Source: Flavobacteriia bacterium 40-80
GTDB taxonomy: Bacteria; Bacteroidota; Bacteroidia; Flavobacteriales_D; Crocinitomicaceae
Direction of reading: 5' to 3'
DNA length: 64,000 nucleotides
Assembly (NCBI GenBank): GCA_001899145.1
Contig: MKVF01000030.1
Span: 62,001 to 126,000, forward strand
Shown here: positions 1-64,000 of the stretch, piece after piece
Layout: every line of letters begins with the position of its first letter
Numbering within the stretch: position 1 is the stretch's first letter
The notes under the pieces: generated by a model
Seen by the model: only the letters and a program-made list of their open reading frames with translations
The model's database searches: none
Told to the model about the DNA's origin: nothing
Made by a program: the position numbers and the translations under genes

Positions 1-2
1 AA

Positions 3-3000
3 CATCTGGAATTTGCCGCGGCTTCCGACAATGTTCCGGTTGAAGCATTTTTCTATTTAGGGAAAGCCTGCCATCTTGATTATCAGTTCAAAAAAGCGAT
101 TACCTACTACCAGATCTTTAAGACAAAAAAAGGAAGTTCGGTAAAAAACTCCGAATTTGACGTAGACCGTGAGCTGGAAATGTGCCAGAACGGTATGAAG
201 CTGCTGAAGGATATTTCCGATCTCGTTGTAGAGGAAAAACGGGATTACAGCGCGTCTGAATTTTACCGTTTGTATGATGAAAAAAGCCTGAACGGTTCTA
301 TTCTGATCTCAAATATGGACCAGACGAAGACGGATAAGAAGAACAATCACATTCCGGTTATATTTTATCCGAATCAGCCCGATCTGATCTTCTTTTCCAG
401 CTACGGAGAGAAAGATACCGGCCAGAAGAACATTTATTTCAAGCGTCGTACAGCTTCCGGCTGGAGTTCCCCGCAACTGGTTTCAGGAGAGGTAAATACG
501 GAATATGATGAGGATTTTCCGTATTATGATGAAAAGAAAAAGATTCTTTATTTCAGCTCGAAAGGCCATAACAGTATGGGCGGATATGATATATTCTCTG
601 CACAATACGATCCAAGTACGGAATCATTTAAAAATGTCCGAAACCTTGATTTTGCAATTTCATCAACAGACGATGACCTGTTTTATGTTCCCGGTGCAGA
701 TAATACCTCTGCATGGTTTGCTTCAGCACGTGAGAGCAAGCCCGGAAAAATGACGATTTATAAGGTGGCAGTGGAACGTTACCCGGCAACGATCGCCTTC
801 ATTAAGGGAATCTTTGAATCCACCGCGTTCAAGGACAATAAACGAATTACACTTGAGCTGATCAATAAAAGAACCAACCGGAAGATCGGAACGTATTATA
901 CCGATGACAAAGGAGTTTATTCGATTCCTTTATACTTTTCCGGAGATTACGAATACCAGCTGTCGATCTATGGTGTAAATAAAGTCTTCCCGCTGAAGTT
1001 CACGATTCCCAAACTGTCTAATCTGACACAATACGGACAAAAAATCATTCATAAACGTGTGGACGGCGTTGACTATGTCGAATTGCTGTTCCTTCCCGAA
1101 AGTGAGATCAGGCCGGATGATGAGCAGCTGCTGGAATTTATCAGGGAAATGTCAACTTTGGATGTATCTGATGGAAATGTTACCCAGCAGGATGCCGCCT
1201 CAAAAACATTTTCTTCTCTGCAAAGCTCCATTCAGAAAGGGGCAGAGCTTTTGGAAGGAAAACTGGAGATGGAAACAAAAGCTAATCAGAAAATTTATAA
1301 TAATATTCAGACGATCAGCTCATTACAATATGAATTAAAAAATCTTGTAGCCAAAGAAGATGCGTCGTCTTTAACCGCTCAACAGCTGAAAGAAGCAAAG
1401 CAAAAGCTGGTACGGATTGATGCGCTGGAACAGGAGAATAAATTGCTTAAAGCGCTCACGGATTCTATGTCTTTAGTAAATGAATCGGTAAAAACCCGGT
1501 TGGAGATCGTGAAAAATCTGGACAAGAAGCTGCAAATCCTGTCAGGATCAGACGAGACAGCTCTGAGTTCTTTTAAGCAGGAAAATGAAGGAAGCTTCAG
1601 ATTGTTGGAAACAATAACGGCAGAGAAAGAAAACGATTCGTTCGGGAAGTATGAAACATTGAAAAAACAGATTAATACAAATGTTGATACGAAACGGGAT
1701 TTAGAAGCAAAATTAAAAGAAATACAGACAGAGCTGGTTTCCCTGAATAACAAGCTTGGGGAAGCAAAAGGAAAAGAAAAAATTTCTATTGAAGAGCAGA
1801 TAGCTTCCAAAACACAGCAGGCAGAGCAGATCACAGGGGAAATTCTGTACCTGGATAAGAAGATTGATGCGTTGCAGAAAGAACGAAAAACTATAGAAGA
1901 ACGTAAGGATCTGCTGATGTCGGTTTCTCAGGTAAGCAGCACAAGACAATTGAGCAATGAAGAAATAACAGAAGAGCTGAACAAGCTGGAAAGCAAGAAT
2001 TTTAAATCGATCCGGAATCTTTTGGAAGAAGCTTACGATCGCTTGCTGAATCCGGAAAAAGTAGAGCAGCTTACTTTAAACGATATTCAGAACGGAAAGC
2101 TGGAACAGGCATGGAGTCAATATCAAAACATCAAAGGAACAGATATTACAAGCGAACAGCAGGAAATAATAGCTAATTACGAAAAGGAATTACAGGCAGA
2201 AACAGAACGTATTTCTTCCAAGTCAACAAAAACGACAGAAGAGCAGCGTTATCTGAATAAGCTGAAAACAGAGCTGACGCAGGTACAGAATCTGAGGGAA
2301 GGCTTTACGGAAGCAACCCAGAATAATGAGCCGTCCGGAGAAAATTATACCACAAAGCAGTTTGTAAGTGAATTGTACCCGCAGATGAGATCTGACCTGA
2401 ATCAGAAGCTGGCGGGTGAAAGTGAAGTGGCGATTGAAGAAACATTTGATAAATTGCTCTCTAAAATAGAACAGCAGGAGAAGGTACAGCAAAAGATGGT
2501 TGCTGCTAATCCGAAGAGTAAGGAATTACACGAAGAGCAGAATCAGCTTTCGCAGCTGAAATCAGAGCTGCTGAAAGCCAAATCGGACTGGAAGCTGGCG
2601 GGATTAAAAGCACAGACAGAGCAGCAAACGGATAACATCACAAAAGACCGCTGGATTGATGAAATTGATCCGGAGTACAACCAGGAGTTAGACCGGATTA
2701 ATGAGCAGGAATATGAAAATAACTGGGATAAGGTTATTGCGTTGAAAAACAAAGAAGAGGCACTGCTCGCAAAGATTAAAAACAAGCAGAACGGAGTGAA
2801 GAGCTCTGGTTTGGAGGAGCTTTTCCAGGAAGTGGAAAGTTCCGTTAATCAATTGAAACAACGTCTTCAATACGTTATCGATAAGGAAGCGGAAAAATCA
2901 TTGAATACTTCTGTTTCTGTCCAGAAAGCTGTTAAACAGCTGGATTTTAATTTAGAAAAGTCAGTTTTCGAAGAACAGGCAGCTGATCTACAAAAAGTAA

Positions 3001-6000
3001 TTGAAGAAGAAATCGCCGGACTTAAGGATCTGAAAAGTAAAATTCTTCGGGAAAAGGCGGCTGTAAATACAATTGATAAGGCGATTGAATCACTTGAAGA
3101 AACCTTGTTATTGCTGGAATCCAAGCAAAGTGAGTACGAGCAGTTGAATAGTATTGCTGCTGTAACTTCTGAAAATAATAGTTCATCAGTTTCTCTACCT
3201 GAATCGAATACAACCACTTCTGAGGAGAATGTAGTAAATCAGGAAAATTCAACCGGAACTACTGCTGCTAATCAGTCAGAAAATACTTCGTCTGCTGCTT
3301 CACAAATTACTTCGTCCACGAATTCAGAGAATAATAACTCAGCAATTTCTCCACCTGAATCGAATACAACCACTTCTGAGGAGAATGTAGTAAATCAGGA
3401 AAATCCAACCGGAACTACTGCTGCTAATCCGTCAGAAAATACTTCGTCTGCTGCTTCACAAATTACTTCGTCCACGAATTCAGAGAATAATAGCTCATTC
3501 GTTTCCCCACCTGAATCGAAGATAACGACTTCTGAGGAGAATGTAGTAAATCAGGAAAATCCAACCGGAACTACTACTGCTAATCCGTCAGAAAATACTT
3601 CTTCTGCTGCTTCACAAATTACTTCGTCCACAAATTCAGAGAATAATAGCTCAGCAGCTTCCCCACCTGAATCGAAGACAACGACTTTTGAGGAGAATGT
3701 AGTAAATCAGGAAAATCCAACCGGAACTACTACTGCTAATCAGTCAGAAAATACTTCGTCTGCTGCTTCACAAGTTACTTCCTACACAAATTCAGAGAAT
3801 AATAGCTCAGCAGCTTCTCTACCTGAATCGAAGACAACGACTTCTGAGGAAAACGTTACTAATTCAGAAAATCCAACCGGAACTACTGCTGCTAATCAGC
3901 CAGAAAATACTTCGTCTGCTGCTTCACAAGTTACTTCCTCCACGAATTCAGAGAATAATAGCTCATCCGTTTCCCCACCTGAATCGAAGACAACGACTTC
4001 TGAGGAGAATGTAGTAAATCAGGAAAATCCAACCGGAACTACTATCAATCAGACAAAGGAAACTTCAACTGCTTCCAAAACTGTTACTCCTGCTAATTCG
4101 GAGGGACAGCTTACAATAAATCTGAATAATGAGAATACTGTTAAGAGCAAACAGCTGTTAAATGCTGTTCAAAATGATAAAGTTGCAGAGAACATTTCTG
4201 AAGATGAAAAAGTGACTACGCAGATCCAACAGATTAATATCCGGAATACGGAGATATTACCGGAAGAATATAATGCTCCGGAGCAGCTTCCAGCTGGAAA
4301 TATGTCACTTAATGAGCTGGAAAAACAATTAAATAATACAGGCTTTGAAGATGCGTCCACCCGGAAATATGTAACGGAAGCGGTGGAATATATGAAATCG
4401 CTGAACACGTCGAACAGCAATTTAGTTAAGAAAATAACAGAAAAAGAGATTGCTTTCATTCAGAATGAGCTCACATTACAGCAGCAAAAGTCACAATTGC
4501 CCGTAAGTGTTGAAGGAAGCATATTTTCTTCAGATCAGCTGAATCAACGGTTAATGCTGCTGGAAAATCAGCTGCAACAAACAATCAACGACAAACGGCT
4601 TGTGGAAGAGCTGCAACTGCTTTCAGGGAAGAAAGAGCGTGAAGAACAGCAAAAAGTAGTACAGCTGTTAAATGAAAAAACAGCCTATCTGAAAAAGGAA
4701 ATAACAGCTGCAGAAGAACAGTTGCAGGAAGACAGGCTGTCAGATCAGCGATTACAGGAATTGTTGGAAGAATACGAAGAGCTGGAAGCGATTCTTGTGA
4801 AAATGAAAAAGGCGAATGCAGAGCAGGTGGTCTTATATCAGCTGCTTCAGAAAGAATTTAAAAATTTGCAGCAGCTTCAGGAGAATGAGCAGTATCTCAA
4901 AAAGCAACTGCAGGCAGCAGTGTCAGAAAATAACGAAAGTAAAATAAATGATCTTACCAACGCTTTAACTAAGAATAAAGCCTTAAGGAAACAGCTGGAA
5001 GTGCTGATCGGATCTAATCTTCAGCTATTGAAAAACGAAATCAATAACCCGACGCTGACGTATCCGTCCTCTTCTGAAAACACGGCCGTGATTCAGGAAA
5101 AAGTTGCTGAAATGGCTTTTACATTGCAGCCACAGCAAACTGTTACAGCTGATCAGATTAAAACGATTCTGGAGTCAGAAAATTATCCGAAAGGTTTGTT
5201 TTACCGTATTCAGGTTGGGGCGTTTGCCAAGCCAATTAATGAAAATGTTTATAAGGATTTCAGCCCGGTTACAATGGAGAACCTGAACAAAGGGCTGATC
5301 AAATACATGGCCGGTTATTTTACGGAAGAAAACACAGCGGCAACTGCCCGCGATCAGATCCGTAAGCTGGGATTCACGGATGCTTTTATCGTTGCTTATT
5401 GTGATGGCAAAAGAATTCCGGTCTTTGAGGCCAGAAGATTACTGAAAGAAGGGCTTTGCCTTCCGGTTTCAACGCAGGAATTACTGTTTCATATCGATCC
5501 GACAAAGCAGGAGCTGCTTACGCATCTGAATTCTTCTTCTCCTGCAGGAAATGCTGTTACAGACAATCCTCCTGTTAAGATAGAGCAGAAAACAGCATTA
5601 CAGATGAAGTCCGGTTATGCAGTGGATGTACAAAGTGTCGAAGGTTTGTATTTTACTGTTCAGGTAGGAGTTTTTAACCGCTATGTGGAAGAAGAATATC
5701 TGAAAGGTCTGAAACCTGTAAATACCGATGAGGTAGCTCCAAAGGTTATCCGTTTCTCAGTTGGTATTTTTGATGATCTGAACAAAGCTAAGGAACAACG
5801 GTTAGAGGCAGTGCAGAAAGGTTTTACAGATGCTTTTATTGTTGCTTACTACAAAGGGAAGCGGATTACCGTTCAGGAAGCAAATCTTTTATTACAGCAG
5901 AATAAAGCCGAATTAGTCCGGATTTCTGAAATGAAGGAGCAAGAGCAACCGATCAGTGAAACATCGCCCATTCAGGAAGTAAACTATGTCCAGGTATTGA

Positions 6001-6272
6001 AAGAAGAAATTCAAAATTCAACAGTTTTACGCGGACAGGAAATACCTGTACTGCCGGAGAAAGAAGGCAAGGCCAGCATGGAAATACTTCTGACCTCAGA
6101 AGAGCTGGAGTTACCCTTTTACTGGTGGGTTATTGAACATTTTGAGAATTATTTCCTTCAGAAAACCGCGAATGGAATAATAATACACGCGTTTTATGAT
6201 GAAGAGGAGAAAGAGACATTAATTTCTGATCTGGAATCTCTCGGATTTGAGAATGTTCAGATTAAAAAATGA
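3..6272 (+). CDS. giant TPR/PD40/coiled-coil protein with SPOR-like C-terminus (5' end outside window)
   Basis: The frame is open to the left edge, so at least 2089 residues are present and the N-terminus is missing. Residue numbers count from base 3. Residues 1-60 look like a TPR repeat (AFFYLGKACHLDYQFKKAI). About 115-190 carry PD40/WD40-like blades (LIFFSSYGEKDTG, YFSSKGHNSMGGYDIF). About 261-325 resemble a carboxypeptidase-regulatory or CNA-B beta domain. Long coiled coil covers about 380-1050 and 1420-1690, on either side of a Ser/Thr/Asn-rich tandem repeat (1056-1353). Two SPOR-like modules lie near 1729-1813 (YRIQVGAFAKP, GFTDAFIVAY) and 1880-1960 (FTVQVGVFNRY). The N-terminal order TPR-PD40-beta domain matches the protein at 33913-36003, so the two look paralogous. 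A cell-envelope structural role, possibly linked to T9SS or gliding, is inferred. Confidence 0.93.
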   Translation, partial: HLEFAAASDNVPVEAFFYLGKACHLDYQFKKAITYYQIFKTKKGSSVKNSEFDVDRELEMCQNGMKLLKDISDLVVEEKRDYSASEFYRLYDEKSLNGSILISNMDQTKTDKKNNHIPVIFYPNQPDLIFFSSYGEKDTGQKNIYFKRRTASGWSSPQLVSGEVNTEYDEDFPYYDEKKKILYFSSKGHNSMGGYDIFSAQYDPSTESFKNVRNLDFAISSTDDDLFYVPGADNTSAWFASARESKPGKMTIYKVAVERYPATIAFIKGIFESTAFKDNKRITLELINKRTNRKIGTYYTDDKGVYSIPLYFSGDYEYQLSIYGVNKVFPLKFTIPKLSNLTQYGQKIIHKRVDGVDYVELLFLPESEIRPDDEQLLEFIREMSTLDVSDGNVTQQDAASKTFSSLQSSIQKGAELLEGKLEMETKANQKIYNNIQTISSLQYELKNLVAKEDASSLTAQQLKEAKQKLVRIDALEQENKLLKALTDSMSLVNESVKTRLEIVKNLDKKLQILSGSDETALSSFKQENEGSFRLLETITAEKENDSFGKYETLKKQINTNVDTKRDLEAKLKEIQTELVSLNNKLGEAKGKEKISIEEQIASKTQQAEQITGEILYLDKKIDALQKERKTIEERKDLLMSVSQVSSTRQLSNEEITEELNKLESKNFKSIRNLLEEAYDRLLNPEKVEQLTLNDIQNGKLEQAWSQYQNIKGTDITSEQQEIIANYEKELQAETERISSKSTKTTEEQRYLNKLKTELTQVQNLREGFTEATQNNEPSGENYTTKQFVSELYPQMRSDLNQKLAGESEVAIEETFDKLLSKIEQQEKVQQKMVAANPKSKELHEEQNQLSQLKSELLKAKSDWKLAGLKAQTEQQTDNITKDRWIDEIDPEYNQELDRINEQEYENNWDKVIALKNKEEALLAKIKNKQNGVKSSGLEELFQEVESSVNQLKQRLQYVIDKEAEKSLNTSVSVQKAVKQLDFNLEKSVFEEQAADLQKVIEEEIAGLKDLKSKILREKAAVNTIDKAIESLEETLLLLESKQSEYEQLNSIAAVTSENNSSSVSLPESNTTTSEENVVNQENSTGTTAANQSENTSSAASQITSSTNSENNNSAISPPESNTTTSEENVVNQENPTGTTAANPSENTSSAASQITSSTNSENNSSFVSPPESKITTSEENVVNQENPTGTTTANPSENTSSAASQITSSTNSENNSSAASPPESKTTTFEENVVNQENPTGTTTANQSENTSSAASQVTSYTNSENNSSAASLPESKTTTSEENVTNSENPTGTTAANQPENTSSAASQVTSSTNSENNSSSVSPPESKTTTSEENVVNQENPTGTTINQTKETSTASKTVTPANSEGQLTINLNNENTVKSKQLLNAVQNDKVAENISEDEKVTTQIQQINIRNTEILPEEYNAPEQLPAGNMSLNELEKQLNNTGFEDASTRKYVTEAVEYMKSLNTSNSNLVKKITEKEIAFIQNELTLQQQKSQLPVSVEGSIFSSDQLNQRLMLLENQLQQTINDKRLVEELQLLSGKKEREEQQKVVQLLNEKTAYLKKEITAAEEQLQEDRLSDQRLQELLEEYEELEAILVKMKKANAEQVVLYQLLQKEFKNLQQLQENEQYLKKQLQAAVSENNESKINDLTNALTKNKALRKQLEVLIGSNLQLLKNEINNPTLTYPSSSENTAVIQEKVAEMAFTLQPQQTVTADQIKTILESENYPKGLFYRIQVGAFAKPINENVYKDFSPVTMENLNKGLIKYMAGYFTEENTAATARDQIRKLGFTDAFIVAYCDGKRIPVFEARRLLKEGLCLPVSTQELLFHIDPTKQELLTHLNSSSPAGNAVTDNPPVKIEQKTALQMKSGYAVDVQSVEGLYFTVQVGVFNRYVEEEYLKGLKPVNTDEVAPKVIRFSVGIFDDLNKAKEQRLEAVQKGFTDAFIVAYYKGKRITVQEANLLLQQNKAELVRISEMKEQEQPISETSPIQEVNYVQVLKEEIQNSTVLRGQEIPVLPEKEGKASMEILLTSEELELPFYWWVIEHFENYFLQKTANGIIIHAFYDEEEKETLISDLESLGFENVQIKK
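3169..4060 (+). repeat. six in-frame 156-bp tandem repeats (52-aa Ser/Thr/Asn-rich unit)
   Basis: Units start near 3169, 3325, 3481, 3637, 3793 and 3949. Each encodes SENNSS..., then PES, then TTTSEENV, then NPTGTT, then SENTSSAASQ. The sixth unit decays into a divergent tail (NQTKETSTASKTV). Spacing is exactly 156 bp and differences between copies are scattered substitutions. This predicts an extended low-complexity linker between two coiled coils. Such arrays can change length by slippage or unequal recombination without breaking the frame. Confidence 0.9.
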
Positions 6273-6296
6273 TTTTTTCCTGACAGGAAAATGGCT

Positions 6297-6304
6297 TATA
6301 TTTG
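6297..6304 (+). promoter_or_regulatory. -7 element TATATTTG upstream of clpS
   Basis: TATATTTG fits the Bacteroidota -7 consensus TAnnTTTG and lies 21 bp before the clpS start. No clear TTG is seen at the -33 position, so support is partial. Confidence 0.4.
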
Positions 6305-6325
6305 CAGAATAAGAAATTGTAAATT

Positions 6326-6595
6326 ATGCAGACACTTGAAGCATTTGACGGGCAATTATTAGAAAAAATCGTTGAGCAGCGGGATTTAATCGTTTACAAT
6401 GATGATTTCAATACCTTTGATTTTGTCATTGAATCACTGATAAAAGTATGTAAACATGAAGTGGAACAGGCTACACAATGTACGTATCTGATCCACTATA
6501 AAGGGAAATGCCAGGTAAAAAGAGGCGAGTACAAAGACCTGGAGCTTATGTGCACCGCTTTGCTGGATCGTGGAATCACCGCGGAAATCGAATAA
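6326..6595 (+). CDS. clpS: ATP-dependent Clp protease adaptor ClpS
   Basis: ClpS delivers N-degron substrates to ClpAP/ClpCP in the cytoplasm. The 89-residue product has the family signature: LIVYNDDFNTFDFVIESL near residues 22-39 (the YNDD segment that contacts the substrate N-terminus), E.ATQ in the second helix, and IHYKGKC carrying the conserved His-x-x-Gly. Length is typical of the core domain with a short N-terminal tail. It is monocistronic, set between the giant envelope gene and the tRNA, with a candidate promoter at 6297. No Clp ATPase gene is in the window. Confidence 0.9.
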   Translation: MQTLEAFDGQLLEKIVEQRDLIVYNDDFNTFDFVIESLIKVCKHEVEQATQCTYLIHYKGKCQVKRGEYKDLELMCTALLDRGITAEIE

Positions 6596-6609
6596 AATAT
6601 TTAAAACGC

Positions 6610-6639
6610 TTGCAGAAGCAAAAAAACTACTTATATTTG
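6610..6639 (+). promoter_or_regulatory. promoter for tRNA-Arg (TTG-N19-TATATTTG)
   Basis: TTG at 6610-6612 and TATATTTG at 6632-6639 are separated by 19 bp, matching the Bacteroidota housekeeping promoter consensus. The predicted start site is about 5 bp before the tRNA. Confidence 0.8.
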
Positions 6640-6650
6640 CACTCGCAAAA

Positions 6651-6724
6651 GGCCTCGTAGCTCAACTGTATAGAGCATCAGATTACGGCTCTGAAGGTTT
6701 CAGGTTAGAATCCTGACGAGGTCA
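6651..6724 (+). tRNA. tRNA-Arg (anticodon ACG), no encoded CCA
   Basis: All four arms fold. Acceptor 6651-6657 pairs with 6717-6723 (one G-T). D stem is 6660-6663/6673-6676. Anticodon stem is 6678-6682/6690-6694 with loop TTACGGC, anticodon ACG at 6685-6687. T stem is 6700-6704/6712-6716. The discriminator is A6724 and CCA is not encoded. Oddity: position 19 (6669) is T, not the near-universal G, and position 56 (6707) is A, not C. The T loop therefore reads TTAGAAT, and the tertiary pair 19-56 is a compensated T-A. A34 would need TadA editing to inosine to read CGU, CGC and CGA. Confidence 0.95.
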
Positions 6725-6732
6725 CCGAGTAA

Positions 6733-6760
6733 AGCCAATCCGAATAGGGTTGGCTTTTTT
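6733..6760 (+). terminator. intrinsic terminator after tRNA-Arg
   Basis: A 9-bp stem (AGCCAATCC/GGGTTGGCT, one G-T pair) with a 5-base loop is followed by a run of T. Confidence 0.85.
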
Positions 6761-7105
6761 ATTATTCATAAATCTGTTTTTTCAATACTTTATGTAGATA
6801 TGACCAAAGGTTGAAAATGGATGTATTCCGGGTTAACTTGTACAAAAGAACTCTACGCATCTAACTACTTAGGAATTTCTACCCAGCTCTTGGTTTTAAT
6901 CTGTTTTAATTCCAATAAATACCCTCTTTTAAATTCCTGTCTTTAGATGCCAGTGATGTGCATACTTCTTTGTCAGTTACATTTTATCTTAATTATAAAT
7001 GATTCATTCACTACAAAAACAGGTCATCTACTACAAAAATTAGGATGTAGATATTTCTGCATGTAAAATTGGTGTCTCAAATTATTAAACATTAATGAAT
7101 TATTT
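6761..7105. other. 345-bp intergenic region without a recognisable gene
   Basis: AT-rich, with short ORFs only and no gene I can recognise. The one visible structure is a 9-bp direct repeat, CTACAAAAA at 7011-7019 and 7031-7039, starts 20 bp apart, about 70-95 bp upstream of the next gene. Confidence 0.6.
7011..7039. repeat. pair of CTACAAAAA direct repeats, 20-bp period
   Basis: Two identical 9-mers on the same face of the helix lie just upstream of the secreted-protein pair at 7106-9407. The geometry resembles paired LytTR-family sites, and a LytTR regulator is encoded at 11399. The function is inferred only from spacing and proximity. Confidence 0.35.
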
Positions 7106-7579
7106 ATGAAAAAACTAAAAGCAAGTATTTTGTTTTTAATTTTCAATGGAGCTATCCATGCTCAGGAAGCTATTCTCAGTGCGGGACATGATGCCGGCGG
7201 TACAAGCGGAACTGTTAGTTATTCCATAGGTCAGGTTGTTTATACGACACATTCAGGAACAACAGGTTCAGTTGCGCAGGGTGTGCAGCAGCCTTTTGAA
7301 ATTATGACAGTTGTGGGAATTGAAGTCAAGGAAATTCAGCTTGAAATGAGTGCTTATCCAAATCCAACAACACATTTTCTAACGTTGAAAATTGAAAATT
7401 ATCCTCAGAAGAACCTGAACTTTCAATTGACCGATATAAACGGTAAAATCATTTCGTCGGATCGTATTACAGGTGAATATACTCAAATATCAATGAGTGA
7501 ATTCCCTGCTGCCAGCTATTTTCTACTAGTCAAAAGCGACGATCAGCTTGTCAAGAATTTTAAGATAATCAAAAAATAA
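7106..7579 (+). CDS. small secreted protein with T9SS type A sorting domain
   Basis: The product has 157 residues. Residues 1-19 are a signal peptide (lysine start, hydrophobic core, cleavage after IHAQ). The middle ([20 protein letters not shown]) is a short beta-rich segment seen in many small Bacteroidota T9SS cargo proteins. The C-terminal 75 residues are a type A sorting domain: [15 protein letters not shown], then LTDINGKII, then SYFLLVKS and a final FKIIKK. The predicted route is Sec export to the periplasm, then T9SS to the surface or medium. It ends 4 bp before the collagen-like gene, so the two probably form one transcript. The mature function is unknown. Confidence 0.88.
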
Positions 7580-7583
7580 AACC

Positions 7584-9407
7584 ATGAAAAAAATAGTTAC
7601 ATTATTATTTCTGACTTTCAGTATATTCAGTGCTTATGCACAATCACCTGAAAAAATGAGTTATCAGGCAGTGGTGCGAAATTCAAACAATTCCCTGCTG
7701 ATTTCACAGAGTGTAGGCATCAGAATCAGTATCTTGCAAGGAAGTTCTGCAGGGACGGAGGTATATGTTGAAACGCATACCACAACAACGAATGCTAATG
7801 GTTTAGTAAGTCTTGAAATTGGAAATGGAACAGTTGTTTCCGGTACATTTGATGCCATAGATTGGAGCAACGGGCCATTTTTCATAAAAACGGAAACAGA
7901 TCCAGCCGGCGGAACCAATTACTCCATCATCGGTACCAGTCAATTGCTAAGCGTCCCTTATGCCTTGTATGCGAAGACCTCTGGAAGTTCTGCACCTGGT
8001 CCGCAAGGTATTCAGGGTGTCGCTGGAATGGATGGTGCAGATGGTGAAAATGGACAAAATTCTTTGATTAAATCAACAATCGAAGCTGCTGGCATCAACT
8101 GTGAAACTGGCGGGATTAAGTTAGAGTACGGTATAGATGCGAACAATGACGGCACTTTGGATGTGTCCGAAATCAATGCTTCTTTGACAAAATATATTTG
8201 CAATGGCGCTCAAGGAGCACAAGGTCCTGCAGGTACAACTGGTGCTACAGGAGAAACGGGAGTACAAGGACCAGCAGGAACGCAAGGTATCCAGGGTAAT
8301 CCAGGGGCAAACGGCCAGAATTCACTTGTAAAGACAACAACTGAAGCTGCAGGTGCAAATTGCACAACTGGCGGAATTAAGTTAGAATACGGTTTGGATG
8401 CGAATAATAACGGTACTTTGGATGCATCTGAAATCAATGCTTCTTTGACAAAATATATTTGCAACGGTACTCAAGGAATCCAGGGAACTACAGGAGCTAC
8501 CGGAACAGCTGGAACGAACGGGCAAAATTCTCTATCCAAAACAACGACTGAAGCTGCAGGTGCAAACTGCTCAACAGGTGGTGTGAAAGTGGAATACGGA
8601 CTGGATGCGAACAACAACGGTACTTTGGATGCAGTAGAAGTAAATGCATTACTTACCAGATATATTTGTAATGGCGCTCAAGGAACGCAAGGTATCCAGG
8701 GTAATCCAGGAACAAACGGCCAGAATTCTCTATCCAAAACAACAACTGAAGCAGCTGGTGCAAACTGCGCAACAGGTGGTGTGAAAGTGGAATACGGACT
8801 GGATGCAAACAACAATGGTATTTTGGATGCGTCTGAAATCAACGCGGCGTTAACAAGATATGTCTGCAACGGTGCGCAAGGAGCTACAGGAGCAACTGGT
8901 GCCAATGGTAAAAACACGATCGTTAAAACAACGACTGAATCTGCCGGATCAAACTGTCCGGGTGGTGGTGTGAAACTGGAATATGGACTGGATGCCAACA
9001 GCAATGGAACTTTGGAAACTGCTGAAGTAGACGCATCGCTTACCAAATATGTGTGCAATGGTGACCCGGGACAACATCCTGTATACCTTAAAACCGTAAT
9101 GGGAACGCCATTCACAATCAATGTGGGCAATGGTGCAATTGCAATGGTGAGATTTTACACACAGTGTGCTGCCAGTACAGCTGGAGGTCTGATCTACATC
9201 GAGAACAATGGAAACATTACCGTAATGTCAACAGCTGGTTCGCAAGGAGCTAACCTGACAGCCTCAGGAAATGTACTTTCTTTGAACACTGGTTGCATTG
9301 ATCCATGGACATTTACATTTACGGTTTCCGGAGGCATTGCCACAGTCACGCAAGGCGGCGGTGGCGGATTTCACCAGGACGGCAAATGGCAGATTCTGGG
9401 AAATTAA
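7584..9407 (+). CDS. secreted collagen-like surface protein with repeated [12 protein letters not shown] modules
   Basis: The product has 607 residues with a signal peptide (1-20, ending SAYAQ). The N-terminal domain (about 21-133, [15 protein letters not shown] to [10 protein letters not shown]) is a conserved Bacteroidota exported module. Then come five alternations of collagen-type Gly-X-Y tracts (for example [16 protein letters not shown]) and a 50-residue module with two Cys and an acidic calcium-loop-like stretch ([13 protein letters not shown]), DUF7151-like. The C-terminal 110 residues are beta-rich and end [11 protein letters not shown] without a recognisable T9SS sorting domain, so export beyond the periplasm is uncertain. 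It sits between a T9SS cargo gene and a two-component pair. An adhesin or fibre-like role is inferred. Confidence 0.88.
8061..9063 (+). repeat. five copies of Cys/acidic-loop module separated by collagen triplets
   Basis: Module starts are near 8061, 8323, 8530, 8728 and 8914. Spacing varies because the Gly-X-Y spacers differ in length. Copies share long identical stretches, for example the codons for CNGAQG and [12 protein letters not shown]. Confidence 0.8.
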
Positions 9408-9535
9408 TAAAAATGTAGGCTCTGCAACCTCAGTAAATTTAAGCAATCTGGATGGTTGTACAAACTATTACTACAGGGCACGTGCCGTTAGTTTATTGTG
9501 GAACAAGCGAAAATTCAAATGTCATAAGTTGGTAA
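9408..9535 (+). pseudogene. decayed fragment of a fibronectin-III-like domain
   Basis: Directly after the collagen-like stop codon, a different frame reads NVGSATSVNLSNLDGCTNYY and then YRARAV. After one shift the next frame reads YCGTSENSNVISW and stops at 9533-9535. Joined, these give the end of a fibronectin-III-type domain (GCTNYYYRARAV plus CGTSENSN). No start codon, signal peptide or intact domain is present. This looks like what remains of a secreted protein gene lost by deletion and frameshift. Confidence 0.55.
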
Positions 9536-9600
9536 GATTGCATCTGCGAAATGATGACAGCAATATTAACTGTATTGCTCTAATTACTGGAAATAGTTTC

Positions 9601-9632
9601 AAATGGGCAGGAAGTTTTTCCTGCTCATTTTT
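9601..9632 (+). terminator. intrinsic terminator after the collagen-like gene block
   Basis: A 13-bp stem (AAATGGGCAGGAA with TTCCTGCTCATTT, one G-T) and a 4-base loop run into T. Confidence 0.8.
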
Positions 9633-9634
9633 AG

Positions 9635-9642
9635 TATGTTTG
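9635..9642 (+). promoter_or_regulatory. -7 element TATGTTTG for the sensor kinase gene
   Basis: Matches TAnnTTTG 23 bp before the kinase start and begins 2 bp after the preceding terminator. No convincing -33 TTG. Confidence 0.4.
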
Positions 9643-9664
9643 TATTAAAACCAATAGAATCAGC

Positions 9665-11389
9665 TTGTTTTATTTGCGGTTATTTCTTGTTTTATTGATT
9701 ATTCCCCTTAAGGTTTCAGGACAGAATAATCTTGTGCAACGCCATCAGGAGCGAGCATCCAATTATTTTAAAATTTCCAAATATGATTCATCAGCCTATC
9801 ATTATGAAGAAGCGATTTCTCTATGCAGAAGCTGTCCCGATTCACTGAAAGCGAGTCTGAATCTATCTTTGTACAAAACCTATAAATATAATGAACGGTT
9901 TGAAGATGCCTATGTTCAGCTCACCAAAGCGGAAATCCATTCCAAAAAAGCAAAGTCGGACGAGCACCTTGCGTTGACTTATATTGCATTTGCAGAACAT
10001 TTCAGGAGCAACCGGAAGTATGAAAAGGCTGACGTTTATTTGGACAAAGCGAAACAAATCATTGCTGGAGGAAAGGTCAGTGATGCAACCTTGGGAAATT
10101 ACTATAACAGAAAAGCCGCCGTATTATCGGAAGGGCACTTCGATAATGAAGGAGCGATACAACATTCTTTGAAAAATATTGAAATCGCCAAAAAACTGAA
10201 CGCCAAAAAACTGGAAGCTGTCTCTCTGAATGAAATAGGTTTTGCTTATGAGAAAATGAATCAATTTGTAAAGTCTATTTCCTATTACAAACGCGCAATT
10301 GAAATCTGGGACAACTTGGATGAAGAAGGGGCTTCCCTTGCCAATTCACTTGGAAATCTGGTTCGTGTTTACATTAAAGACAATCAATATAATCAGGCGC
10401 TAAAATACAATACCATGGGGTATGAATTGGCGAAGCAAAAAAAGTTTTCTTATTGGGTCGCTGTTTTTACTTACCAGCAATATCAGATATTCAGACACCA
10501 AAATAAACTCAAACAGTCATTGGAAACGCTGGAGAAATATGTTGTTTTAAATGACGATTATTCTAATAAACAATGGGCAAATGCGATAGCAAAAGCTGAA
10601 AATGAATATGAAGCCAAGCAGAAGGACAATCAGATAAAACTCAATCAACTGGAATTGAAAAACCGGGAATTACAGTTAAAAAAGAATCGACAAAACCGGA
10701 TATATCTCATTCTGGCCATTCTTTTTGTTTCGGGATTGCTGTTCGTCATCCTGATCTATTCCATCAGAACCAAAATCAACAACCGGAAATTGAATGTTTT
10801 GCTGAAGGAAAACCAGTTTTTGCTAGGTGAATCAAACCATAGAATCAAGAATAATCTACAGTTGATTATCGCGCTCGTTCATCAGGAAATGGAAAAACAG
10901 AAAGTCGATCTTGAACAAAGCAGCCTCTTCGAAATTGTGGAGAAAATTGAAGCCGTTTCAGCCTTGCACAAGCAGTTATATACCAACGACAGCAAGCAAT
11001 TGATTCGGATTGACAGTTATATAAATCAAATCAAAGACAATTTCGATAAATTTTTCCAAAAACGTGACATTCAGATGGATTTCGATATTGACCCACTGGA
11101 GATTTCAATCAACAAATCACTTTACCTTGGGATTCTGTGCACAGAATTGCTATTGAATAGTCTGAAACACGCTTTCAAAGATGGAAAACCCGTTCAGAAA
11201 ATAACCTTAACCCTAAAAGCCGTTAACGGAGAAGTTAGCTTTAAATACAGTGATTCAGGGCCCGGATTGAGTTCTCCCCATACTAAATTAAAACTCATAC
11301 ACTTAATGAGCCAGCAAATGAAGTTTAACTATGAAATCAAGGAAGGTGATCATTTTTTGTTCATTGCCGACCTCACCGGAAAATTATAA
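9665..11389 (+). CDS. TPR-containing membrane sensor histidine kinase (HisKA_2 type)
   Basis: The product has 574 residues starting at TTG; no in-frame ATG lies between the upstream stop (9632) and this point. Residues 1-19 are a signal peptide (LFLVLLIIPLKVSGQ). TPR-like helices span about 25-300. A coiled coil leads to one membrane helix (about 343-365, IYLILAILFVSGLLFVILI). The dimerisation helix has ESNHRIKNNLQLI with the phosphoacceptor His near 391. The ATPase domain shows the N box (ELLLNSLKHAF) and DSGPGL. This is the usual Bacteroidota periplasmic-TPR kinase design. It probably phosphorylates the LytTR regulator encoded 9 bp downstream. The signal is unknown. Confidence 0.88.
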   Translation: MFYLRLFLVLLIIPLKVSGQNNLVQRHQERASNYFKISKYDSSAYHYEEAISLCRSCPDSLKASLNLSLYKTYKYNERFEDAYVQLTKAEIHSKKAKSDEHLALTYIAFAEHFRSNRKYEKADVYLDKAKQIIAGGKVSDATLGNYYNRKAAVLSEGHFDNEGAIQHSLKNIEIAKKLNAKKLEAVSLNEIGFAYEKMNQFVKSISYYKRAIEIWDNLDEEGASLANSLGNLVRVYIKDNQYNQALKYNTMGYELAKQKKFSYWVAVFTYQQYQIFRHQNKLKQSLETLEKYVVLNDDYSNKQWANAIAKAENEYEAKQKDNQIKLNQLELKNRELQLKKNRQNRIYLILAILFVSGLLFVILIYSIRTKINNRKLNVLLKENQFLLGESNHRIKNNLQLIIALVHQEMEKQKVDLEQSSLFEIVEKIEAVSALHKQLYTNDSKQLIRIDSYINQIKDNFDKFFQKRDIQMDFDIDPLEISINKSLYLGILCTELLLNSLKHAFKDGKPVQKITLTLKAVNGEVSFKYSDSGPGLSSPHTKLKLIHLMSQQMKFNYEIKEGDHFLFIADLTGKL

Positions 11390-11398
11390 ATTTACGGC

Positions 11399-12040
11399 AT
11401 GAAAATCTTGATCCTGGAAGATGAGTATTTGATTGCCGACATGATAGGAATCATGCTGAAACGCAACGGTTATAATTCCATTGTTCATGCCGATTCTTTT
11501 GCTGCAGCATCAGAATTAATTGAAGATGAACCTGATGTTTGTTTTGTCGATATCCGCTTGAACGAAGATAACGGGATCGAGTTCGCGAAAATATTGCAGC
11601 GGAAGGAAATTCCTTTCATCTTCATCACGGCCAACAACGAGATGGAAACAATACGATCCGCAGCACTTACAAATCCGCAGGCTTACTTGAGTAAGCCGGT
11701 GAATGAAAGGGATTTGATTGCATCCCTCGAAATTATTCGCGCCAAGTTTTCCCGGTATTTGTTGGTGAGAACGAATATGGGGAAAGTAAAGATTCGCCAG
11801 AGTGATATCCTGTATATCGAAGCTGATAATGTATATTCTAAAATTGTATGCGGATCCCGGACTTATACAGAACGTATTACACTGAAAGAAGTCGAAAAAT
11901 TGCTGGAACCATATTTTGTAAGGGTACATCGTTCTTTTATTGTCAACAGAAACAGGATTGATTCTTTCAAGAGCAACGAATTGAGAATAGAAAATTTTAA
12001 AATACCTGTTTCCAAAAATAGCCAAGATCTAAGTCCCTAA
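11399..12040 (+). CDS. LytTR-family response regulator
   Basis: The product has 213 residues. The receiver domain (1-120) has the acidic pocket EDEY near residue 8, the phosphoacceptor Asp near 51 (CFVDIRLNE), a Thr in FITAN, and the Lys of LSKPVNE. The LytTR DNA-binding domain (about 125-213) shows ILYIEADNVYSKI, TLKEVEKLLEPYFVRVHRSF and IVNRNRIDSF. It follows the kinase by 9 bp and should be co-transcribed. Likely targets are nearby surface genes; the CTACAAAAA pair at 7011-7039 is one candidate. The C-terminus (PVSKNSQDLSP) is slightly shorter than usual but complete. Confidence 0.92.
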   Translation: MKILILEDEYLIADMIGIMLKRNGYNSIVHADSFAAASELIEDEPDVCFVDIRLNEDNGIEFAKILQRKEIPFIFITANNEMETIRSAALTNPQAYLSKPVNERDLIASLEIIRAKFSRYLLVRTNMGKVKIRQSDILYIEADNVYSKIVCGSRTYTERITLKEVEKLLEPYFVRVHRSFIVNRNRIDSFKSNELRIENFKIPVSKNSQDLSP

Positions 12041-12248
12041 GCAGTAAAACACTATTGTTCCCTTTTTGATCAGACACTTTGAAACTGAAGGTTGACGCTG
12101 TATTTCCAGTAAGTTCTCTCTTTCGGTAACTAATCTTAGTGTAATGAATATCATACTTTAGAAGACAGTTCATGGGATTAAACTTTAACCAGCTGTTCGG
12201 ATTTTCAGAGTATAATGCTAAAACAGTTTTCCTAAAGAAGATAATCCT

Positions 12249-12277
12249 TTGCATTTTAGAAAATAGTTGTATATTTG
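12249..12277 (+). promoter_or_regulatory. promoter for rpsP-rimM-trmN6 (TTG-N18-TATATTTG)
   Basis: TTG at 12249-12251 and TATATTTG at 12270-12277 are 18 bp apart, leaving a leader of about 50 bp before rpsP. The region 12041-12248 has no recognisable gene. Confidence 0.75.
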
Positions 12278-12334
12278 CACCGTTAAATTTTTTATTAACC
12301 GGAGTTTCGTACTCCAATCAATAATTTCAAAAGA

Positions 12335-12898
12335 ATGGCAACAAGAGTCAGATTGCAAAGACACGGTAAAAAAGGGAAACCTGTTTACCACATCGTAGCT
12401 GCAGACAGCAGAGCAAAAAGAGATGGTAAATTCATCCAGAAAATTGGTATTTACAATCCAAACACAAACCCTGCAACAATCGATATTAATTTCGAAGTAG
12501 CATTAAAATGGGTACAGGTTGGTGCTGAGCTGACAGATACGGCAAGAGCTATTTTGTCTTACAAAGGAGTTCTTCACAAAAACCACCTTTTAAATGGTGT
12601 GAAAAAAGGCGCTTTGACTGCTGAGCAGGCAGAAGCGAAGTTTCAAGCATGGTTAGATGAGAAAGCGAATAAGATTGAATCAAAAAAATCGGGTCTTTCT
12701 AAATCTAAAACAGATGCGAAAGCTGCTGCTTTAGCGGCTGAAACGGCTGTTAAAGAAGCGAAAGCTGCTGCTATCGAAGCTAAAAACACTCCTGCTGTTG
12801 AGGAAGCTCCTGCAGAAGAGGCTGAAGCAACAACAGAAGAAATTGCAACTGAAGAACCAGCTGCAGAAGATAATGCTGAGGAAACAACCGAAGCTTAA
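12335..12898 (+). CDS. rpsP: 30S ribosomal protein S16 with Ala/Glu-rich C-terminal extension
   Basis: Residues 1-85 are S16 ([20 protein letters not shown], then [19 protein letters not shown]). The product is 187 residues, about twice the classical S16, because of a Lys/Ala then Ala/Glu/Thr-rich tail (residues 115-187). Such tails are common in Bacteroidota S16. It leads the ribosome-maturation operon rpsP-rimM-trmN6, with rimM 19 bp downstream. Confidence 0.97.
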
Positions 12899-12917
12899 TC
12901 TGATTAATTAGTTTTAA

Positions 12918-13448
12918 ATGAACAAGGCAGATTGCTATCATTTAGGATATGTGTCGAAACTTCACGGATTTAAAGGTGAAGTTTCGCTTTTTTTAGACGT
13001 TACCGATCCTTCGGAATATCGCAAATTAGATATGCTCTTTATTGAGCTGAACGGTAATCTGACCCCTTTTATAATCGAAAAGATCCAGCTGACCTCCAAG
13101 AATTTTGCCCTGGTAAAATTTGATGGGATCAATAGCGAGGACGAAGCATCTTTCCTGGTTAAGAAACAATTGTACCTTCCCGTTTCCACGCTTCCTAAAC
13201 TGTCAGGTACCGATTTCTATGATCACGAAATTATTGGTTTCAAAGTGATCGACTTACATTTTGGTGAAGTAGGAGTGATGGAACAGGTGATCGACCTGCC
13301 GGTAAATCCGTTGTTTCAGATAATTCATCAAAGCGGGAGCGAAGTGCTGATTCCGTTAAGGAAAGACTTTATTACCAGAATTGACAGGGAAAACAAAGAG
13401 CTGCACCTGGATGTTCCGCAAGGACTGATTGAGATTTACCTGGAATAA
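12918..13448 (+). CDS. rimM: 16S rRNA processing protein RimM
   Basis: The product has 176 residues, typical length. The N-terminal RimM domain starts CYHLGYVSKLHGFKGEV. The C-terminal PRC-barrel has DFYDHEIIGFKVID, NPLFQIIHQSGSEVLIPLR and FITRIDRENKELHLDVPQGL. RimM assists 30S head maturation and is classically linked to rpsP, as here. Its stop codon abuts the TTG start of the next gene. Confidence 0.95.
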   Translation: MNKADCYHLGYVSKLHGFKGEVSLFLDVTDPSEYRKLDMLFIELNGNLTPFIIEKIQLTSKNFALVKFDGINSEDEASFLVKKQLYLPVSTLPKLSGTDFYDHEIIGFKVIDLHFGEVGVMEQVIDLPVNPLFQIIHQSGSEVLIPLRKDFITRIDRENKELHLDVPQGLIEIYLE

Positions 13449-14162
13449 TTGTCTTTTTTTCAATTCAAATACTTCGTTGTAAGGCAACAAAACGCGGCTA
13501 TGAAAATCGGCACCGATGCAATGGTGCTTGGAGCGTTTGCTTCAGCGGAAAATCAGGATCATATTTTAGATATCGGAGCGGGTACAGGTGTGCTGTCCCT
13601 GATGCTGGCACAAAAAGCGAAGCAATTGGATATCACCTCCGTTGAATTTGACGCTGCTGCATTAGAGGATTTGCAGCACAATTTTGAAAAAGCCCCGTTT
13701 GATTCAGTTTTTCGAATTGTGCCGGAAGATTTTAATACATTTCTCCCGGACAGAAAATTTGACGTGATCATTTCCAATCCACCCTTTTATAAAAACTCCT
13801 TTACCGCAGGAAATGGAGAAAGCCGGTCGAAAGCGAGAAATGAAGAACATCTGACATTTGACGCGCTGATTTCTAAAAGTGCGGCAATGCTAAATGAAAA
13901 CGGGAAGATGTACCTGATTGCTCCTTATTCGGAACGGATAACCATCATGAAGCTCTCTGCCGAAAATAAGCTTTTTGTACAGCAGGAAATTATTATTCAC
14001 GGAAAACCCGGAATTCCTTCACGGAGTATTTTTTGCCTTACCAATAAAAAAGTCATGGACCCGGAAAAAATTCAGTTTACCATTCGTGACAGTGCCGGGA
14101 ATTATACTAACGAATATATAGAGCTGACCAAAGAGTTTCATTCGAAAGATTTGAGAAGCTAA
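13449..14162 (+). CDS. tRNA1(Val) A37 N6-methyltransferase TrmN6-like
   Basis: The product has 237 residues. Class I methyltransferase: AdoMet-binding ILDIGAGTGVLSLMLAQK near residues 37-54, and the N6-adenine motif NPPFYKNSF near 112-120. The N-terminus FQFKYFVVRQQNAAMKIGTD is characteristic of the YfiC/TrmN6 family. The start is TTG immediately after the rimM stop (no gap), suggesting translational coupling. Family members methylate N6 of A37 in tRNA1(Val); the exact substrate here is inferred. Confidence 0.85.
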   Translation: MSFFQFKYFVVRQQNAAMKIGTDAMVLGAFASAENQDHILDIGAGTGVLSLMLAQKAKQLDITSVEFDAAALEDLQHNFEKAPFDSVFRIVPEDFNTFLPDRKFDVIISNPPFYKNSFTAGNGESRSKARNEEHLTFDALISKSAAMLNENGKMYLIAPYSERITIMKLSAENKLFVQQEIIIHGKPGIPSRSIFCLTNKKVMDPEKIQFTIRDSAGNYTNEYIELTKEFHSKDLRS

Positions 14163-14247
14163 AGGACGTTTTCAGTTGAAAGTTTTCCCGTTTGGGTATG
14201 TCCAACCTTGATTTTCTCCGTATATTTAGGCCGTAAAAGTAAGATTT

Positions 14248-14544
14248 ATGGAAAACCAGACCCTATTGAAAGTATTGCGTATTGTCGGTATTTTAGAAGC
14301 CGTTTCCTGGGGAGCGCTTCTTATAGCGATGTACTATAAGCGTATGTTGGGAGAGCCTAAATTTATGCAGGCAACAGGAATGACACACGGAATGTTGTTT
14401 GTCACGTTCACATTGCTGGTAATCTTTGCAGGTGCCAGCGCAAACTGGTCTAAAAAAGAAATAACACTGGGCATTATATCTGCTGTTTTACCTTTCGGTA
14501 CCTTGTGGGCAGATGCTAAAATCTTTAAAAAGTACGTAAAATAA
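14248..14544 (+). CDS. DUF3817 family small membrane protein
   Basis: The product has 98 residues with three hydrophobic segments: about 10-28 (VGILEAVSWGALLIAMYY), 45-62 (THGMLFVTFTLLVIFAGA) and 72-88 (ITLGIISAVLPFGTLWAD). The Glu in the first helix, the MTHG motif, and the closing FGTLWADAKIFKK fit DUF3817. Function is unknown. Its stop shares a base with the comB start, so the two are probably translated together. Confidence 0.85.
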   Translation: MENQTLLKVLRIVGILEAVSWGALLIAMYYKRMLGEPKFMQATGMTHGMLFVTFTLLVIFAGASANWSKKEITLGIISAVLPFGTLWADAKIFKKYVK

Positions 14545-15269
14545 TGGACGAAAGAAAGCGAGTGGAAGTCTGCTTCACACCAGATGAATACGCCTATTAT
14601 AAGGATGAATTCGAAATTGTGGTGGTGATAGATGTGCTGCGTGCTACTTCAGCGATGTGTGCTGCTTTTGAAAATGGAATTAAGGCGATCATCCCTGTTC
14701 CGACAGTGGAAGAAGCTATGGAATATAAACAAAAGGGCTATCTGGCCGGAGCGGAAAGAAAGGGTCAGATTGTGGAAGGCTTTGATTTCGGAAATTCTCC
14801 GTTTTCCTATATGAATCCCGATTTTGTTGGCAAAGAAGTAGTGCTAAGCACTACAAACGGTACCCGCTCTCTGGATGTTGCCAAAGATGCTGAAATAGTG
14901 GTTGTTGGTTCCCTTTTAAATGTGGATGCACTGTCAGAATGGCTGTTAAAGCAGGATAAGAATGTACTTTGCTTATGTTCCGGATGGCAGGGGAAATTTA
15001 ACCTGGAAGATACTATTTGTGCCGGAGCTATTTCAGATTTTTTACTTTCCAGCGGGAAATTTACCGCGAACGAAGACTCTTCCATTGCAGCTAAATACCT
15101 GTTTCAGTCGGCTAGTAAAAATTACCTGGGATTTTTAAAATCCAGCTCTCACAGGAGACGTCTGAAGAACCTGAACCTGAACGAAGACATCAAATATTGC
15201 CTGACCCCGAATCAGACAGAAGTTATTCCTGTGCTTAAAGATGGTAAGTTAGTGAAGCTTGAAGCATAG
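14544..15269 (+). CDS. 2-phosphosulfolactate phosphatase (ComB family)
   Basis: The product has 241 residues. Family motifs: VVVIDVLRATSAMCAAFENG, AGAERKGQIVEGFDFGNSP, LSTTNGTRSL, LCLCSGWQGKFNLEDTICAG. ComB removes phosphate from 2-phosphosulfolactate, a step first defined in coenzyme M synthesis. Flavobacteria have no coenzyme M, so a sulfolactate or sulfonate role is more likely. Neither comA nor comC is in the window. The gene overlaps DUF3817 by 1 base and the next gene by 11. Confidence 0.88.
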   Translation: MDERKRVEVCFTPDEYAYYKDEFEIVVVIDVLRATSAMCAAFENGIKAIIPVPTVEEAMEYKQKGYLAGAERKGQIVEGFDFGNSPFSYMNPDFVGKEVVLSTTNGTRSLDVAKDAEIVVVGSLLNVDALSEWLLKQDKNVLCLCSGWQGKFNLEDTICAGAISDFLLSSGKFTANEDSSIAAKYLFQSASKNYLGFLKSSSHRRRLKNLNLNEDIKYCLTPNQTEVIPVLKDGKLVKLEA

Positions 15270-16266
15270 TTTTTACATAATTACCATTTTCCTTTTTTGC
15301 CTGCTGAGCTGGTCACTGACAGAAAGCAGCTCTGTTAACCGATATAAGAAATGGGGCTTTGCAGGGCACATGCGGATTAACCGGATTGCTGTGTTTACAT
15401 TGCCACCCGAGATGCTTGGCTTTTTTAAAGAACATATTGAATACCTGACGGAACATGCGGTTGATCCGGACAAAAGGCGTTATGCAGTGAAAGGAGAAGC
15501 AGAGTGTCACTACATTGATCTCGATCATTATGCAGGTGCGGGCGAGGATTTATTCAAGATTGTCCCGAAAAAATGGAGCGATGCTGTTACGAAGTTTTCA
15601 GAAGATACACTAAGAGCTTATGGAATTGTTCCATGGCATATTCAGGTGGTCCTGAAAAAGCTGGAACGTGCTATGGCTAACAAGAATGTCGATCTGATCT
15701 TAAAATATGCGGGAGATCTGGGACATTATGTTGGTGATGCTCACGTGCCGCTTCACACCACGGAGAATTACAATGGAATCATGACCGGGCAGCGGGGAAT
15801 TCATGGCTTTTGGGAAAGCCGCCTGGTGGAGATCAACTATAACGATTACGATTATTTCGTAGGAAAGGCAAAATATGTGAAAGATCCTTTGGACTTTGCC
15901 TGGGAGACAGTGCGGGATTCCCATCGTTCGCTGGATTCGGTATTCCGGTTTGAAAAAGAACTGACGGCAGAATTTCCGGCAGATAAAAAATATGCCTATG
16001 AGCAAAGAGGGAAAGCCGTTGTTCAAACCTATTCGTATGATTTTTCACAAGCGTATCATAAACGGTTGAATGGTATGGTGGAACGAAGAATGCGGCAGGC
16101 AATTATTGCTGTCGGTTCAATGTGGTACACTGCGTGGGTAAATGCCGGACAACCGGATTTATCTTCCATTCAAAATGCGAAACCTTCTGAGGAATTACTG
16201 AAAGAGATTCAGGAATTAGATGCTCAGTATGAGCATAATCACGCTAAAGGAAGGGTTTGCGACTGA
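15259..16266 (+). CDS. secreted zinc-dependent phospholipase C / S1-P1 nuclease family protein
   Basis: The product has 335 residues, starting at TTG inside the end of comB. Signal peptide 1-22. Candidate zinc ligands appear in order: WGFAGHMRIN, HAVDPDKRR, HYIDLDHY, WHI, GHYVGDAHVPLHTTENYNG, HGFWESRLVE. This set fits the tri-zinc active site of the PLC/S1-P1 superfamily, although the Trp is not at the predicted mature N-terminus as in P1 nuclease. Substrate (phospholipid or nucleic acid) cannot be decided from sequence. The 11-base overlap suggests coupling to comB. Confidence 0.85.
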   Translation: MKHSFYIITIFLFCLLSWSLTESSSVNRYKKWGFAGHMRINRIAVFTLPPEMLGFFKEHIEYLTEHAVDPDKRRYAVKGEAECHYIDLDHYAGAGEDLFKIVPKKWSDAVTKFSEDTLRAYGIVPWHIQVVLKKLERAMANKNVDLILKYAGDLGHYVGDAHVPLHTTENYNGIMTGQRGIHGFWESRLVEINYNDYDYFVGKAKYVKDPLDFAWETVRDSHRSLDSVFRFEKELTAEFPADKKYAYEQRGKAVVQTYSYDFSQAYHKRLNGMVERRMRQAIIAVGSMWYTAWVNAGQPDLSSIQNAKPSEELLKEIQELDAQYEHNHAKGRVCD

Positions 16267-16282
16267 TAAAAAGATCTTCTGT

Positions 16283-16651
16283 TTAAATAAGGCGTCCGGA
16301 CAACTTATTGAATAAAAAATACAATACCATTCCGATTGTCGACCCGGAAGAATTAGCAACCATATCCATCAGATCGAAAGACCTGTAAGGTAAAATATAG
16401 TGAATGGTTTCGAAAAGACAGCACGTTACATAACAAAATAACAATACCAGCCATTTATTTGTCCGCAATGCCGGAAATGACAAAAATCCCAGAGGAAAAA
16501 ACAATATTGCGTGCATCCAGTGGTCTTTCCGGATCCCCAGGAAATAATTCTCTAGATCAATGACACCATCCGTTTTAATGATGTGGATAATAAAAACACC
16601 AATCAGATAAGTGACGAACAGGTAATTGATGATTGATTTATTTTTTTCCAC
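16283..16651 (-). CDS. VanZ-like membrane protein
   Basis: I place the start at GTG 16651 ([12 protein letters not shown]), giving 122 residues and a 14-base overlap with the uvrB stop. An ATG at 16717 would overlap uvrB by 80 bases. Hydrophobic helices: [51 protein letters not shown], and the final GMVLYFLF. The signatures [29 protein letters not shown] and NSSGSTIG match the VanZ family. Its exact role is unknown outside glycopeptide resistance. It faces the nuclease gene end to end. Confidence 0.8.
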
Positions 16652-18656
16652 GCTCTGATAATTTTCCCTGCAAAGAAAACAAAATATCGCGTAAACGTGC
16701 AGCTTCCATAAAATCAAGGTCTTTGGCAGCTTTTTCCATTTTCTTTTTAGTAGAGTTGATTAATCGTTCCAGATCTTCGATGGTTTCATACGTAACAGAC
16801 GGTTCTGCAGCCATTGCCGTTTCTTCCCTGATTTCGTAAGTTTTTTCTGCATCTGCAACTTTTGTGGAGTTAATGATCTTCTCTTTTGATTTTACGATTT
16901 GTGTAGGAACAATACCGTGGGCCTCATTATATTCCATTTGTATTGCCCGGCGTCTTTCCGTTTCCTTGATGGTCTTATCCATCGATTTAGTGATTTTATC
17001 TGCATACATAATCACCCTTCCGTTAACATTTCTGGCCGCTCTTCCCACTGTCTGCACCAAGCTGCGTTCATCCCGGAGAAAACCTTCTTTGTCGGCATCA
17101 ATAATGGCAACGAGCGAAACTTCCGGCAGATCCAGCCCTTCCCGCAGTAAATTCACACCAATAAGCACCGAAAAAACGCCTAACCGGAGCTGGCGGAGAA
17201 TTTCCACGCGTTCGATCGTATCCACTTCACTGTGAATGTAACGGCAGGCAATGCCAACACGTTCCAGGTATTTTTGTAATTCTTCCGCCATACGTTTGGT
17301 GAGCGTGGTCACCAGGACACGTTCATCCGCTTCTATTCTCAGATATATTTCTTCGATAAGATTATCTATCTGGTTGGCGCTTGGACGGACTTCGATGATC
17401 GGATCAAGCAGGCCGGTAGGCCGGATAACCTGTTCAACAATCACTCCTTCGGATTTTTTTAATTCATATTCTGCCGGCGTTGCAGAAACGTATACCACCT
17501 GGTTCTGAATGGATTCAAATTCTTCGGACTTTAGCGGGCGGTTATCAATAGCAGCCTGAAGACGGAAACCGTATTCTACTAAATTGATCTTTCTTGCCCT
17601 GTCCCCACCGTACATCGCTCCGATTTGCGGTACGGTAACGTGGCTTTCGTCAATGATCATCAGATAATCTTTCGGAAAATAATCCAGCAGGCAGAAAGGT
17701 CGTTGCCCAGGGAACCGTTTATCAAAATAACGGGAGTAATTCTCAATACCCGAGCAATAGCCCAGCTCGCGCATCATTTCCAGATCAAAAGAAACCCGCT
17801 CTTTCAAACGCTGTGCTTCCATGATTTTTCCTTCTTTCTTAAAGGCTTCCACCTGCGTTCCCAGGTCGATCTCGATCTGTCCGATGGCGCTGCGGGTATT
17901 TTCCTGGCTTGATACAAAGATATTTGCCGGATAAATGTTCAGCTCTTCAAAGACATCCAGCTTTTCATTTGTTTCCGGATCAATGGAATATATTTTTTCG
18001 ATTTCATCTCCCCAGAATTCAAACCGGACCGCATAATCTGCATAGGCGAGAAATAAATCCACCACATCGCCTTTCACACGGAATGTACCCCGTTTGAAGA
18101 GATCCACCGTTCGTGAATACAGATTTTCCACCAGGTTCAGTAAAAACTTATTCCGGGCGATCCGCTGACCCTTTTTTACATGAATGATGCTTTTTTCAAA
18201 CTCATAAGGATTTCCGATACCGTAAATGCACGAAACGGAAGAAACAACAATTACATCTCTTCTCCCTGAAAGAAGAGAGGAAGTAGCGGACAGACGCAGC
18301 TTTTCCAGCTCGTCATTTATTGCCAGATCTTTTTCAATGTAAGTATCTGTAACAGGAAGATAAGCCTCCGGCTGATAATAATCGTAATACGATACAAAGT
18401 ATTCAACGCGGTTGTTTGGAAAAAACTGCTTGAATTCGCCATATAATTGCGCAGCCAGTGTTTTATTGTGAGAAAGAATCAGTGTGGGTTTACTTACTTG
18501 TTCGATGACATTTGCCATGGTGAATGTTTTTCCACTTCCTGTAACACCTAACAGCGTCTGGTATTTATCATCATTTTTTATACCGGAAACCAGCTGCCGG
18601 ATCGCTTCGGGTTGGTCGCCTGTCGGTTTGAAATCGGAAGTTAACTGAAAATCCAT
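16638..18656 (-). CDS. uvrB: excinuclease ABC subunit UvrB
   Basis: The start is set at [19 protein letters not shown] (18656), giving 672 residues, the family's normal length. A longer frame to 18749 adds a non-homologous stretch across the promoter. Walker [11 protein letters not shown] lies near 38-47, the damage-probing beta-hairpin is in [12 protein letters not shown], the helicase DESH is in [10 protein letters not shown], and the C-terminal UVR domain ([20 protein letters not shown]) binds UvrC. UvrB verifies lesions in nucleotide excision repair. uvrA and uvrC are not in the window. Confidence 0.97.
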
Positions 18657-18669
18657 GGATGCTTTTTGG

Positions 18670-18677
18670 CAAAAGTA
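18670..18677 (-). promoter_or_regulatory. -7 element TACTTTTG for uvrB
   Basis: On the minus strand TACTTTTG fits TAnnTTTG and ends 14 bp before the chosen uvrB start. The -33 TTG is absent. Confidence 0.45.
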
Positions 18678-19024
18678 GTGAAATACCTTCTCATCTGCCC
18701 ACATAGTTCTTGTTAAATGACGATTCTTTTCACTTTTTTCAAATTTCATCCAAATACAAACAAGCTTAAGTATTGTATCATCGTGAACGAGGTAATTTTT
18801 GAAAGTATTCTTGTTGTTAATCTTCCAAATGTTTTTGAAACTGAATATATTTATCTGTCTGATTTACATTTAAATATTTGAAATCATTATTATCAATTCC
18901 GGATATTCATCAAAAGCTATAATTTATTCATTGAATAGTATTCTACGGTAATTTAATACGCTGTTTAACCGAAAGCCAATAATATTTTATATATTTTTAT
19001 ATTAAACTATTAAGAAAATTACTT
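18678..19024. other. AT-rich divergent intergenic region (uvrB / SprB-repeat adhesin)
   Basis: About 350 bp with no gene. It must hold the adhesin promoter, but no TTG-N19-TAnnTTTG match is close to 19025. No terminator or other structure stands out. Confidence 0.5.
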
Positions 19025-22000
19025 ATGAAAAATTTTGTACACCTACTATCTGTTTTTTTAATTTTTATATATACAAAACTTCAATATAAAAAAATTACTT
19101 CGCTGTTTTGTGTGGTCATAATCTTGCTGATTGGATGGAACGGAACAGCGCAGACAACAGTTCCATTTTCGGCGACCGGTACAACGAACTGGACAGTACC
19201 CGCAGGTGTTACATCCATTACAATTGAATGTTGGGGAGGCGGTGGAGCAGGAGGAGGAGTGCCTTCTAATAGTGGAACAGCCAGAACAGGGCGGGGCGGT
19301 GGAGGTGGTGCTTATGCAGTAAAAACGCTAGCAGTTACTCCTAATCAAACTGTAACAGTAATTGTGGGGACAGGAGGAACAGGAGGAACAGGAAATGGCC
19401 CTGCAGGAGGAGATAGTTATGCTCAATATGCAAGTTCAACAGTAGTATTAGCAAAAGGGGGGACTGGAGGAAATACAGCTACTGGAAATAATAATACAGG
19501 ATCGGTTGCCGGAGGAAGCAGCTCCGATTGTATCGGTGATGACGCCAAGAGCGGAGGTAATGGTGGCAGTGGAGGTTATGGCGGCGGTGGCGGTGGCGGT
19601 GGCGCAGGTAATAATGTTGTTGGTAATAATGGAACAGGAGGTATATCTTCTTGCGGTAATACCGGTACCGGGGGAACAGGTGGTTCTGGAAATCCTAACA
19701 ATGGAAAAGGTGGGGATGGAGGAAAATGTGTTCAAAATAATGAAAATTATGCTAACGCCGGAGGCAATGCCGCTACTTATGGAGGAGGAGGTGGCGGAGC
19801 CAGAAAAGGATCAGGCTCCAGCTCATCAGCCAAGGGAGGAAACGGTGCACAAGGTTATGTAATAATCACTTACACCGTTTCAGCATCAGCAACAATCACT
19901 ACTTCGTCCATTTCAGGCTCTCCTTTCTGTGCAGGAACAATAGTTTCTGTCCCTTTTACTATCTCGGGAGCATTTAACAGCGGGAACGTTTTTACCGCAC
20001 AGCTTTCAGACGCATCGGGCAACTTTGCTTCTCCGGTAAATATAGGAACTCTTTCCAGTACAGCAGCGGGTGCCATATCAGCAACTATCCCGGCAGGAAC
20101 AGCTTCGGGAACAGGATATCGTATTCGTGTCATAAGCAGTGACCCTGCTATAAACGGAACGGATAACGGAGTGAATCTGACCATAAATGCGCTCCCTTCA
20201 GCTCCAACAGCAGCTTCACCGCAGAATTTCTGCGGATCTGCAACCATTGCAGACCTTGCTCCTTCCGGAGCAGGCATCAGCTGGTACTCTTCCCCGTCAG
20301 GAGGAACACCGTTAGCCGGATCGGCAACATTGGCAACAGGAACTTATTACGTATCACAGACAACTAGTGGATGTGAAAGCAGCAGCACTTCGGTAGCCGT
20401 GACAGTGACTGCTAAACCTGCAACTCCAACGATTACTTCAACCCCTGCATCCTGTTCAGCAGCAGAAACAAGTACAATTTCAAACTATAATGCCGCTTAT
20501 ACCTACACCTTTACACCGGCAGGGCCAACAGCCGGAGCTGGTGGGGTCATCAGCAATATGGTCACAGGAACCAATTATAATGTGACCGCTTCAAGCGGTT
20601 CATGTCCGTCTGATGCAAGTGCTGCTTTCAGCAATGCAGATCAATTATCCGCTCCGTCGATCACCATCGGAACGGTAACAAATGCTACTTGTGGTAACAG
20701 CAACGGTGGCATTAATATCTCAATTTCCGGCGGCACGGCACCTTATAGTTACTCATGGTCAGACGGTTCGGTAGCACAGAATTTAACGGGTGTTCCTGCA
20801 GGAACTTATACGGTAACGGTCACAGACGATAATGGCTGTACTGCAACAAATGGAGCGGGCACAACTATCACAACTGCCTCTTCACCGGTTGTTACTGTCG
20901 GAACGGTAACAACTGCCACTTGTGGTAACAGCAACGGTGGCATTAATATCTCAATTTCCGGCGGAACAGCACCTTATAGTTACTCATGGTCAGATGGCTC
21001 GGTAGCACAGAATTTAACGGGTGTTCCTGCAGGAACTTATACGGTAACGGTCACAGACGATAATGGCTGTACAGCAACAAATGGAGCGGGTACGACTATC
21101 ACAAATGCCTCTTCACCGGTTGTTACTGTCGGAACGGTAACAACTGCCACTTGTGGTAACAGCAACGGTGGCATTAATATCTCAATTTCCGGCGGCACGG
21201 CACCTTATAGTTATTCATGGTCAGATGGCTCGGTAGCACAGAATTTAACGGGTGTTCCTGCGGGAACTTATACGGTAACGGTCACAGACGATAATGGCTG
21301 TACTGCAACAAATGGAGCGGGGACAACTATCACAAATGCCTCTTCACCGGTTGTTACTGTCGGAACGGTAACAACTGCTACCTGTGGTAACAGCAACGGT
21401 GGCATTAATATCTCAATTTCCGGCGGCACGGCACCTTATAGTTATTCATGGTCAGACGGTTCGGTAGCACAGAATTTAACGGGTGTTCCTACAGGAACTT
21501 ATACGGTAACGGTCACAGACGATAATGGCTGTACTGCAACAAATGGAGCGGGTACGACTATCACAAATGCCTCTTCACCGGTTGTTACTGTCGGAACGGT
21601 AACAACTGCTACTTGTGGTAACAGCAACGGTGGCATTAATATCTCGGTTTCCGGCGGAACAGCACCTTATAGTTACTCATGGTCAGATGGCTCGGTAGCA
21701 CAGAACTTAACGGGTGTTCCTGCAGGAACTTATACGGTAACGGTCACAGATGATAACGGCTGTACTGCAACAAACGGCCCAGGAACGACTATCACAAATG
21801 CCACTTCACCGGTTGTTACTGTCGGAACGGTAACAAATGCCACTTGTGGCAACAGCAACGGTGGCGTTGATATCTCTGTTTCCGGCGGCACGGCACCTTA
21901 TAGCTATTCATGGTCGGACGGCTCCGCCTCACAGAATTTAACGGGTGTTCCGGCAGGGACTTATACCGTAACGGTCACAGACGATAATGGCTGTACTGCA

Positions 22001-23332
22001 ACAAATGGAGCGGGTACGACTATCACAACTGCCTCTTCACCGGTTGTTACTGTCGGAACGGTAACAACTGCTACCTGTGGTAACAGCAACGGTGGCATTA
22101 ATATCTCAATTTCCGGCGGAACAGCACCTTATAGTTACTCATGGTCAGATGGCTCGGTAGCACAGAATTTAACGGGTGTTCCTGCAGGGACTTATACGGT
22201 AACGGTCACAGACGATAACGGCTGTACTGCGACAAACGGTACGGGCACAACTGTTCCTGACGTAAGCGGAGGCGGAGCGCCGAATATTACGGCACAGCCT
22301 CAGAATGCCGATATGTGTGCGAGCGGAAGCACTTTCGTTCAGGTTACGGCATCCGGAGCAACAGCTTATCAGTGGGAAATCTCCACAGATGGCGGAACAA
22401 CATGGGCGAATGTGACAAATAATACAAATTATACCGGAGCTACAACAAACCAGCTGACAATTTCCGGATTAGGAACGTCTGGCTCAGGTGTGCTTTACAG
22501 ATGCCAGGTAACAGGTCCTTGCGGAAATACGGCAACTAACAGTGCGGTATTAACGATCAGTGATATTGCGTTGATCACTTCTCAGCCTTCAAGCGAGGTT
22601 GTTTGTGAAGCGGTAACTCATACATTCAGTGTTCAGGCGGACTTAGCTGTATCTTACAGCTGGCAGATCAGCCTTGACGGAAGTACATGGTATGATTTGA
22701 ATAACAGTACTACTTATTCAGGAGTAAATACAGCGGCTTTGACAGTTGCGAATGCGCAGATGAACCTTAATAATACGAAATACCGCTGTTCAATTGCCGG
22801 AGCATGTGGAAGTTCTGTTTATACAAACTCAGCGGTGCTGACAGTGAACAAACGCCCGGAAGTTTATTTTGGCATTCCTCAGATAGCGTGTATTTATGAT
22901 TCCCCTTATTCTATCAATGAGGTGACTCCTTCAGGAGGCACATTCTCCGGACCTGGAATTTCCAATAACCTGTTTAATCCTGTAGCTGCAGGAATGGGCA
23001 ACCATACTATTACTTATACGGTAACGGAGAACGGGTGTTCCAGCTCAGCTTCTTCTATAATTGAAGTCAGTCAATGTCTTGGAATGACAGATCTGGTGAA
23101 AAATGAATTGTCCATTTTCCCTAATCCAACTTCTTCAATTGTTTATCTGAAAGGAACTGTTGAGAATTATGAAACAGCTGTTTTAATCGATAACCAGGGA
23201 AGAATGATTTCAAGCTGGGATTTGAAAACAACTGCTCAGTTTGATCTGTCTGATTTTGTAGATGGCTACTATTTTATCCGGGTTGTCGGAAAAGAGAATA
23301 CAGTAGTTACAAAGATTCAATTAGTGAAATAA
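19025..23332 (+). CDS. large secreted adhesin: Gly-rich domain, seven SprB repeats, Ig-like domains, T9SS sorting domain
   Basis: The product has 1435 residues. The N-terminus has two hydrophobic stretches; the second (about 26-43, ending GWNGTAQ) looks like the real signal-peptide core. A glycine-rich domain (WTVPAGVTSITIECWGGGG) spans about 50-285. Ig/CHU-like beta domains run to about 540. Seven near-identical 77-residue SprB repeats follow (about 542-1077; GTAPYSYSWSDGS, GTYTVTVTDDNGC). Ig-like modules fill 1085-1350. The C-terminal 80 residues are a type A sorting domain (LSIFPNPTSSIVYLK ... VTKIQLVK). SprB-type proteins are surface adhesins used in Flavobacterium gliding; that role is inferred here. 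The last 1050 bp are nearly identical to the end of the M43 protease gene at 59511. Confidence 0.93.
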   Translation: MKNFVHLLSVFLIFIYTKLQYKKITSLFCVVIILLIGWNGTAQTTVPFSATGTTNWTVPAGVTSITIECWGGGGAGGGVPSNSGTARTGRGGGGGAYAVKTLAVTPNQTVTVIVGTGGTGGTGNGPAGGDSYAQYASSTVVLAKGGTGGNTATGNNNTGSVAGGSSSDCIGDDAKSGGNGGSGGYGGGGGGGGAGNNVVGNNGTGGISSCGNTGTGGTGGSGNPNNGKGGDGGKCVQNNENYANAGGNAATYGGGGGGARKGSGSSSSAKGGNGAQGYVIITYTVSASATITTSSISGSPFCAGTIVSVPFTISGAFNSGNVFTAQLSDASGNFASPVNIGTLSSTAAGAISATIPAGTASGTGYRIRVISSDPAINGTDNGVNLTINALPSAPTAASPQNFCGSATIADLAPSGAGISWYSSPSGGTPLAGSATLATGTYYVSQTTSGCESSSTSVAVTVTAKPATPTITSTPASCSAAETSTISNYNAAYTYTFTPAGPTAGAGGVISNMVTGTNYNVTASSGSCPSDASAAFSNADQLSAPSITIGTVTNATCGNSNGGINISISGGTAPYSYSWSDGSVAQNLTGVPAGTYTVTVTDDNGCTATNGAGTTITTASSPVVTVGTVTTATCGNSNGGINISISGGTAPYSYSWSDGSVAQNLTGVPAGTYTVTVTDDNGCTATNGAGTTITNASSPVVTVGTVTTATCGNSNGGINISISGGTAPYSYSWSDGSVAQNLTGVPAGTYTVTVTDDNGCTATNGAGTTITNASSPVVTVGTVTTATCGNSNGGINISISGGTAPYSYSWSDGSVAQNLTGVPTGTYTVTVTDDNGCTATNGAGTTITNASSPVVTVGTVTTATCGNSNGGINISVSGGTAPYSYSWSDGSVAQNLTGVPAGTYTVTVTDDNGCTATNGPGTTITNATSPVVTVGTVTNATCGNSNGGVDISVSGGTAPYSYSWSDGSASQNLTGVPAGTYTVTVTDDNGCTATNGAGTTITTASSPVVTVGTVTTATCGNSNGGINISISGGTAPYSYSWSDGSVAQNLTGVPAGTYTVTVTDDNGCTATNGTGTTVPDVSGGGAPNITAQPQNADMCASGSTFVQVTASGATAYQWEISTDGGTTWANVTNNTNYTGATTNQLTISGLGTSGSGVLYRCQVTGPCGNTATNSAVLTISDIALITSQPSSEVVCEAVTHTFSVQADLAVSYSWQISLDGSTWYDLNNSTTYSGVNTAALTVANAQMNLNNTKYRCSIAGACGSSVYTNSAVLTVNKRPEVYFGIPQIACIYDSPYSINEVTPSGGTFSGPGISNNLFNPVAAGMGNHTITYTVTENGCSSSASSIIEVSQCLGMTDLVKNELSIFPNPTSSIVYLKGTVENYETAVLIDNQGRMISSWDLKTTAQFDLSDFVDGYYFIRVVGKENTVVTKIQLVK
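20650..22256 (+). repeat. seven tandem 231-bp SprB repeats
   Basis: The landmark TGTGG(T/C)AACAGCAACGG recurs at 20690, 20921, 21152, 21383, 21614, 21845 and 22076, exactly 231 bp apart. Units 1-5 and 7 differ at few positions; unit 6 is more divergent (GGVDISVSGG, SDGSASQ). The near-identity suggests recent expansion or ongoing conversion. Confidence 0.95.
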
Positions 23333-23355
23333 ATCTGATATTTTATAAAACGGAA
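22282..23355 (+). repeat. copy A of 1.07-kb direct repeat (pair with 62204-63277)
   Basis: From GAATATTAC to the bases just past the stop, this aligns without gaps to 62204-63277. The coding part is exactly the same length (1051 bp). Over the last 250 coding bases I count five differences, all silent. Homology runs about 20 bp past the stop (TATTTTATAAAAC) and ends before the terminators, which differ. Confidence 0.95.
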
Positions 23356-23385
23356 GGGACTGTCTCTAAAGAATAGTCCCTTTTT
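23356..23385 (+). terminator. intrinsic terminator after adhesin gene
   Basis: GGGACT/AGTCCC stem, 13-base loop, then five T. Confidence 0.75.
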
Positions 23386-23501
23386 CATTGCATTGATTTT
23401 GGGAGCGGCTATTTTTCAGTTTTTAGAAAAATAGTGAAAGACATGCTGCCAGGTTGCTCTCCCGAATGGAAATAGCGTGTTCTTGATTTAACAAAAAAAT
23501 A

Positions 23502-23526
23502 AATTGTAATATTTTTTATTACAATT
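23502..23526. promoter_or_regulatory. perfect dyad AATTGTAATA-N5-TATTACAATT, candidate Rrf2 operator
   Basis: Two 10-bp arms flank five T. The core is TGTAA-N9-TTACA (23505-23523), and the same core with the same spacing recurs at 23979-23997 before the next gene. The site covers the -33 region of the promoter at 23536, where a repressor could block polymerase. Confidence 0.7.
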
Positions 23527-23535
23527 AAAAGATTT

Positions 23536-23543
23536 TAATTTTG
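23536..23543 (+). promoter_or_regulatory. -7 element TAATTTTG for rrf2-type gene
   Basis: Fits TAnnTTTG and ends 7 bp before the ATG, so the transcript would start at or next to the start codon (nearly leaderless) if this element is used. Confidence 0.45.
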
Positions 23544-23550
23544 TTGCATT

Positions 23551-23961
23551 ATGAATAATACGCGATTTGCTACAGCAGTACATATTCTAACCATTCTTGC
23601 GGCCAATAGAGAAGAATGGCAGAGTTCAGATTTTATTGCAGGAAGCATTAATGTAAATCCTGTAATTGTCAGAAAGGAGCTTGGAGTTCTTCAGAGTGCG
23701 GGTTTTGTTGAAACCCGGAAGGGAAAGGAAGGAGGTGCTAAGCTGAACAAGGATGCCGGGTTAATTACGATAGATGAAATTTACCTTGCAGTAAAAAATT
23801 CCGAAGTACTGGGGAAAAAGAATCTGAAAACTAACCCGAAATGTCCGATCGGAAAACAAATCAATGGAAAACTGGAAGTATTGTTCAATGAAACAGATCA
23901 TTTGGTGATTGAATTTTTAAAGGATAAATCTTTAGCGGATTTTGTGAGACAATTTTTCTGA
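23551..23961 (+). CDS. Rrf2-family transcriptional regulator
   Basis: The product has 136 residues. The winged helix spans about 5-65 (FATAVHILTILA, SSDFIAGSINVNPVIVRKEL, LQSAGFVETRKGKEGGAKLN). Only one Cys is present (CPIGKQ near 108), so the three-Cys [2Fe-2S] site of IscR/NsrR is missing. It resembles the cluster-free YwnA-like branch. The gene lies between two TGTAA-N9-TTACA dyads and 55 bp before an NmrA-type oxidoreductase. I infer that it represses itself and its neighbour, possibly in response to electrophile, quinone or thiol stress. Confidence 0.9.
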   Translation: MNNTRFATAVHILTILAANREEWQSSDFIAGSINVNPVIVRKELGVLQSAGFVETRKGKEGGAKLNKDAGLITIDEIYLAVKNSEVLGKKNLKTNPKCPIGKQINGKLEVLFNETDHLVIEFLKDKSLADFVRQFF

Positions 23962-23978
23962 TTTTTTTTGAATATAAA

Positions 23979-23997
23979 TGTAACAAAAATAATTACA
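23979..23997. promoter_or_regulatory. second TGTAA-N9-TTACA dyad, candidate Rrf2 operator
   Basis: The arms TGTAA (23979-23983) and TTACA (23993-23997) have the same 9-bp spacing and the same ATT right flank as the dyad at 23502-23526. It sits in the 55-bp gap before the oxidoreductase gene. Confidence 0.65.
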
Positions 23998-24016
23998 ATT
24001 AAAAATAAAAACAGCT

Positions 24017-24871
24017 ATGAAAATAGGTATTACAGGAGCAACAGGACAATTAGGGAATTTGGTCGTTGCAAAATTAAAAGAGAAAACAGCTGCAGAAAAT
24101 TTAGTGGCATTGGTACGAACACCGGAAAAAGCAGGGAATTTAGGTATCGAAGTTCGTATGTTTGACTATAATCAGCCTTCAGGATTGTCGGAAGCATTGA
24201 AAGGTATTGATATTCTGTTTTTGATTTCCGGTAGTGAAATCGGAAAGCGTGCAGAGCAGCATCAAAATGTTATAAATGCGGCAAAAGAAGCCGGAATAAA
24301 ACGAATTGTGTACACCAGCTTGTTACATGCAGATCGTTCAACGCTGGTACTTGCACCGGAACATCTGGCAACAGAAACGGCTATTAAAGCATCCGGACTA
24401 ACCTATACTATTTTAAGAAATGGCTGGTACACCGAGAATTATACAGCTTCTATTCCTGCTGCGCTTCAGGCAGGAACATTTACAGGGAGCGCAGGTGACG
24501 GAAAGATAGCTTCTGCTTCCCGTTCAGATTTTGCAGATGCTGCTGTAGCTGTCTTGACAGGACCAGGCCATGATGGAAAAATATATGAGCTGGCAGGAGA
24601 CGAATATTATACATTGACAGACTTTGCTGCCGTGTTATCCGAAATTACCGGGAAAAATATTCCATATCAGAATTTGCAGGAAGCGGATTATACAAGTGCA
24701 TTGATACAGGCAGGTTTACCTGAACCATTAGCAGCTGCATTTGCAAGTTTTGATGCGTCTGCTGCAAAGGGCGATCTATATGATTCGGGTAAACAGCTGT
24801 CACAATTAACAGGTCATTCGACCATGACGCTGGCAGATGCAATTAAAAAGGCGTTAGCCGGCTATAAATGA
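24017..24871 (+). CDS. NmrA/QorB-type NAD(P)-binding oxidoreductase
   Basis: The product has 284 residues. Atypical short-chain dehydrogenase fold: nucleotide motif GITGATGQLGNLV at 3-15, FLISGSE near 73-79, and an NmrA-like lobe (RIVYTSLLHAD, LRNGWYTENY, YELAGDEYYTLTDFAAVL). No Tyr-x-x-x-Lys catalytic pair is apparent, as in NmrA proteins. QorB-type members reduce quinones with NADPH; others only sense the cofactor. It is paired with the Rrf2 regulator upstream. Substrate is unknown. Confidence 0.88.
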   Translation: MKIGITGATGQLGNLVVAKLKEKTAAENLVALVRTPEKAGNLGIEVRMFDYNQPSGLSEALKGIDILFLISGSEIGKRAEQHQNVINAAKEAGIKRIVYTSLLHADRSTLVLAPEHLATETAIKASGLTYTILRNGWYTENYTASIPAALQAGTFTGSAGDGKIASASRSDFADAAVAVLTGPGHDGKIYELAGDEYYTLTDFAAVLSEITGKNIPYQNLQEADYTSALIQAGLPEPLAAAFASFDASAAKGDLYDSGKQLSQLTGHSTMTLADAIKKALAGYK

Positions 24872-24879
24872 TTATTTCA

Positions 24880-24912
24880 GGCTCCATTTATAATTAATGG
24901 AGCTTTCTTTTT
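24880..24912 (+). terminator. intrinsic terminator after oxidoreductase gene
   Basis: GCTCCATT/AATGGAGC 8-bp stem, 7-base loop, then a T-rich tract (TTTCTTTTT). Confidence 0.75.
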
Positions 24913-24969
24913 ATCTTAAAAGAAAGCAGAAATTAAATGTTACTCATTTAAAAATTCTATTTTTAAACC

Positions 24970-25389
24970 ATGAATTGGATTACAACAGATATTGACAAGG
25001 TAAATCAGCTGAACCGTAATACGCTGATGGAAACATTAGATATAAAATGCGTTGCTGTTCATGACAATATAGTAGAGATGACCATGCCTGTAAGTCCTAA
25101 GAACCATCAGCCGATGGGACTGCTTCATGGTGGAGCAAGCGTGGCACTGATTGAAAGTGTAGGATCACTGGGTTCAGCGTTGCTGATCGATACCCGGAAA
25201 GAAGCCTGTGTCGGACTGGAAGTGAACGCAAACCATCTGAATGCAGTAAAAACGGGAATGGTCCGTGCTATTGCCGAGATCATACACTGTGGAAGAAGAA
25301 CACATGTGTGGAAAGTGGATGTCATCGATGAGGAAACGAAAAAGATGGTATGTACGGGGCGTTTAACGGTAATGATTATACAACGCTGA
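24970..25389 (+). CDS. hotdog-fold thioesterase (PaaI/MenI-like)
   Basis: The product has 139 residues. Signature NHQPMGLLHGGASVALIESVGSLGS (about 44-68), with the Gly-Gly turn and Glu of 4-HBT-II thioesterases. The stop overlaps the menF start (TGATG), so translation is probably coupled. In that setting the likely substrate is 1,4-dihydroxy-2-naphthoyl-CoA in menaquinone synthesis, but this rests on the neighbour, not on a diagnostic residue. Confidence 0.88.
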   Translation: MNWITTDIDKVNQLNRNTLMETLDIKCVAVHDNIVEMTMPVSPKNHQPMGLLHGGASVALIESVGSLGSALLIDTRKEACVGLEVNANHLNAVKTGMVRAIAEIIHCGRRTHVWKVDVIDEETKKMVCTGRLTVMIIQR

Positions 25390-26354
25390 TGGATCTGATT
25401 AAAATTCGCTATCCGGAAAGCCAGGCAGTGACTTATGCCGGAAAACTTATAAATTTCAGTGATAAACCTTCTCATTCCGGTTTTTTAGTAACAGATTTCA
25501 CGACTGAAAAGCTGTATCGCTTTGCTGTTACGGAACAATATGACAAACAAAAGGAATATCCTTTGCATTTCTCGGAAGAGGAACCGGTTGTTTATTCCAG
25601 GGAAGAATATATTTACCGGGCATCGGGATTTCTGGATGACCTGAAAAGAAAAAAATTCCTGAAAGCGATTTTTTCCAGGATTAAGAAAGTTGACTTTGAC
25701 AGCTCTCAGGTGCACCAGTTGTTTGAAAAGCTGTGTGAAGAATACCCTGATGCGTTCGTGTATATGCTGAGTTCTGAAAAATTGGGAACCTGGGTGGGCG
25801 CTTCTCCGGAATACGTGCTGGAGAAAATGGGAAAGGAATTATATACCATGTCTTTAGCCGGTACAAAAAAAGATGAATCCGTTGCCTGGACGGAAAAAGA
25901 AATACTGGAGCAGGAGTATGTAACGAAGTTTATCGAAAATTCCTTAAAGAACATAAAGGTGAATAATTTGAAGACCATCGGACCGTATGATTTTCATGCC
26001 GGGCCGGTGATTCATCTTAAAACGGATATCTATGCGGAAACAGACCTGAGCTCGCTGGAGCTCGCATTGTTTCTTCATCCTACGCCGGCGGTGAGCGGCT
26101 TACCGAAAATGGAAAGTCTTGATCTGATCGCTGAGCATGAAACACATTCGAGGAGCATATATGCAGGAATTATTGGTTTTTATGCGGATCAGAACAGTAG
26201 CTTGTATGTCAACCTTCGCTGTGCCCAGATTCGTAAAAATGCAGCCTATTTGTATTTGGGCGGAGGATTTACGAAAGATTCGGATGTGGAAAAAGAGTGG
26301 GAGGAAACGGAAAATAAATCCCGTACACTGATGAATATTATGGACAAATTATAA
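25389..26354 (+). CDS. menF: isochorismate synthase (MenF family)
   Basis: MenF converts chorismate to isochorismate, the first menaquinone step. I choose ATG 25389 (MDLIKIRYPESQAV), overlapping the thioesterase stop as TGATG; this gives 321 residues. Chorismate-binding motifs: LYTMSLAGTKK, LHPTPAVSGLPKMESLDLI, HSRSIYAGIIGFY, and the closing DSDVEKEWEETENKSRTL. The N-terminal part is short relative to E. coli MenF, as in other Bacteroidota. Anthranilate or aminodeoxychorismate synthase is less likely, given the PTPAV..P motif and the partner gene. Confidence 0.88.
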   Translation: MDLIKIRYPESQAVTYAGKLINFSDKPSHSGFLVTDFTTEKLYRFAVTEQYDKQKEYPLHFSEEEPVVYSREEYIYRASGFLDDLKRKKFLKAIFSRIKKVDFDSSQVHQLFEKLCEEYPDAFVYMLSSEKLGTWVGASPEYVLEKMGKELYTMSLAGTKKDESVAWTEKEILEQEYVTKFIENSLKNIKVNNLKTIGPYDFHAGPVIHLKTDIYAETDLSSLELALFLHPTPAVSGLPKMESLDLIAEHETHSRSIYAGIIGFYADQNSSLYVNLRCAQIRKNAAYLYLGGGFTKDSDVEKEWEETENKSRTLMNIMDKL

Positions 26355-26360
26355 ATAAGA

Positions 26361-26387
26361 AAAACCTGTCGGTCAACAGGTTTTTTT
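26361..26387. terminator. bidirectional terminator between menF and THX gene
   Basis: AAAACCTGT/ACAGGTTTT hairpin with T runs on both strands, placed between convergent genes. Confidence 0.8.
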
Positions 26388-26389
26388 CT

Positions 26390-26647
26390 TTATGCTTCAT
26401 CCTTCTTTGCAGAACTTTTTGTTGTTGTCTTTTTAGCTTTCGGAGCAGCTGCTTTTTCTTTCGGGGCTTTTTCTGCAGCTGGTTTTTTCGCAGCGGCTTT
26501 TTTAGGTTCCTCCGCCTTTACCGGTTTTTCCGCAGTGGCATTAAGAGATTTCTTTGCTGCCCGGATAGTAGATTTACTTGGGCGGGTATTTCCGTGCGAT
26601 CCCATCACCCGTTTTCCTTTTGTTGTCTTACGATCTCCTTTTCCCAT
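26390..26647 (-). CDS. 30S ribosomal protein THX with histone-H1-like tail
   Basis: The first 28 residues (MGKGDRKTTKGKRVMGSHGN, then TRPS) match THX/bS31, a small basic protein that stabilises the 30S head. The protein has 85 residues, much longer than the 26-residue Thermus protein. The extra 55 residues are almost only Lys, Ala, Pro, Glu and Thr (KKAAAKKPAAEKAPKEKAAA), like a histone H1 C-terminal tail. A strong promoter (26681-26710) suggests high expression. Confidence 0.88.
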   Translation of the reverse strand: MGKGDRKTTKGKRVMGSHGNTRPSKSTIRAAKKSLNATAEKPVKAEEPKKAAAKKPAAEKAPKEKAAAPKAKKTTTKSSAKKDEA

Positions 26648-26680
26648 AATTGTATTGTTTTGTTGTATTTCAGATTCTCA

Positions 26681-26710
26681 CAAATATAACATTCCTAATC
26701 AATTTAACAA
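26681..26710 (-). promoter_or_regulatory. promoter for THX gene (TTG-N19-TATATTTG)
   Basis: On the minus strand TTG (26710-26708) and TATATTTG (26688-26681) are exactly 19 bp apart. Confidence 0.8.
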
Positions 26711-26751
26711 GTATTTTTATGAGAAGTTAAGGTTAATACTCCGAAAAGGAT

Positions 26752-26759
26752 TAATTTTG
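26752..26759 (+). promoter_or_regulatory. -7 element TAATTTTG for marR-type gene
   Basis: Fits TAnnTTTG and lies 21 bp before the ATG. No TTG at -33. Confidence 0.45.
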
Positions 26760-26766
26760 TAACTAT

Positions 26767-26776
26767 TACCATGGTA
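26767..26776. promoter_or_regulatory. 10-bp palindrome TACCATGGTA before marR-type gene
   Basis: A perfect 10-bp palindrome lies between the -7 element and the start codon, where a MarR operator would repress. It is short, so chance is possible. Confidence 0.35.
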
Positions 26777-26780
26777 TATT

Positions 26781-27227
26781 ATGAGGACAATAGATGATGA
26801 AATAAAATCCAGATTTAAATCGGAGCAGCACAGAGCCCTGATAAACCTTAAATTTACAGCTAACTGGCTGGCAAATTTGCAGAATAATTATATGAACGAA
26901 TATGATCTGTCAATGGCACAGTTCAATATTCTCAGGATTTTAAGAGGGGCGAAGGAATTCATAAGTGTGAATACTGTAAAAGAAAGAATGATAGAAAAAT
27001 CTCCCAATACAACCCGCCTGATGGATAAATTGCTGGAGAAAGAACTGATCGAACGGATAAGGTGTGAGGAGGACAGAAGGGTAGTATATGTGAAAATTTC
27101 GCAAGGAGGCCTGAATCTGCTTGCAAAAATTGATGAAACTTTTGAAGACACTTTTTTTTCGGCTAAATGTCTTAGTAATGACGAAGCGAAACAACTGAAT
27201 TATTTACTGGATAAGCTGAGGAGTTAA
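26781..27227 (+). CDS. MarR-family transcriptional regulator
   Basis: The product has 148 residues. Winged-helix core: YDLSMAQFNILRILRG (helices 2-3), SVNTVKERMIEKSPNTTRLMDKLLEKELIERI (recognition helix), and wing CEEDRRVVYVKIS (the D-R-R wing motif). MarR dimers usually repress nearby genes and are released by small ligands. The outer-membrane protein gene starts 1 bp after its stop, so the two form an operon and that gene is the likely target. The ligand is unknown. Confidence 0.92.
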   Translation: MRTIDDEIKSRFKSEQHRALINLKFTANWLANLQNNYMNEYDLSMAQFNILRILRGAKEFISVNTVKERMIEKSPNTTRLMDKLLEKELIERIRCEEDRRVVYVKISQGGLNLLAKIDETFEDTFFSAKCLSNDEAKQLNYLLDKLRS

Positions 27228-27228
27228 A

Positions 27229-29649
27229 ATGAAGTACCTGGTTGTTTTTGGTGTAGTTTTTTGTGTTTTATTTTCTTTTGCTCAGACAGGTACCATTAAA
27301 GGAAAAATAGTAGAGAGTACAACGAATCAGAATAAGGATTATGTAGCGGTAAAGCTATTCAAAAGCAATGATACGATCGTTCAGGGTATTATTTATACGG
27401 ACGAAAACGGTGTTTTTGTATTTGATAATTTACCTTTGGGCAATTATACTATCCAGGTGAATGAATTTGGATATGAAGATTTTTTGTCTGATATTTTGCT
27501 CACAGCCGGGCAGCCGATTGTAAATCAGGTTTTAAAGCTGGTGAAAGCAAAAGCGGATGAACTGGAGGAAGTAGTGATCCGCCAGGAGAAAACGCTCATC
27601 GAAAATAATCTGGAAAAACGAACGTATAATGTATCACAGGATATTATGTCAAAAGGTGCGTCCGCGTCAGATCTGCTGAATAATATTCCTTCAATTGATG
27701 TGGATCAGGACGGAAATATCACTTTGAGAGGAGAATCCAATATCATCATTCTTATTGACGGTAAGCCAAGTACTATAAGCGGAGGAAACGCGCGTACCAT
27801 TTTCGAAAGCATCCCGGCTGAATCGATCGACAGGATAGAGATAGTGAACAACCCATCCGCGAAATATGATGCTGATGGAACGGCAGGCTTTATCAATATT
27901 GTGATGAAGAAAAACAGAGTGCGTGGAATAAACGGGAATTTTTCACTTTCTGCAGGAACCGCGAATGTTTACAATGCGACAGGAGCGCTCAGCTATATGA
28001 CAGATAAGATGAATGCCTTCGCTTCTTACGGCTTCCGCTATTACGAAGGAGTAAGAGGAAATTATGTGTATCAGAAACGTGAAAATACGGAATCTGTAAT
28101 GGAGCTGTTCCAGAAGCGCGTCGGTTCCGATCTGATGGAAAACCACACGTTTCGTTTAGGTTCTGATTTTTATCTGCCCAAATCCAATACGCTGGGTTTC
28201 TATGTAACAGGTATCGTTGGCGATCGGGAACGGGACGGAGATATGGTTAACAGGCAGTTTCAGAACGATTCCATTAAAAGAGACTGGGTAAGAAGAACGG
28301 CAGAACCTTCCAGTAATTACGGATTTGACTTTAACCTTAATTATCTGAAGCGGTTTAAGGAGAATACGGGGTCGGTCAGTGCAGAAATCACTCATTCCAT
28401 GTCTTCTTTAAAAACTGAAGGCAATTACCTGCAGCAGGAAGCGCTTTTTGATTATTATCCCTCGGTGAATGAGGATTTTTATCAGCGTTTATTATCAGAT
28501 GAAAAGAACAGGACCACTACCTTTCAGATAGATGCTGTTAAAAAGCTTCGGGAAAATATGACTCTTGAATTTGGAGAAAAGTCGATCATCCGCCAGTTTG
28601 ACCTGGCTACTAATTCTACCCGGAAGTTTTCTTCTGATCCGGATTATTATCAGGATACTATTGCGAATTACGATTATGTCTATAACGAGCAGGTTCATAC
28701 ACTTTACGGGAACTGGAAGTATGTTATCAATAAATTTTCATATATGGCAGGAGTACGCCTGGAGTATTTTGAGCAGCGCCCCAACCTGAAATCCCAGAAT
28801 TTATCCTATCTGAACAAATATTACAATTTATTTCCTTCCTTGGCTTTGTCCTATAAGCTGAATGACAAATCGGATCTCACATTACAGTTCAGCAGAAGAA
28901 TCAACCGGCCGTCAAGTGAACAGCTGAATCCGTTTGTCAGCTATACGGACCCGTTAAATCTGCAAACAGGAAACCCATATCTGAAACCGGAATTCATTAA
29001 TGCTGTGGAATTTTCATATAATTATAACACGAAGAATTTCAGCGTCATGCCAAGCTTGTATTTCCGGCAGGCATCCAATGCAATTCAGCGGGCCAGATGG
29101 TACACAGGGGAAAATATTACGACTTCCACTTATGCTAATGTGGACGGAAGCCGGACATTTGGTTATGAATTAATAGTGATTTACAAGCCATTTAAATGGT
29201 TCAAAAATATGTTATCCTCTAATGGAAGCTATATTCGGTTTATTGAGAATAACGACAATATCAACTGGAACAGAAAAGGATGGAACTGGTCAGTTAAATA
29301 TTCCGGTACGTTTGATTTCTGGAAAAATTCGGCCAGTATTCAGCTGAATGCCCGCTATTTTGCGCCGATTATCATGGCACAGGGAAAGGGGAAAGGACGA
29401 GCAGTTGTTGATCTGGCATTTAACAAGACACTGAAGAATAAAAACTGGTCGTTAGGAGCAAGACTTTCAGATGTGTTCAATACACAGGAATTTACCGTTA
29501 TCATCGATCAGCCCGGAATTTATCAGACTTCTCGTTTTAAGCAGAATACACGGAGATTGTACGTAACAGTAACTTACAAATTCGGAAAATACGAAGTATC
29601 GAAGAAATCGCAGTTAAACAATGCCTCCGGAGGCGAAGGAGATAATTAA
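27229..29649 (+). CDS. TonB-dependent-receptor-like outer membrane beta-barrel protein
   Basis: The product has 806 residues. Signal peptide 1-18 (VVFCVLFSFAQ). A carboxypeptidase-regulatory-like beta domain spans about 20-105 (GTIKGKIVESTT ... GNYTIQVNEFGYEDF). The plug domain spans about 115-220 (SASDLLNNIPSIDVDQDG, LIDGKPS, IESIP-type helix, NPSAKYDADGTAGFINI). The rest is a beta-barrel of the OMP_b-brl_3 kind, rich in aromatic turn residues and ending in VTYKFGKYEVSKK. A role in uptake or export of an unknown ligand is inferred; MarR control suggests a toxic or signalling compound. No SusD partner is adjacent. Confidence 0.9.
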   Translation: MKYLVVFGVVFCVLFSFAQTGTIKGKIVESTTNQNKDYVAVKLFKSNDTIVQGIIYTDENGVFVFDNLPLGNYTIQVNEFGYEDFLSDILLTAGQPIVNQVLKLVKAKADELEEVVIRQEKTLIENNLEKRTYNVSQDIMSKGASASDLLNNIPSIDVDQDGNITLRGESNIIILIDGKPSTISGGNARTIFESIPAESIDRIEIVNNPSAKYDADGTAGFINIVMKKNRVRGINGNFSLSAGTANVYNATGALSYMTDKMNAFASYGFRYYEGVRGNYVYQKRENTESVMELFQKRVGSDLMENHTFRLGSDFYLPKSNTLGFYVTGIVGDRERDGDMVNRQFQNDSIKRDWVRRTAEPSSNYGFDFNLNYLKRFKENTGSVSAEITHSMSSLKTEGNYLQQEALFDYYPSVNEDFYQRLLSDEKNRTTTFQIDAVKKLRENMTLEFGEKSIIRQFDLATNSTRKFSSDPDYYQDTIANYDYVYNEQVHTLYGNWKYVINKFSYMAGVRLEYFEQRPNLKSQNLSYLNKYYNLFPSLALSYKLNDKSDLTLQFSRRINRPSSEQLNPFVSYTDPLNLQTGNPYLKPEFINAVEFSYNYNTKNFSVMPSLYFRQASNAIQRARWYTGENITTSTYANVDGSRTFGYELIVIYKPFKWFKNMLSSNGSYIRFIENNDNINWNRKGWNWSVKYSGTFDFWKNSASIQLNARYFAPIIMAQGKGKGRAVVDLAFNKTLKNKNWSLGARLSDVFNTQEFTVIIDQPGIYQTSRFKQNTRRLYVTVTYKFGKYEVSKKSQLNNASGGEGDN

Positions 29650-29810
29650 CCGATTACCAGTTTTTTTCCTTTTTTGGCTGCCTTCTTTTTTGTCTGAGCC
29701 GTTTTTTCTTTTTCGCTATACCCTAAGTTCATCAAAGCTTCGTCAAATTTGTTTTTTTTGACAGCTGTTTTCTTTGTGTTCAGGTTTTTTAATTTTAATG
29801 TGCTGGTCAT
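29646..29810 (-). CDS. small Lys-rich basic protein
   Basis: Start ATG 29810 (MTSTLKLKNLNTKKTAVKK) gives 54 residues; an upstream ATG at 29837 would add MYLLLKTKV. About one third of residues are Lys. A short amphipathic core (KFDEALMNLGYSEKEKT) is followed by a KKKAAKKGKK tail. The composition suggests nucleic-acid binding. I do not recognise the family. It overlaps the convergent barrel gene by 4 bases. Confidence 0.55.
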   Translation of the reverse strand: MTSTLKLKNLNTKKTAVKKNKFDEALMNLGYSEKEKTAQTKKKAAKKGKKLVIG

Positions 29811-30244
29811 AACTTTAGTTTTTAGTAATAAGTACAAATCAAAATTGAAGCCAAACTTTAACTTTTGTAAGTATAACGTTTGAAAATGAAAAAATGACAG
29901 GGGAATTTAAAAAAATAATTTTAACTGTAACTTTTATTGAGTTTAGCAGTATAAAAGAGAAGACAAATTATTAACATCTACAGGTTCAAAGAGGCACTCA
30001 GCAATGAGTGCCTTTTTAATTTCACGGTAATGCACACTGAAAGATCAGGAAAAAATAAAGGCCTGAACGTGGGTTTCCGGTTATAATCCGGTGAATGAAC
30101 TGTGGACTGCCTGTGATCCGTTGATCTGAGGTATTCCGAGATCAATTCGTCCGCTTTTTTACCCATAACTATGGAATTAAAAATGAATTTCAGTTTGCCA
30201 TTTATTCAGAACGGATTCCTCCTTCAAAATACGTAGTTCTGCAA
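29811..30244. other. 434-bp region without a firm gene
   Basis: It holds a 26-codon plus-strand ORF (29894-29974, MTGEFKKIILTVTFIEFSSI...) that ends 18 bp before a good plus-strand terminator (29992-30017), so a short transcript is likely. A 62-codon minus-strand ORF (29978-30166, start MGKKADELISEYLRS) runs through that hairpin and has no recognisable homology. Neither is called as a gene. Confidence 0.5.
29992..30017 (+). terminator. intrinsic terminator of an unassigned short transcript
   Basis: AGGCACTCA/TGAGTGCCT 9-bp perfect stem with GCAA tetraloop and TTTTT on the plus strand. No plus-strand gene of normal size lies directly upstream. Confidence 0.8.
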
Positions 30245-31105
30245 TTATCTTTTCTTCTGCTTCTGATACGCTTCAAAATGATCCGGATCACTGAAAACGA
30301 TGTTTAATAGCTGTTTTTGATATTCCAGAAATTCCCGGAATTGCCGTGTTTCTGCCTTGACCCGTTTTTTTATTGACTTTTCGGTCATGGAAAATGCTGT
30401 TCCGAGCAAAGAGGTTAACATATTGTATTCATCGTACAGCTCATCAAGGCGATTGGATAATTCTGTTTTTAGCTCAGCCGAAATTTCGTTTTCTGCTGCA
30501 TCCGGAAAAGTAGCCTGGTAAATTTCCAGCAGCGGTTTTAATTCCCGGTTTTCATAGTGTGAAGTAATTTCCTTGGCTTTGGTTTCGGCATCGGGATGTT
30601 GATTTCTGTCCGGGTGAAAGTACTTCATTAAATCCTTATAGATATTTTTCAGCTGGTGCTGTAACTGTTTTTCATCCAGAGAAATAACCGCTGGTCGTGG
30701 CTGTTTATCAGAAAAATTGTCTGTTACTTCTGTGAAGGGGATCGGTTGTCCGGTGTGAAACTGGATGATTGTCTGGTAGGGAAGGACCTCTTCTTTTTCA
30801 AGGTTGAAATTGTTCCTGAGGTAATCAACAATTTCTGTGATTTCGGAAGAAATGGTCTTTTGAATTTTCTTTGTGGCAGCGCCGGTATTATACAAGCGGT
30901 CTAAAGCAGTGAGCTGTTTAAATAACACTTGTCTTATCTCTTTGAAAAGAGGTCCGAGCGAACGGATCCGCTCTTGCTGAAAATGTAGCTGATTTTCTTT
31001 CAGCTCCTCAATTTCAGCCTGTACTTTACTGATCAGCTGTAACAGCTCTGAAACAGACTGTTGCTCATCTTTTGGGCGTTTGTTTATCTTTTTTAGCTGA
31101 TTCAT
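30245..31105 (-). CDS. J-domain-like coiled-coil protein
   Basis: The product has 286 residues. The N-terminal half is helical (LLQLISKVQAEIEELKE). Residues about 147-195 resemble a J domain: LKNIYKDLMKYFHPDRNQHP contains the HPD triad that stimulates Hsp70 ATPase, followed by KEITSHYENRELKPLLEIY. The C-terminal 85 residues are again helical and charged. No Gly/Phe or zinc-finger region, so it is not DnaJ itself but a class-III-like J protein. It lies downstream of valS, separated by a terminator. Client unknown. Confidence 0.75.
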   Translation of the reverse strand: MNQLKKINKRPKDEQQSVSELLQLISKVQAEIEELKENQLHFQQERIRSLGPLFKEIRQVLFKQLTALDRLYNTGAATKKIQKTISSEITEIVDYLRNNFNLEKEEVLPYQTIIQFHTGQPIPFTEVTDNFSDKQPRPAVISLDEKQLQHQLKNIYKDLMKYFHPDRNQHPDAETKAKEITSHYENRELKPLLEIYQATFPDAAENEISAELKTELSNRLDELYDEYNMLTSLLGTAFSMTEKSIKKRVKAETRQFREFLEYQKQLLNIVFSDPDHFEAYQKQKKR

Positions 31106-31107
31106 AT

Positions 31108-31132
31108 AAAAAAGGCCGCACTGGGCGGCCTC
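31108..31132 (-). terminator. intrinsic terminator after valS
   Basis: Minus-strand GGCCGC/GCGGCC stem (plus a flanking pair) followed by a T run, 6 bp past the valS stop. Confidence 0.8.
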
Positions 31133-31137
31133 TTGAA

Positions 31138-33768
31138 TTAATTATTTAAAGAATTGATCTTTTCTTCCAATATTTGAATTTTCTGAAGTGCGTCCGCTTC
31201 TTTCTTTTTTTCCATCACTACCACCTGTTCTGGTGCGCCGGTCATGAATTTTTCATTTAAAAGCTTCTTTTGTACGGCATTCAAAAATCCCTTTGTGTAA
31301 TCCAGCTCTGTCCGGAGCTTTTCCAGCTCTGCTGTGACATCCATATTATCTCCGAAAGGAATGTAATATTCTACCGCGTTTATCAGGAACATATTTGCTT
31401 TTTCCGCTTTTTCTTTAATATATTCCAGCTTGGAAAGATTTCCCAGCTTGATGATCACCGTGTCAAAATCCGCGGAGCCGTTTTCATTATTACGCTTTGC
31501 AAACATCTCCACTTTAACCTTATTGGCAATATTATTTTGCTTTCGGATATTTCGGATACCGGTAATAACTTCTGCCGCGTTATCGAAGTTTTTGATCAAC
31601 TCGCTGTCAAAAGGTTTACTTTCCGGCCAGGAAGCAATAATAACATCTTCCGCTCTTTCAGGATGAATGGCATGCCACAATTCTTGTGAAAGGAACGGCA
31701 TGAACGGCTGAATCAGTTTCAATAATTCTTCAAAGAAAGCAATCGTTGCGTTCAGCGTTTTCTTATCAATTGGCTGCTCAAAGCCAGGTTTAACAGCTTC
31801 CAGGTACCAGGAGCAGAAATCATCCCAGATGAGCTTGTAAGTCGCCATCAATGCATCTGAAATTCTGAACTTGTCAAAATGGTCGTTAATTTCCGCCAGT
31901 TGCTGCTGGAATTTGGCTTCAAACCAGCTGATCGCTTTTTGGGCATATTCCGGCTGTTCAAATTCTGCTACTTCCCAACCGCTCACCAAACGGAAAGCAT
32001 TCCATATTTTATTGGCAAAATTACGTCCCTGTTCGCACTGAGAAATGTCAAACGGCAAATCGTTTCCGGCAGGAGAAGAAATTAAGATCCCTACACGAAC
32101 ACCATCCGCGCCATATTTTTCAATCAGCTCAATCGGATCAGGTGAATTGCCCAGTGATTTAGACATCTTACGCCCTAATTTATCGCGAACGATACCAGTA
32201 TAATAGACATTTCTAAATGGTAAATCACCCATATATTCATATCCGGCAATGATCATTCTTGCCACCCAGAAAAACATGATTTCCGGAGCTGTAACCAAAT
32301 CGTTTGTCGGATAGTAATAGCTGATCTCTTCATTTCCCGGCTGCGTTAGTCCGTTAAAAACGGAAATAGGCCATAACCACGAAGAGAACCAGGTATCCAG
32401 TACATCTTCATCCTGGCGCAAATCTGACGCCGTGATAGCTTTTCCTGTTTTTTCTGCAGCCAGCCGAACAGCTTCTTCTATTGTTTTTGCAATTACGAAG
32501 TCATTGTCACCTGTTCCATAGTAATACGCAGGAATACGATGTCCCCACCAAAGCTGGCGTGAAATACACCAGTCTTTTACGTTTTCCATCCAGTGACGGT
32601 ACGTATTTTTAAACTTATCCGGATGGAAATTGATATTTCCGTTCATCACGTTATCCAAAGCCGGTTGTGCCAGCTCTTTCATACTTACAAACCACTGTAA
32701 TGACAATTTTGGTTCAATAACAGCGTCTGTTCTCTCGGAAAAGCCCACTTTATTGATATGATCTTCTGTTTTTACCAGATAGCCTTTATCATGCAGCTCT
32801 TTTTCAATTGCTTTCCGGACTTCAAAACGATCTGTACCTTCATAATGAAGCCCGTGTGAATTTAAGGTTCCGTTGTCGTTGAAAATATCAATCGTTTCCA
32901 GGTTGTGCTTTTTCCCTAATTCATAATCGTTGGTATCATGGGCAGGAGTCACTTTCAGGCATCCTGTACCGAATTCCATATCTACATATTCATCAAGAAT
33001 GATCGGAATTTCTCTGTTTGCTAACGGAACGGTTACTTTTTTTCCGTGCAGGTACTTGTATCTTTCGTCTTTAGGATTGATACAGATAGCTGTATCACCC
33101 AGAATCGTTTCCGGTCGTGTTGTTGCAATAATTACCCATTGGTCATCAGAACCCGTGACCTTGTAACGTACATGAAACAATTTCGAGTTTACCTCTTTGT
33201 AAATTACTTCTTCATCTGAAACAGCAGTGAGCGCTTCCGGATCCCAGTTAACCATTCTGACACTCCGGTATATTTTACCTTTATTGTACAGGTCGATGAA
33301 CACGTCAATAACAGATTCGGAATATTCCGGATCCATTGTAAATGAAGTTCTGCTCCAGTCGCAGGAACATCCCAGCTTCTTTAATTGCTCCAGGATGATT
33401 CCGCCGTGCTTATCTTTCCATTCGAAAGCGTGCTTCAGGAATTCCTCGCGTGTCAAATCTGATTTTTTGATCCCTTCTTTTCGTAATTTCTGAACTACCT
33501 TTGCTTCTGTAGCGATAGAAGCATGGTCCGTCCCGGGAACCCAGCAGGCATTTTTGCCAAGCATTCTCGCCCGGCGAACCAGAACGTCCTGAATGGTATT
33601 GTTCAGCATATGTCCCATGTGCAATACGCCGGTTACATTCGGAGGAGGAATGACGACAGTGTACGGTTCACGGTGATCAGGTTTTGAATAAAAATAACCT
33701 TTTTCCAACCAGTACGCATACCATTTTTCCTCTGCCGATTTCGGCTCATACATTTTTGGGATTTCCAT
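31138..33768 (-). CDS. valS: valyl-tRNA synthetase
   Basis: The product has 876 residues, normal for ValRS. Class I signatures: HMGH at 50-53 (GVLHMGHML) and KMSKS near 533-540 ([14 protein letters not shown]). The editing domain carries [17 protein letters not shown]. The zinc-free body is followed by the anticodon-binding domain and a C-terminal coiled-coil tRNA-binding arm (about 810-876, [20 protein letters not shown]). It charges tRNA-Val. A strong promoter lies 22 bp upstream. Confidence 0.97.
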
Positions 33769-33789
33769 TTTACATTAATTTTTAGACTG

Positions 33790-33820
33790 CAAAGATAGCT
33801 TAAATCGGAAATACTATCAA
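33790..33820 (-). promoter_or_regulatory. promoter for valS (TTG-N20-TATCTTTG)
   Basis: Minus-strand TTG (33820-33818) and TATCTTTG (33797-33790), 20 bp apart. Confidence 0.75.
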
Positions 33821-33862
33821 TAGCATGGAAAGGAGGATTATTAATATTGAAGCGTGAATAAA

Positions 33863-33893
33863 TAAAAAAAGCTGCCTCGTACGGGGCAGCTTT
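33863..33893 (-). terminator. intrinsic terminator after PD40/OmpA-like gene
   Basis: Minus-strand AAAGCTGCC/GGCAGCTTT stem with an 8-base loop, followed by a T run. Confidence 0.8.
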
Positions 33894-33912
33894 ATCTGTA
33901 ATACTTTTGCTG

Positions 33913-36003
33913 TTATTGTTTGATAACTTTGATCTCTACGTATTGATACGGAGCGTACTTTTCAGTATCTCTGGCATCATTATCATAAGACGGGCCATTT
34001 ACAGCAGCCTCTTTGATAACGATATTGATTCTTGAAAGCAGCTTGCTGTCTGCATCAAACTCTTTTAATAAGGTTTTCATCATATTGTTTGCACGCAGCT
34101 GAGCAAGATTCTCATTCGTTTCGTATGTTTTTGTCGGTACTGTCGATGCGGAAGCGTAAATTTCAAAGATAATTTTTACCGTATTCTCTTTTGTCAGTAA
34201 AGATCTTACTTCTTTCAGCACGTTTTTGAAATCTTTTTCCGAAGTTGTAACGATATTCTTGTTGTACCCGAAAGATTTCTTGTATTCTGCCATCGGCTGA
34301 TCTGAAACAACAGGAGCTTTTTCTTCGTCTTTTTCACCTGCAATTTTCTTGTTAGGAACGTCAATGGTATATTCTTTTTTGATTTCCTGACGAGGAGAAT
34401 CACAATCTGTTTTTACCGTGTCCCGTTTCATTACTTTTTCTTCTGCTCCGATCAGATACTCGATAATGTACTCTTTACAAGGTTCCAAAGAATTAATTGC
34501 TATACCATCCCGTAATCTTGGGTAAACAATCTCTGATTTTTCGGTGCAGGTTTCACACAGGAACCGAACTTTAACATCTGCCGGTAATTTACTGTTATCG
34601 CTTGTTTTAAGAGCAATTACTGCAAAGCGCGTATTTTCAATACCCAGATAATTGTTTTCTATTTCGTAAATATCTTTTTCTCCGAAAGAATCTTCTCTGG
34701 AAGAAGTGATATATCCTTTGTACCCGTCGATCGTACTTGTGTAATAAATATCGTCTCCGGTAGAGTTCAGAGGATAACCAAAAGGTTGTCCTTCGCTGAA
34801 AGATCCGTTTGCTCCTTTTTTAGCATAAAAGATATCGAATCCTCCGATGCTTTTCTCGTTATTCGATGCGTAGTAAAAAGTCTTTCCGTCCACAGATTCA
34901 AACGGTGCATCTTCATCATATTTGGTATTGATAGCAGGCCCCATGTTTTTAGGCTCAGACCAGGAACCGTTACTTTGCTTTTCACAGAAATAAATATCCC
35001 GGCCTCCGTAGCCGCCTTCTCTGTCAGATGTAAAATACACTGTTTTACCATCTTCCGTGAAGTAAATGCTCGGTTCCCAGAATTTTTCGGTATTTATACC
35101 TGGTATTTCAAGGAATTTAGGCTGAGAGAAATTATTATTTTCAAAGTCTGAATAATAGATGTCACCTCTTCCGGTACTGTCACTGTAGGTATAAATTCTT
35201 CTCTGACCGATGTTAATGGAGATAGTCGCTTCATTATTCTGAGGTGTGTTGAGAGAAAGTCTTTTCGGTTTTGTCCATGAGTTTCCTTCCAGGTAACTTA
35301 TGTAGATATCATCCGGATATTGTCCGTCTTCCGGGCTTACATAGTTTACGGATGTATCACCGCCCCACGGCTGTTTGGATGTGAAGAACAAAGCAGAGCC
35401 GTCCAAAGAAATAATGGATGAATATTCAGGGTATTGTGAGTTAATAACCGGCCCTAAATTTCTTACCACAACATCTTTATTCGGAGACTGGATTTGTTTT
35501 TTAGCATTTCCACACTGAATCAGCCTCAATTTGGAACTTTCCAGCAAAGAAGATTTTTTGGATGATTTTTTATTGAAAAGCTCAAAATAATAGATGGCGC
35601 TGTCAATTTTTTCAATATTCTGATAAGAAACACCTAAATAGTAAAACACATCAACGGATGCTTTATTTTTTTTAGAATAAACATCGTAGTTTTTGGTTGT
35701 TTTTCCGGTTCCCTTACTCAAATAAGAAATTACGTTCTTAGGATTTCTATTCAGCATGAAATAGATATACCCTTTTCTGTAATTATAATTGTAGCTGGCA
35801 CTATTGATCTCAAGTAATTTATTTGCCACCAGGTCAGCATTATTGAAATAACCTTCCATGATCTGGTCGGTATTTTCCCTGACCAGAGCTTTTTCTTTTG
35901 CGCCTGCAATGAATTCAGTTAATTCAGCTCCCTGCTTTTGTGAAAAGACAAAAGAGCATAAGGGCATCAATAGTAACGAAGTATAAATTTTTTTCATGTT
36001 CAC
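33913..36003 (-). CDS. TPR/PD40 periplasmic protein with degenerate OmpA-like C-terminus
   Basis: The product has 696 residues; MNMKK and MKK two codons on are both possible starts. Signal peptide to about 21 (CSFVFSQ). TPR region about 25-165 (YYLGVSYQNIEKIDSAIYYF). Beta-propeller PD40 blades about 185-440 (SSIISLDGSALFFTS, VYFTSDREGGYGGRDIYF, FYYASNNEKSIGGFDIFYA). The C-terminal 130 residues resemble OmpA/MotB (FEIYASAS..., ENLAQLRANNMMKTLL): the peptidoglycan-binding Arg is kept but the Asp of the GHTD motif is not. The architecture resembles PorE-type T9SS-associated proteins. It lies 27 bp after the E2 gene. Confidence 0.85.
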   Translation of the reverse strand: MNMKKIYTSLLLMPLCSFVFSQKQGAELTEFIAGAKEKALVRENTDQIMEGYFNNADLVANKLLEINSASYNYNYRKGYIYFMLNRNPKNVISYLSKGTGKTTKNYDVYSKKNKASVDVFYYLGVSYQNIEKIDSAIYYFELFNKKSSKKSSLLESSKLRLIQCGNAKKQIQSPNKDVVVRNLGPVINSQYPEYSSIISLDGSALFFTSKQPWGGDTSVNYVSPEDGQYPDDIYISYLEGNSWTKPKRLSLNTPQNNEATISINIGQRRIYTYSDSTGRGDIYYSDFENNNFSQPKFLEIPGINTEKFWEPSIYFTEDGKTVYFTSDREGGYGGRDIYFCEKQSNGSWSEPKNMGPAINTKYDEDAPFESVDGKTFYYASNNEKSIGGFDIFYAKKGANGSFSEGQPFGYPLNSTGDDIYYTSTIDGYKGYITSSREDSFGEKDIYEIENNYLGIENTRFAVIALKTSDNSKLPADVKVRFLCETCTEKSEIVYPRLRDGIAINSLEPCKEYIIEYLIGAEEKVMKRDTVKTDCDSPRQEIKKEYTIDVPNKKIAGEKDEEKAPVVSDQPMAEYKKSFGYNKNIVTTSEKDFKNVLKEVRSLLTKENTVKIIFEIYASASTVPTKTYETNENLAQLRANNMMKTLLKEFDADSKLLSRINIVIKEAAVNGPSYDNDARDTEKYAPYQYVEIKVIKQ

Positions 36004-36030
36004 TGTGTATGATAGCGGCGTTAACCTCGG

Positions 36031-37383
36031 TTAAATTTCGCGATTAATATCAAATTGTTCCAGATAATCAGCAACACGTCGTACGAACATTCCTCCTAAA
36101 GAACCATCTACAACACGGTGGTCGTAAGAATGGCTCAGGAACATTTTATGACGTATTCCTATGAAATCTCCTTCAGGAGTTTCTACAACTGCAGGCAGCT
36201 TTCTGATTGCTCCTAAAGCTAAGATCGCTACTTGCGGCTGCGGTATGATCGGCGTTCCCATTACGTTTCCGAATGTACCTACATTGGAGATTGTATAGGT
36301 TCCTCCCTGAATATCTTCCGGTTTTAATTTGTTGTTTCTTGCGCTGTTGGCTAATTCGTTTACTGCTTTAGCCAGTCCTGTCAGGTTCAGACGGTCTGCA
36401 TTTTTGATTACCGGAACTATAAGGTTCCCGGAAGGAAGCGCTGTTGCCATTCCGACATTGATGTCTTTACGTTTGATGATCTGGTTCCCGGATACGCTTA
36501 TGTTGATCATCGGGAAATCTTTGATCGCTTTTGCAATGGCTTCAATGAAAATAGGAGTGAACGTAAGGTTTTCTCCTTCTCTTGCTAAAAATGCCTTTTT
36601 ATTCTTCTCTCTCCACAGCACGATATTGGTAACATCTGCTTCCACGAAAGAGGTAACGTGAGGTGATACATGCTTGGACATTACCATATTGTCAGCAATC
36701 AGCTTACGCATGCGGTCCATTTCTATGATTTCATCGCCCGGATTCGGTACAACCACCGGCTCTTTCATATTCGCGATGAAAGCCGGAACGTTTCCTGCTA
36801 CGGCAGCTGTTGCCGGTTTGGCAACGGTGGCTGTATTAGCAGCTGGTGTAGCTGCTGCAGGTGCAGCCGGAGCGCTGGATCTGTTTTCGATGTAATTTAA
36901 AATATCTTTTTTGGTTACACGCCCTTCCTGGCCTGTTCCTTCGATGGCGTCCAGTTCTGTCTGGTTAATTCCTTCTTTGGATGCAATGCTTTTTACCAAA
37001 GGAGAATAGAAACGGTCTCCGTTGGATGAAATGGCAGCCGTCGCGGAAGAAGAGGAAGCTGCCGTAACTGGTGAAGGCGTTGCGTTATTGGCTGCCGGCT
37101 GATTTGCGGTTGCTGCTGCCGGAGCTTCAGCTACTGCGCCGCCGTCTGTTGATATGATCGCAATCACATCACCTACCTGCGCTACCTGGTCTTTTTCAAA
37201 TAAGATTTTAACTAGAGTTCCTTTTGCTTCTGAAGGTAATTCGTTATCCACTTTATCCGTTGCTACTTCTACCAGTGGCTCATCTAACTCAACAACTTCC
37301 CCCACTTTTTTTAACCAGTTCGTAATTGTTGCTTCGGTAACGCTTTCCCCCATTTTAGGTAATCTAATCTCTACTTGTGCCAT
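36031..37383 (-). CDS. 2-oxoacid dehydrogenase complex E2 (dihydrolipoyl acyltransferase)
   Basis: The product has 450 residues. One lipoyl domain at 1-78 with the lipoylated Lys near 44 (EVATDKVDNE). Ala/Pro linker. Peripheral subunit-binding domain near 125-165 (SPLVKSIASKEGINQTEL, GRVTKKDILNYI). Second Ala/Pro linker. Catalytic domain about 215-450 with HSYDHRVVDG near 419. It transfers acyl groups from the E1-bound intermediate to CoA. E1 and E3 genes are not adjacent. The MGESV N-terminus fits branched-chain or 2-oxoglutarate types as well as others, so the substrate is open. Confidence 0.93.
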   Translation of the reverse strand: MAQVEIRLPKMGESVTEATITNWLKKVGEVVELDEPLVEVATDKVDNELPSEAKGTLVKILFEKDQVAQVGDVIAIISTDGGAVAEAPAAATANQPAANNATPSPVTAASSSSATAAISSNGDRFYSPLVKSIASKEGINQTELDAIEGTGQEGRVTKKDILNYIENRSSAPAAPAAATPAANTATVAKPATAAVAGNVPAFIANMKEPVVVPNPGDEIIEMDRMRKLIADNMVMSKHVSPHVTSFVEADVTNIVLWREKNKKAFLAREGENLTFTPIFIEAIAKAIKDFPMINISVSGNQIIKRKDINVGMATALPSGNLIVPVIKNADRLNLTGLAKAVNELANSARNNKLKPEDIQGGTYTISNVGTFGNVMGTPIIPQPQVAILALGAIRKLPAVVETPEGDFIGIRHKMFLSHSYDHRVVDGSLGGMFVRRVADYLEQFDINREI

Positions 37384-37404
37384 TAAAAAAACAAATTTAT
37401 TTTA

Positions 37405-37412
37405 CAAATGTA
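37405..37412 (-). promoter_or_regulatory. -7 element TACATTTG for E2 gene
   Basis: Minus-strand TACATTTG, 21 bp before the ATG. A second match, TAAATTTG, lies at 37399-37392. Confidence 0.45.
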
Positions 37413-37459
37413 ATATATTTTTTAAATTGAAAATCAATCAGTAATCGATTTATAATTTA

Positions 37460-39415
37460 TTATAATTTATCCAGTTTTTCAAGATTGCGGAACAAAATCA
37501 GCAAGTCTTTGTAAACGGTATAATCTCTTGCGTAAATCAGGTTTATTTTATTCTGAACATTTTGATCGGCAGCTAGATGCTGTGTGCCGGGAAATAAGAT
37601 CCCCTGCTTGATATGGGGAAGATTCATCGTAAGAGACTGAGAATCCTGACTTATATATCCGACAAAACTTTTGTTTCCGATAAAAACGTCAAATAAATTT
37701 TTTGCAAAGTTAGCTTTTTTGCTGAAAAACCAAATATTCACAGGTAAAGTAAATATTAAAATTGCCGAGCAGATGATATCAAACGCTCTTTTATTTCTCA
37801 CATTTTTCTCGGAAGAAATCTGGTTGATGTTAAGAATATATAAATCACCGGAAGTATCAATAGAGTTGCTTCCAATCAGATAGAGCGTGTCGGGCTGTGC
37901 AATTTTAAAGTCCAGATTGAGGTCATTCAGCTTATTCATCCATTCTAAAATGACACTGGCAGAGCAATCCTTCGCACAAAAAATAATTTCATCTATTCTG
38001 TATTCTCTGACAAGTGTGTCTAACTGGCTTATTCTTCCTGCCTGCTCGCTGCTGTATTCAGTATCATTGCTTACAAAATAGCTCGTAGCAACCTGGTTTG
38101 CCGTTTGCCGGATAAGAGCATCGACACGTTTGCTTTCTGCGGCAGAGCCAACGATGATGAATTTTTTTGTTCTGGTTCCCGCGAGCTTATATTTATCTCC
38201 GAACAACCATTGCAGCATAAAGCGGCTGGACAGAAAATAAATGAGAACCCATAAAGCGCAGATCAGAATATATAAGCGGGAAAACTGGTATTCTTTTGAA
38301 AGGAGTGCGTAAGAGATCAATATTAATGCTGTTCCGTATGCTGTTCCTTTTATGAAATTCCCGATTCTTAGTATTTTATCATATCCACCCTGGAAAAGAA
38401 TGGAGATCATCCAGACGGAAACGTAAACGGGCACTGCTGTTTTCACCAGATTTTCGGGGAAATAAATATTGTGCTGGCTCCAGTAGTTGGTAAGCAGAAA
38501 GCTCCCGCCGGTTAGGCAGATAAAATCCAATATTGGTAAGACGGATTTTTTAATGATCCGGGTCAATATTGCGAGTGCGGCACGCAGGTAAATAGCGAAG
38601 TTGATAGCCAGGCTGAACAGCTTTGCATGCTTTTGAGAAAAGTGCTTTTTAGCAAAGATAATCATGGCATTGTAAAAAACGAAAACGTAATTTACAGAGC
38701 TTTTTTTGGTGCTTTCCCCTTTGTAGTGAATAATGCGTGTGTCAGGCAGGTAATAGTTTTTATAGCCGCCGAGAATAATCCGGTAAGACAGGTCGATGTC
38801 TTCACCATACATGAAGAAATTCTCATCCAGTAATCCTACTTTGTCGAGCGTTTCTTTCCGCATCAGCATAAATGCTCCGCTTAGAATCTCAATTTCGTGT
38901 GTTTCGAATTCCGAAAGATATCCTAAATGATAACGTCCGAATTTTTTAGACTTGGGAAAGAGCGTGGATAAGCCGAAAATTTTGTAAAAAGCAACGGCAG
39001 GAGTCGGAATTCCTCTTTTTGATTCAGGGAGAAATTTTCCTTTTCCGTCCAGCATTCGGACGCCAAGTCCTCCTGCATCAGGATGCTCATCCATAAAGGA
39101 GATCACTTTTTCGAATGTATCTTCTTCAACAACCGTGTCGGGGTTGAGCAGTAAAATGTATTTTCCTTTAGAAATACGTACGGCCTGGTTGTTCGCTTTA
39201 GAGAAACCGAGGTTCTCTTTGTTGTCGATCAGGTGAACCTGAGGAAATTTCTTCCTGATCATTTCCACTGAACCATCAATGGAATTGTTGTCAACAACAA
39301 AAACTTCCCCTGAACAGTTTTTAAGCGCGTTAAAAACAGAGTTGAGGCATTGTTCCAGAAAATGCTCCACATTGTAGTTGACAATAACAATGGATATTTT
39401 AAGCTCGTTATTCAC
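37460..39415 (-). CDS. GT2 glycosyltransferase fused to a degenerate sugar-phosphate-transferase-like membrane module
   Basis: The product has 651 residues. Residues 1-240 are a GT-A fold family 2 transferase (ISIVIVNYNVEHFLEQCLNS, VDNNSIDGS, LLLNPDTVVEED, GAFMLMRKETLDKVG, EDIDLSYR). Residues about 270-390 hold several membrane helices. About 415-520 is a CoA-binding-like nucleotide domain (KKFIIVGSAAESKRV, IDEIIFCAKDCS). The end mimics a polyisoprenyl-phosphate sugar transferase (NKRAFDIICSAILIFTLP, KSFVGYIS, IKQGILFPGTQ), but the segment that should hold KFRSM and the Asp-Glu dyad is missing. It is translated directly after the lipoprotein gene. Envelope polysaccharide synthesis is inferred. 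Confidence 0.85.
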   Translation of the reverse strand: MNNELKISIVIVNYNVEHFLEQCLNSVFNALKNCSGEVFVVDNNSIDGSVEMIRKKFPQVHLIDNKENLGFSKANNQAVRISKGKYILLLNPDTVVEEDTFEKVISFMDEHPDAGGLGVRMLDGKGKFLPESKRGIPTPAVAFYKIFGLSTLFPKSKKFGRYHLGYLSEFETHEIEILSGAFMLMRKETLDKVGLLDENFFMYGEDIDLSYRIILGGYKNYYLPDTRIIHYKGESTKKSSVNYVFVFYNAMIIFAKKHFSQKHAKLFSLAINFAIYLRAALAILTRIIKKSVLPILDFICLTGGSFLLTNYWSQHNIYFPENLVKTAVPVYVSVWMISILFQGGYDKILRIGNFIKGTAYGTALILISYALLSKEYQFSRLYILICALWVLIYFLSSRFMLQWLFGDKYKLAGTRTKKFIIVGSAAESKRVDALIRQTANQVATSYFVSNDTEYSSEQAGRISQLDTLVREYRIDEIIFCAKDCSASVILEWMNKLNDLNLDFKIAQPDTLYLIGSNSIDTSGDLYILNINQISSEKNVRNKRAFDIICSAILIFTLPVNIWFFSKKANFAKNLFDVFIGNKSFVGYISQDSQSLTMNLPHIKQGILFPGTQHLAADQNVQNKINLIYARDYTVYKDLLILFRNLEKLDKL

Positions 39416-39916
39416 TTATGCCAGAATTCTGTATTGAACATTTGTTTTATCATGTTTCCCTTTAAACCGGAATACCAATGTCAGTGTTGTCGGAATTTTT
39501 CCGGCTTTTCTGTCGAACGGGATGTGCAAATTTAACTTATCTTCTTTAAATACGGGTGTTAAATCTTCAGGACTGTTTATGATCAGGAAAACAGGATGTT
39601 GTGTATTTTCTGTGATAATTGTGTCCATTGTGAGAAAAGTCCATCCGGAATCATTGCTTATCTTTATTCTGCCGGGCTCAATCAGCGCATCCGAGCTTAC
39701 TTTTACCAGCTGGATACTTTTCACCTGGCTTTTCTTGGAATAGTTGTTTTCTGCTCTGGATTGAAAATACAGCGGATAATCCCGGACGACGATCATATCA
39801 TCTTCTATTTTGAAATCTGCTGCTGTCAACTCATACGTCACATCAAATGTGATGTCCTTTTTTGGGGAACAGCTTAAAATGAACAGAGCGCAAAAAAGAA
39901 GAACGAAGAATCTCAT
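39416..39916 (-). CDS. lipoprotein of unknown function
   Basis: The product has 166 residues. Lipoprotein signal MRFFVLLFCALFILSC with Cys16 followed by SPKKD. The mature part is beta-rich (FDVTYELTAADFKIEDD, YPLYFQSRAENNYSKK, LTLVFRFKGKHDK) without a motif I recognise. It overlaps ridA by 1 base and abuts the glycosyltransferase start, so all three are probably translated from one message. Confidence 0.8.
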   Translation of the reverse strand: MRFFVLLFCALFILSCSPKKDITFDVTYELTAADFKIEDDMIVVRDYPLYFQSRAENNYSKKSQVKSIQLVKVSSDALIEPGRIKISNDSGWTFLTMDTIITENTQHPVFLIINSPEDLTPVFKEDKLNLHIPFDRKAGKIPTTLTLVFRFKGKHDKTNVQYRILA

Positions 39917-40293
39917 TATTTTACAGCGATACAGGAGATTTCAACCGGAACATCTTTTGGTAACCGTGCAACCTGAACACATTCCCTTGCCGGCGGAATT
40001 TCTTTGAAATAGCTTCCGTAAATTTTATTCATACGTTCAAAATCGTTCAGGTCTTTTAAGAAGCACGTACACTTTACCACATTGGAAAAATCCATTCCGG
40101 CTTCATTCAGAAGATTCTGGATATTGCTCATGACCTGGCTGGTAGCATTCTCTATCGTATCAACAATAAGCTCACCGGAAGCAGGGTTTAAGGGAATTTG
40201 TCCGCTGACATAAAGTGTGCTTTCCGCCAGTACAGCCTGCGAGTAAGGAGCGATCGGAGCGGGCGCTCCTTTTATGCTGATTTGCTTTTTCAT
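39916..40293 (-). CDS. ridA: RidA family reactive-intermediate deaminase
   Basis: The product has 125 residues, typical length. Family motifs: GAPAPIAPYSQAVLAESTLYVSGQIPLNP, VKCTCFLKDLNDFERMNKIY, PPARECVQVARLPKDVPVEI. The Arg in PPARE is the conserved substrate-carboxylate-binding residue. RidA hydrolyses 2-aminoacrylate and related enamines released by PLP enzymes. First gene of the ridA-lipoprotein-glycosyltransferase run; this linkage is unusual and may only reflect shared transcription. Confidence 0.95.
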   Translation of the reverse strand: MKKQISIKGAPAPIAPYSQAVLAESTLYVSGQIPLNPASGELIVDTIENATSQVMSNIQNLLNEAGMDFSNVVKCTCFLKDLNDFERMNKIYGSYFKEIPPARECVQVARLPKDVPVEISCIAVK

Positions 40294-40396
40294 CTTTTTT
40301 TGTACAAGTTTAAGAATTATAGTCTTAAAAGTAAAGCAGGAACAGGGATGTTTTACTTATAACGCAGAAGGAGAAAGCCGGAATTACTTAAAATTA

Positions 40397-40404
40397 TACC
40401 TTTG
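40397..40404 (+). promoter_or_regulatory. -7 element TACCTTTG for the amidotransferase gene
   Basis: Exact TAnnTTTG match 15 bp before the ATG. No TTG at -33. Confidence 0.45.
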
Positions 40405-40419
40405 AATTTATTTTAACAG

Positions 40420-40986
40420 ATGCCGCAAAAGATACTTTTAATTGATAATTACGATTCATTTACGTTTAATCTTGTTCATTACATCGAACAGTTAGGCGGG
40501 GAAGTTACTGTTGTAAGGAATGATCAGGTAGATCTTAAAAAAGTGGCTGAATTTGACAAGATTGTCCTTTCTCCCGGTCCCGGCTTACCTTCCGAATCCG
40601 GAAAAATGCCGGAATTGATCGCCCGTTTTTTTGACAAAAAGCCGATTTTGGGAATTTGTCTCGGAATGCAGGCACTAGCTGAATTTTTCGGAGGAAAGTT
40701 ATACAATCAGACAGAAGTGAAGCATGGTGTTTCGGAAAAAATAACCATAAAATCTTCCAGACTGTATGAAGGTATAAAGGGAGAAATGAATGTTGGCTTA
40801 TATCATAGCTGGGCAGTAGATCTGAGCACGGCTGAAAATCTGATCGCAACGGCTTTTTCTGAAAAGAATGTCCTGATGAGCTTTGAACATAATCAACTGC
40901 CTTTAGCCGGAGTTCAATATCATCCGGAATCGGTGATGACGGAAAACGGCCTGCGCATTATAGGGAATTTTCTTGAAAAATATTAA
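40420..40986 (+). CDS. anthranilate / aminodeoxychorismate synthase glutamine amidotransferase (PabA/TrpG)
   Basis: The product has 188 residues. Class I amidotransferase: NYDSFTFNLVHYIEQLG at 8-24, LSPGPGLPSESGKMPE, nucleophile Cys near 79 (GICLGMQALAEFFGG), oxyanion segment VKHGVSEKI, YHSWAVD, and the His/Glu pair in QYHPES near 167-171. It supplies ammonia to a chorismate-using partner. TrpG and PabA cannot be told apart here. The partner subunit is not adjacent; menF at 25389 does not need it. Confidence 0.92.
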   Translation: MPQKILLIDNYDSFTFNLVHYIEQLGGEVTVVRNDQVDLKKVAEFDKIVLSPGPGLPSESGKMPELIARFFDKKPILGICLGMQALAEFFGGKLYNQTEVKHGVSEKITIKSSRLYEGIKGEMNVGLYHSWAVDLSTAENLIATAFSEKNVLMSFEHNQLPLAGVQYHPESVMTENGLRIIGNFLEKY

Positions 40987-41047
40987 CGGGGTAAAAAAGT
41001 GGCACAAATTTTACTATATTTATTGCAGACTAAAATTTAAACAAATT

Positions 41048-41488
41048 ATGAAGAATGTATTGCTATTATGTTTTATGTTGATTTTTGGAGCTGTTTCTTA
41101 CGCTCAGAAAGCTACTTGCGTAGGTAAGTGGACAACGATTGATGATAAGACGGGAAAGAAAAAATCAACAGTTGAACTTTACAAAAAAGACGGTAAATTG
41201 TACGGAAAGATCGTTTATCTGTATCCGAGAGAAGGGCGTCCTGATAATGCAGTATGCGAGAAATGTACGGATGACCGGAAAGGTCAGCCGCTGGTTGGTT
41301 TGCAGATCGTCAGAGGATTGTCCTGGGACGGAGAAGAGTGGGAAGGAGGAACTATCCTGGATCCTGAGAATGGAAAGGTTTACAAAACAAAGCTGTGGAT
41401 CAACGATGATCAGCCGGATAAGCTGAATGTAAGAGGGTATATAGGGCCGTTATTCAGAACTCAGACATGGATCAGAGTGGAAGATTAA
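41048..41488 (+). CDS. secreted DUF2147 protein
   Basis: I start at ATG 41048 (MKNVLLLCFMLIFGAVSYAQ), which gives a clean signal peptide and 146 residues. The earlier ATG at 40973 would overlap pabA and precede the signal peptide by 25 residues. The mature part is DUF2147: CVGKWTTIDDKTGKKKSTVE, GKLYGKIVYLYPREGRPDN, LVGLQIVRGLSWDGEEWEGG, GPLFRTQTWIRV. Periplasmic or outer-membrane-associated, function unknown. A terminator follows. Confidence 0.9.
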   Translation: MKNVLLLCFMLIFGAVSYAQKATCVGKWTTIDDKTGKKKSTVELYKKDGKLYGKIVYLYPREGRPDNAVCEKCTDDRKGQPLVGLQIVRGLSWDGEEWEGGTILDPENGKVYKTKLWINDDQPDKLNVRGYIGPLFRTQTWIRVED

Positions 41489-41510
41489 TGACCTCTTAAA
41501 TAAATTATGG

Positions 41511-41537
41511 AAAGGAGCCGTTATGGGCTCCTTTTTT
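41511..41537 (+). terminator. intrinsic terminator after DUF2147 gene
   Basis: AAGGAGCC/GGCTCCTT stem, 6-base loop, T run. Confidence 0.85.
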
Positions 41538-41600
41538 GCTTTCTATAAAATTCGCTTTGGCTGATTTTTGTTATTTTTACAAAAGAAAATCCAATTGATA

Positions 41601-43010
41601 ATGACAACACAGCGTTTGACAACAGAAGAAAAAGCTTTAAAGGTTAATCTTACACCAGATATTTACGGATGTTTTGCGGAAATTGGAGCAGGGCAGGAAG
41701 TTGCGGGGAATTTTTTTTCAGCAGGAGCAAGCTCCGGAACGATCGCTTATACGCAGTCAGCGTATGACATGAAAGTCTCGGACTCCATGTACGGGCCAAC
41801 TTCGCGGTATGTATGCGAAGAGCGTTTGAATATGATGCTGTACACGGAATATGAGACCATGCGTTACCGATTGCCGGAAAGAGCGCAGAAGAGCAGATTC
41901 TTTGCCTTTTGCAATACAGTTGAATCTCTGAATTATCATAAGACCAATCAGGGACAGGGCTGGGTCGGATTGCGTTTTCAGCTGGATAAAGATTCGAAAC
42001 CGAATGATATTATCCTTCATGTGAAAATGCACGACAGAAGCAATACGGCGCAACAGGAGGCTTTAGGGATTTTAGGAGTAAACCTGATTCATTCAGCTTA
42101 TTTTTTAAATCACGATTTAGATGAATTTTTAGAAGGATTAGTAGAGCGATTGCCGCGGGAGCGTGTCGAAATTGATATGCTGAGAGTAACGGGCCCTGAT
42201 TTTGAAAATGTAGATAACAGGATGATAGCGCTTAATCTGGTAAAGCGTCACATGACGGATGCGACAATGTTCGATTTATGCGGTCAGGCGCTTCAGCCTT
42301 CGGATGAATTGTATAAGCGTAATATTCTGCTGATCCGCGGACGTTTCCGCCCAGTAACGAAGGTGCATCAGGATATGATAGAAAATGCCAGGAAGCAATT
42401 CCTTCAGGAAAAAGATGTCAAAGAAGAAAACGTCTCTGTGATATTTGAGCTGACGATTAAGGGGTTGACCAATGAAGGGAGCATTTCCGATAAGGATTTC
42501 ATAGACAGGGCTTCTTTGTTGGGTTCGCTGGGTTATACAGTTATGATCTCTAATTTCTACCAGCATTACAGCATGGTGGAATATTTGTCGAAAGTCAACC
42601 GGAATCAGCTGATAGGCCTGGCGCTGAATGTTATCAATATACATACGATTTTTGACGAATCTTATTATGAAGATCTGCCCGGAGGAATTTTTCAGGGACT
42701 GGGAAGCGGATTCGGCAGGAATGTTAAGATGTTCGTCTATCCGGCTTTAGATGAAAATGATCAGCTGATGAGGTTTGAAAATATTCATGTGTCTCCTCAT
42801 CTTGAGGGATTGTTACAATTCCTCAAAGACAATAATAAAATCGAAGGGATTACTAATTTCAATGAAGATATTCTACCTATTTATCCGGCGGATGTATTGA
42901 AGAAAATTCAAAGCGGCGACAACAGCTGGGAAAATGATGTTCCTGATAAAGTGTCGAAGGCGATAAAATTCTTCCAGATATTTGGCTATGACAAACAAAA
43001 AGTAAAATAA
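41601..43010 (+). CDS. conserved cytoplasmic protein of unknown function (often mislabelled TonB-dependent receptor)
   Basis: I start at ATG 41601 (MTTQRLTTEEKALKVNLTPD); the frame to 41568 adds a poor leader. The product has 469 residues, no signal peptide and no membrane helix. I recall the opening FAEIGAGQEVAGNFFSAGAS and segments KMSDSMYG-like, YVCEERL, NTVESLNYHKTNQGQGWVGL, VTGPDFENVDNRMIALNLVK and LLIRGRFRPVTKVH as strongly conserved in a widespread bacterial family. It has no barrel features, so a receptor label would be wrong. Two internal halves may be distinct domains (residues 1-265 and 266-469). It lies 6 bp before an MBL-fold hydrolase gene. Confidence 0.88.
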   Translation: MTTQRLTTEEKALKVNLTPDIYGCFAEIGAGQEVAGNFFSAGASSGTIAYTQSAYDMKVSDSMYGPTSRYVCEERLNMMLYTEYETMRYRLPERAQKSRFFAFCNTVESLNYHKTNQGQGWVGLRFQLDKDSKPNDIILHVKMHDRSNTAQQEALGILGVNLIHSAYFLNHDLDEFLEGLVERLPRERVEIDMLRVTGPDFENVDNRMIALNLVKRHMTDATMFDLCGQALQPSDELYKRNILLIRGRFRPVTKVHQDMIENARKQFLQEKDVKEENVSVIFELTIKGLTNEGSISDKDFIDRASLLGSLGYTVMISNFYQHYSMVEYLSKVNRNQLIGLALNVINIHTIFDESYYEDLPGGIFQGLGSGFGRNVKMFVYPALDENDQLMRFENIHVSPHLEGLLQFLKDNNKIEGITNFNEDILPIYPADVLKKIQSGDNSWENDVPDKVSKAIKFFQIFGYDKQKVK

Positions 43011-43016
43011 GATCCG

Positions 43017-43877
43017 ATGAAAATTTACCCATTAAACACAGGAAATTTTAAACTGGACGGCGGAGCCATGTTTGGTGTTGTTCCGAAGCAATTATGGCAA
43101 AAAACAAACCCTGCGGATGAAAACAACCTCTGTCAGTGGGCGATGCGCAGCATGCTGATCGAGAACGGAAACCGGCTGATGCTTATCGATACCGGTATCG
43201 GAGATAAGCAGGATGAAAAATTTTTCTCTCATTATCATCTTTCAGGATCGGATTCATTAGAAGGGAACCTAAGAAAATACGGCTTTTCACACGACGATAT
43301 TACAGATGTTTTTTTAACCCATCTGCATTTTGACCATGTCGGAGGAGCCATTAAATGGAATAAGGAAAGAACAGGTTTTATTCCTGCGTTTAAAAATGCG
43401 ACTTACTGGAGCACGGAAAAGCACTGGCAATGGGCGGTAGAACCCAATGCAAGAGAAAAAGCTTCTTTTTTAAAAGAAAATATTTTACCGATTCAGGAAA
43501 GCGGGCAATTGAAATTTATAGAGCGCTCCGGTGATTATGCGAAGAATGTCTTTGAGAATATAAACGTGTTGTTTGTAGATGGCCATACGGAAAGCATGAT
43601 GATTCCGGAAATTTCCTATCGGGGTAAAAAGCTGGTCTTTATGGCAGATCTGCTTCCGAGTGCCGGACATCTTCCGCTGCCTTATGTGATGGGATATGAT
43701 ACACGGCCGCTTTTAACCTTGGATGAAAAAGGAAAGTTTTTGAACCGTGCCGCTGATGAGGAACTGATTTTGTTTTTCGAGCATGATTCCGTTAATGAAT
43801 GCTGTACGGTTCAGCATACCGAAAAAGGAGTCAGGTTAAAAGAAACATTTACATTCGAATCAATGTTCGGGAAATAA
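43017..43877 (+). CDS. MBL-fold metallo-hydrolase
   Basis: The product has 286 residues. Metal motif THLHFDHVGG near 101-110 (HxHxDH), preceded by LMLIDTGIGDKQDEKF (an Asp-Thr-Gly turn), then VDGHTESMMIP (third His) and KLVFMADLLPSAGHLPLP (bridging Asp), closing with EHDSVNECC (last His). The pattern resembles AHL-lactonase or hydroxyacyl-type hydrolases with two zinc ions. No signal peptide, so cytoplasmic. It is co-transcribed with the 469-residue protein upstream. Substrate unknown. Confidence 0.92.
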   Translation: MKIYPLNTGNFKLDGGAMFGVVPKQLWQKTNPADENNLCQWAMRSMLIENGNRLMLIDTGIGDKQDEKFFSHYHLSGSDSLEGNLRKYGFSHDDITDVFLTHLHFDHVGGAIKWNKERTGFIPAFKNATYWSTEKHWQWAVEPNAREKASFLKENILPIQESGQLKFIERSGDYAKNVFENINVLFVDGHTESMMIPEISYRGKKLVFMADLLPSAGHLPLPYVMGYDTRPLLTLDEKGKFLNRAADEELILFFEHDSVNECCTVQHTEKGVRLKETFTFESMFGK

Positions 43878-43919
43878 TTGGCAAGGCTTTTGTTTCTTTC
43901 CCGGTAAAAACACAAAGTC

Positions 43920-44327
43920 ATGAAAACACTGACAACAATATTGCTGCTTTTGGCTGCTTTTGCATTCAATGCGCAAACGATTAATAAAGGCGAAAAATTC
44001 CTGATGAACAGCCTTATCGGATTAGATTCTACCCGTAAGGATTTTTCTTTTGAGAAAATGGAAACACTTGGAAGAGCCGGCTATTTGCTGAATCTGGAAG
44101 AAGACGGCAGCTTTTCCGCTTTCGGATATGCGTTTTGCGGCGTTGGTGAAAAAGCGTATGTATATGGAACGTATGAGCTATTGCCAAAGAATGAGATCCG
44201 TTTTCATTTCGACCGGATTGTTTATAAAGATATGGGGCAGGAAACCAGAAAAGTACAGCTCCATTCCGTTGTAACTTACCATTATGATCTGGAGAAAAAA
44301 GAATTGATCGAACTGAAAAGAAAGTAA
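43920..44327 (+). CDS. small secreted protein of unknown function
   Basis: The product has 135 residues. Signal peptide MKTLTTILLLLAAFAFNAQ. The mature part (about 115 residues) looks like one beta-barrel or lipocalin-like domain: GSFSAFGYAFCGVGEKAYVYGTYELLPKNEIRFHFDRI, then VVTYHYDLEKKELIELK. I do not recognise a family. It lies 42 bp after the MBL gene and converges on the DUF1573 gene. Confidence 0.75.
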   Translation: MKTLTTILLLLAAFAFNAQTINKGEKFLMNSLIGLDSTRKDFSFEKMETLGRAGYLLNLEEDGSFSAFGYAFCGVGEKAYVYGTYELLPKNEIRFHFDRIVYKDMGQETRKVQLHSVVTYHYDLEKKELIELKRK

Positions 44328-44348
44328 TTACTTTTTGCAGTTGCTGAT

Positions 44349-44849
44349 TTATTCAACGGTCGCTTTTACAAATAATTGATGAACCCCCGAAAACGTATTG
44401 GATTTTACGGTTACTGTCTTTTCAACTTGTCCTGAAGTTCCTTCATACGGGCTGAACTCTACCAGAATGGAATCTTTCTTTCCCGGTTGAACCGGATGTT
44501 CCGGCTTTACGGGTGTCGTGCAGCCGCAGCTAGCCCTTACGCTTTCTATGATCAGTGGTTTCTTTCCTGTATTTTGAAACACAAAGTAATGTTTATTCAC
44601 CGAATTTACTTTTACTTTTCCGAAATCCGCTTCGTAGGCTTCAAACTCCATATCGGTCAGCTTGCCTTCATTTTCTTTGAGAATACGTTCTTCCTCCTTC
44701 CTGAATTCTTTTAATTCTTCTGATAACTCCTGATCGTATTTCCCTCCGGCTTCAAAAGGAGAAGCATCCGGATTTCCCGTTGTTTCCGTTTTCTGCTGAT
44801 TACAGGACAGGAGAATGAGAAAAGCAGCTAATGAAAAAACTCTTTTCAT
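44349..44849 (-). CDS. DUF1573 lipoprotein
   Basis: Start ATG 44849 (MKRVFSLAAFLILLSC) gives a clean lipobox and 166 residues; a longer frame to 44888 overlaps the upstream protease gene. A charged helical stretch (EELKEFRKEEERILKENEG) precedes an Ig-like DUF1573 domain: FGKVKVNSVNKHYFVFQNTG, IESVRASCGCTTPVKPEHPV, ILVEFSPYEGTSGQVEKTV. The SCGCT motif is diagnostic. It starts 7 bp after the S41 protease stop and is co-transcribed with it. Function unknown. Confidence 0.9.
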   Translation of the reverse strand: MKRVFSLAAFLILLSCNQQKTETTGNPDASPFEAGGKYDQELSEELKEFRKEEERILKENEGKLTDMEFEAYEADFGKVKVNSVNKHYFVFQNTGKKPLIIESVRASCGCTTPVKPEHPVQPGKKDSILVEFSPYEGTSGQVEKTVTVKSNTFSGVHQLFVKATVE

Positions 44850-44856
44850 AATGAAA

Positions 44857-46464
44857 TTACTTAGCAAGCTTAAATTTGGAATATTCATTACGTTGTAAAA
44901 TCCGTACAGCTTCCTGTAACGGCTCGTTCAGGTCGTTCAGAATTTCAAAAGATTGTTCAAATCCGTAAATATCAGAAGCTAAAATTCCTTTTAAACGTGT
45001 TTCAATATAGATCTTATTCTTTTCATATTCTTCTGCATTGAATACCAGTGTGGAATCTTCCTTGTTAGCATAATCAGTAAATGCTTTCCGGTAAGCTTCA
45101 TCTATGATAAAACCACTTTTGAATTCTTTGATTGTCGGATATCTTTTTATTATTTCCTGTTTGTGCTCTCTGGTATATTCGAATGTGAATGTATTGAAAT
45201 AACCGCCTCTGTAAAGCTTATTGAAGTACGGCGTCAGCGCGGAAGTATCCATTGGGATGAAGACATCCGGCATGATTCCTCCACCGCCGTAAACAATACG
45301 TTTTTTGACCAAAGTCTGGAATTTAAGAGAATCAGGGAAGAAAATAGAATCTTTTGTGACCATTTCCCCGTGCTTTAAGCGCTTCAAGTAATCTTTTTCA
45401 TAATCATCCACACCTTCATAAGGCTTTTGGATGTTTCTTCCGGAAGGAGTATAATACCTTGAAATTGTAAGGCGTAATTCCGCTCCGTCAATCAGCGGAA
45501 TCGGTTTTTGAACAAGTCCTTTCCCGAAAGAACGCCTTCCGATGATCAGGCCTCTGTCCCAATCCTGAACCGCTCCGGCAACAATCTCGCTTGCAGAAGC
45601 CGAAAATTCATTAATCAGAACAACCAGCTCGCCTTTTTCAAACAGTTCTTTTTGTCCTGCATTCAAATCTATCCGCGGCTGTTTTTTTCCCTGAGAATAC
45701 ACGATAAGCTTATCTCCAGAAATAAAGTTGTCTGCCAGGTCGCGTGCTGCGTACATTAACCCGCCTGAATTGTTTTGCAGATCAAGTACCAGCTGTTTCA
45801 TACCTGCTTTTTTAAGCAGATTGATGCTGGAATCTATTTCCTGGGTGGTGGACTGAGAAAAAGCGTTTAATTTGATATAACCTATTTTATCATCAATCAT
45901 GTACGCACAATCCACCGAGTTGATTCTGATCTTACCTCTGGTGATGGTGAAATTCATAGGTGTGTTGCTTTTTCCGCGGTAAATAGTTACGTTTACTTTA
46001 GTCCCAAGATCACCCATCAGACGTTTGCGGATGTCATATGTTGACATTTTTACACCGGCGATCGTCTCTCCGTCCACGAAAACAATTTTATCATTATCAT
46101 TCAGGCCAACTTTGTCTGCCGGTCCGCCCGGAATTACGGATGAGATGTTCAGCGTATCTTTCATCATTTGAAAGCGGACACCGATGCCGACAAAATTTCC
46201 CTGAATTTTTTCGTTGGCAGCCTGTACCTCCGATTTTGGAATATAGGCTGAATGAGGATCCAGCTCGTCAATAAGAGATTCGATAGCTTTATTTACAATC
46301 GTTTCATAATCTACATCATCAACATATAATGCATCAATATAATTGACCACCTGATTAAAACGTCTTAAATTATCGTCTTTTGATTTTCCGCTCGTTTGTG
46401 AAAATGACTGAAAACAAATAAATAAAAGAAAAAAAACGGTTAACTGCTGCTGGATTTTCTTCAT
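44857..46464 (-). CDS. S41 family C-terminal processing peptidase
   Basis: Start ATG 46464 (MKKIQQQLTVFFLLFICFQS) gives 535 residues with a signal peptide. An N-terminal helical region is followed by a PDZ domain (about 95-165: GIGVRFQMMKDTLNISSVIPGGPA, LNDNDKIVFVDG). The protease domain carries the Ser near 287 (NEFSASASEIVAGAVQDWDRG) and Lys near 311 (GRRSFGKGLVQ), the Ser-Lys dyad of CtpA/Prc. Periplasmic. It may process exported proteins or peptidoglycan enzymes. Confidence 0.95.
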   Translation of the reverse strand: MKKIQQQLTVFFLLFICFQSFSQTSGKSKDDNLRRFNQVVNYIDALYVDDVDYETIVNKAIESLIDELDPHSAYIPKSEVQAANEKIQGNFVGIGVRFQMMKDTLNISSVIPGGPADKVGLNDNDKIVFVDGETIAGVKMSTYDIRKRLMGDLGTKVNVTIYRGKSNTPMNFTITRGKIRINSVDCAYMIDDKIGYIKLNAFSQSTTQEIDSSINLLKKAGMKQLVLDLQNNSGGLMYAARDLADNFISGDKLIVYSQGKKQPRIDLNAGQKELFEKGELVVLINEFSASASEIVAGAVQDWDRGLIIGRRSFGKGLVQKPIPLIDGAELRLTISRYYTPSGRNIQKPYEGVDDYEKDYLKRLKHGEMVTKDSIFFPDSLKFQTLVKKRIVYGGGGIMPDVFIPMDTSALTPYFNKLYRGGYFNTFTFEYTREHKQEIIKRYPTIKEFKSGFIIDEAYRKAFTDYANKEDSTLVFNAEEYEKNKIYIETRLKGILASDIYGFEQSFEILNDLNEPLQEAVRILQRNEYSKFKLAK

Positions 46465-46556
46465 TCTTTTAATTTTTAGAAACAATAAATGTAGTCATTT
46501 TTAATAAAACACCAGAAAACTCTTTTTACTTTTGACAAACAGTTGATTTCTGCTAA

Positions 46557-47048
46557 ATGAAATATCTTATTTTTTTCATTTGTTTTTCATATACAATGAT
46601 TGCTACCGCGCAGTCTTTACGGATCGGGAATTCTGTGGATTTTAAAAAACGTGATATTTTTTTTAACCTGGATATTTACTGGAAAAAGAATAAACACCAG
46701 TTTGGGTGCACTCCCGGATTTGGAGTTATAAGAGCGTTTGAACAGCAGCGTTTTTTTCCGCAGGCAGCGCTTTCATACGATTATAGCTTAGCAGAACGGC
46801 AGTATTTCCGGTTTGCAGTTAATAATACGATGTGTTATTCGACAGCTCCTTTAAGCAGGTTGACAGGTCAGCGTCTTCATGTGCTGGAAAATTATTATGG
46901 ATTTTCACTGGAAGCAGGAAAGAGAATCCGTTTTAGAAGTAAATTGCTGGGAGGCTTATATCACGAATTGATACGGCCTGCAGCTTATAAAGTCAGAAAA
47001 ATAGATTTCGGGTATCAATTTTCAATAGGGGTAGTGTATGATTTATAA
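46557..47048 (+). CDS. small outer-membrane-like secreted protein
   Basis: The product has 163 residues. Signal peptide MKYLIFFICFSYTMIATAQ. The mature part has alternating hydrophobic/aromatic strands (IFFNLDIYWKKNKHQFG, AALSYDYSLAERQYFRFAV, YYGFSLEAGKRIRF, DFGYQFSIGVVYDL) ending in an aromatic-hydrophobic pair, suggesting a small beta-barrel. No family recognised. Its last 11 bases overlap the next gene. Confidence 0.75.
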   Translation: MKYLIFFICFSYTMIATAQSLRIGNSVDFKKRDIFFNLDIYWKKNKHQFGCTPGFGVIRAFEQQRFFPQAALSYDYSLAERQYFRFAVNNTMCYSTAPLSRLTGQRLHVLENYYGFSLEAGKRIRFRSKLLGGLYHELIRPAAYKVRKIDFGYQFSIGVVYDL

Positions 47049-47823
47049 ATGGTTATATATTCTTATTGTGGTTGCTTTCTGCTCCTGTAAGAAGTATGTG
47101 GCAGAAACACATACGAAGCTACTCGGTCATGCAGGAAATGGAATGACGCAATGGAACGGGATGTTTACGGCCAACTCTCTTGAGGGTATTAAATACGCAC
47201 TGAGTCTGGATAATTGTTCCGGAGTAGAGGTAGATATCCGTTTATCAAATGATACAACTTTTTGGCTGATGCATGACGCAGATCTGGATAATGTGACAAA
47301 TGGAACGGGTTGTTTTTATGGAACAACTGATGAATACCTGGAGAGCATACATTATAAAGGGATCCATCAGGAAAAGTTAGTAACGCTGAAACAATTGATA
47401 GACTTATCGGCATCAAAGGAAATTGTGCTGGATCTGAAGCATTATGATAAGTGTGCGTCCGTTCAGATGGATTTTAATGAGTTAAAGAGAGGAATTGAAA
47501 AGTTAGGTAATCTCCCATCGAATTTTTGTATTAAAATAAATACTTCCGCTATTTATCCGTATCTGAAGGATTTTTCAATTCCTTTGATTTATGAGCTGAC
47601 CTCTTTTGCTCAGTTTGCCGAGTTTTCCGGCTTGCAAGGAATATCCGGTTTTATGATTGAATCGGATAAGATCTCAGCAGAAGAAATCAGGCAGATAAAG
47701 AGTAAAGGATATAAAGTTTATCTTTATGAAGTCCGCGCAATTAGCAGATTGAAAAAAGAATTGAAGAAACAGCCGGATTATATTCTGGTGGATGATTTGT
47801 TGAACAGTGTAATGGAATTATAA
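47038..47823 (+). CDS. glycerophosphodiester phosphodiesterase family lipoprotein
   Basis: The product has 261 residues. Lipoprotein signal with Cys near 18 (VVAFCSCKKY). A TIM-barrel GDPD pattern is visible: GHAGNGM (first catalytic His), NSLEGIKYAL, CSGVEVDIRLSNDTTFWLMHDADLD (metal Glu/Asp and second His), TNGTG, then VTLKQLID and the barrel strands IVLDLKHY and KVYLYEVR. The usual HRG is HAG here, and PENT is reduced to NS, so activity may differ. Phospholipid headgroup hydrolysis is the family role. Confidence 0.82.
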   Translation: MIYKWLYILIVVAFCSCKKYVAETHTKLLGHAGNGMTQWNGMFTANSLEGIKYALSLDNCSGVEVDIRLSNDTTFWLMHDADLDNVTNGTGCFYGTTDEYLESIHYKGIHQEKLVTLKQLIDLSASKEIVLDLKHYDKCASVQMDFNELKRGIEKLGNLPSNFCIKINTSAIYPYLKDFSIPLIYELTSFAQFAEFSGLQGISGFMIESDKISAEEIRQIKSKGYKVYLYEVRAISRLKKELKKQPDYILVDDLLNSVMEL

Positions 47824-47824
47824 A

Positions 47825-48163
47825 ATGGCAAAGAAGAGTTTAAAAAACGTTGTATATTCAACGAATCCGGATTATAAGTATGAGTCTGAGGAAGATGATG
47901 CTCAGGAAACACTTCCGAAAAATGAACAGAATTTGTATGTTTCTGTTGACAGAAAGCAACGTGCAGGAAAGGAAGTCACTTTAGTGGAAGGTTTTGTCGG
48001 AACGGAAGATGACTTAGCTGATTTAGGCAAGCTGCTGAAGCAAAAATGCGGAGTAGGAGGCAGCGCAAAAGAAGGGGTGATTCTCGTACAGGGTAATTTT
48101 AAGGATAAAGTTTTTGAGCTGCTGGTGAAAGAAGGTTATAGAGTAAAAAAGAAAGGAGGATAG
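47825..48163 (+). CDS. SUI1/eIF1-like translation factor
   Basis: The product has 112 residues. The C-terminal 70 residues are the SUI1 fold: VSVDRKQRAGKEVTLVEGFVG, DLADLGKLLKQKCGVGGSAKEG, VILVQGNFKDKVFELLVKEGY. This is the bacterial YciH branch, related to eIF1, with a proposed role in start-site fidelity or stress. The start lies 1 bp after the GDPD stop, so the two share a message. Confidence 0.92.
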   Translation: MAKKSLKNVVYSTNPDYKYESEEDDAQETLPKNEQNLYVSVDRKQRAGKEVTLVEGFVGTEDDLADLGKLLKQKCGVGGSAKEGVILVQGNFKDKVFELLVKEGYRVKKKGG

Positions 48164-48177
48164 AAAAATTCTCCTTT
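48152..48177 (+). terminator. possible terminator at end of SUI1 gene
   Basis: AAAGGAG/CTCCTTT stem with a 12-base loop, starting inside the last codons; the T tract is interrupted. Confidence 0.4.
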
Positions 48178-48184
48178 GTTATTT

Positions 48185-48192
48185 TAATTTTG
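48185..48192 (+). promoter_or_regulatory. -7 element TAATTTTG for rRNA methyltransferase gene
   Basis: Exact TAnnTTTG match 21 bp before the chosen ATG at 48214, which argues against the TTG start at 48190. Confidence 0.5.
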
Positions 48193-48213
48193 CACCATTA
48201 TTTAAAAGACCGT

Positions 48214-49389
48214 ATGGACATTCCCGTTATTGTTATCCGCAGAGGAAAAGAAGAATCAATATTACGCCGTCATCCCTGGATATTTTCGGGAGCTGTTTTT
48301 TCCGATACGGAAACTATTTCCGAAGGTCAGGTTGTTCGTGTAATGGATTCTAATAACCGTTTTTTGTGCCTCGGGCATTTTCAACCCAGTACAATCGCGG
48401 TACGGATTCTGACATTTGAAGACCGCCCGGTAGATACGGAATTTTATATTGAAAAGCTGAAAAATGCGTTTGAGCTGCGTAAAAGTTTAGGTTTGTTTGC
48501 CGAACATAATACTATTTTCAGAGTTGTCCATGGTGAAGGAGATGGTTTGCCGGGCTTAGTCGTTGATTTTTATAATGGTGTAGCTGTCATCCAGTGCCAT
48601 TCCATAGGAATGTATCATGCCATTGACTCCATCGTGGAAGGTTTAAAAGCGGGTTTTGGAGAGCACCTGAAAGCCGTTTATCATAAGTCGTCAGAAACAC
48701 TTCCGCCGCGAATACAGCCGAAAGACGGTTATTTGTTTGGTAATTGTGCTGTTCCTCATGTTGCAACAGAGAATGGAATTCGCTACAATATTGACTGGAT
48801 AACAGGCCAGAAAACAGGTTTCTTTATTGACCAGCGGGAAAACAGAGCCTTGCTGGCTAAATATGCCAAAGGAAAAAAGATACTGAATACTTTTTGTTAT
48901 TCAGGTGGATTCAGTTTATCAGCTATAAACGGAGGAGCTTTATTTGCTCATTCGCTGGACAGTTCCAGAAAAGCTATTGAGCTGACGGATGCGAATATTG
49001 CGTTGAATAAAATGGAAGCCCAACATAAATCTATTGTTGCGGATACGATGGAATACATCAAAGATTTACCTGAAGAATACGATATTATTATTTTGGATCC
49101 GCCGGCATTTGCAAAACACCGGGATAAGCGCCACAAAGCAATTCAGGGATACAAGCGCCTGAATGCACATGCGATCCGCCAGATAAAATCCGGAGGATTG
49201 ATATTTACATTTTCCTGCTCACAGGTGGTTGACAAATATTTATTCAATAATACAGTCATTGCTGCAGCGATAGAAAGCGGACGGGAAGTACGGATCATTG
49301 AACAATTGCACCAGCCGGCAGATCATCCGGTCAATGCTTTTCATCCGGAAGGAGAATACCTGAAAGGCCTGGTGATACAAGTTATCTGA
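48214..49389 (+). CDS. RlmI-like 23S rRNA (cytosine-C5)-methyltransferase
   Basis: The product has 391 residues from ATG 48214 (MDIPVIVIRRGKEESILRRH). N-terminal PUA domain (HPWIFSGAVFSD, EGQVVRVMDSNNRFLCLGHF), central linker (VVHGEGDGLPGLVVDFYNG), Rossmann methyltransferase (FIDQRENRALL, LNTFCYSGGFSLSAINGG, IILDPPAFAKHRDK, IFTFSCSQ). The Cys in FSCS sits where RlmI-type enzymes keep the catalytic residue. E. coli RlmI makes m5C1962 in 23S rRNA; the site here is inferred. Confidence 0.9.
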   Translation: MDIPVIVIRRGKEESILRRHPWIFSGAVFSDTETISEGQVVRVMDSNNRFLCLGHFQPSTIAVRILTFEDRPVDTEFYIEKLKNAFELRKSLGLFAEHNTIFRVVHGEGDGLPGLVVDFYNGVAVIQCHSIGMYHAIDSIVEGLKAGFGEHLKAVYHKSSETLPPRIQPKDGYLFGNCAVPHVATENGIRYNIDWITGQKTGFFIDQRENRALLAKYAKGKKILNTFCYSGGFSLSAINGGALFAHSLDSSRKAIELTDANIALNKMEAQHKSIVADTMEYIKDLPEEYDIIILDPPAFAKHRDKRHKAIQGYKRLNAHAIRQIKSGGLIFTFSCSQVVDKYLFNNTVIAAAIESGREVRIIEQLHQPADHPVNAFHPEGEYLKGLVIQVI

Positions 49390-49430
49390 CAGATAAGGAG
49401 ATCTGATTATAACCTCACCGATCTTTATTA

Positions 49431-49452
49431 GATTGAACATTTATGTTCAATC
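49431..49452. repeat. perfect 10-bp inverted repeat between convergent genes
   Basis: GATTGAACAT-TT-ATGTTCAATC, 6 bp before the lpxA stop. There is no T run, so it may be a weak or Rho-assisted bidirectional terminator. Confidence 0.55.
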
Positions 49453-49457
49453 ATCTG

Positions 49458-50234
49458 CTATATCATTCCCCGTATAATGCCTTTATCAGAAGTTTCTATA
49501 AAATTTAAGATCTGCTCCCGTATCTTTGACGGAGCAATTTCTTCTCTTACCTGTGTAATTCCTTTTGTCAGGTTATTATTCATGACATACAGAATGCGGT
49601 AAATATCTTCAATTTCGCGAATGTCCGTATCGCTGAAGCCTCTTCTTCTCAAGCCAACGGAATTTACTCCTGCATACGTGATCGGTTCTCTGGCAGCTTT
49701 TACGAATGGAGGAACGTCTTTACGGATCAGCGATGCGCCTGCAATAAAAGAGTGCGCACCGATCTTCATAAACTGCTGTGAACCTACTTTTCCTTCCAGA
49801 ATAGCAAAATCTTCTACGGTACAATGTCCCGATAAACCGGAATAACCGGCGATAATTACATTATTCCCGATAGTACAATCGTGAGCAATATGAACATAGG
49901 TCATTAACAGGCAGTTGTCGCCAATTTTAGTTTTTAGCTGATCATTTGTGCCCCGGTGGATCGTCACTCCTTCACGGATAACAGTGTTGTTACCGATCTC
50001 AACAGTTGTATATTCATTATTGAATTTTAAATCCTGAGGAACGGCTCCCAGAACAGCTCCGGGGAAAACTTCACAGTTTTCACCAATTCGTGTGCCCGGA
50101 TAGATGGTCACATTGGAATGAATATGCGTTCCTTTTCCAATAATGACATCTTCGTGGATATTAGAAAAAGCTTCTATCGTTACATTTTCACCGATTTTTG
50201 TGTTTGATGAAATCTGCGCTAAACTACTGATCAT
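49458..50234 (-). CDS. lpxA: acyl-ACP--UDP-GlcNAc O-acyltransferase LpxA
   Basis: The product has 258 residues. Left-handed beta-helix of hexapeptide repeats (ISSNTKIGENVTIEAFSNI, VTIYPGTRIGENCEVFPGAV), catalytic His in TYVHIAHDCTIGNNVIIAGY, SGHCTVED, then a helical C-terminus (RRRGFSDTDIREIEDIYRIL). First step of lipid A synthesis: 3-O-acylation of UDP-GlcNAc. It starts 4 bp after lpxC/fabZ, the last gene of the lpxD-lpxC/fabZ-lpxA operon. Confidence 0.96.
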   Translation of the reverse strand: MISSLAQISSNTKIGENVTIEAFSNIHEDVIIGKGTHIHSNVTIYPGTRIGENCEVFPGAVLGAVPQDLKFNNEYTTVEIGNNTVIREGVTIHRGTNDQLKTKIGDNCLLMTYVHIAHDCTIGNNVIIAGYSGLSGHCTVEDFAILEGKVGSQQFMKIGAHSFIAGASLIRKDVPPFVKAAREPITYAGVNSVGLRRRGFSDTDIREIEDIYRILYVMNNNLTKGITQVREEIAPSKIREQILNFIETSDKGIIRGMI

Positions 50235-50238
50235 TCAA

Positions 50239-51636
50239 TTATACTTTATCTTTTACGACTTGAGCAAGCATTTCTGCTTCCATTACCAATTTTCCGTTGA
50301 CATACGCTTTTCCTGCCATCTCTACCAACCCTCTCCGGATAGGAGACATGAGCGTCAATTCAAAAATAACCGTATCACCCGGAAGAATTTTCTGCTTGAA
50401 TTTGACATTGTTTATTTTCATGAAGTAAGTAGAATAATATTCAGGATCTTCTACCTTGCTCAATGCAAAAATACCTCCGACCTGAGCGGTTGCTTCGATT
50501 TGAAGAACACCCGGAAAAACAGGATTCCCCGGAAAATGGCCCTGAAAAATAGGCTCATTCATGGTAATGTTTTTTACGCCGACAATACTTGTCTCCGTAA
50601 TCTCCATGATTTTATCCACTAACAAAAACGGGTATCTGTGGGGCAGCATACGCTCTATATCGTTGATATTGTAAAGCGGATCTTTTGTTAAATCGAAATA
50701 TTTTCCTTTTTTATCCTGATCTTTCAGGTGTTGTTTTAACACTTTACAGAAAGAAGTATTTCCTTTATGTCCCGGTCGTGCCGCAAGAATATGTGCTTTG
50801 ATAGGTTTTCCAAGTAATGCGAGGTCCCCTACAATGTCAAGTAATTTATGACGTGCCGGCTCATTTTCAAATTTCAGCTTCGTACTGTTTAAAACACCGA
50901 TACCTTCATAATTTACCTTTAATGTATCTTTTCCTAAAAGCTGTGCTAATCTGTCCAGTTCTTCCTGCTGGATGTCATTTCTCTCTACCAGTACAATAGC
51001 GTTGTCTAAATCACCACCTTTAATAAGGTTGTTTTTTGCTAAAAATTCGAGCTCCTTTAAGAAAACAAATGTTCTGCAGGGAGCAATCTCAGCTTTAAAT
51101 TCGTCGATATTGTATATGGTAGCATGTTGTGTTCCCAATACAGGAGATTTGTAATCCACCATTACGGTAAGCCTGTAATGATCATCAGGAACGGCAAGGA
51201 ATTCACAACCAGATTCGTTTTCCCATTTTATATTTTCATCTAATACGAAATATTCTCTTTCCGCCTCTAATTCTTTGATTCCTGCTTTCTCGATCGCTTC
51301 AATGAACGGAACGGAACTACCGTCCATAATAGGAACTTCAGGGGCGCTCAGCTTTATAAGAGCATTGTCCACTTTCATGCTATATAGTGCTGCAAGAAGA
51401 TGCTCTGTCGTATATACCTTAGCTCCGTTTTGTTCTAATGTTGTTCCTCTGTCTGTAGAAACGACATTGTCACAATCTGCTTTAATAACAGGTTGCCCTT
51501 CTAAATCAACTCGTTGAAACCGATAGCCGTGGTTTTCCGCAGCGGGTAAAATTTCCAACTCAACCTTTTCTCCGGTATGCAGCCCGATACCAGTTAATTT
51601 CACTGATTTTTTCAGTGTGGTTTGTTTTTCAAGCAT
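50239..51636 (-). CDS. lpxC/fabZ: bifunctional LpxC deacetylase / FabZ dehydratase
   Basis: The product has 465 residues, a fusion. LpxC part (about 1-310): [15 protein letters not shown], zinc His79 in [24 protein letters not shown] (zinc His and Asp), RPGHKGN (catalytic His). FabZ part (about 318-465): [13 protein letters not shown] with the active His near 332, [20 protein letters not shown] with the active Glu. LpxC commits UDP-acyl-GlcNAc to lipid A; FabZ makes the enoyl-ACP used for hydroxy-acyl chains. This fusion is known across Bacteroidota. It overlaps the lpxD stop by 8 bases. Confidence 0.97.
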
Positions 51637-52681
51637 TATCAGATGTTTTATTGATGTTTTTTAAAGTATTTTCTAATTCCTGAAGCTTTTTTAGAATAAA
51701 GGGAAGTTTTCGGAAGCCAAAATACGATTTTTTGAAATCTTCAATAGGAATTCCCGGTGATCCCATTAAAACTTCTGCTTTTTTTATAGTATTCGGAATC
51801 CCGGATTGAGCCACTATCTGAGTACCGTCTGCGATATGGATGTGTCCGGAGATACCGGCCTGTCCTCCGACTTGTACACGTTCGCCGATCTTTGCGGAAC
51901 CTGCCACTCCAACCTGAGAAGCCAATGCCGTGTTTTTGCCTATTTCAACATTATGTGCGATCTGCACAAGGTTATCAATTTTAGCTCCTTTACGGATAAC
52001 TGTAGATCCCATGGTGGCACGGTCGATTGCTGCGTTGGCACCAATTTCCACATTGTCTTCGATAATAACATTTCCAATTTGAGGAACTTTACTGTATTCA
52101 CCGGCTTCATTTGGCGCAAATCCAAATCCGTCAGCACCGATCACCGTTCCGGCATGAATGATGCAATTATCACCAATAATGCAATCATCATAAATTTTCA
52201 CACCTGCAAAAATGGTAGTATTGGCTCCGATTTTTACATTATCCCCGATATAAGCTCCCGGATAGATATGTGTATTGTCTCCGATTTTTACATTATTTCC
52301 GATGTAAGCAAATGCTCCTATATATAAGTCTTTACCCACTTTAGCGCTTTCAGAAATAAAAGAAGGCTGCTCTACAGCAGGTTTTCTCCTCTTAAACTGA
52401 TTGTAAACTTCCAACAGACGGGCAAAACAGGAGTAAGCATCTTCTACTTTTACTAAAGTAAGCTTAGAAGGCAATTCTCTGGATGGTTCGAATGTCTTAT
52501 TGACAATACATATACTTGAACCGGTAGAGTAGATGTATTCTTCGTATTTGGGATTTGCAAGGAAAGAAAGTGTACCTTCCGTACCCTCTTCAATCTTTGA
52601 AAGTCCTTTTACTTTTGTTTCAGGATTACCTATGATTTCTCCCGCAAGTATCTGAGCTATTTGTGCTGCTGAAAATTCCAT
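51629..52681 (-). CDS. lpxD: UDP-3-O-(3-hydroxyacyl)glucosamine N-acyltransferase LpxD
   Basis: The product has 350 residues. N-terminal uridine-binding domain ([39 protein letters not shown]), hexapeptide helix ([20 protein letters not shown]), [33 protein letters not shown], catalytic His in [20 protein letters not shown]-terminal helix ([20 protein letters not shown]). It adds the N-linked hydroxyacyl chain in lipid A synthesis. First of the three lpx genes, 41 bp after an unknown membrane-anchored protein gene. Confidence 0.96.
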
Positions 52682-52722
52682 TATTCAAAAATACTAATTC
52701 TGATATCTTTTACAAGCTTCTG

Positions 52723-53406
52723 TTATTCTTCTTTTTCCGGGGCAAGCAGCTCCAGATAAAATACATTGATTTTGTTTTTATACCAAAAGGTTTTCATTCC
52801 GACGGGATGCCCGTTGATTATACATGTTAAATAGTGTTCCGCTTTTGGAGTTGCTTTGAAATTTGACTTTTCAAAATTGATTTTTCCGTTTTTCTTCAGT
52901 GCACTTAGAATAAGCTTATTGGAAGGACTTCCTGCCTGTATAAAATCAGCAGAGCCGGTGGTGATAGAATCGACATAAATAATATTGTCATCATTCGGAA
53001 ATAAGAATAAGCAGGCTTCTCCTTTGGTGCTGTTCTCTGTTTTTTTTGTATCGGAGTAACCAACGGCAATCTCGCTGATAAAGCTATTCTCAGGAAGAGT
53101 AAAATTGAGCTTCAGAATATCGTTATAGAGCTTGTAAACTTTGGGGTTTCCATTTTTTTTACTCTCTTTAAAATCGATAGTTCCTTTGGTGAGGACATTT
53201 CTGATCATTTCTTCGGAAATGCCTCTTTCCAGCATTTCACTTTTAAAAGAATCATTAATGACAATAATTCTGTCAACAATGGCTTGTCTGACCCGGTTAT
53301 TCGGAGTCCAGGAACAGCCACGGTTCTGAAAGAAAAAAATAACGAAAATGATTCCGATCCCAAAACCCGTAAAGTAATAAAGTAATCTTTTTCCTAATGT
53401 TGACAT
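52723..53406 (-). CDS. membrane-anchored protein of unknown function upstream of lpxD
   Basis: The product has 227 residues with one N-terminal anchor (LLYYFTGFGIGIIFVIFFF) and a short motif FQNRGCSWTPNNRVRQAIVD; the rest (about 190 residues) should face the periplasm. Recognisable segments: RGISEEMIRNVLTKGTIDF, KNGNPKVYKLYN, FSKSNFKATPKAEHYLTCII-like C-terminus. I do not know a function. It is the first gene of the lpx run on this strand, so a link to lipid A or envelope control is possible. In some Bacteroidota an HD-domain gene occupies this place; no HD motif is seen here. Confidence 0.8.
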   Translation of the reverse strand: MSTLGKRLLYYFTGFGIGIIFVIFFFQNRGCSWTPNNRVRQAIVDRIIVINDSFKSEMLERGISEEMIRNVLTKGTIDFKESKKNGNPKVYKLYNDILKLNFTLPENSFISEIAVGYSDTKKTENSTKGEACLFLFPNDDNIIYVDSITTGSADFIQAGSPSNKLILSALKKNGKINFEKSNFKATPKAEHYLTCIINGHPVGMKTFWYKNKINVFYLELLAPEKEE

Positions 53407-53713
53407 TTCAATATAAAAGCGTTGTAAAATATCTACACAACAAAAAAAATGTAATATTTTGATTAAAAGCTAATTATTCCTGCTTTTTGATGACCGAAAA
53501 ATAAACACAAAACCTTGTTGTGATGTTTGATTCCGGACCAGATTTTATTTTAGGAAAACAAATTAATTATCAAAACAATATATATTATAACCTGCTTTTG
53601 TCATGTATCGAATGCAAATTTAATTTTTACAACGATATAAGATATGTTATTCGCTGAATATTTAGCGGAATTCTGTTAATATGATCAAAATGTCCGGTGT
53701 CGAAAAGAAAAAA
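53407..53713. other. 307-bp intergenic region between aroC and the lpx run
   Basis: AT-rich, no gene. It should hold the promoter of the 52723-53406 gene; no full TTG-N19-TAnnTTTG match is seen. No clear terminator for aroC. Confidence 0.5.
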
Positions 53714-54775
53714 CTACTGATAAGCTTTCCATTGAAGATAGAAGTCTGCTATAACCAAAGCGGCCATTCCTTCCACAATGGGTACGGCTCTCGGAACCAC
53801 ACAGGGATCGTGTCTTCCTTTTCCTTCCAGGAGAATTTCTTCGCCCGATTTATTTATAGATGGCTGCTTTTGAAGCAAAGTAGCAACCGGTTTAAAAGCA
53901 GTTCTGAACACAACAGGCATTCCGTTTGATATTCCTCCCTGAATTCCTCCGCTGTTGTTGGTTTTTGTCGTTCCATCTGTATTGAACAGGTCATTGTGGA
54001 CAGAACCATTCATTTCAACGGATCCGAACCCGCTCCCGATCTCAAATCCCTTTACCGCATTTATTGAGAAAACGGCCTGGGCAAGTGCAGCGCTTAACTT
54101 GTCAAAGACAGGCTCACCCAAACCTGCGGGAATACCGGTTATGATACATTTGATTGCTCCGCCGACCGTATCTCCTTTCTTTTTGGTGTCTTCGATGAGG
54201 CTTTGCATTTTTTTTGCTGCTTCCGGATCGGGACAGCGTACCGGGCTGATATCGATCTCAGCCTGATCGGAGGAAACAGTGTAGGTACGGATGATGCCTA
54301 CCTGATCCACAAAAGCGCTTATTTCAATTCCTTTTGATGACAGGAACTGCTGGCAAAAAGCACCTGCAGCGACACGGACAGCAGTTTCTCTTGCGCTGGA
54401 TCGCCCGCCTCCGCGGTAGTCGTAATGACCGTATTTCCGGTGATAGGTAAAATCGGCATGTGAAGGACGGAACGCCGTTTCCAGATGTGAATAATCTTTT
54501 GATCTGGCGTCCTTATTTTTGATGATGAACGCAATCGGAGCTCCTGTGGTTTTTCCTTCAAAAATACCCGACAGGATTTCCAGCTGATCTTCTTCCTTTC
54601 GCTGCGTGGTAATTTTTGATTGCCCCGGCTTTCTCCGGTCCAGCTGTTGCTGGACAGCGGAAATATCGATAGGGAAATTACCGGGAAAGCCATCTAAAAT
54701 TCCTCCGATAGCTTCTCCGTGCGATTCACCGAATGTAGTCAGCGTAATAATTTTTCCAAAGGATGATCCTGCCAT
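53714..54775 (-). CDS. aroC: chorismate synthase
   Basis: The product has 353 residues, typical length. Signatures: [20 protein letters not shown] (conserved His), [20 protein letters not shown] (second His region), [33 protein letters not shown], and [16 protein letters not shown]. It converts EPSP to chorismate using reduced FMN. Chorismate then feeds menF (25389) and the amidotransferase-dependent synthase (40420). It lies 6 bp after the nucleoside phosphorylase gene in a three-gene run. Confidence 0.97.
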
Positions 54776-54781
54776 TTTTTA

Positions 54782-55672
54782 TTAAATACGTTCTAATACA
54801 TACTGAATAAGACGTTCCATGTGCGGATGATAATTATCTGAAAATTCCTGCTTGGCCCTGTTGGCAACTCCCAAGCAAATGGTCAGGCAATCGTGTCCGA
54901 GGGCCTTTCCTAACACATAGAGAGCGGAAGTTTCCATTTCGAAATTGACAATTTTCGATCCGTCAGATGCTTCGAAAGATTCCAGCCTTTCATTCAGCTG
55001 ATAAGTAGATAACGGAATACGTAATGCTCTTCCCTGAGGGCCGTAAAATCCGCTTGATGTTACTGTAATTCCAGTGAACGTTTCTTCAGAAGATAATTCT
55101 TTTAATAAGGTTTCAGAAGAGCTGGTGAAATAAGGCTGTATTGTTGAAGGAAGCTGTAAATGATGGCGCATTTCAACTTCGGTTTGTTTTTCAGAAGCTG
55201 AGAATTCCATTTGATAAAAATGTGCCACATTATCAAAACCAAGCGCGTTTCCGGATAGTATAAAGCTGTGAACAGGAATGTGCGGTTGAAGAATTCCACA
55301 TGTTCCGATACGAATCAGCTTTAGCGGTGTGTGCTCTTCTTTGTTTACACGGTGGATCAGATCTATGTTGAACAAAGCATCCAGCTCATTAATGACAATA
55401 TCTATATTGTCTGTTCCGATCCCGGTTGAGACAACAGAGATTTCCTTTCCTTTATAAGTTCCTGTATGGACTACAAATTCCCGGTGCTGTGAACGGTGTC
55501 TGACAGAGTCAAAATAGTTGGAAATAAGCGCAACGCGATCCTGATCTCCGACCAGCAGAATGGAAGGAGCGATGTCCTGCGGTGAAATGCCCAGATGGTA
55601 AATTGTGTTTTTACCGCCTAAGACTAATTCTGATGCAGGATATTGGATATTTTTATTTCCCGATGCTTCCAA
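54782..55672 (-). CDS. nucleoside phosphorylase (PNP/UDP family)
   Basis: The product has 296 residues. Family motifs: SILLVGDQDRVALISNYFDSV (phosphate/ribose loop), STGIGTDNIDIVINELDAL, IRIGTCGILQPHIPVHSFIL, NFEMETSALYVLGKALGHDC (ribose-binding Met-Glu). It resembles uridine phosphorylase more than purine enzymes, but the base specificity is not clear. Its start overlaps the DUF4197 stop by 20 bases. Confidence 0.9.
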   Translation of the reverse strand: MEASGNKNIQYPASELVLGGKNTIYHLGISPQDIAPSILLVGDQDRVALISNYFDSVRHRSQHREFVVHTGTYKGKEISVVSTGIGTDNIDIVINELDALFNIDLIHRVNKEEHTPLKLIRIGTCGILQPHIPVHSFILSGNALGFDNVAHFYQMEFSASEKQTEVEMRHHLQLPSTIQPYFTSSSETLLKELSSEETFTGITVTSSGFYGPQGRALRIPLSTYQLNERLESFEASDGSKIVNFEMETSALYVLGKALGHDCLTICLGVANRAKQEFSDNYHPHMERLIQYVLERI

Positions 55673-56387
55673 ATACTTTTTTCAATAAATCGGTTACACG
55701 TGCAGAAACATTCTCGCGGATCTTGTTCTCTTCGTCTGCTACTAATTTGAAAAGCCCGTCGATCGCTTTTTCAGTAACATAAGCGTTTAAGTCCTCGTTT
55801 ACCTGATTGAAGCCCAGTAATGGCGCTGCTGTATTATATTTAGTTACGATCGGGTTCCAGTACTTTGTTAATTGTACTTTCTCAATAGCCGCTGCTACTT
55901 TTGGAGAAAATGCATTAACCAGTTGCGTTTTAGTATTGTTTTTCAGGTAGTTTGTCGCTGCTCCGTTCCCGCCATTTAAAATAGCAAAACCATCTGATAC
56001 GGACATGCTGGTAATAGCGTTTTTGAAAATAGGAAGCGCTTCTTTTGCTGCTTCTTCTGCTGCTCTGTTCAGGGTTTCTTCAAATTTATCCACTTGCCCC
56101 TGCATTCCCCATTCGATAGCTTTCTGCTTTACTTTGATTGCATCTTCAGGGAAAGGAAGACGGATTTTGGCATTGTTTAAAAAACCATTCGTGACAGAAG
56201 CCAGATTTACGGAATTGCCGATGCCGACACTCAACGCTTCTTTTAATCCGGAGATCACTTCTGCATTTGTAAGGCCTGAAGTGCCTGTCTGCGTCTGGGT
56301 ATTTGTCGCCAGCTGTTGTAAAGTATCACATCCGGGAGCTAACAGCGAGGTAAAAATTAAACCTCCGAAAACAACTATTTTTTTCAT
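55653..56387 (-). CDS. DUF4197 lipoprotein
   Basis: I start at ATG 56387 (MKKIVVFGGLIFTSLLAPGC), giving a lipobox Cys near 20 and 244 residues. DUF4197: LTNAEVISGLKEALSVGIGN, FLNNAKIRLPFPEDAIKVKQ, LNRAAEEAAKEALPIFKNAI, KYWNPIVTKYNTAAPLLGF, LNAYVTEKAIDGLFKLVADE. Helical, periplasmic face. Function unknown. Confidence 0.9.
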   Translation of the reverse strand: MKKIVVFGGLIFTSLLAPGCDTLQQLATNTQTQTGTSGLTNAEVISGLKEALSVGIGNSVNLASVTNGFLNNAKIRLPFPEDAIKVKQKAIEWGMQGQVDKFEETLNRAAEEAAKEALPIFKNAITSMSVSDGFAILNGGNGAATNYLKNNTKTQLVNAFSPKVAAAIEKVQLTKYWNPIVTKYNTAAPLLGFNQVNEDLNAYVTEKAIDGLFKLVADEENKIRENVSARVTDLLKKVFGSIGK

Positions 56388-56421
56388 AGTAAAATTCATC
56401 TTTATGATTTGTAAAAGTACG

Positions 56422-56429
56422 TATTTTTG
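56422..56429 (+). promoter_or_regulatory. -7 element TATTTTTG for cinA
   Basis: Exact TAnnTTTG match, 20 bp before the ATG; it supports the start at 56449 rather than the long open frame to 56005. Confidence 0.45.
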
Positions 56430-56448
56430 TCAAATCAAAAATAGAGCC

Positions 56449-57699
56449 ATGAAAATTCAGATTGTCGCAATAGGGGATGAGGTTTTGAACGGACAGGTGA
56501 TAAATACCAATGCTTCATGGATGGCGGAACGGTTATCCGCACAGGGATATTATGTACATAAAATGGCCGTTATTCCGGATAGTTATGAAGAGATATATGA
56601 TTTTATCTCGGAATCATTTGAGAGATATGAGCTGTCTATTGTTACCGGAGGCTTAGGCCCGACAAAAGATGATATAACGAAGAAAGTGTTTGCGGATTAT
56701 TTCCGGTGCGGATTTAAAACAGATACTGAAACAAAAAAAAGGATTGAAGGACTTTTTCAAAGGCGGGGATTGCCGATGCTGGAAGCAAATACGTTGCAGG
56801 CCTCAGTTCCTGAAGCGGCAGAAGTATTGCCGAATACGAATGGAACAGCACCGGGACTGATATTTAAGAAAAACGGGAACATGATCATTGCTTTGCCCGG
56901 TGTACCTTTTGAAATGAAAGGTATCCTGGAAGAATATGGCTTTTCCCGGATTTTTGATGCTTTTAAAAAGGAAAATTATTATGCAAGGTCCGTGCTGGTA
57001 ACAGGGATTGGAGAATCGTTCCTGGCGGAAAAAATTGCTGATTGGGAGAACAGGCTGAGAGCGGAAGGATTGGAATTGTCTTATCTTCCTTCTGTGGCAC
57101 AGATAAAACTGAGAATTACGGCAAAGCATAATCCAAAAGCATATATGTCATTAATTGACCAGTATATCGAAGAGCTGAAAATACTGATTCCGGAGAATTT
57201 TTTTGGTCTTGAAGGCCAGACACTGAGCCAGGTTGTCGGAGGATTATTAAAATCCCGGGGCTTTACAATTGCTTCAATGGAAAGCTGTACCGGAGGAGGA
57301 ATTATTAATGAGCTGATAAAAACTTCCGGTTCGGCTACATATGTAAAAGGAGGTTTGATTACTTATACAAATGAAATAAAAATGGAAGTGGGCAGGATAT
57401 CTCCTGCTACGATAGAGAAATATACGGAACTAAGCGAGCAATGTGCGCGGGAAATGGCTGAAAATGCTGCAACTATTTTTCAGGCGGATGTAGGAGTAAG
57501 CATCACTGGCCTGCTGGAAGCGGAGAAAGGAAAAGATACATTTGCTTATATTTCAGTTTTTTGTAAAGGAAAAACGTACGTGATACATAAAAAATTCGGA
57601 GATAATCGTGAACGTAATATACAAATGAGTATCTTTGCTGCGCTGAATTTTCTCAGGAATCTGATTAAAGATGAAAATCCTGAAAAAATTGTAAAATAA
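56449..57699 (+). CDS. cinA: CinA-family protein (MoCF-like domain plus altered amidase domain)
   Basis: The product has 416 residues from ATG 56449 ([20 protein letters not shown]). Residues 1-170: MoCF-like COG1058 domain ([40 protein letters not shown]). Residues about 260-416: COG1546 domain with the nucleophile segment [11 protein letters not shown] and [17 protein letters not shown]. In active NMN deamidases a Gly-Pro-Gly-Gly loop follows SITG; here it reads [13 protein letters not shown], so deamidase activity is doubtful. The open frame to 56005 is antisense to DUF4197 and is not part of the gene. Confidence 0.9.
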
Positions 57700-57701
57700 G
57701 T

Positions 57702-57732
57702 TTGTGTTTTAGGAAAATATTTATTTCCTTTG
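57702..57732 (+). promoter_or_regulatory. promoter for rpmB-rpmG operon (TTG-N20-TTCCTTTG)
   Basis: TTG at 57702-57704 and TTCCTTTG at 57725-57732 (one mismatch to TAnnTTTG). Start expected about 30 bp before rpmB. Confidence 0.5.
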
Positions 57733-57770
57733 CACCCGCTTTAACGATTATAAGATTAATAAATAATATA

Positions 57771-58007
57771 ATGTCACGAGTTTGTCAATTAACAGGTAAG
57801 TCAGTAATGGTGGGAAATAATGTTTCTCACTCAAATCGTAAAACTAAACGTAAGTTTTATCCGAACTTGGTAACTAAGAAGTTTTTCGTTCCGGAAGAAG
57901 GAAAGTTCGTAACTTTAAAAATTTCGACTTCAGCATTGAGAACAGTGAACAAAAAAGGAATTACGGCTTGTATTAAAGAAGCTAAAGAAAAAGGATTCCT
58001 TAAATAA
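57771..58007 (+). CDS. rpmB: 50S ribosomal protein L28
   Basis: The product has 78 residues from ATG 57771 ([20 protein letters not shown]). Matches L28: [39 protein letters not shown]. First of the L28-L33-DUF4295 run, a gene order typical of Bacteroidota. Confidence 0.97.
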
Positions 58008-58051
58008 TTTTGTTCCCGTTGTGAAATGGTAAAATTTTAAAAAGAATTAAA

Positions 58052-58240
58052 ATGGCTAAGAAAAGTAAAGGTAATAGAATTCAGGTGATTTTGGAGTGTA
58101 CGGAACATAAAACCACAGGTTTACCGGGTACATCAAGATATATTTCTACTAAAAACAGAAAAAATACACCTGAGAGATTAGAGTTGAAGAAGTACAACCC
58201 TATCTTGAAAAAATATACAGTACATAAAGAAATTAAATAA
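58052..58240 (+). CDS. rpmG: 50S ribosomal protein L33
   Basis: The product has 62 residues. [46 protein letters not shown] are L33 motifs. Only one Cys remains, so this is the zinc-free form. Lies 44 bp after rpmB and 10 bp before the DUF4295 gene. Confidence 0.97.
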
Positions 58241-58250
58241 TATTTGAGTT

Positions 58251-58403
58251 ATGGCTAAGAAAGTAGTAGCATCCCTTCAGAAAGGTGGAGGAAAAGAGCA
58301 CACGAAAGTGATTAAAATGTTCAAAAATGAAAAAGGAAGTGTTTCTTTCAAACAAGAAATAGTTCATAACGATAAAGTAAAAGAATGGTTTGATAAAAAC
58401 TGA
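58251..58403 (+). CDS. DUF4295 small protein
   Basis: A 50-residue protein: MAKKVVASLQKGGGKEHTKV, IKMFKNEKGSVSFKQEIVHN, DKVKEWFDKN. The family is restricted to Bacteroidota and regularly follows rpmB-rpmG; its basic, ribosomal-protein-like nature and location suggest a ribosome-associated role, which is inferred. Confidence 0.92.
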   Translation: MAKKVVASLQKGGGKEHTKVIKMFKNEKGSVSFKQEIVHNDKVKEWFDKN

Positions 58404-58426
58404 TTCTTTTCTGTAAAAGAATTTAA

Positions 58427-58453
58427 AAGCTCCGAAAAACCGGGGCTTTTTTT
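58427..58453 (+). terminator. intrinsic terminator of the rpmB operon
   Basis: AAGCTCCG/CGGGGCTT stem (one G-T), 6-base loop, run of T. Confidence 0.85.
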
Positions 58454-58465
58454 AGTTTAATATAT

Positions 58466-58473
58466 TAACTTTG
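58466..58473 (+). promoter_or_regulatory. -7 element TAACTTTG for ftsY
   Basis: Exact TAnnTTTG match 23 bp before the ATG and just after the terminator. Confidence 0.5.
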
Positions 58474-58495
58474 TTTCGTAGTAAAAGTATTTGTC

Positions 58496-59455
58496 ATGGG
58501 GTTATTTGATTTTTTTAATAAGGCCAATAAGGAATCCAAAGAGACGCTGGATAAAGGGCTGGAAAAAACCAAGGAAGGATTTTTTTCGAAGATAACCCGC
58601 TCATTGGTAGGGAAATCGAAAGTAGATGACGAATACCTGGATGAATTGGAGGAGATTCTTATTTCTTCGGATGTAGGCGTTGAAACGACATTAAAAATTA
58701 TCTCCCGGCTTGAAAAAAGAATCGAGCAGGACAAATACATCAATGCGGATGAACTGCATCAAATCCTGAAAAGTGAAATAAAGGAGCTTCTCGCAGAGAA
58801 TGACAATGCACATGTCAATTTCAAATTTACGGAAGAAGCTCCGAAGCCGTATGTGATTATGGTGGTAGGAGTAAATGGTGTGGGAAAAACCACAACTATA
58901 GGAAAGCTTTCCAACAGGTTCAAAAATAGTGGATTGAAAGTGATGCTGGGGGCTGCGGATACGTTTCGTGCTGCTGCTGTGGATCAGTTGAAGATCTGGG
59001 CTTCCAGAGTTGATGTGGATATTACCTACAAGGACATGGGGTCGGATCCTGCAGCCGTTGCTTTTTCAGCTTTGCAGGAAGCTGTAGCAAAAAATGCAGA
59101 TGTTTGTATCATTGATACCGCGGGACGTTTGCACAACAAGATAAACTTAATGAATGAGCTCAGTAAAATCAAGCGTGTGATGGATAAGGTAATCCCGGGG
59201 GCACCGCATGAAGTTTTACTGGTGTTAGATGGCTCTACCGGACAAAATGCTTTTGAGCAGGCGAAGCAATTTTCTGAGGCAACAGAAATAAACGCGCTTG
59301 CGATTACCAAATTAGACGGAACTGCAAAAGGCGGAGTGGTAATCGGAATTTCAGATCAGCTGAAGGTACCCGTAAAGTATATCGGAGTCGGAGAAGGAGT
59401 AGATGATCTCCAGTTATTTGATAAAGATACATTTATAGATTCTCTTTTTAATTAG
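58496..59455 (+). CDS. ftsY: signal recognition particle receptor FtsY
   Basis: The product has 319 residues, with almost no acidic A domain (only about 20 residues before the N domain). N domain: DDEYLDELEEILISSDVGVE. G domain: GVNGVGKTTTIGKLSNRF near 125-142, AADTFRAAAVDQLKIWA, DTAGRLHNK, TKLDGTAKGGVVIGIS, GVGEGVDDLQLFD. FtsY docks SRP-ribosome complexes at the membrane. ffh is not in the window. Confidence 0.97.
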   Translation: MGLFDFFNKANKESKETLDKGLEKTKEGFFSKITRSLVGKSKVDDEYLDELEEILISSDVGVETTLKIISRLEKRIEQDKYINADELHQILKSEIKELLAENDNAHVNFKFTEEAPKPYVIMVVGVNGVGKTTTIGKLSNRFKNSGLKVMLGAADTFRAAAVDQLKIWASRVDVDITYKDMGSDPAAVAFSALQEAVAKNADVCIIDTAGRLHNKINLMNELSKIKRVMDKVIPGAPHEVLLVLDGSTGQNAFEQAKQFSEATEINALAITKLDGTAKGGVVIGISDQLKVPVKYIGVGEGVDDLQLFDKDTFIDSLFN

Positions 59456-59510
59456 TCATTATTTTTTTATTTTTTGTTTAAAACTTTATATATTTAGGCG
59501 TCTAAAACCT

Positions 59511-62500
59511 ATGTATATGAAGAGAATTTCTATTTTCCTGGCTTTCCTATGGGCGGCATTTGTAAATGCGCAGAACCAGCTGCCCCAGCAAGGTCTTCAA
59601 ATGACAGAACATAATCATGAAAAATGCTATGCAGGCATTCTCCATCACCAAATGATGGAAAATAATCCCGATTATGTTTTGAAAATGAATCAGTTTGAAC
59701 AATACGTTCAAAGTATGTCGGATTCATTTACCCCAAAGACACAGGCAACGTATGTGATACCTGTCGTTTTCCACGTTATCCATTTGGGAGAAGCTGTCGG
59801 AACAGGAACGAATGTTTCGGATGATGCGATTAAAAGAGCCATTCGTGTAGCAAATGAACGTTACCGTAACCTGAACAATGGTGGCGGAGCCGATACGCAA
59901 ATTGAATTCGCATTGGCTGTTCAGGATCCGAGTGGCAATTGTACCAATGGGATTACAAGAACAAATTACAGCTCTAATTCAGCTTATGCTAATTACGGTG
60001 TAAAAGTCAGCGGAAATAATGGTATTTCAGATTCTCAGCTAAAAGGAATTATTTCCTGGAACAGAAATAAATATTATAACATTTATATTGTTTCTGAAAT
60101 TGATAACAATAATGGTGGAGCAGGAACTCAGGGATATGCTTATATGGCATCCAATCACGGAAATGCAACTGACGGAGCCGTTTTTATGGCTTCCAATATC
60201 CTTCAGGATTTTGATCATACGTTGATTCATGAGCTGGGACACGCTTTGAATTTGTACCACACATTTGAAGGAGACGGAACAGGAAATACATGTCCTCCTT
60301 CCAGCCCGACTCAGGGAGATATGTGTGCAGATACTCCTCCTCATAAAAGAAGCCAGTCGGACTGTAATGTTACAGGAACAAATTCATGTGACGGAGGTTC
60401 TTCAAACGCATTATTTGTTCATAATTATATGGACTATTCTTCCGTATCCTGTGTAACTCAGTTTACGGCGAATCAGGGAACAAGAATGCGTGCAGCATGC
60501 TCTGGCCCGAGAGCTTCTTTTTTTACGAGCAACAACGCGTTAGTTCCTGTTTCTGCTCCGACAGCGGCAATTATTATTCCTCAGAAGATTTATTGCTCGG
60601 GAACAGTGAACCTGTATGACAATAGCTCTTGTGTAGCTAATACTTATACGGAACATTCCGAATTTTCCGGAAATACACATAGCTGGAGTGTCACAAACGG
60701 ATCTGTGACATTGACGTCAAGTAAACAAAACCCGACCTTTAATATTACTTCAACAGGATGGTACAGTGTTACATTGACAGTGACTACCGCGCAAGGTACT
60801 AACACAATAACAGAAACAGATGCATTTTATTATGCGGGAACAAGTGTTTCTACCTGTACTCCGAATCTTGGTACGCCTGGCCCGAACGGAATAAACGCTT
60901 CTGAAGTTACATTTAATACGATCAGCTCTTTTACGAGCTCTTCTGAAACAAATACGTATGAAAATCTGGTATGTACGAAAAACACAATTGTAAATGCCGG
61001 GGATACTTATCCGATCAGCGTAAAAATCAATACTTACGGATATACAAGCTATGTAAAGGTATATATTGATTGGGAAAATAACGGAACGTATTCAGCTGCT
61101 GAAAAAGTGCTGGAAGGAAGCGTAGCAAGCTCCGGTTCCAATCAGACATCGGGTTATGTGACGGGGAACGTTGTGATACCTGCGACGGCAGTACAAAATC
61201 AGATTTTGAGAATGAGAGTGATTATGGATGCAGCGACTGCACCGACGGAAGCGAAAGCGAACTGCTCAGGAAGTCTTGTTGCCGGTGATGTAGAAGATTA
61301 CGGAGTTCTGGTTAAAGATAATTGTCCGTTGGCAAATGTATCAACCCAGCCGGTTAATACAACTATCTGCCCTAACGGTACAGGAACGATTTCTTCTTCA
61401 ATTTCAGGAGGAACTTCTTATCAATGGCAGGTTTCAACTGACAATGGTTCTACATGGTCGGATGTTACTAACAACGCGAATTATGCGGGAGCAACGACTC
61501 AATCTTTGTCTTTGACAAATGTACCGACTTCGTTCAATACGCAAAAGTACCGCTTGAAAATAACAAATTCCTGCGGGGATAAATATACAAATGTGGCTAC
61601 GTTAACAGTTTCTTCCACCATCACTTTCTCTACCCAGCCAGCAAATGAAACAGTTTGTGCAAACGGAACAATTAGCCTTACTGCAGTAGCCAGTGGCGGA
61701 ACTTATCAGTGGCAGGCTTCAACAGATGGCGGAATAACCTGGTCGAATATTTCTGATGGTGGAAATTATTCAGGGGCAGGAACCGGTACATTGACAATAG
61801 CTACAATCCCGGGCAGCTTTGATGCGAATCAATACAGATGTGTAGCAACCAGTAGCTGTACAACACAAAATTCTTCTGTTGCAACATTGACGGTAACGGC
61901 TTCTTCTGCTCAAATTACCAGTCAGCCTCAGGACCTTTCAGCCTGCCCTAATTCAGGTGCAACTTTCGGAGTTACCGGAACAGGAATTACAGGATACCAG
62001 TGGCAGGTTTCAACTGATAATGGCGCTACATGGAATAATGTGGATGATGTAGCTCCGGTTTCAGGATCAACGACAGCGACGCTGAATATTGCATCTGTTA
62101 CAACAATTATGAACAATACGAAATACAGATGTGTGTTAACGACCAGCTGCGGGAATATTAACAGTTCAGTTGCGACACTTTCCGTTACAGCAGCAGGAGT
62201 AGTGAATATTACAGCTCAGCCTCAGAATACCGGTATGTGTCCGAACGGAAGTACTTTTGTTCAGGTTACGGCATCCGGAGCAACAGCTTATCAGTGGGAA
62301 ATCTCCACAGATGGCGGAACAACATGGGCGAATGTGACAAATAATACAAACTATGCCGGAGCCACAACAAACCAGCTGACAATTTCCGGATTGGCAATGT
62401 CCGGCTCAGGTGCGCTTTACAGATGCCAGGTAGCAGGTCCTTGCGGAAATACGGCAACTAACAGTGCGGTATTAACGATCAGTGATATTGCGTTGATCAC

Positions 62501-63254
62501 TTCTCAGCCTTCAAGCGAGGTTGTCTGTGAATCAGTAACTCATACATTCAGCGTTCAGGCAGATTTAGCCGTATCTTACAGCTGGCAGATCAGCTTTGAC
62601 GGAAATACATGGTATGATTTGAATAACAGTACTACTTATTCAGGAGTGAATACAGCAGCTTTGACGGTTTCGAATGTGCAGATGAACCTTAATAATACGA
62701 AATACCGCTGTTCAATTACCGGAGCATGCGGAGGTTCTGCTTATACAAACTCAGTAGTACTTACTGTGAACAAGCGTCCGGAAATTTATTTTGGTGCTCC
62801 TCAGGTAGCGTGTATTTATGATTCCCCTTATTCTATCAGTGAGGTCACTCCTTCAGGAGGTACATTCTCCGGACCTGGGATTTCCAATAACTTGTTTAAT
62901 CCTGTAGCTGCAGGAATGGGCACTCATACCATTACCTATACGGTAACGGAGAACGGCTGTTCCAGCTCAGCTTCTTCCACCATTGAAGTGAGTCAATGTC
63001 TTGGAATGACAGATCTGGTGAAAAATGAACTGTCTATTTTCCCTAATCCAACTTCTTCAATTGTTTATCTGAAAGGAACTGTTGAGAATTATGAAACAGC
63101 TGTTTTAATCGATAATCAGGGAAGAATGATTTCAAGCTGGGATTTGAAAACAACTGCTCAGTTTGATTTGTCTGATTTTGTAGATGGCTACTATTTTATC
63201 CGGGTTGTCGGAAAAGAGAATACAGTAGTTACAAAAATTCAATTAGTGAAATAA
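59511..63254 (+). CDS. secreted M43-family zinc metalloprotease with GEVED, Ig-like repeats and T9SS sorting domain
   Basis: The product has 1247 residues; either MYM or the next Met (MKRISIFLAFLWAAFVNAQ) starts the signal peptide. Protease domain (about 80-345): zinc site HELGHALNLYH near 240-250 and Met-turn HNYMDYSS near 305, with paired Cys, as in pappalysin/M43 enzymes. PKD-like domain about 345-440. GEVED domain about 450-605 (TYENLVCTKNTIV, GDVEDYG). Ig-like modules follow to about 1160 (YQWQVSTDNGSTW repeated). The last 84 residues (LSIFPNPTSSIVYLK ... VTKIQLVK) are a type A sorting domain identical at protein level to that of the SprB-repeat adhesin. Exported by T9SS; probably degrades extracellular protein. 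Confidence 0.95.
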   Translation: MYMKRISIFLAFLWAAFVNAQNQLPQQGLQMTEHNHEKCYAGILHHQMMENNPDYVLKMNQFEQYVQSMSDSFTPKTQATYVIPVVFHVIHLGEAVGTGTNVSDDAIKRAIRVANERYRNLNNGGGADTQIEFALAVQDPSGNCTNGITRTNYSSNSAYANYGVKVSGNNGISDSQLKGIISWNRNKYYNIYIVSEIDNNNGGAGTQGYAYMASNHGNATDGAVFMASNILQDFDHTLIHELGHALNLYHTFEGDGTGNTCPPSSPTQGDMCADTPPHKRSQSDCNVTGTNSCDGGSSNALFVHNYMDYSSVSCVTQFTANQGTRMRAACSGPRASFFTSNNALVPVSAPTAAIIIPQKIYCSGTVNLYDNSSCVANTYTEHSEFSGNTHSWSVTNGSVTLTSSKQNPTFNITSTGWYSVTLTVTTAQGTNTITETDAFYYAGTSVSTCTPNLGTPGPNGINASEVTFNTISSFTSSSETNTYENLVCTKNTIVNAGDTYPISVKINTYGYTSYVKVYIDWENNGTYSAAEKVLEGSVASSGSNQTSGYVTGNVVIPATAVQNQILRMRVIMDAATAPTEAKANCSGSLVAGDVEDYGVLVKDNCPLANVSTQPVNTTICPNGTGTISSSISGGTSYQWQVSTDNGSTWSDVTNNANYAGATTQSLSLTNVPTSFNTQKYRLKITNSCGDKYTNVATLTVSSTITFSTQPANETVCANGTISLTAVASGGTYQWQASTDGGITWSNISDGGNYSGAGTGTLTIATIPGSFDANQYRCVATSSCTTQNSSVATLTVTASSAQITSQPQDLSACPNSGATFGVTGTGITGYQWQVSTDNGATWNNVDDVAPVSGSTTATLNIASVTTIMNNTKYRCVLTTSCGNINSSVATLSVTAAGVVNITAQPQNTGMCPNGSTFVQVTASGATAYQWEISTDGGTTWANVTNNTNYAGATTNQLTISGLAMSGSGALYRCQVAGPCGNTATNSAVLTISDIALITSQPSSEVVCESVTHTFSVQADLAVSYSWQISFDGNTWYDLNNSTTYSGVNTAALTVSNVQMNLNNTKYRCSITGACGGSAYTNSVVLTVNKRPEIYFGAPQVACIYDSPYSISEVTPSGGTFSGPGISNNLFNPVAAGMGTHTITYTVTENGCSSSASSTIEVSQCLGMTDLVKNELSIFPNPTSSIVYLKGTVENYETAVLIDNQGRMISSWDLKTTAQFDLSDFVDGYYFIRVVGKENTVVTKIQLVK

Positions 63255-63277
63255 GCTTGCTATTTTATAAAACAGAA
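62204..63277 (+). repeat. copy B of 1.07-kb direct repeat (pair with 22282-23355)
   Basis: Same orientation and same length as copy A, 39.9 kb away. It encodes the last 2-3 Ig-like modules, the CIYDSPYSI linker domain and the sorting domain of the M43 protease. Divergence from copy A is higher in the Ig-like part and nearly nil in the sorting domain. Confidence 0.95.
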
Positions 63278-63303
63278 GACCGCTGGAAACAGCGGTCTTT
63301 TTT
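63278..63303 (+). terminator. intrinsic terminator after M43 protease gene
   Basis: GACCGCTG/CAGCGGTC 8-bp stem with GAAA loop, then six T. Unrelated in sequence to the terminator after the paired repeat. Confidence 0.9.
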
Positions 63304-63607
63304 ATGTGAAATAAAATTTGATTCAATGTGTAGGATAAAATTTCAGGCCAGCTTAAACTATTTTAAAATTAGCATTGGTAGAAAAAATAAACCCATGCAG
63401 GAATTTCTGAAGACTCAGAAATACACGATTTCGGTTACCGGGAAGCTTTGTAATCCACTGTTTGATAAATCGCTCCACTTAAAAAGTGGTGTGGCCCGCC
63501 ATTGCTTCTTCGAGATCCCCTATAATGTTTAAGTTGTTAGACTTCAAAACATACGCTGCATGGGTTCCGAGCTTAATCCATCAAAGAGCTAAACTCTTAT
63601 CCCAAAT
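63304..63607. other. 304-bp region without an intact gene; possible minus-strand relic
   Basis: A plus-strand ORF here (63257-63532) runs through the terminator and is not credible. On the minus strand, 63577-63479 reads IKLGTHAAYVLKSNNLNIIG and then DLEEAMAGHTTF before a stop, with a stop just upstream, so it could be the tail of a lost gene. No family assigned. Confidence 0.35.
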
Positions 63608-64000
63608 TTACAAATTTTCCTGATGTATAGGTTTTAATAAATCTAAAATTGTTTTTACGGGACTGAAAGCTTCTGTCGGAATTTCCACAAAAATGGTCAG
63701 CCAGTTATACATGCCTCCATTCCATAACCCCGGTTTTTCCGTAAAAAATACTTTTTTCCCCTTTTGAGATTTTTTGACATGAAAAAACTGATCTTCATCG
63801 ACCAGCTGCTTCAGATTAAAGCGGTTTCCGTCTCTATCAGCATTTCGTAATGCCATTAAAACCGGATTAAAATGCGTGCTGTTAATTAATAAGCTGTATT
63901 GCTTATCTTTTGAATTTATCTGAGATTTTTCAATGATCTGTTTACGTGTTATACCATCTTTTTTCAGCCAGAACGGGCCTCCTCCCGGTTCTCCTTCATT
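63608..64000 (-). CDS. DUF4301 family protein, C-terminal part (continues beyond window)
   Basis: The frame is open to the right edge, giving the last 130 residues; the ATG at 63856 is internal. Motifs of DUF4301: NEGEPGGGPFWLKKDG, RKQIIEKSQINSKDKQ, NSTHFNPVLMALRNADRDGN, PGLWNGGMYNWLTIFVEIPT, FSPVKTILDLLKPIHQENL. The family has nucleotidyltransferase-like features but no established reaction. It ends opposite the M43 region. Confidence 0.88.
   Translation of the reverse strand, partial: NEGEPGGGPFWLKKDGITRKQIIEKSQINSKDKQYSLLINSTHFNPVLMALRNADRDGNRFNLKQLVDEDQFFHVKKSQKGKKVFFTEKPGLWNGGMYNWLTIFVEIPTEAFSPVKTILDLLKPIHQENL

Follow-up and report, generated by a model that had tools for sequence, protein, structure and literature searches.

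The tRNA-Arg(ACG) gene and its locus

The window (the whole stretch of 64,000 nucleotides analysed here, from the assembly of Flavobacteriia bacterium 40-80) contains a single tRNA gene, tRNA-Arg(acg), called by ARAGORN from position 6651 on the forward strand, with the anticodon at gene position 35 (6685). The features of the locus are the following:

6326..6595, forward strand: clpS, the neighbour conserved upstream of the tRNA gene, by which the orthologous locus is recognised (Pfam PF02617, E=2e-17; the same neighbour at 27 other loci)
6610..6639, forward strand: putative promoter-like site, TTG-N19-TATATTTG (pattern match)
6651..6724, forward strand: tRNA-Arg(ACG) gene, positions 1-73, no encoded CCA (ARAGORN, RF00005; cloverleaf energy about -25 kcal/mol)
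6665, forward strand: A15, forming with T48 (6699) an A15-T48 Levitt pair, versus G15-C48 in the tRNA-Arg(TCT) of the genome (sequence reading)
6669, forward strand: T rather than G at D-loop position 19 (sequence reading; orthologue comparison)
6670, forward strand: A20, the major arginine identity base, kept (sequence reading; role from PMC9976931)
6685..6687, forward strand: anticodon ACG (ARAGORN)
6707, forward strand: A rather than C at T-loop position 56, pairing with T19 (sequence reading; family covariation)
6731..6757, forward strand: intrinsic-terminator-like hairpin followed by a T-run (sequence)

The TTG-N19-TATATTTG pattern, which we take to represent the Bacteroidota promoter type, has eight sites across the 64 kb on both strands. 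Elsewhere in the window, a reading frame of 2030 aa with long near-repeats such as SENTSSAASQITSSTNSENNSS occupies positions 180-6272, and positions 7584-9407 encode a protein of 607 aa that contains repeated units as well as collagen-like stretches of the GxxG kind.

The first-pass annotation had described a normally folding tRNA-Arg(ACG) with T at position 19 (6669) and A at position 56 (6707). Both coordinates proved correct, and the fold was confirmed by a full-length match of 6651-6724 to Rfam RF00005 (model positions 1-71 of 71; 61.9 bits), by the ARAGORN call and by intact stems. The suggestion that automatic models might score this gene low was not borne out, since its RF00005 score compares with a gathering score of 29 and ARAGORN also calls it; within the genome, it ranks 29th among the 39 tRNA matches to RF00005.

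The D-loop reads A14 (6664), A15 (6665), C16, T17, G18 (6668), T19 (6669), A20 (6670), T20a (6671) and A21 (6672), and the T-loop T54 (6705), T55 (6706), A56 (6707), G57 (6708) and A58 (6709), with G18, T54, T55, G57 and A58 all normal. At the 3' end, A73 (6724) is followed by genomic CCG, and CCA is absent from the gene. The ACG anticodon is presumably read as ICG, if inosine is formed here as is general. The set of arginine identity positions (A20, C35, G36 or U36, and A/G73; PMC9976931) is complete, with A20 at 6670, C35 at 6686, G36 at 6687 (G36 because the codons are CGN) and A73 at 6724. The gene departs from the canonical G19-C56 by its T6669 and A6707, and it combines a full-length fold above the family cut-off with a Watson-Crick 19-56 pair, as is appropriate for a functional elongator. 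It has neither the broken stems nor the redundant isoacceptor copy of a pseudogene: the stems are intact and this is the sole ACG copy.

The 19-56 pair in the source genome and in the family

In the source assembly (3.52 Mb, 99.7% complete, 39 tRNA matches), 33 of the 35 distinct tRNA sequences have G19-C56, namely tRNA-Arg(TCT) and 32 others, and two have T19-A56. The latter are tRNA-Arg(ACG) and tRNA-Arg(TCG), present in one copy each. The swap first noted in tRNA-Arg(ACG) is thus real, but it is not confined to this gene, since the tRNA-Arg(TCG) of the same genome and tRNAs of other lineages also have it. A second intact ACG tRNA, for which a search had been proposed, was sought across this 99.7% complete genome and none was found. 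One ArgRS reading frame was detected in the genome, so the same enzyme must charge tRNA-Arg ACG, TCG and TCT, and this lone frame rules out two ArgRS enzymes dedicated to two tRNA classes.

The ArgRS of the family to which the window belongs (L224/L225, genomes G000 and G013) is about 635 aa long and carries an insert of about 40 aa after the catalytic HxGH region, which is lacking in relatives such as Weeksella (590 aa). A divergent extra tRNA-Cys(GCA) (50.3 bits; L037, G000:C10:152858-152928) is present in the genome besides the normal one, and a decayed tRNA-like stretch (GGCTCCGTAGCTCAGCCAAATAGAGC...) lies immediately upstream of tRNA-Arg(TCT) (L010:1415-1490).

The family was searched in 240 genomes with a pattern in which positions 19 and 56 were left free. 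It is evidently Crocinitomicaceae, as some matches coincide in coordinates with named loci from Fluviicola sp. (G086, L130), Lishizhenia (G070, L100) and a Crocinitomicaceae bacterium (G150, L166). Among the matches listed, 178 CGN-type tRNA-Arg genes from 140 genomes were tabulated, a few of them from the order-level search; the patterns demanded A20, an arginine anticodon and the D-stem, and in some of the genomes divergent genes escaped them. A19-T56 was found in 121 of these genes, T19-A56 in 56, A19-C56 in one and G19-C56 in none. Both CGN isoacceptors share the two states: among the matches listed, the ACG genes comprise 108 A-T, 25 T-A and one A-C, the TCG genes 31 T-A and 13 A-T, and tRNA-Arg(TCT) is G19-C56 throughout. 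The 15-48 pair is A-T or G-C in all 178 tabulated genes. The nearest precursor of the swap of the window within the family was probably A19-U56, not G19-C56. Some tRNA-Arg genes of this family also occur in metagenome records (L153, L154, L156 and L115) that bear the names Kuenenia, Chitinophaga pinensis or Chryseobacterium gleum; L153 and L154 coincide in coordinates with the family genomes G050 and G112, so these species labels look wrong.

Positions 19 and 56 covary strictly. A Watson-Crick pair is present in 45 of the 46 distinct CGN sequences of the family, whereas 100,000 shuffles of position 56, which ignore relatedness, averaged 25.1 and never exceeded 37. Five pairs of distinct sequences differ solely at 19 and 56 over the 52 bases compared, one of them being the gene of the window and that of genera g15 and g22, and both states of the ACG gene occur within genera g2, g10, g14, g18 and g22. 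The sole ACG gene, the lack of G19-C56 in the family and covariation beyond the shuffles support the earlier view that this is a functional compensated variant rather than an error; the swap is functional in all likelihood, and more widely spread than could have been known from the window. That the gene is instead a decaying or non-translational copy, or that assembly errors affect both 19 and 56, is hardly credible, given the single ACG copy, the intact stems, the same state in independent assemblies and the strict covariation. Decay of this kind does exist: at G585:C8:50462-50513, a degenerate tandem copy of a Clostridia tRNA-Arg(TCG), with a mismatched T19-C56, lies beside an intact T19-A56 copy and gives a picture of decay, in contrast to compensation.

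The ACG gene lies behind clpS at 28 loci, including the window, and both 19-56 states are found among them. The first-pass annotation had asked whether orthologues carry G19/C56; those linked to clpS have A19-T56 or T19-A56, and no G19-C56 occurs among the tabulated CGN genes. On the clpS tree, six state changes are needed (5-95% range 6-8 over the bootstrap trees), at least three of which are forced by well-supported branches, the count being rough for a tree built on 213 bases with many open forks. The occurrence of both states next to clpS, together with the changes on the tree, demonstrates interconversion of A-U and U-A at a single orthologous locus.

Alternatively, the two states might have travelled with whole tRNA genes, through horizontal replacement or gene conversion, rather than arising by compensation in place. 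Loci L083 (T-A) and L084 (A-T) are 97% identical in their upstream flank, yet two additional compensated stem pairs distinguish their tRNAs and the downstream flanks differ as well, and gene replacement is possible in this one case. Viral contigs with tRNA-Arg genes (L251-L337) also carry both states, A19-T56 in 119 stretches and T19-A56 in seven. Replacement is nevertheless an unlikely explanation for the states as a whole, as several genera have sequences that match at all of the 52 compared bases except 19 and 56, L051 (A-T) and L083 (T-A) have stretches in common on both flanks, and the clpS neighbour is conserved.

Distribution beyond the family

The sister families have either kept G19-C56 or mix G-C and A-U within the same isoacceptor, and at the order level G19-C56 is found in several families and A19-T56 in others. 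States in the class and phylum were read by eye from match lists. Among the matches listed for the class, families f15, f17 (ACG), f19 and f22 have A19-T56 in most or all genes, and f14, f18, f20 and f21 have G19-C56; the other classes of the phylum have G19-C56 among the matches listed in the sample. When the GTDB species genomes were scanned for CGN tRNA-Arg contexts with T19-A56, at least 117 stretches were obtained, many of them from Bacteroidota. In a Clostridia clade, T19-A56 is limited to tRNA-Arg(TCG), and the ACG and NCT tRNAs found have G19-C56. In a termite-gut alphaproteobacterial MAG (G595), T19-A56 occurs on the CCG and CCT (AGG) tRNAs, and relatives of this MAG have A19-T56 in the CCG tRNA. 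The swap thus recurs in other phyla, and the Clostridia and alphaproteobacterial cases rule out its restriction to Bacteroidota. Separate origins are the best reading, because G19-C56 surrounds each group.

For other tRNAs, we used a control pattern that excludes G at 19, C at 56 and A at 20, and that covers only tRNAs with a GCTCA...AGAG D-stem. It matched in six of 237 Bacteroidia genomes, always with A19-T56: in tRNA-Gly(TCC) in G575, G663, G720, G746 (family f22) and G649 (f65), and in tRNA-Ala(TGC) in one genome, G380. Compensated elbow swaps are therefore possible in other tRNAs but rare, and they are frequent in tRNA-Arg. A restriction to CGN tRNAs everywhere was also rejected, on the basis of the CCT (AGG) tRNA of G595 and the A19-T56 pairs of tRNA-Gly and tRNA-Ala.

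Codon usage offers one possible reason for the bias towards arginine, in that the constraint would be relaxed where codons are rare and a weaker elbow tolerated. The Clostridia genome G585, with CGG at 0.9% and CGA at 10.8% of the arginine codons, and the alphaproteobacterial G595, with CGG and AGG at about 11% each, are consistent with this idea, the codons of their swapped tRNAs being minor ones. The codon counts contradict it for Bacteroidota: among the 18,192 codons of the window, CGN makes up 60% of those for arginine, on which ground the idea was rejected for this genome. The share is 77% in the Weeksella sample, and in both cases the two CGN tRNAs are non-G-C. We consider rare codon use very improbable as an explanation.

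A proposed constraint on the elbow of CGN arginine tRNAs

The gene of the window is probably an ordinary single-copy elongator of the inosine type, from a family in which the elbow of CGN tRNAs requires a Watson-Crick pair without requiring G-C. The constraint on 19-56 in these tRNAs would have been reduced from strict G-C to Watson-Crick pairing, with the pair drifting between A-U and U-A through compensated double changes, and with G-C kept by the other tRNAs of the genome. The tRNA is expected to be expressed and to fold into a normal L, and the single ArgRS should recognise it for charging by its A20 and anticodon. The S-domain of RNase P (PMC9433436) and the L1 stalk (PMC5309774) stack on the 19-56 pair, and L5 and the A-site finger contact the tRNA elbow (PMC4810234). 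The flat U-A pair should still allow stacking at all four of these contacts, which would depend less on the bases that form the pair than on the face it presents; face and geometry would be retained, with one hydrogen bond fewer. A natural U19:A56 is functional in Methanosarcina tRNA-Pyl, and its conversion to G19:C56 raised suppression in mammalian cells (PMC5758916), suggesting by analogy that U-A may be somewhat weaker than G-C at this position. It is from the stacking contacts and tRNA-Pyl that we infer a normal elongator with an elbow that is Watson-Crick but not necessarily G-C.

One point goes against this reading: the complete lack of G19-C56 in 178 family genes exceeds what simple relaxation needs, because two transitions, with G-U as the intermediate, lead from A-U to G-C. 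The cause may be AT-biased mutation or selection. In the latter case, a non-G-C elbow would be favoured in CGN arginine tRNAs, with G19-C56 actively excluded there and kept elsewhere, and a weaker or differently faced pair might tune accommodation or translocation, or act as a label or anti-label for an enzyme. The absence of G-C despite the path via G-U, set beside the recurrent two-transversion exchanges between A-U and U-A, hints at selection against G-C. Moreover, in three phyla it is chiefly arginine tRNAs that have the non-G-C state, the swap is common to both CGN isoacceptors and absent from TCT, and just six of 237 Bacteroidia genomes have a double non-G-C pair in non-A20 tRNAs of the tested shape. 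However, sister families keep G19-C56 or mix it with A-U in one isoacceptor, the same ArgRS must charge the G19-C56 tRNA-Arg(TCT), and tRNA-Gly and tRNA-Ala are also swapped. The 46 distinct sequences represent few independent lineages, in which AT-biased mutation could give zero G-C and is an adequate alternative. Selection is conceivable, but we regard it as doubtful.

ArgRS has the unusual property of recognising a D-loop base, A20 (PMC9976931), and a different base beside it, at position 19, may be tolerated by arginine tRNAs or may benefit them; as a counterpoint, tRNA-Arg(TCT) has A20 too, yet retains G-C. Only tentatively, and with more doubt than confidence, can an isoacceptor-specific elbow code be put forward, whereby the CGN arginine tRNAs of several bacterial lineages would be selected against G19-C56 and for a weak Watson-Crick 19-56 pair in either orientation. 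If such a code existed, the elbow, which has long been regarded as universal, would carry information separating CGN arginine tRNAs from the rest of the tRNAs for a translation or processing step.

In the open-licence literature, searches for U19-A56, for A19-U56 and for tRNA-Arg features specific to a clade turned up no description from ordinary bacterial tRNAs, which is no proof of absence; a text search of the open literature for the T-loop letters returned unrelated subjects only. G19-C56 is commonly presented as a near-universal feature of elongators that underlies contacts with the ribosome, RNase P, RNase Z and the L1 stalk. Models that fix G19 and C56 misdescribe the arginine tRNAs of many Bacteroidia. 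A large set of natural bacterial tRNAs, nearly identical apart from having G-C, A-U or U-A at this pair, is a ready-made experiment on the elbow contacts, and it would be of interest to determine whether these contacts read base identity, pair strength or merely a flat pair.

The tRNA of the window resembles the canonical bacterial tRNA-Arg(ICG) in its cloverleaf, ACG anticodon, A20, A73, G18-U55, stems and loop lengths, and differs from it in having U19-A56 in place of G19-C56. Archaeal tRNA-Pyl of the Methanosarcina type has the same U19:A56 elbow pair, and G19:C56 also works in that tRNA (PMC5758916). However, tRNA-Pyl serves another amino acid in another domain and has a five-base D-loop, an elongated anticodon stem and a CUA anticodon (PMC7609411), whereas the tRNA of the window has a nine-base D-loop, a five-pair anticodon stem and ACG, and is canonical in the rest. 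G19-C56 is not conserved in animal mitochondrial tRNAs either, but the D-T contact is often lost there (PMC7609411), whereas in the tRNA of the window it has been retained by compensated change.

Follow-up and report, generated by a model that had tools for sequence, protein, structure and literature searches.

The window (the whole stretch of DNA analysed, 64,000 nucleotides) contains an adhesin-like gene and a gene for an M43 metalloprotease, which share their 3' ends (Table 1). Both labels had been assigned in an earlier, sequence-only reading and are borne out by domain matches. The adhesin consists of a Gly-rich region (aa 51-283), an Ig-like region, an array of SprB repeats and the shared 3' cassette with its type A sorting domain. 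The protease has the order M43, GEVED, three further Ig-like units and the cassette. It contains HELGHALNLYH at aa 240-250, which we take to be the M43 motif with its zinc-binding histidines and which is invariant except for L242 across five aligned proteins. The type A model TIGR04183 (curated cut-off 23 bits) matches the extreme C-terminus of both proteins, with 62.1 bits in the adhesin and 35.2 bits in the protease, and the type B model TIGR04131 has no match in the adhesin. By eye, the N-termini of both proteins are hydrophobic.

Table 1. Features of the adhesin and protease loci (positions in the window; C30, contig coordinates).
Feature	Position	Strand	Remarks
uvrB, divergent neighbour of adhesin	16638..18749	-	
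Adhesin-like protein, 1435 aa (likely recipient)	19025..23332	+	Pfam SprB (PF13573, 7 stretches) 5.6e-49, Gly_rich_2 2.7e-20, Por_Secre_tail 3e-12; TIGR04183 62.1 bits
SprB-repeat array, seven 231-bp units	20667..22281	+	First six units 87-97% alike
Cassette copy 1 (likely recipient)	22282..23355	+	93.4% identical to copy 2, ungapped
Type A sorting domain in copy 1, aa 1364-1431	23114..23317 (C30:85114-85317)	+	Por_Secre_tail, TIGR04183
ftsY, upstream neighbour of protease	58496..59455	+	
M43 metalloprotease, 1247 aa (likely donor)	59511..63254	+	Pfam Peptidase_M43 (PF05572) 9.6e-20, GEVED 8.7e-13, Por_Secre_tail 9.2e-8
Three Ig-like units directly upstream of cassette, same kind	61311..62203	+	39-bp core repeats, spacing 285-294 bp, in frame
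Cassette copy 2 (in likely donor)	62204..63277	+	1074-bp ungapped alignment
Terminator-like hairpin where homology ends	63276..63299	.	Scanner call on - strand; T-rich on + by eye

The cassette forms the 3' end of both genes and comprises two Ig-like units, a middle domain, the type A type IX secretion system (T9SS) sorting domain and 23 bp of flank. The coordinates proposed for the repeat proved exact; both copies are 1074 bases long, align without gaps and differ at 71 positions (93.39% identity). A chance match is excluded (E = 0) and the repeat is real, but at this identity "near-identical" was a little strong. Homology does end just past the stop codons, by 23 bp, and immediately beyond both edges stretches of 50 bases match at only 7-20 positions. 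The identical protein end is confirmed as well, but it is 90 residues long rather than 84. Over these last 90 codons six codons differ silently and no amino acid is changed, and the last 250 coding bases hold exactly the five silent differences previously counted. A whole-genome search with the cassette returned two full copies and one 47-base match inside an upstream Ig unit of the protease; there is no third full copy in the genome assembly. By eye, hairpins start at the end of homology after both copies; the scanner called none after the adhesin. Single-sequence structure prediction for the cassette was poor (mean pLDDT 44).

The copies lie in direct orientation with a spacing of 39.9 kb, and the segment between them carries genes of essential kind, all as first described. 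We identify valS, lpxA, lpxC/fabZ, lpxD, aroC and ftsY there, kinds of gene that are generally essential. Deletion of the 40-kb segment would therefore probably be lethal.

When the N-terminal 520 aa of the adhesin were searched against 200 genomes of the family, the best match outside its own genome reached E 1e-34 and matches were mostly partial; identities among the top ten ran from 41 to 50%, and nine of these covered the Ig-like region, starting at roughly aa 280. No orthologue was found in this set, in which the genus is represented by this genome alone, or at the uvrB neighbourhoods of 14 relatives, followed for up to 12 kb on the adhesin side. One of the 14 (G072) lacks the adhesin there and has genes for a thioesterase and an isochorismate synthase directly after uvrB; the remaining 13 gave no match at E 1e-10 other than uvrB, except for a weak one to SprB in L387.

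Within the genome, the SprB-repeat proteins belong largely to the other T9SS sorting class, on which, as on the likely direction of copying (protease to adhesin), the sequence-only reading was silent. A type B sorting domain is matched in 14 of the 15 other SprB-repeat proteins, the adhesin's closest relative included, and the remaining one (L211) matches neither type. The nearest match to the adhesin stalk is a gene that reaches the edge of contig C2, continues on C27 by a 72-base end overlap and ends in a type B domain; the two share 85.5% identity in aa 393-530 and 78% across 406 aa of SprB units. The Gly-rich N-terminus matches this type B relative (47% over 58 aa) and L099, a protein of type A also encoded in the genome (40% over 260 aa), at the same E of 1.1e-9. 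Because L099 also matches the SprB array (35% over 512 aa), the sorting class of the adhesin's ancestor is uncertain, and type B ancestry has about an even chance.

The combination of SprB repeats with a type A domain is not rare. Among the matches listed in ten relatives it occurs in 9 of 59 SprB open reading frames with a visible C-terminus (62 distinct frames, three left out, including L251, which runs off its contig), and one of the nine, L229, ranks fifth among the matches to the SprB unit of the adhesin. Past the adhesin stop codon no remnant of a type B domain is visible by eye in the translated gap up to the next gene. A porP/sprF-like gene is often, not always, linked to a type B adhesin. 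Here PorP/SprF (PF11751) has ten matches in the genome, the only one on the adhesin's contig at C30:180881, and none lies within the window or among the nine neighbouring open reading frames scanned. PorV (NF033710) has four matches, one of them above the cut-off (399 bits, cut-off 250).

We suggest that the SprB-repeat adhesin gene probably received its 3' end from the M43 protease gene, 40 kb distant, in a single copying event within the species lineage. That a ready-made Ig-plus-sorting-domain cassette was duplicated, as the sequence-only reading had proposed, is supported, and in a tree of 35 rows (L037, L038 and L139 left out as overlapping pieces) the copies are each other's closest relatives (100/100). 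Grouping of each copy with its own orthologue, the outcome that the sequence-only reading had named as refuting, is not seen in this tree, in which the adhesin is without an orthologue. The copying is not very recent, and the earlier description as "recent" finds no support, with dS at 0.188 (about 0.19) and dN at 0.032 between the copies. The low dN/dS fits both copies having stayed in use. Between the stalks of the adhesin and of the C2/C27 gene dS is at least 0.51, so the copying of the cassette is younger than the split of the two stalks.

The same cassette could have arisen by gene conversion, the other mechanism raised at the outset. Both genes would then have had older homologous ends, with that of the adhesin overwritten or still homogenised by that of the protease, and the adhesin might already have been of type A, with no change of class. 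Related middle-plus-sorting domains are widespread across the family, the N-terminus of the adhesin resembles the type A protein of its own genome, and all 66 coding differences taken together are clustered on two measures out of three, namely dispersion (p 0.0008) and the four longest runs (p 0.0019), but not the single longest run (p 0.12). The silent differences alone, however, are unclustered (permutation of 37 silent codons, p 0.30, 0.19 and 0.34), and we therefore attribute the clustering of all differences to uneven constraint. Ongoing conversion was rejected on the same permutation, as patchy silent differences were not seen, and a single old copying event therefore fits better. Homology also breaks off sharply at each end and leaves no older similarity outside it, and the stalk's nearest relative is of type B; both points speak against conversion, which we regard as unlikely.

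As to direction, we infer that the cassette was most likely original to the protease, from the three more Ig units upstream of it and from syntenic orthologues with homologous ends. The order cinA-ftsY-protease is kept in two related genomes, G034 and G061 (L200, L201), where the ends of the orthologues carry Ig, middle and sorting domains homologous to those of the protease (37-44% identity), and in a further genome (G057) M43 and cassette matches fall within one open frame of 1416 codons. Among the own-genome stretches compared, the protease is the sole match to the Ig part of the cassette, and the own-genome cassette matches listed (4 of 9) all lie within the adhesin and protease genes. The GC content of the cassette (42.4%) matches that of the protease body (42.2%; adhesin body 48-49%), which says little because third-position GC shows no difference. 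No relative came up when named genomes were scanned with the cassette; a scan with the protease alignment found relatives among Flavobacteriales and Crocinitomicaceae metagenome assemblies, among others.

The tree leaves the direction unsettled. The cassette sits on a long branch (1.82) at an unresolved fork (48/80) and its sorting domain does not group with the protease orthologues, so that the direction rests on the Ig array and synteny. Together with the divergence along the protease, whose identity to the orthologues is 52-54% over the first 600 aa but only 37-39% at the end, this placement would suit the adhesin, or a third gene since lost, as the source of the cassette, followed by copying into the protease. 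Yet the Ig array of the protease extends upstream with the same kind of unit, the syntenic orthologues share its domain order, and no such Ig unit is seen in the adhesin outside the cassette; we consider such an origin quite improbable.

A misassembly that gave the SprB array a 3' end not its own, in a draft of 32 contigs rich in repeats, might be suspected from another SprB array broken between contigs C2 and C27, from contig C26 (an open frame of SprB repeats cut at both ends) and from an exact internal repeat of 113 bases in the adhesin array, within which short reads could therefore slip, but it is very hard to reconcile with the 71 differences and different 3' flanks of the cassettes, with a last SprB unit that differs by 14-21% from the others (79-86% alike over its 229 bases before the cassette), and with an array type to which no other part of the genome is more than 76% alike (C2, C27), so that there is no other such array to be joined to.

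If the protease end was indeed copied onto the adhesin, the adhesin would thereby have gained a complete export module, made up of an Ig-like stalk and a type A T9SS sorting domain. Its predicted route is export by the T9SS and collection by the PorV shuttle, not by a PorP/SprF-type shuttle, followed by static anchoring on the surface or release. More tentatively, and with somewhat less than an even chance in our estimation, this would be a natural switch of sorting class, in which a single step, the acquisition of a resident protease's entire export tail, converted a type B SprB adhesin into type A cargo. A further instance may then be the second shared tail in the genome (C1/C32).

Among the closest parallels described are HagA, Kgp and RgpA of Porphyromonas gingivalis, which, like the pair here, combine adhesin and protease as T9SS cargo with common repeated domains that include the C-terminal sorting domain (PMC5266723, PMC9328147). 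An adhesin and a T9SS protease with a near-identical C-terminal region recur at the present locus. According to these accounts, DNA of the hagA-kgp locus was lost in P. gingivalis variants BE1 and BR1, by what the authors consider probable homologous recombination; what is shared in P. gingivalis is mainly cleaved-adhesin and DUF2436 domains, and the hagA-kgp region spans about 20 kb (PMC5266723, PMC9328147). Here the shared part is Ig-like units 40 kb apart. Neither cleaved-adhesin nor DUF2436 domains have a Pfam match in our adhesin or protease at E 0.01. Unlike in the HagA/Kgp pair, the nearest relatives of the adhesin are of type B.

Type B T9SS adhesins of the SprB kind are described as held by PorP/SprF proteins (PMC9143113); our adhesin has SprB repeats in common with them but is without a type B domain and without a PorP/SprF gene in the window. 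It resembles instead the Flavobacterium johnsoniae chimeras SprB-CTD(RemA) and SprB-CTD(AmyB), with an SprB body and a type A domain in place of type B, which by the published summary were secreted and stayed immobile or were released (PMC12618676). Those chimeras were made in the laboratory (PMC12618676), whereas the present gene is natural, has a sorting domain that matches the one in a resident protease gene and is known from its sequence. The fucoidanase Fhf1 of Formosa haliotis likewise unites an SprB repeat with a type A sorting domain, but it is an enzyme with one predicted repeat, and the pertinent section of its report describes no donor gene (PMC7698502). No description of a natural replacement of type B by type A was found among the titles and abstract beginnings listed by searches of the open-licence PMC literature.

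For annotation, the locus carries the warning that near-identical C-terminal ends can link unrelated T9SS proteins. In F. johnsoniae, as outlined in the report on these chimeras, SprB no longer moved but was immobile or released once its type B domain had been exchanged for type A (PMC12618676). If such swaps with an identifiable donor occur naturally, sorting class would be an evolvable switch between shuttle-held adhesins and those that are statically anchored or released, and the acquisition of T9SS signals could be studied as a recombination process. Should the switch of class itself be true, the sorting tails of Bacteroidota would be transferable 3' modules that re-address existing adhesins.

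The SprB-repeat adhesin and the M43 protease end in a shared cassette whose two copies align without gaps, as had been read from the sequence before any search; their identity is 93.39% (71 differences over 1074 bases each). Its limits are sharp, with identity falling to background at both, on the downstream side just beyond the stop codons, again as first described. The copies differ by 41 silent and 25 replacement changes (Nei-Gojobori dS 0.188, dN 0.032). The final 90 residues of the two proteins are identical, so the identity noted earlier holds over a longer stretch than the 84 residues first given. These 90 codons contain six silent differences and no other, against 31 silent and 24 other in the remaining codons; the lower replacement share is suggestive only (Fisher p 0.07). 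A search for further copies in the organism's own genome (3.52 Mb in 32 contigs, at 99.7% completeness) returned just these two and one 47-base match, within one of the Ig units that precede the cassette in the protease. The middle domain of the cassette is frequent ahead of sorting domains within the family. The one sorting domain scores 62 bits in the adhesin (P0001, aa 1364-1431), 35 bits in the protease (P0002, aa 1176-1243) and 40 bits when scored in a 200-aa end; the spread is probably an effect of the HMMER composition correction.

Features of the window
Feature	Position	Content
2030-aa ORF	180-6272	~156-bp repeats from ~3355
157-aa ORF	7106-7579	type A sorting domain at 7355-7561
uvrB	16638-18749	
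Adhesin	19025-23332	Gly-rich domain, Ig-like region, SprB-repeat array (231-bp units), type A T9SS sorting domain
Cassette, adhesin copy	22282-23355 (in frame 22283-23332)	last two Ig units, middle domain, sorting domain, 23 bp beyond stop
M43 metalloprotease	59511-63254	GEVED domain, Ig-like units, same sorting domain as adhesin
Cassette, protease copy	62204-63277 (in frame 62205-63254)	as adhesin copy

The adhesin gene is a mosaic. Its own genome holds 89 matches to the type A family (TIGR04183; 87 above cut-off) and 71 SprB-repeat matches, which fall in the adhesin, 15 other genes with a 3' end within the assembly and one fragment without an end (on contig C26). The type B model (TIGR04131) is matched by 14 of the 15 others; the remaining one (L211) matches neither model, though by eye it looks type B-like. 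At E 0.001 the type A model also picks up five of the 16 SprB genes, the adhesin and four others, and in the two of those four examined at full length (L210 and L212) the type B score is far above the type A score. The closest paralogue of the adhesin runs off contig C2. Identity between the two is 85.5% for aa 393-530 and 78% for a 406-aa stretch of SprB units. The paralogue's 3' end was taken from C27, which overlaps the end of C2 by 72 bases and supplies a type B domain. The top matches to a single adhesin SprB unit lie in this C2/C27 gene and in the C6:210 gene, all type B, and the fifth is a type A protein of the related genome G004 (L229). Contig C26 (L218, 4545 bp) consists entirely of SprB-like repeats in a single open frame that runs off at either end; by eye the repeats are of the same kind as those ending C6.

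In ten relatives, 62 distinct SprB ORFs were picked from the best of 594 matches, a sample therefore biased to strong matches; 60 were fetched, and the 59 with a C-terminus comprised 49 type B, nine type A (six in G004) and one of neither class. Type A SprB proteins are thus a minority that is present in other genomes too. The Gly-rich N-terminus of the adhesin resembles L099, a type A protein from its own genome that also matches the SprB array at 35%, as closely as it does the C2 gene, and this speaks against type B ancestry. The class of the adhesin's ancestor is inferred.

A false join of the array to the cassette during assembly is unlikely, because this array type was not found above 76% anywhere else in the genome, no exact repeat inside the array exceeds 113 bases, and the final unit is 79-86% like the others. 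Gene conversion, proposed in the sequence-only reading, finds no echo in silent divergence along the repeat: silent codons alone are not clustered by permutation (p 0.30, 0.19, 0.34); all differences taken together are clustered. Since the silent changes are unclustered, it is enough to assume that the cassette was copied once and that the copies then diverged in the ordinary way under purifying selection. The earlier suggestion of a recent duplication is not supported, as a dS of 0.19 does not fit a fresh copy. This value is smaller than those separating the adhesin stalk from the nearest paralogue (0.51-0.57 across the two best Ig-region matches, 1.2 and above across SprB units). The longest exact run between the copies is 92 bp, which is long enough for RecA-type recombination. 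Crossing-over between the direct copies would delete or duplicate the intervening segment, and the earlier remark that deletion would not be tolerated is reasonable because that segment carries valS, lpxA, lpxC/fabZ, lpxD, aroC and ftsY.

Three observations point to copying from protease to adhesin. The protease has three further Ig units of the same kind directly upstream of the cassette, is the sole match to the Ig part among the own-genome stretches fetched, and shares with the adhesin all of the own-genome matches listed (four of nine). Its orthologues in G034 and G061 keep the cinA-ftsY-protease order (ftsY 72%, protease aa 1-600 52-54% identity) and carry at their ends Ig, middle and sorting domains homologous to those of the cassette (37-44%); in G057 the M43 and cassette matches lie within one open frame, judged by an equal length of 1416 codons, and in G072 the same gene appears divided between two contigs. 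No adhesin orthologue was found among 200 family genomes, with just partial matches beyond the own genome. The uvrB neighbourhood is kept in one of 14 relatives, G072, where the adhesin, Rrf2 and NmrA-like genes are absent from it and uvrB directly precedes the thioesterase and isochorismate synthase genes (L381, contig C129), which in the window lie ~6 kb further, behind those three; the difference is an insertion or a deletion. The uvrB matches of three of 15 relatives (L373, L378 and L380; G185, G077 and G014) contain 1-2 stop codons. The adhesin adjoins uvrB and its C2/C27 paralogue a uvrA-like ORF (L210 1606-4002, by eye), possibly a coincidence. Against copying from the protease, the two copies pair with firm support (100/100) in a tree built from 35 sorting-domain ends, where their common ancestor sits on a long branch at an unresolved fork, apart from the protease orthologues.

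Shared C-terminal tails are found elsewhere. Among 70 own-genome regions spanning the 89 type A matches, grouped at >=100 bp and >=75% over the sorting domain, there were three groups: the adhesin/protease pair, a C28 pair (84%) recognised as tandem by coordinates, and a C1/C32 group at 91.6-96.7% DNA identity (C1:1-515 and C1:5022-5536, both in L195, and the C32 end, L196 reverse strand 1-330). The last comprises three genes or fragments, of which only C1:982-5538 is complete, the others being cut by contig ends; the large ORF on C32 may extend in the direction of such a tail, and has a single stretch in common with the complete gene (179 aa, 40%). C-terminal sharing occurs for type B domains as well: two neighbouring SprB adhesins of G004 (L241 and L246) have type B domains, identical last 100 aa and 92.8% DNA identity over 1148 bp. 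The ends of L261 and L262 are also very similar to each other. Within the window, the 157-aa ORF with a type A domain lies downstream of the 2030-aa repeat ORF.

Parallels are known. The hagA and kgp genes of P. gingivalis, an adhesin and a protease like the present pair, share C-terminal regions, with recombination (PMC5266723, PMC9328147), and Fhf1 combines an SprB repeat and a type A domain in one protein, as the adhesin does (PMC7698502). Searches of open-licence PMC papers turned up no natural example in which a single genome holds both donor and recipient and the stalk's relatives are of the other sorting class. According to the literature, PorV collects type A domains whereas PorP/SprF-like shuttles collect those of type B (PMC12618676, PMC9143113), and a type A domain in place of SprB's own leaves SprB immobile or released (PMC12618676). 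The own genome has one PorV match above cut-off and ten PorP/SprF matches, none of the ten inside the window. The adhesin is predicted to undergo PorV-dependent export, after which it would be statically anchored or released.
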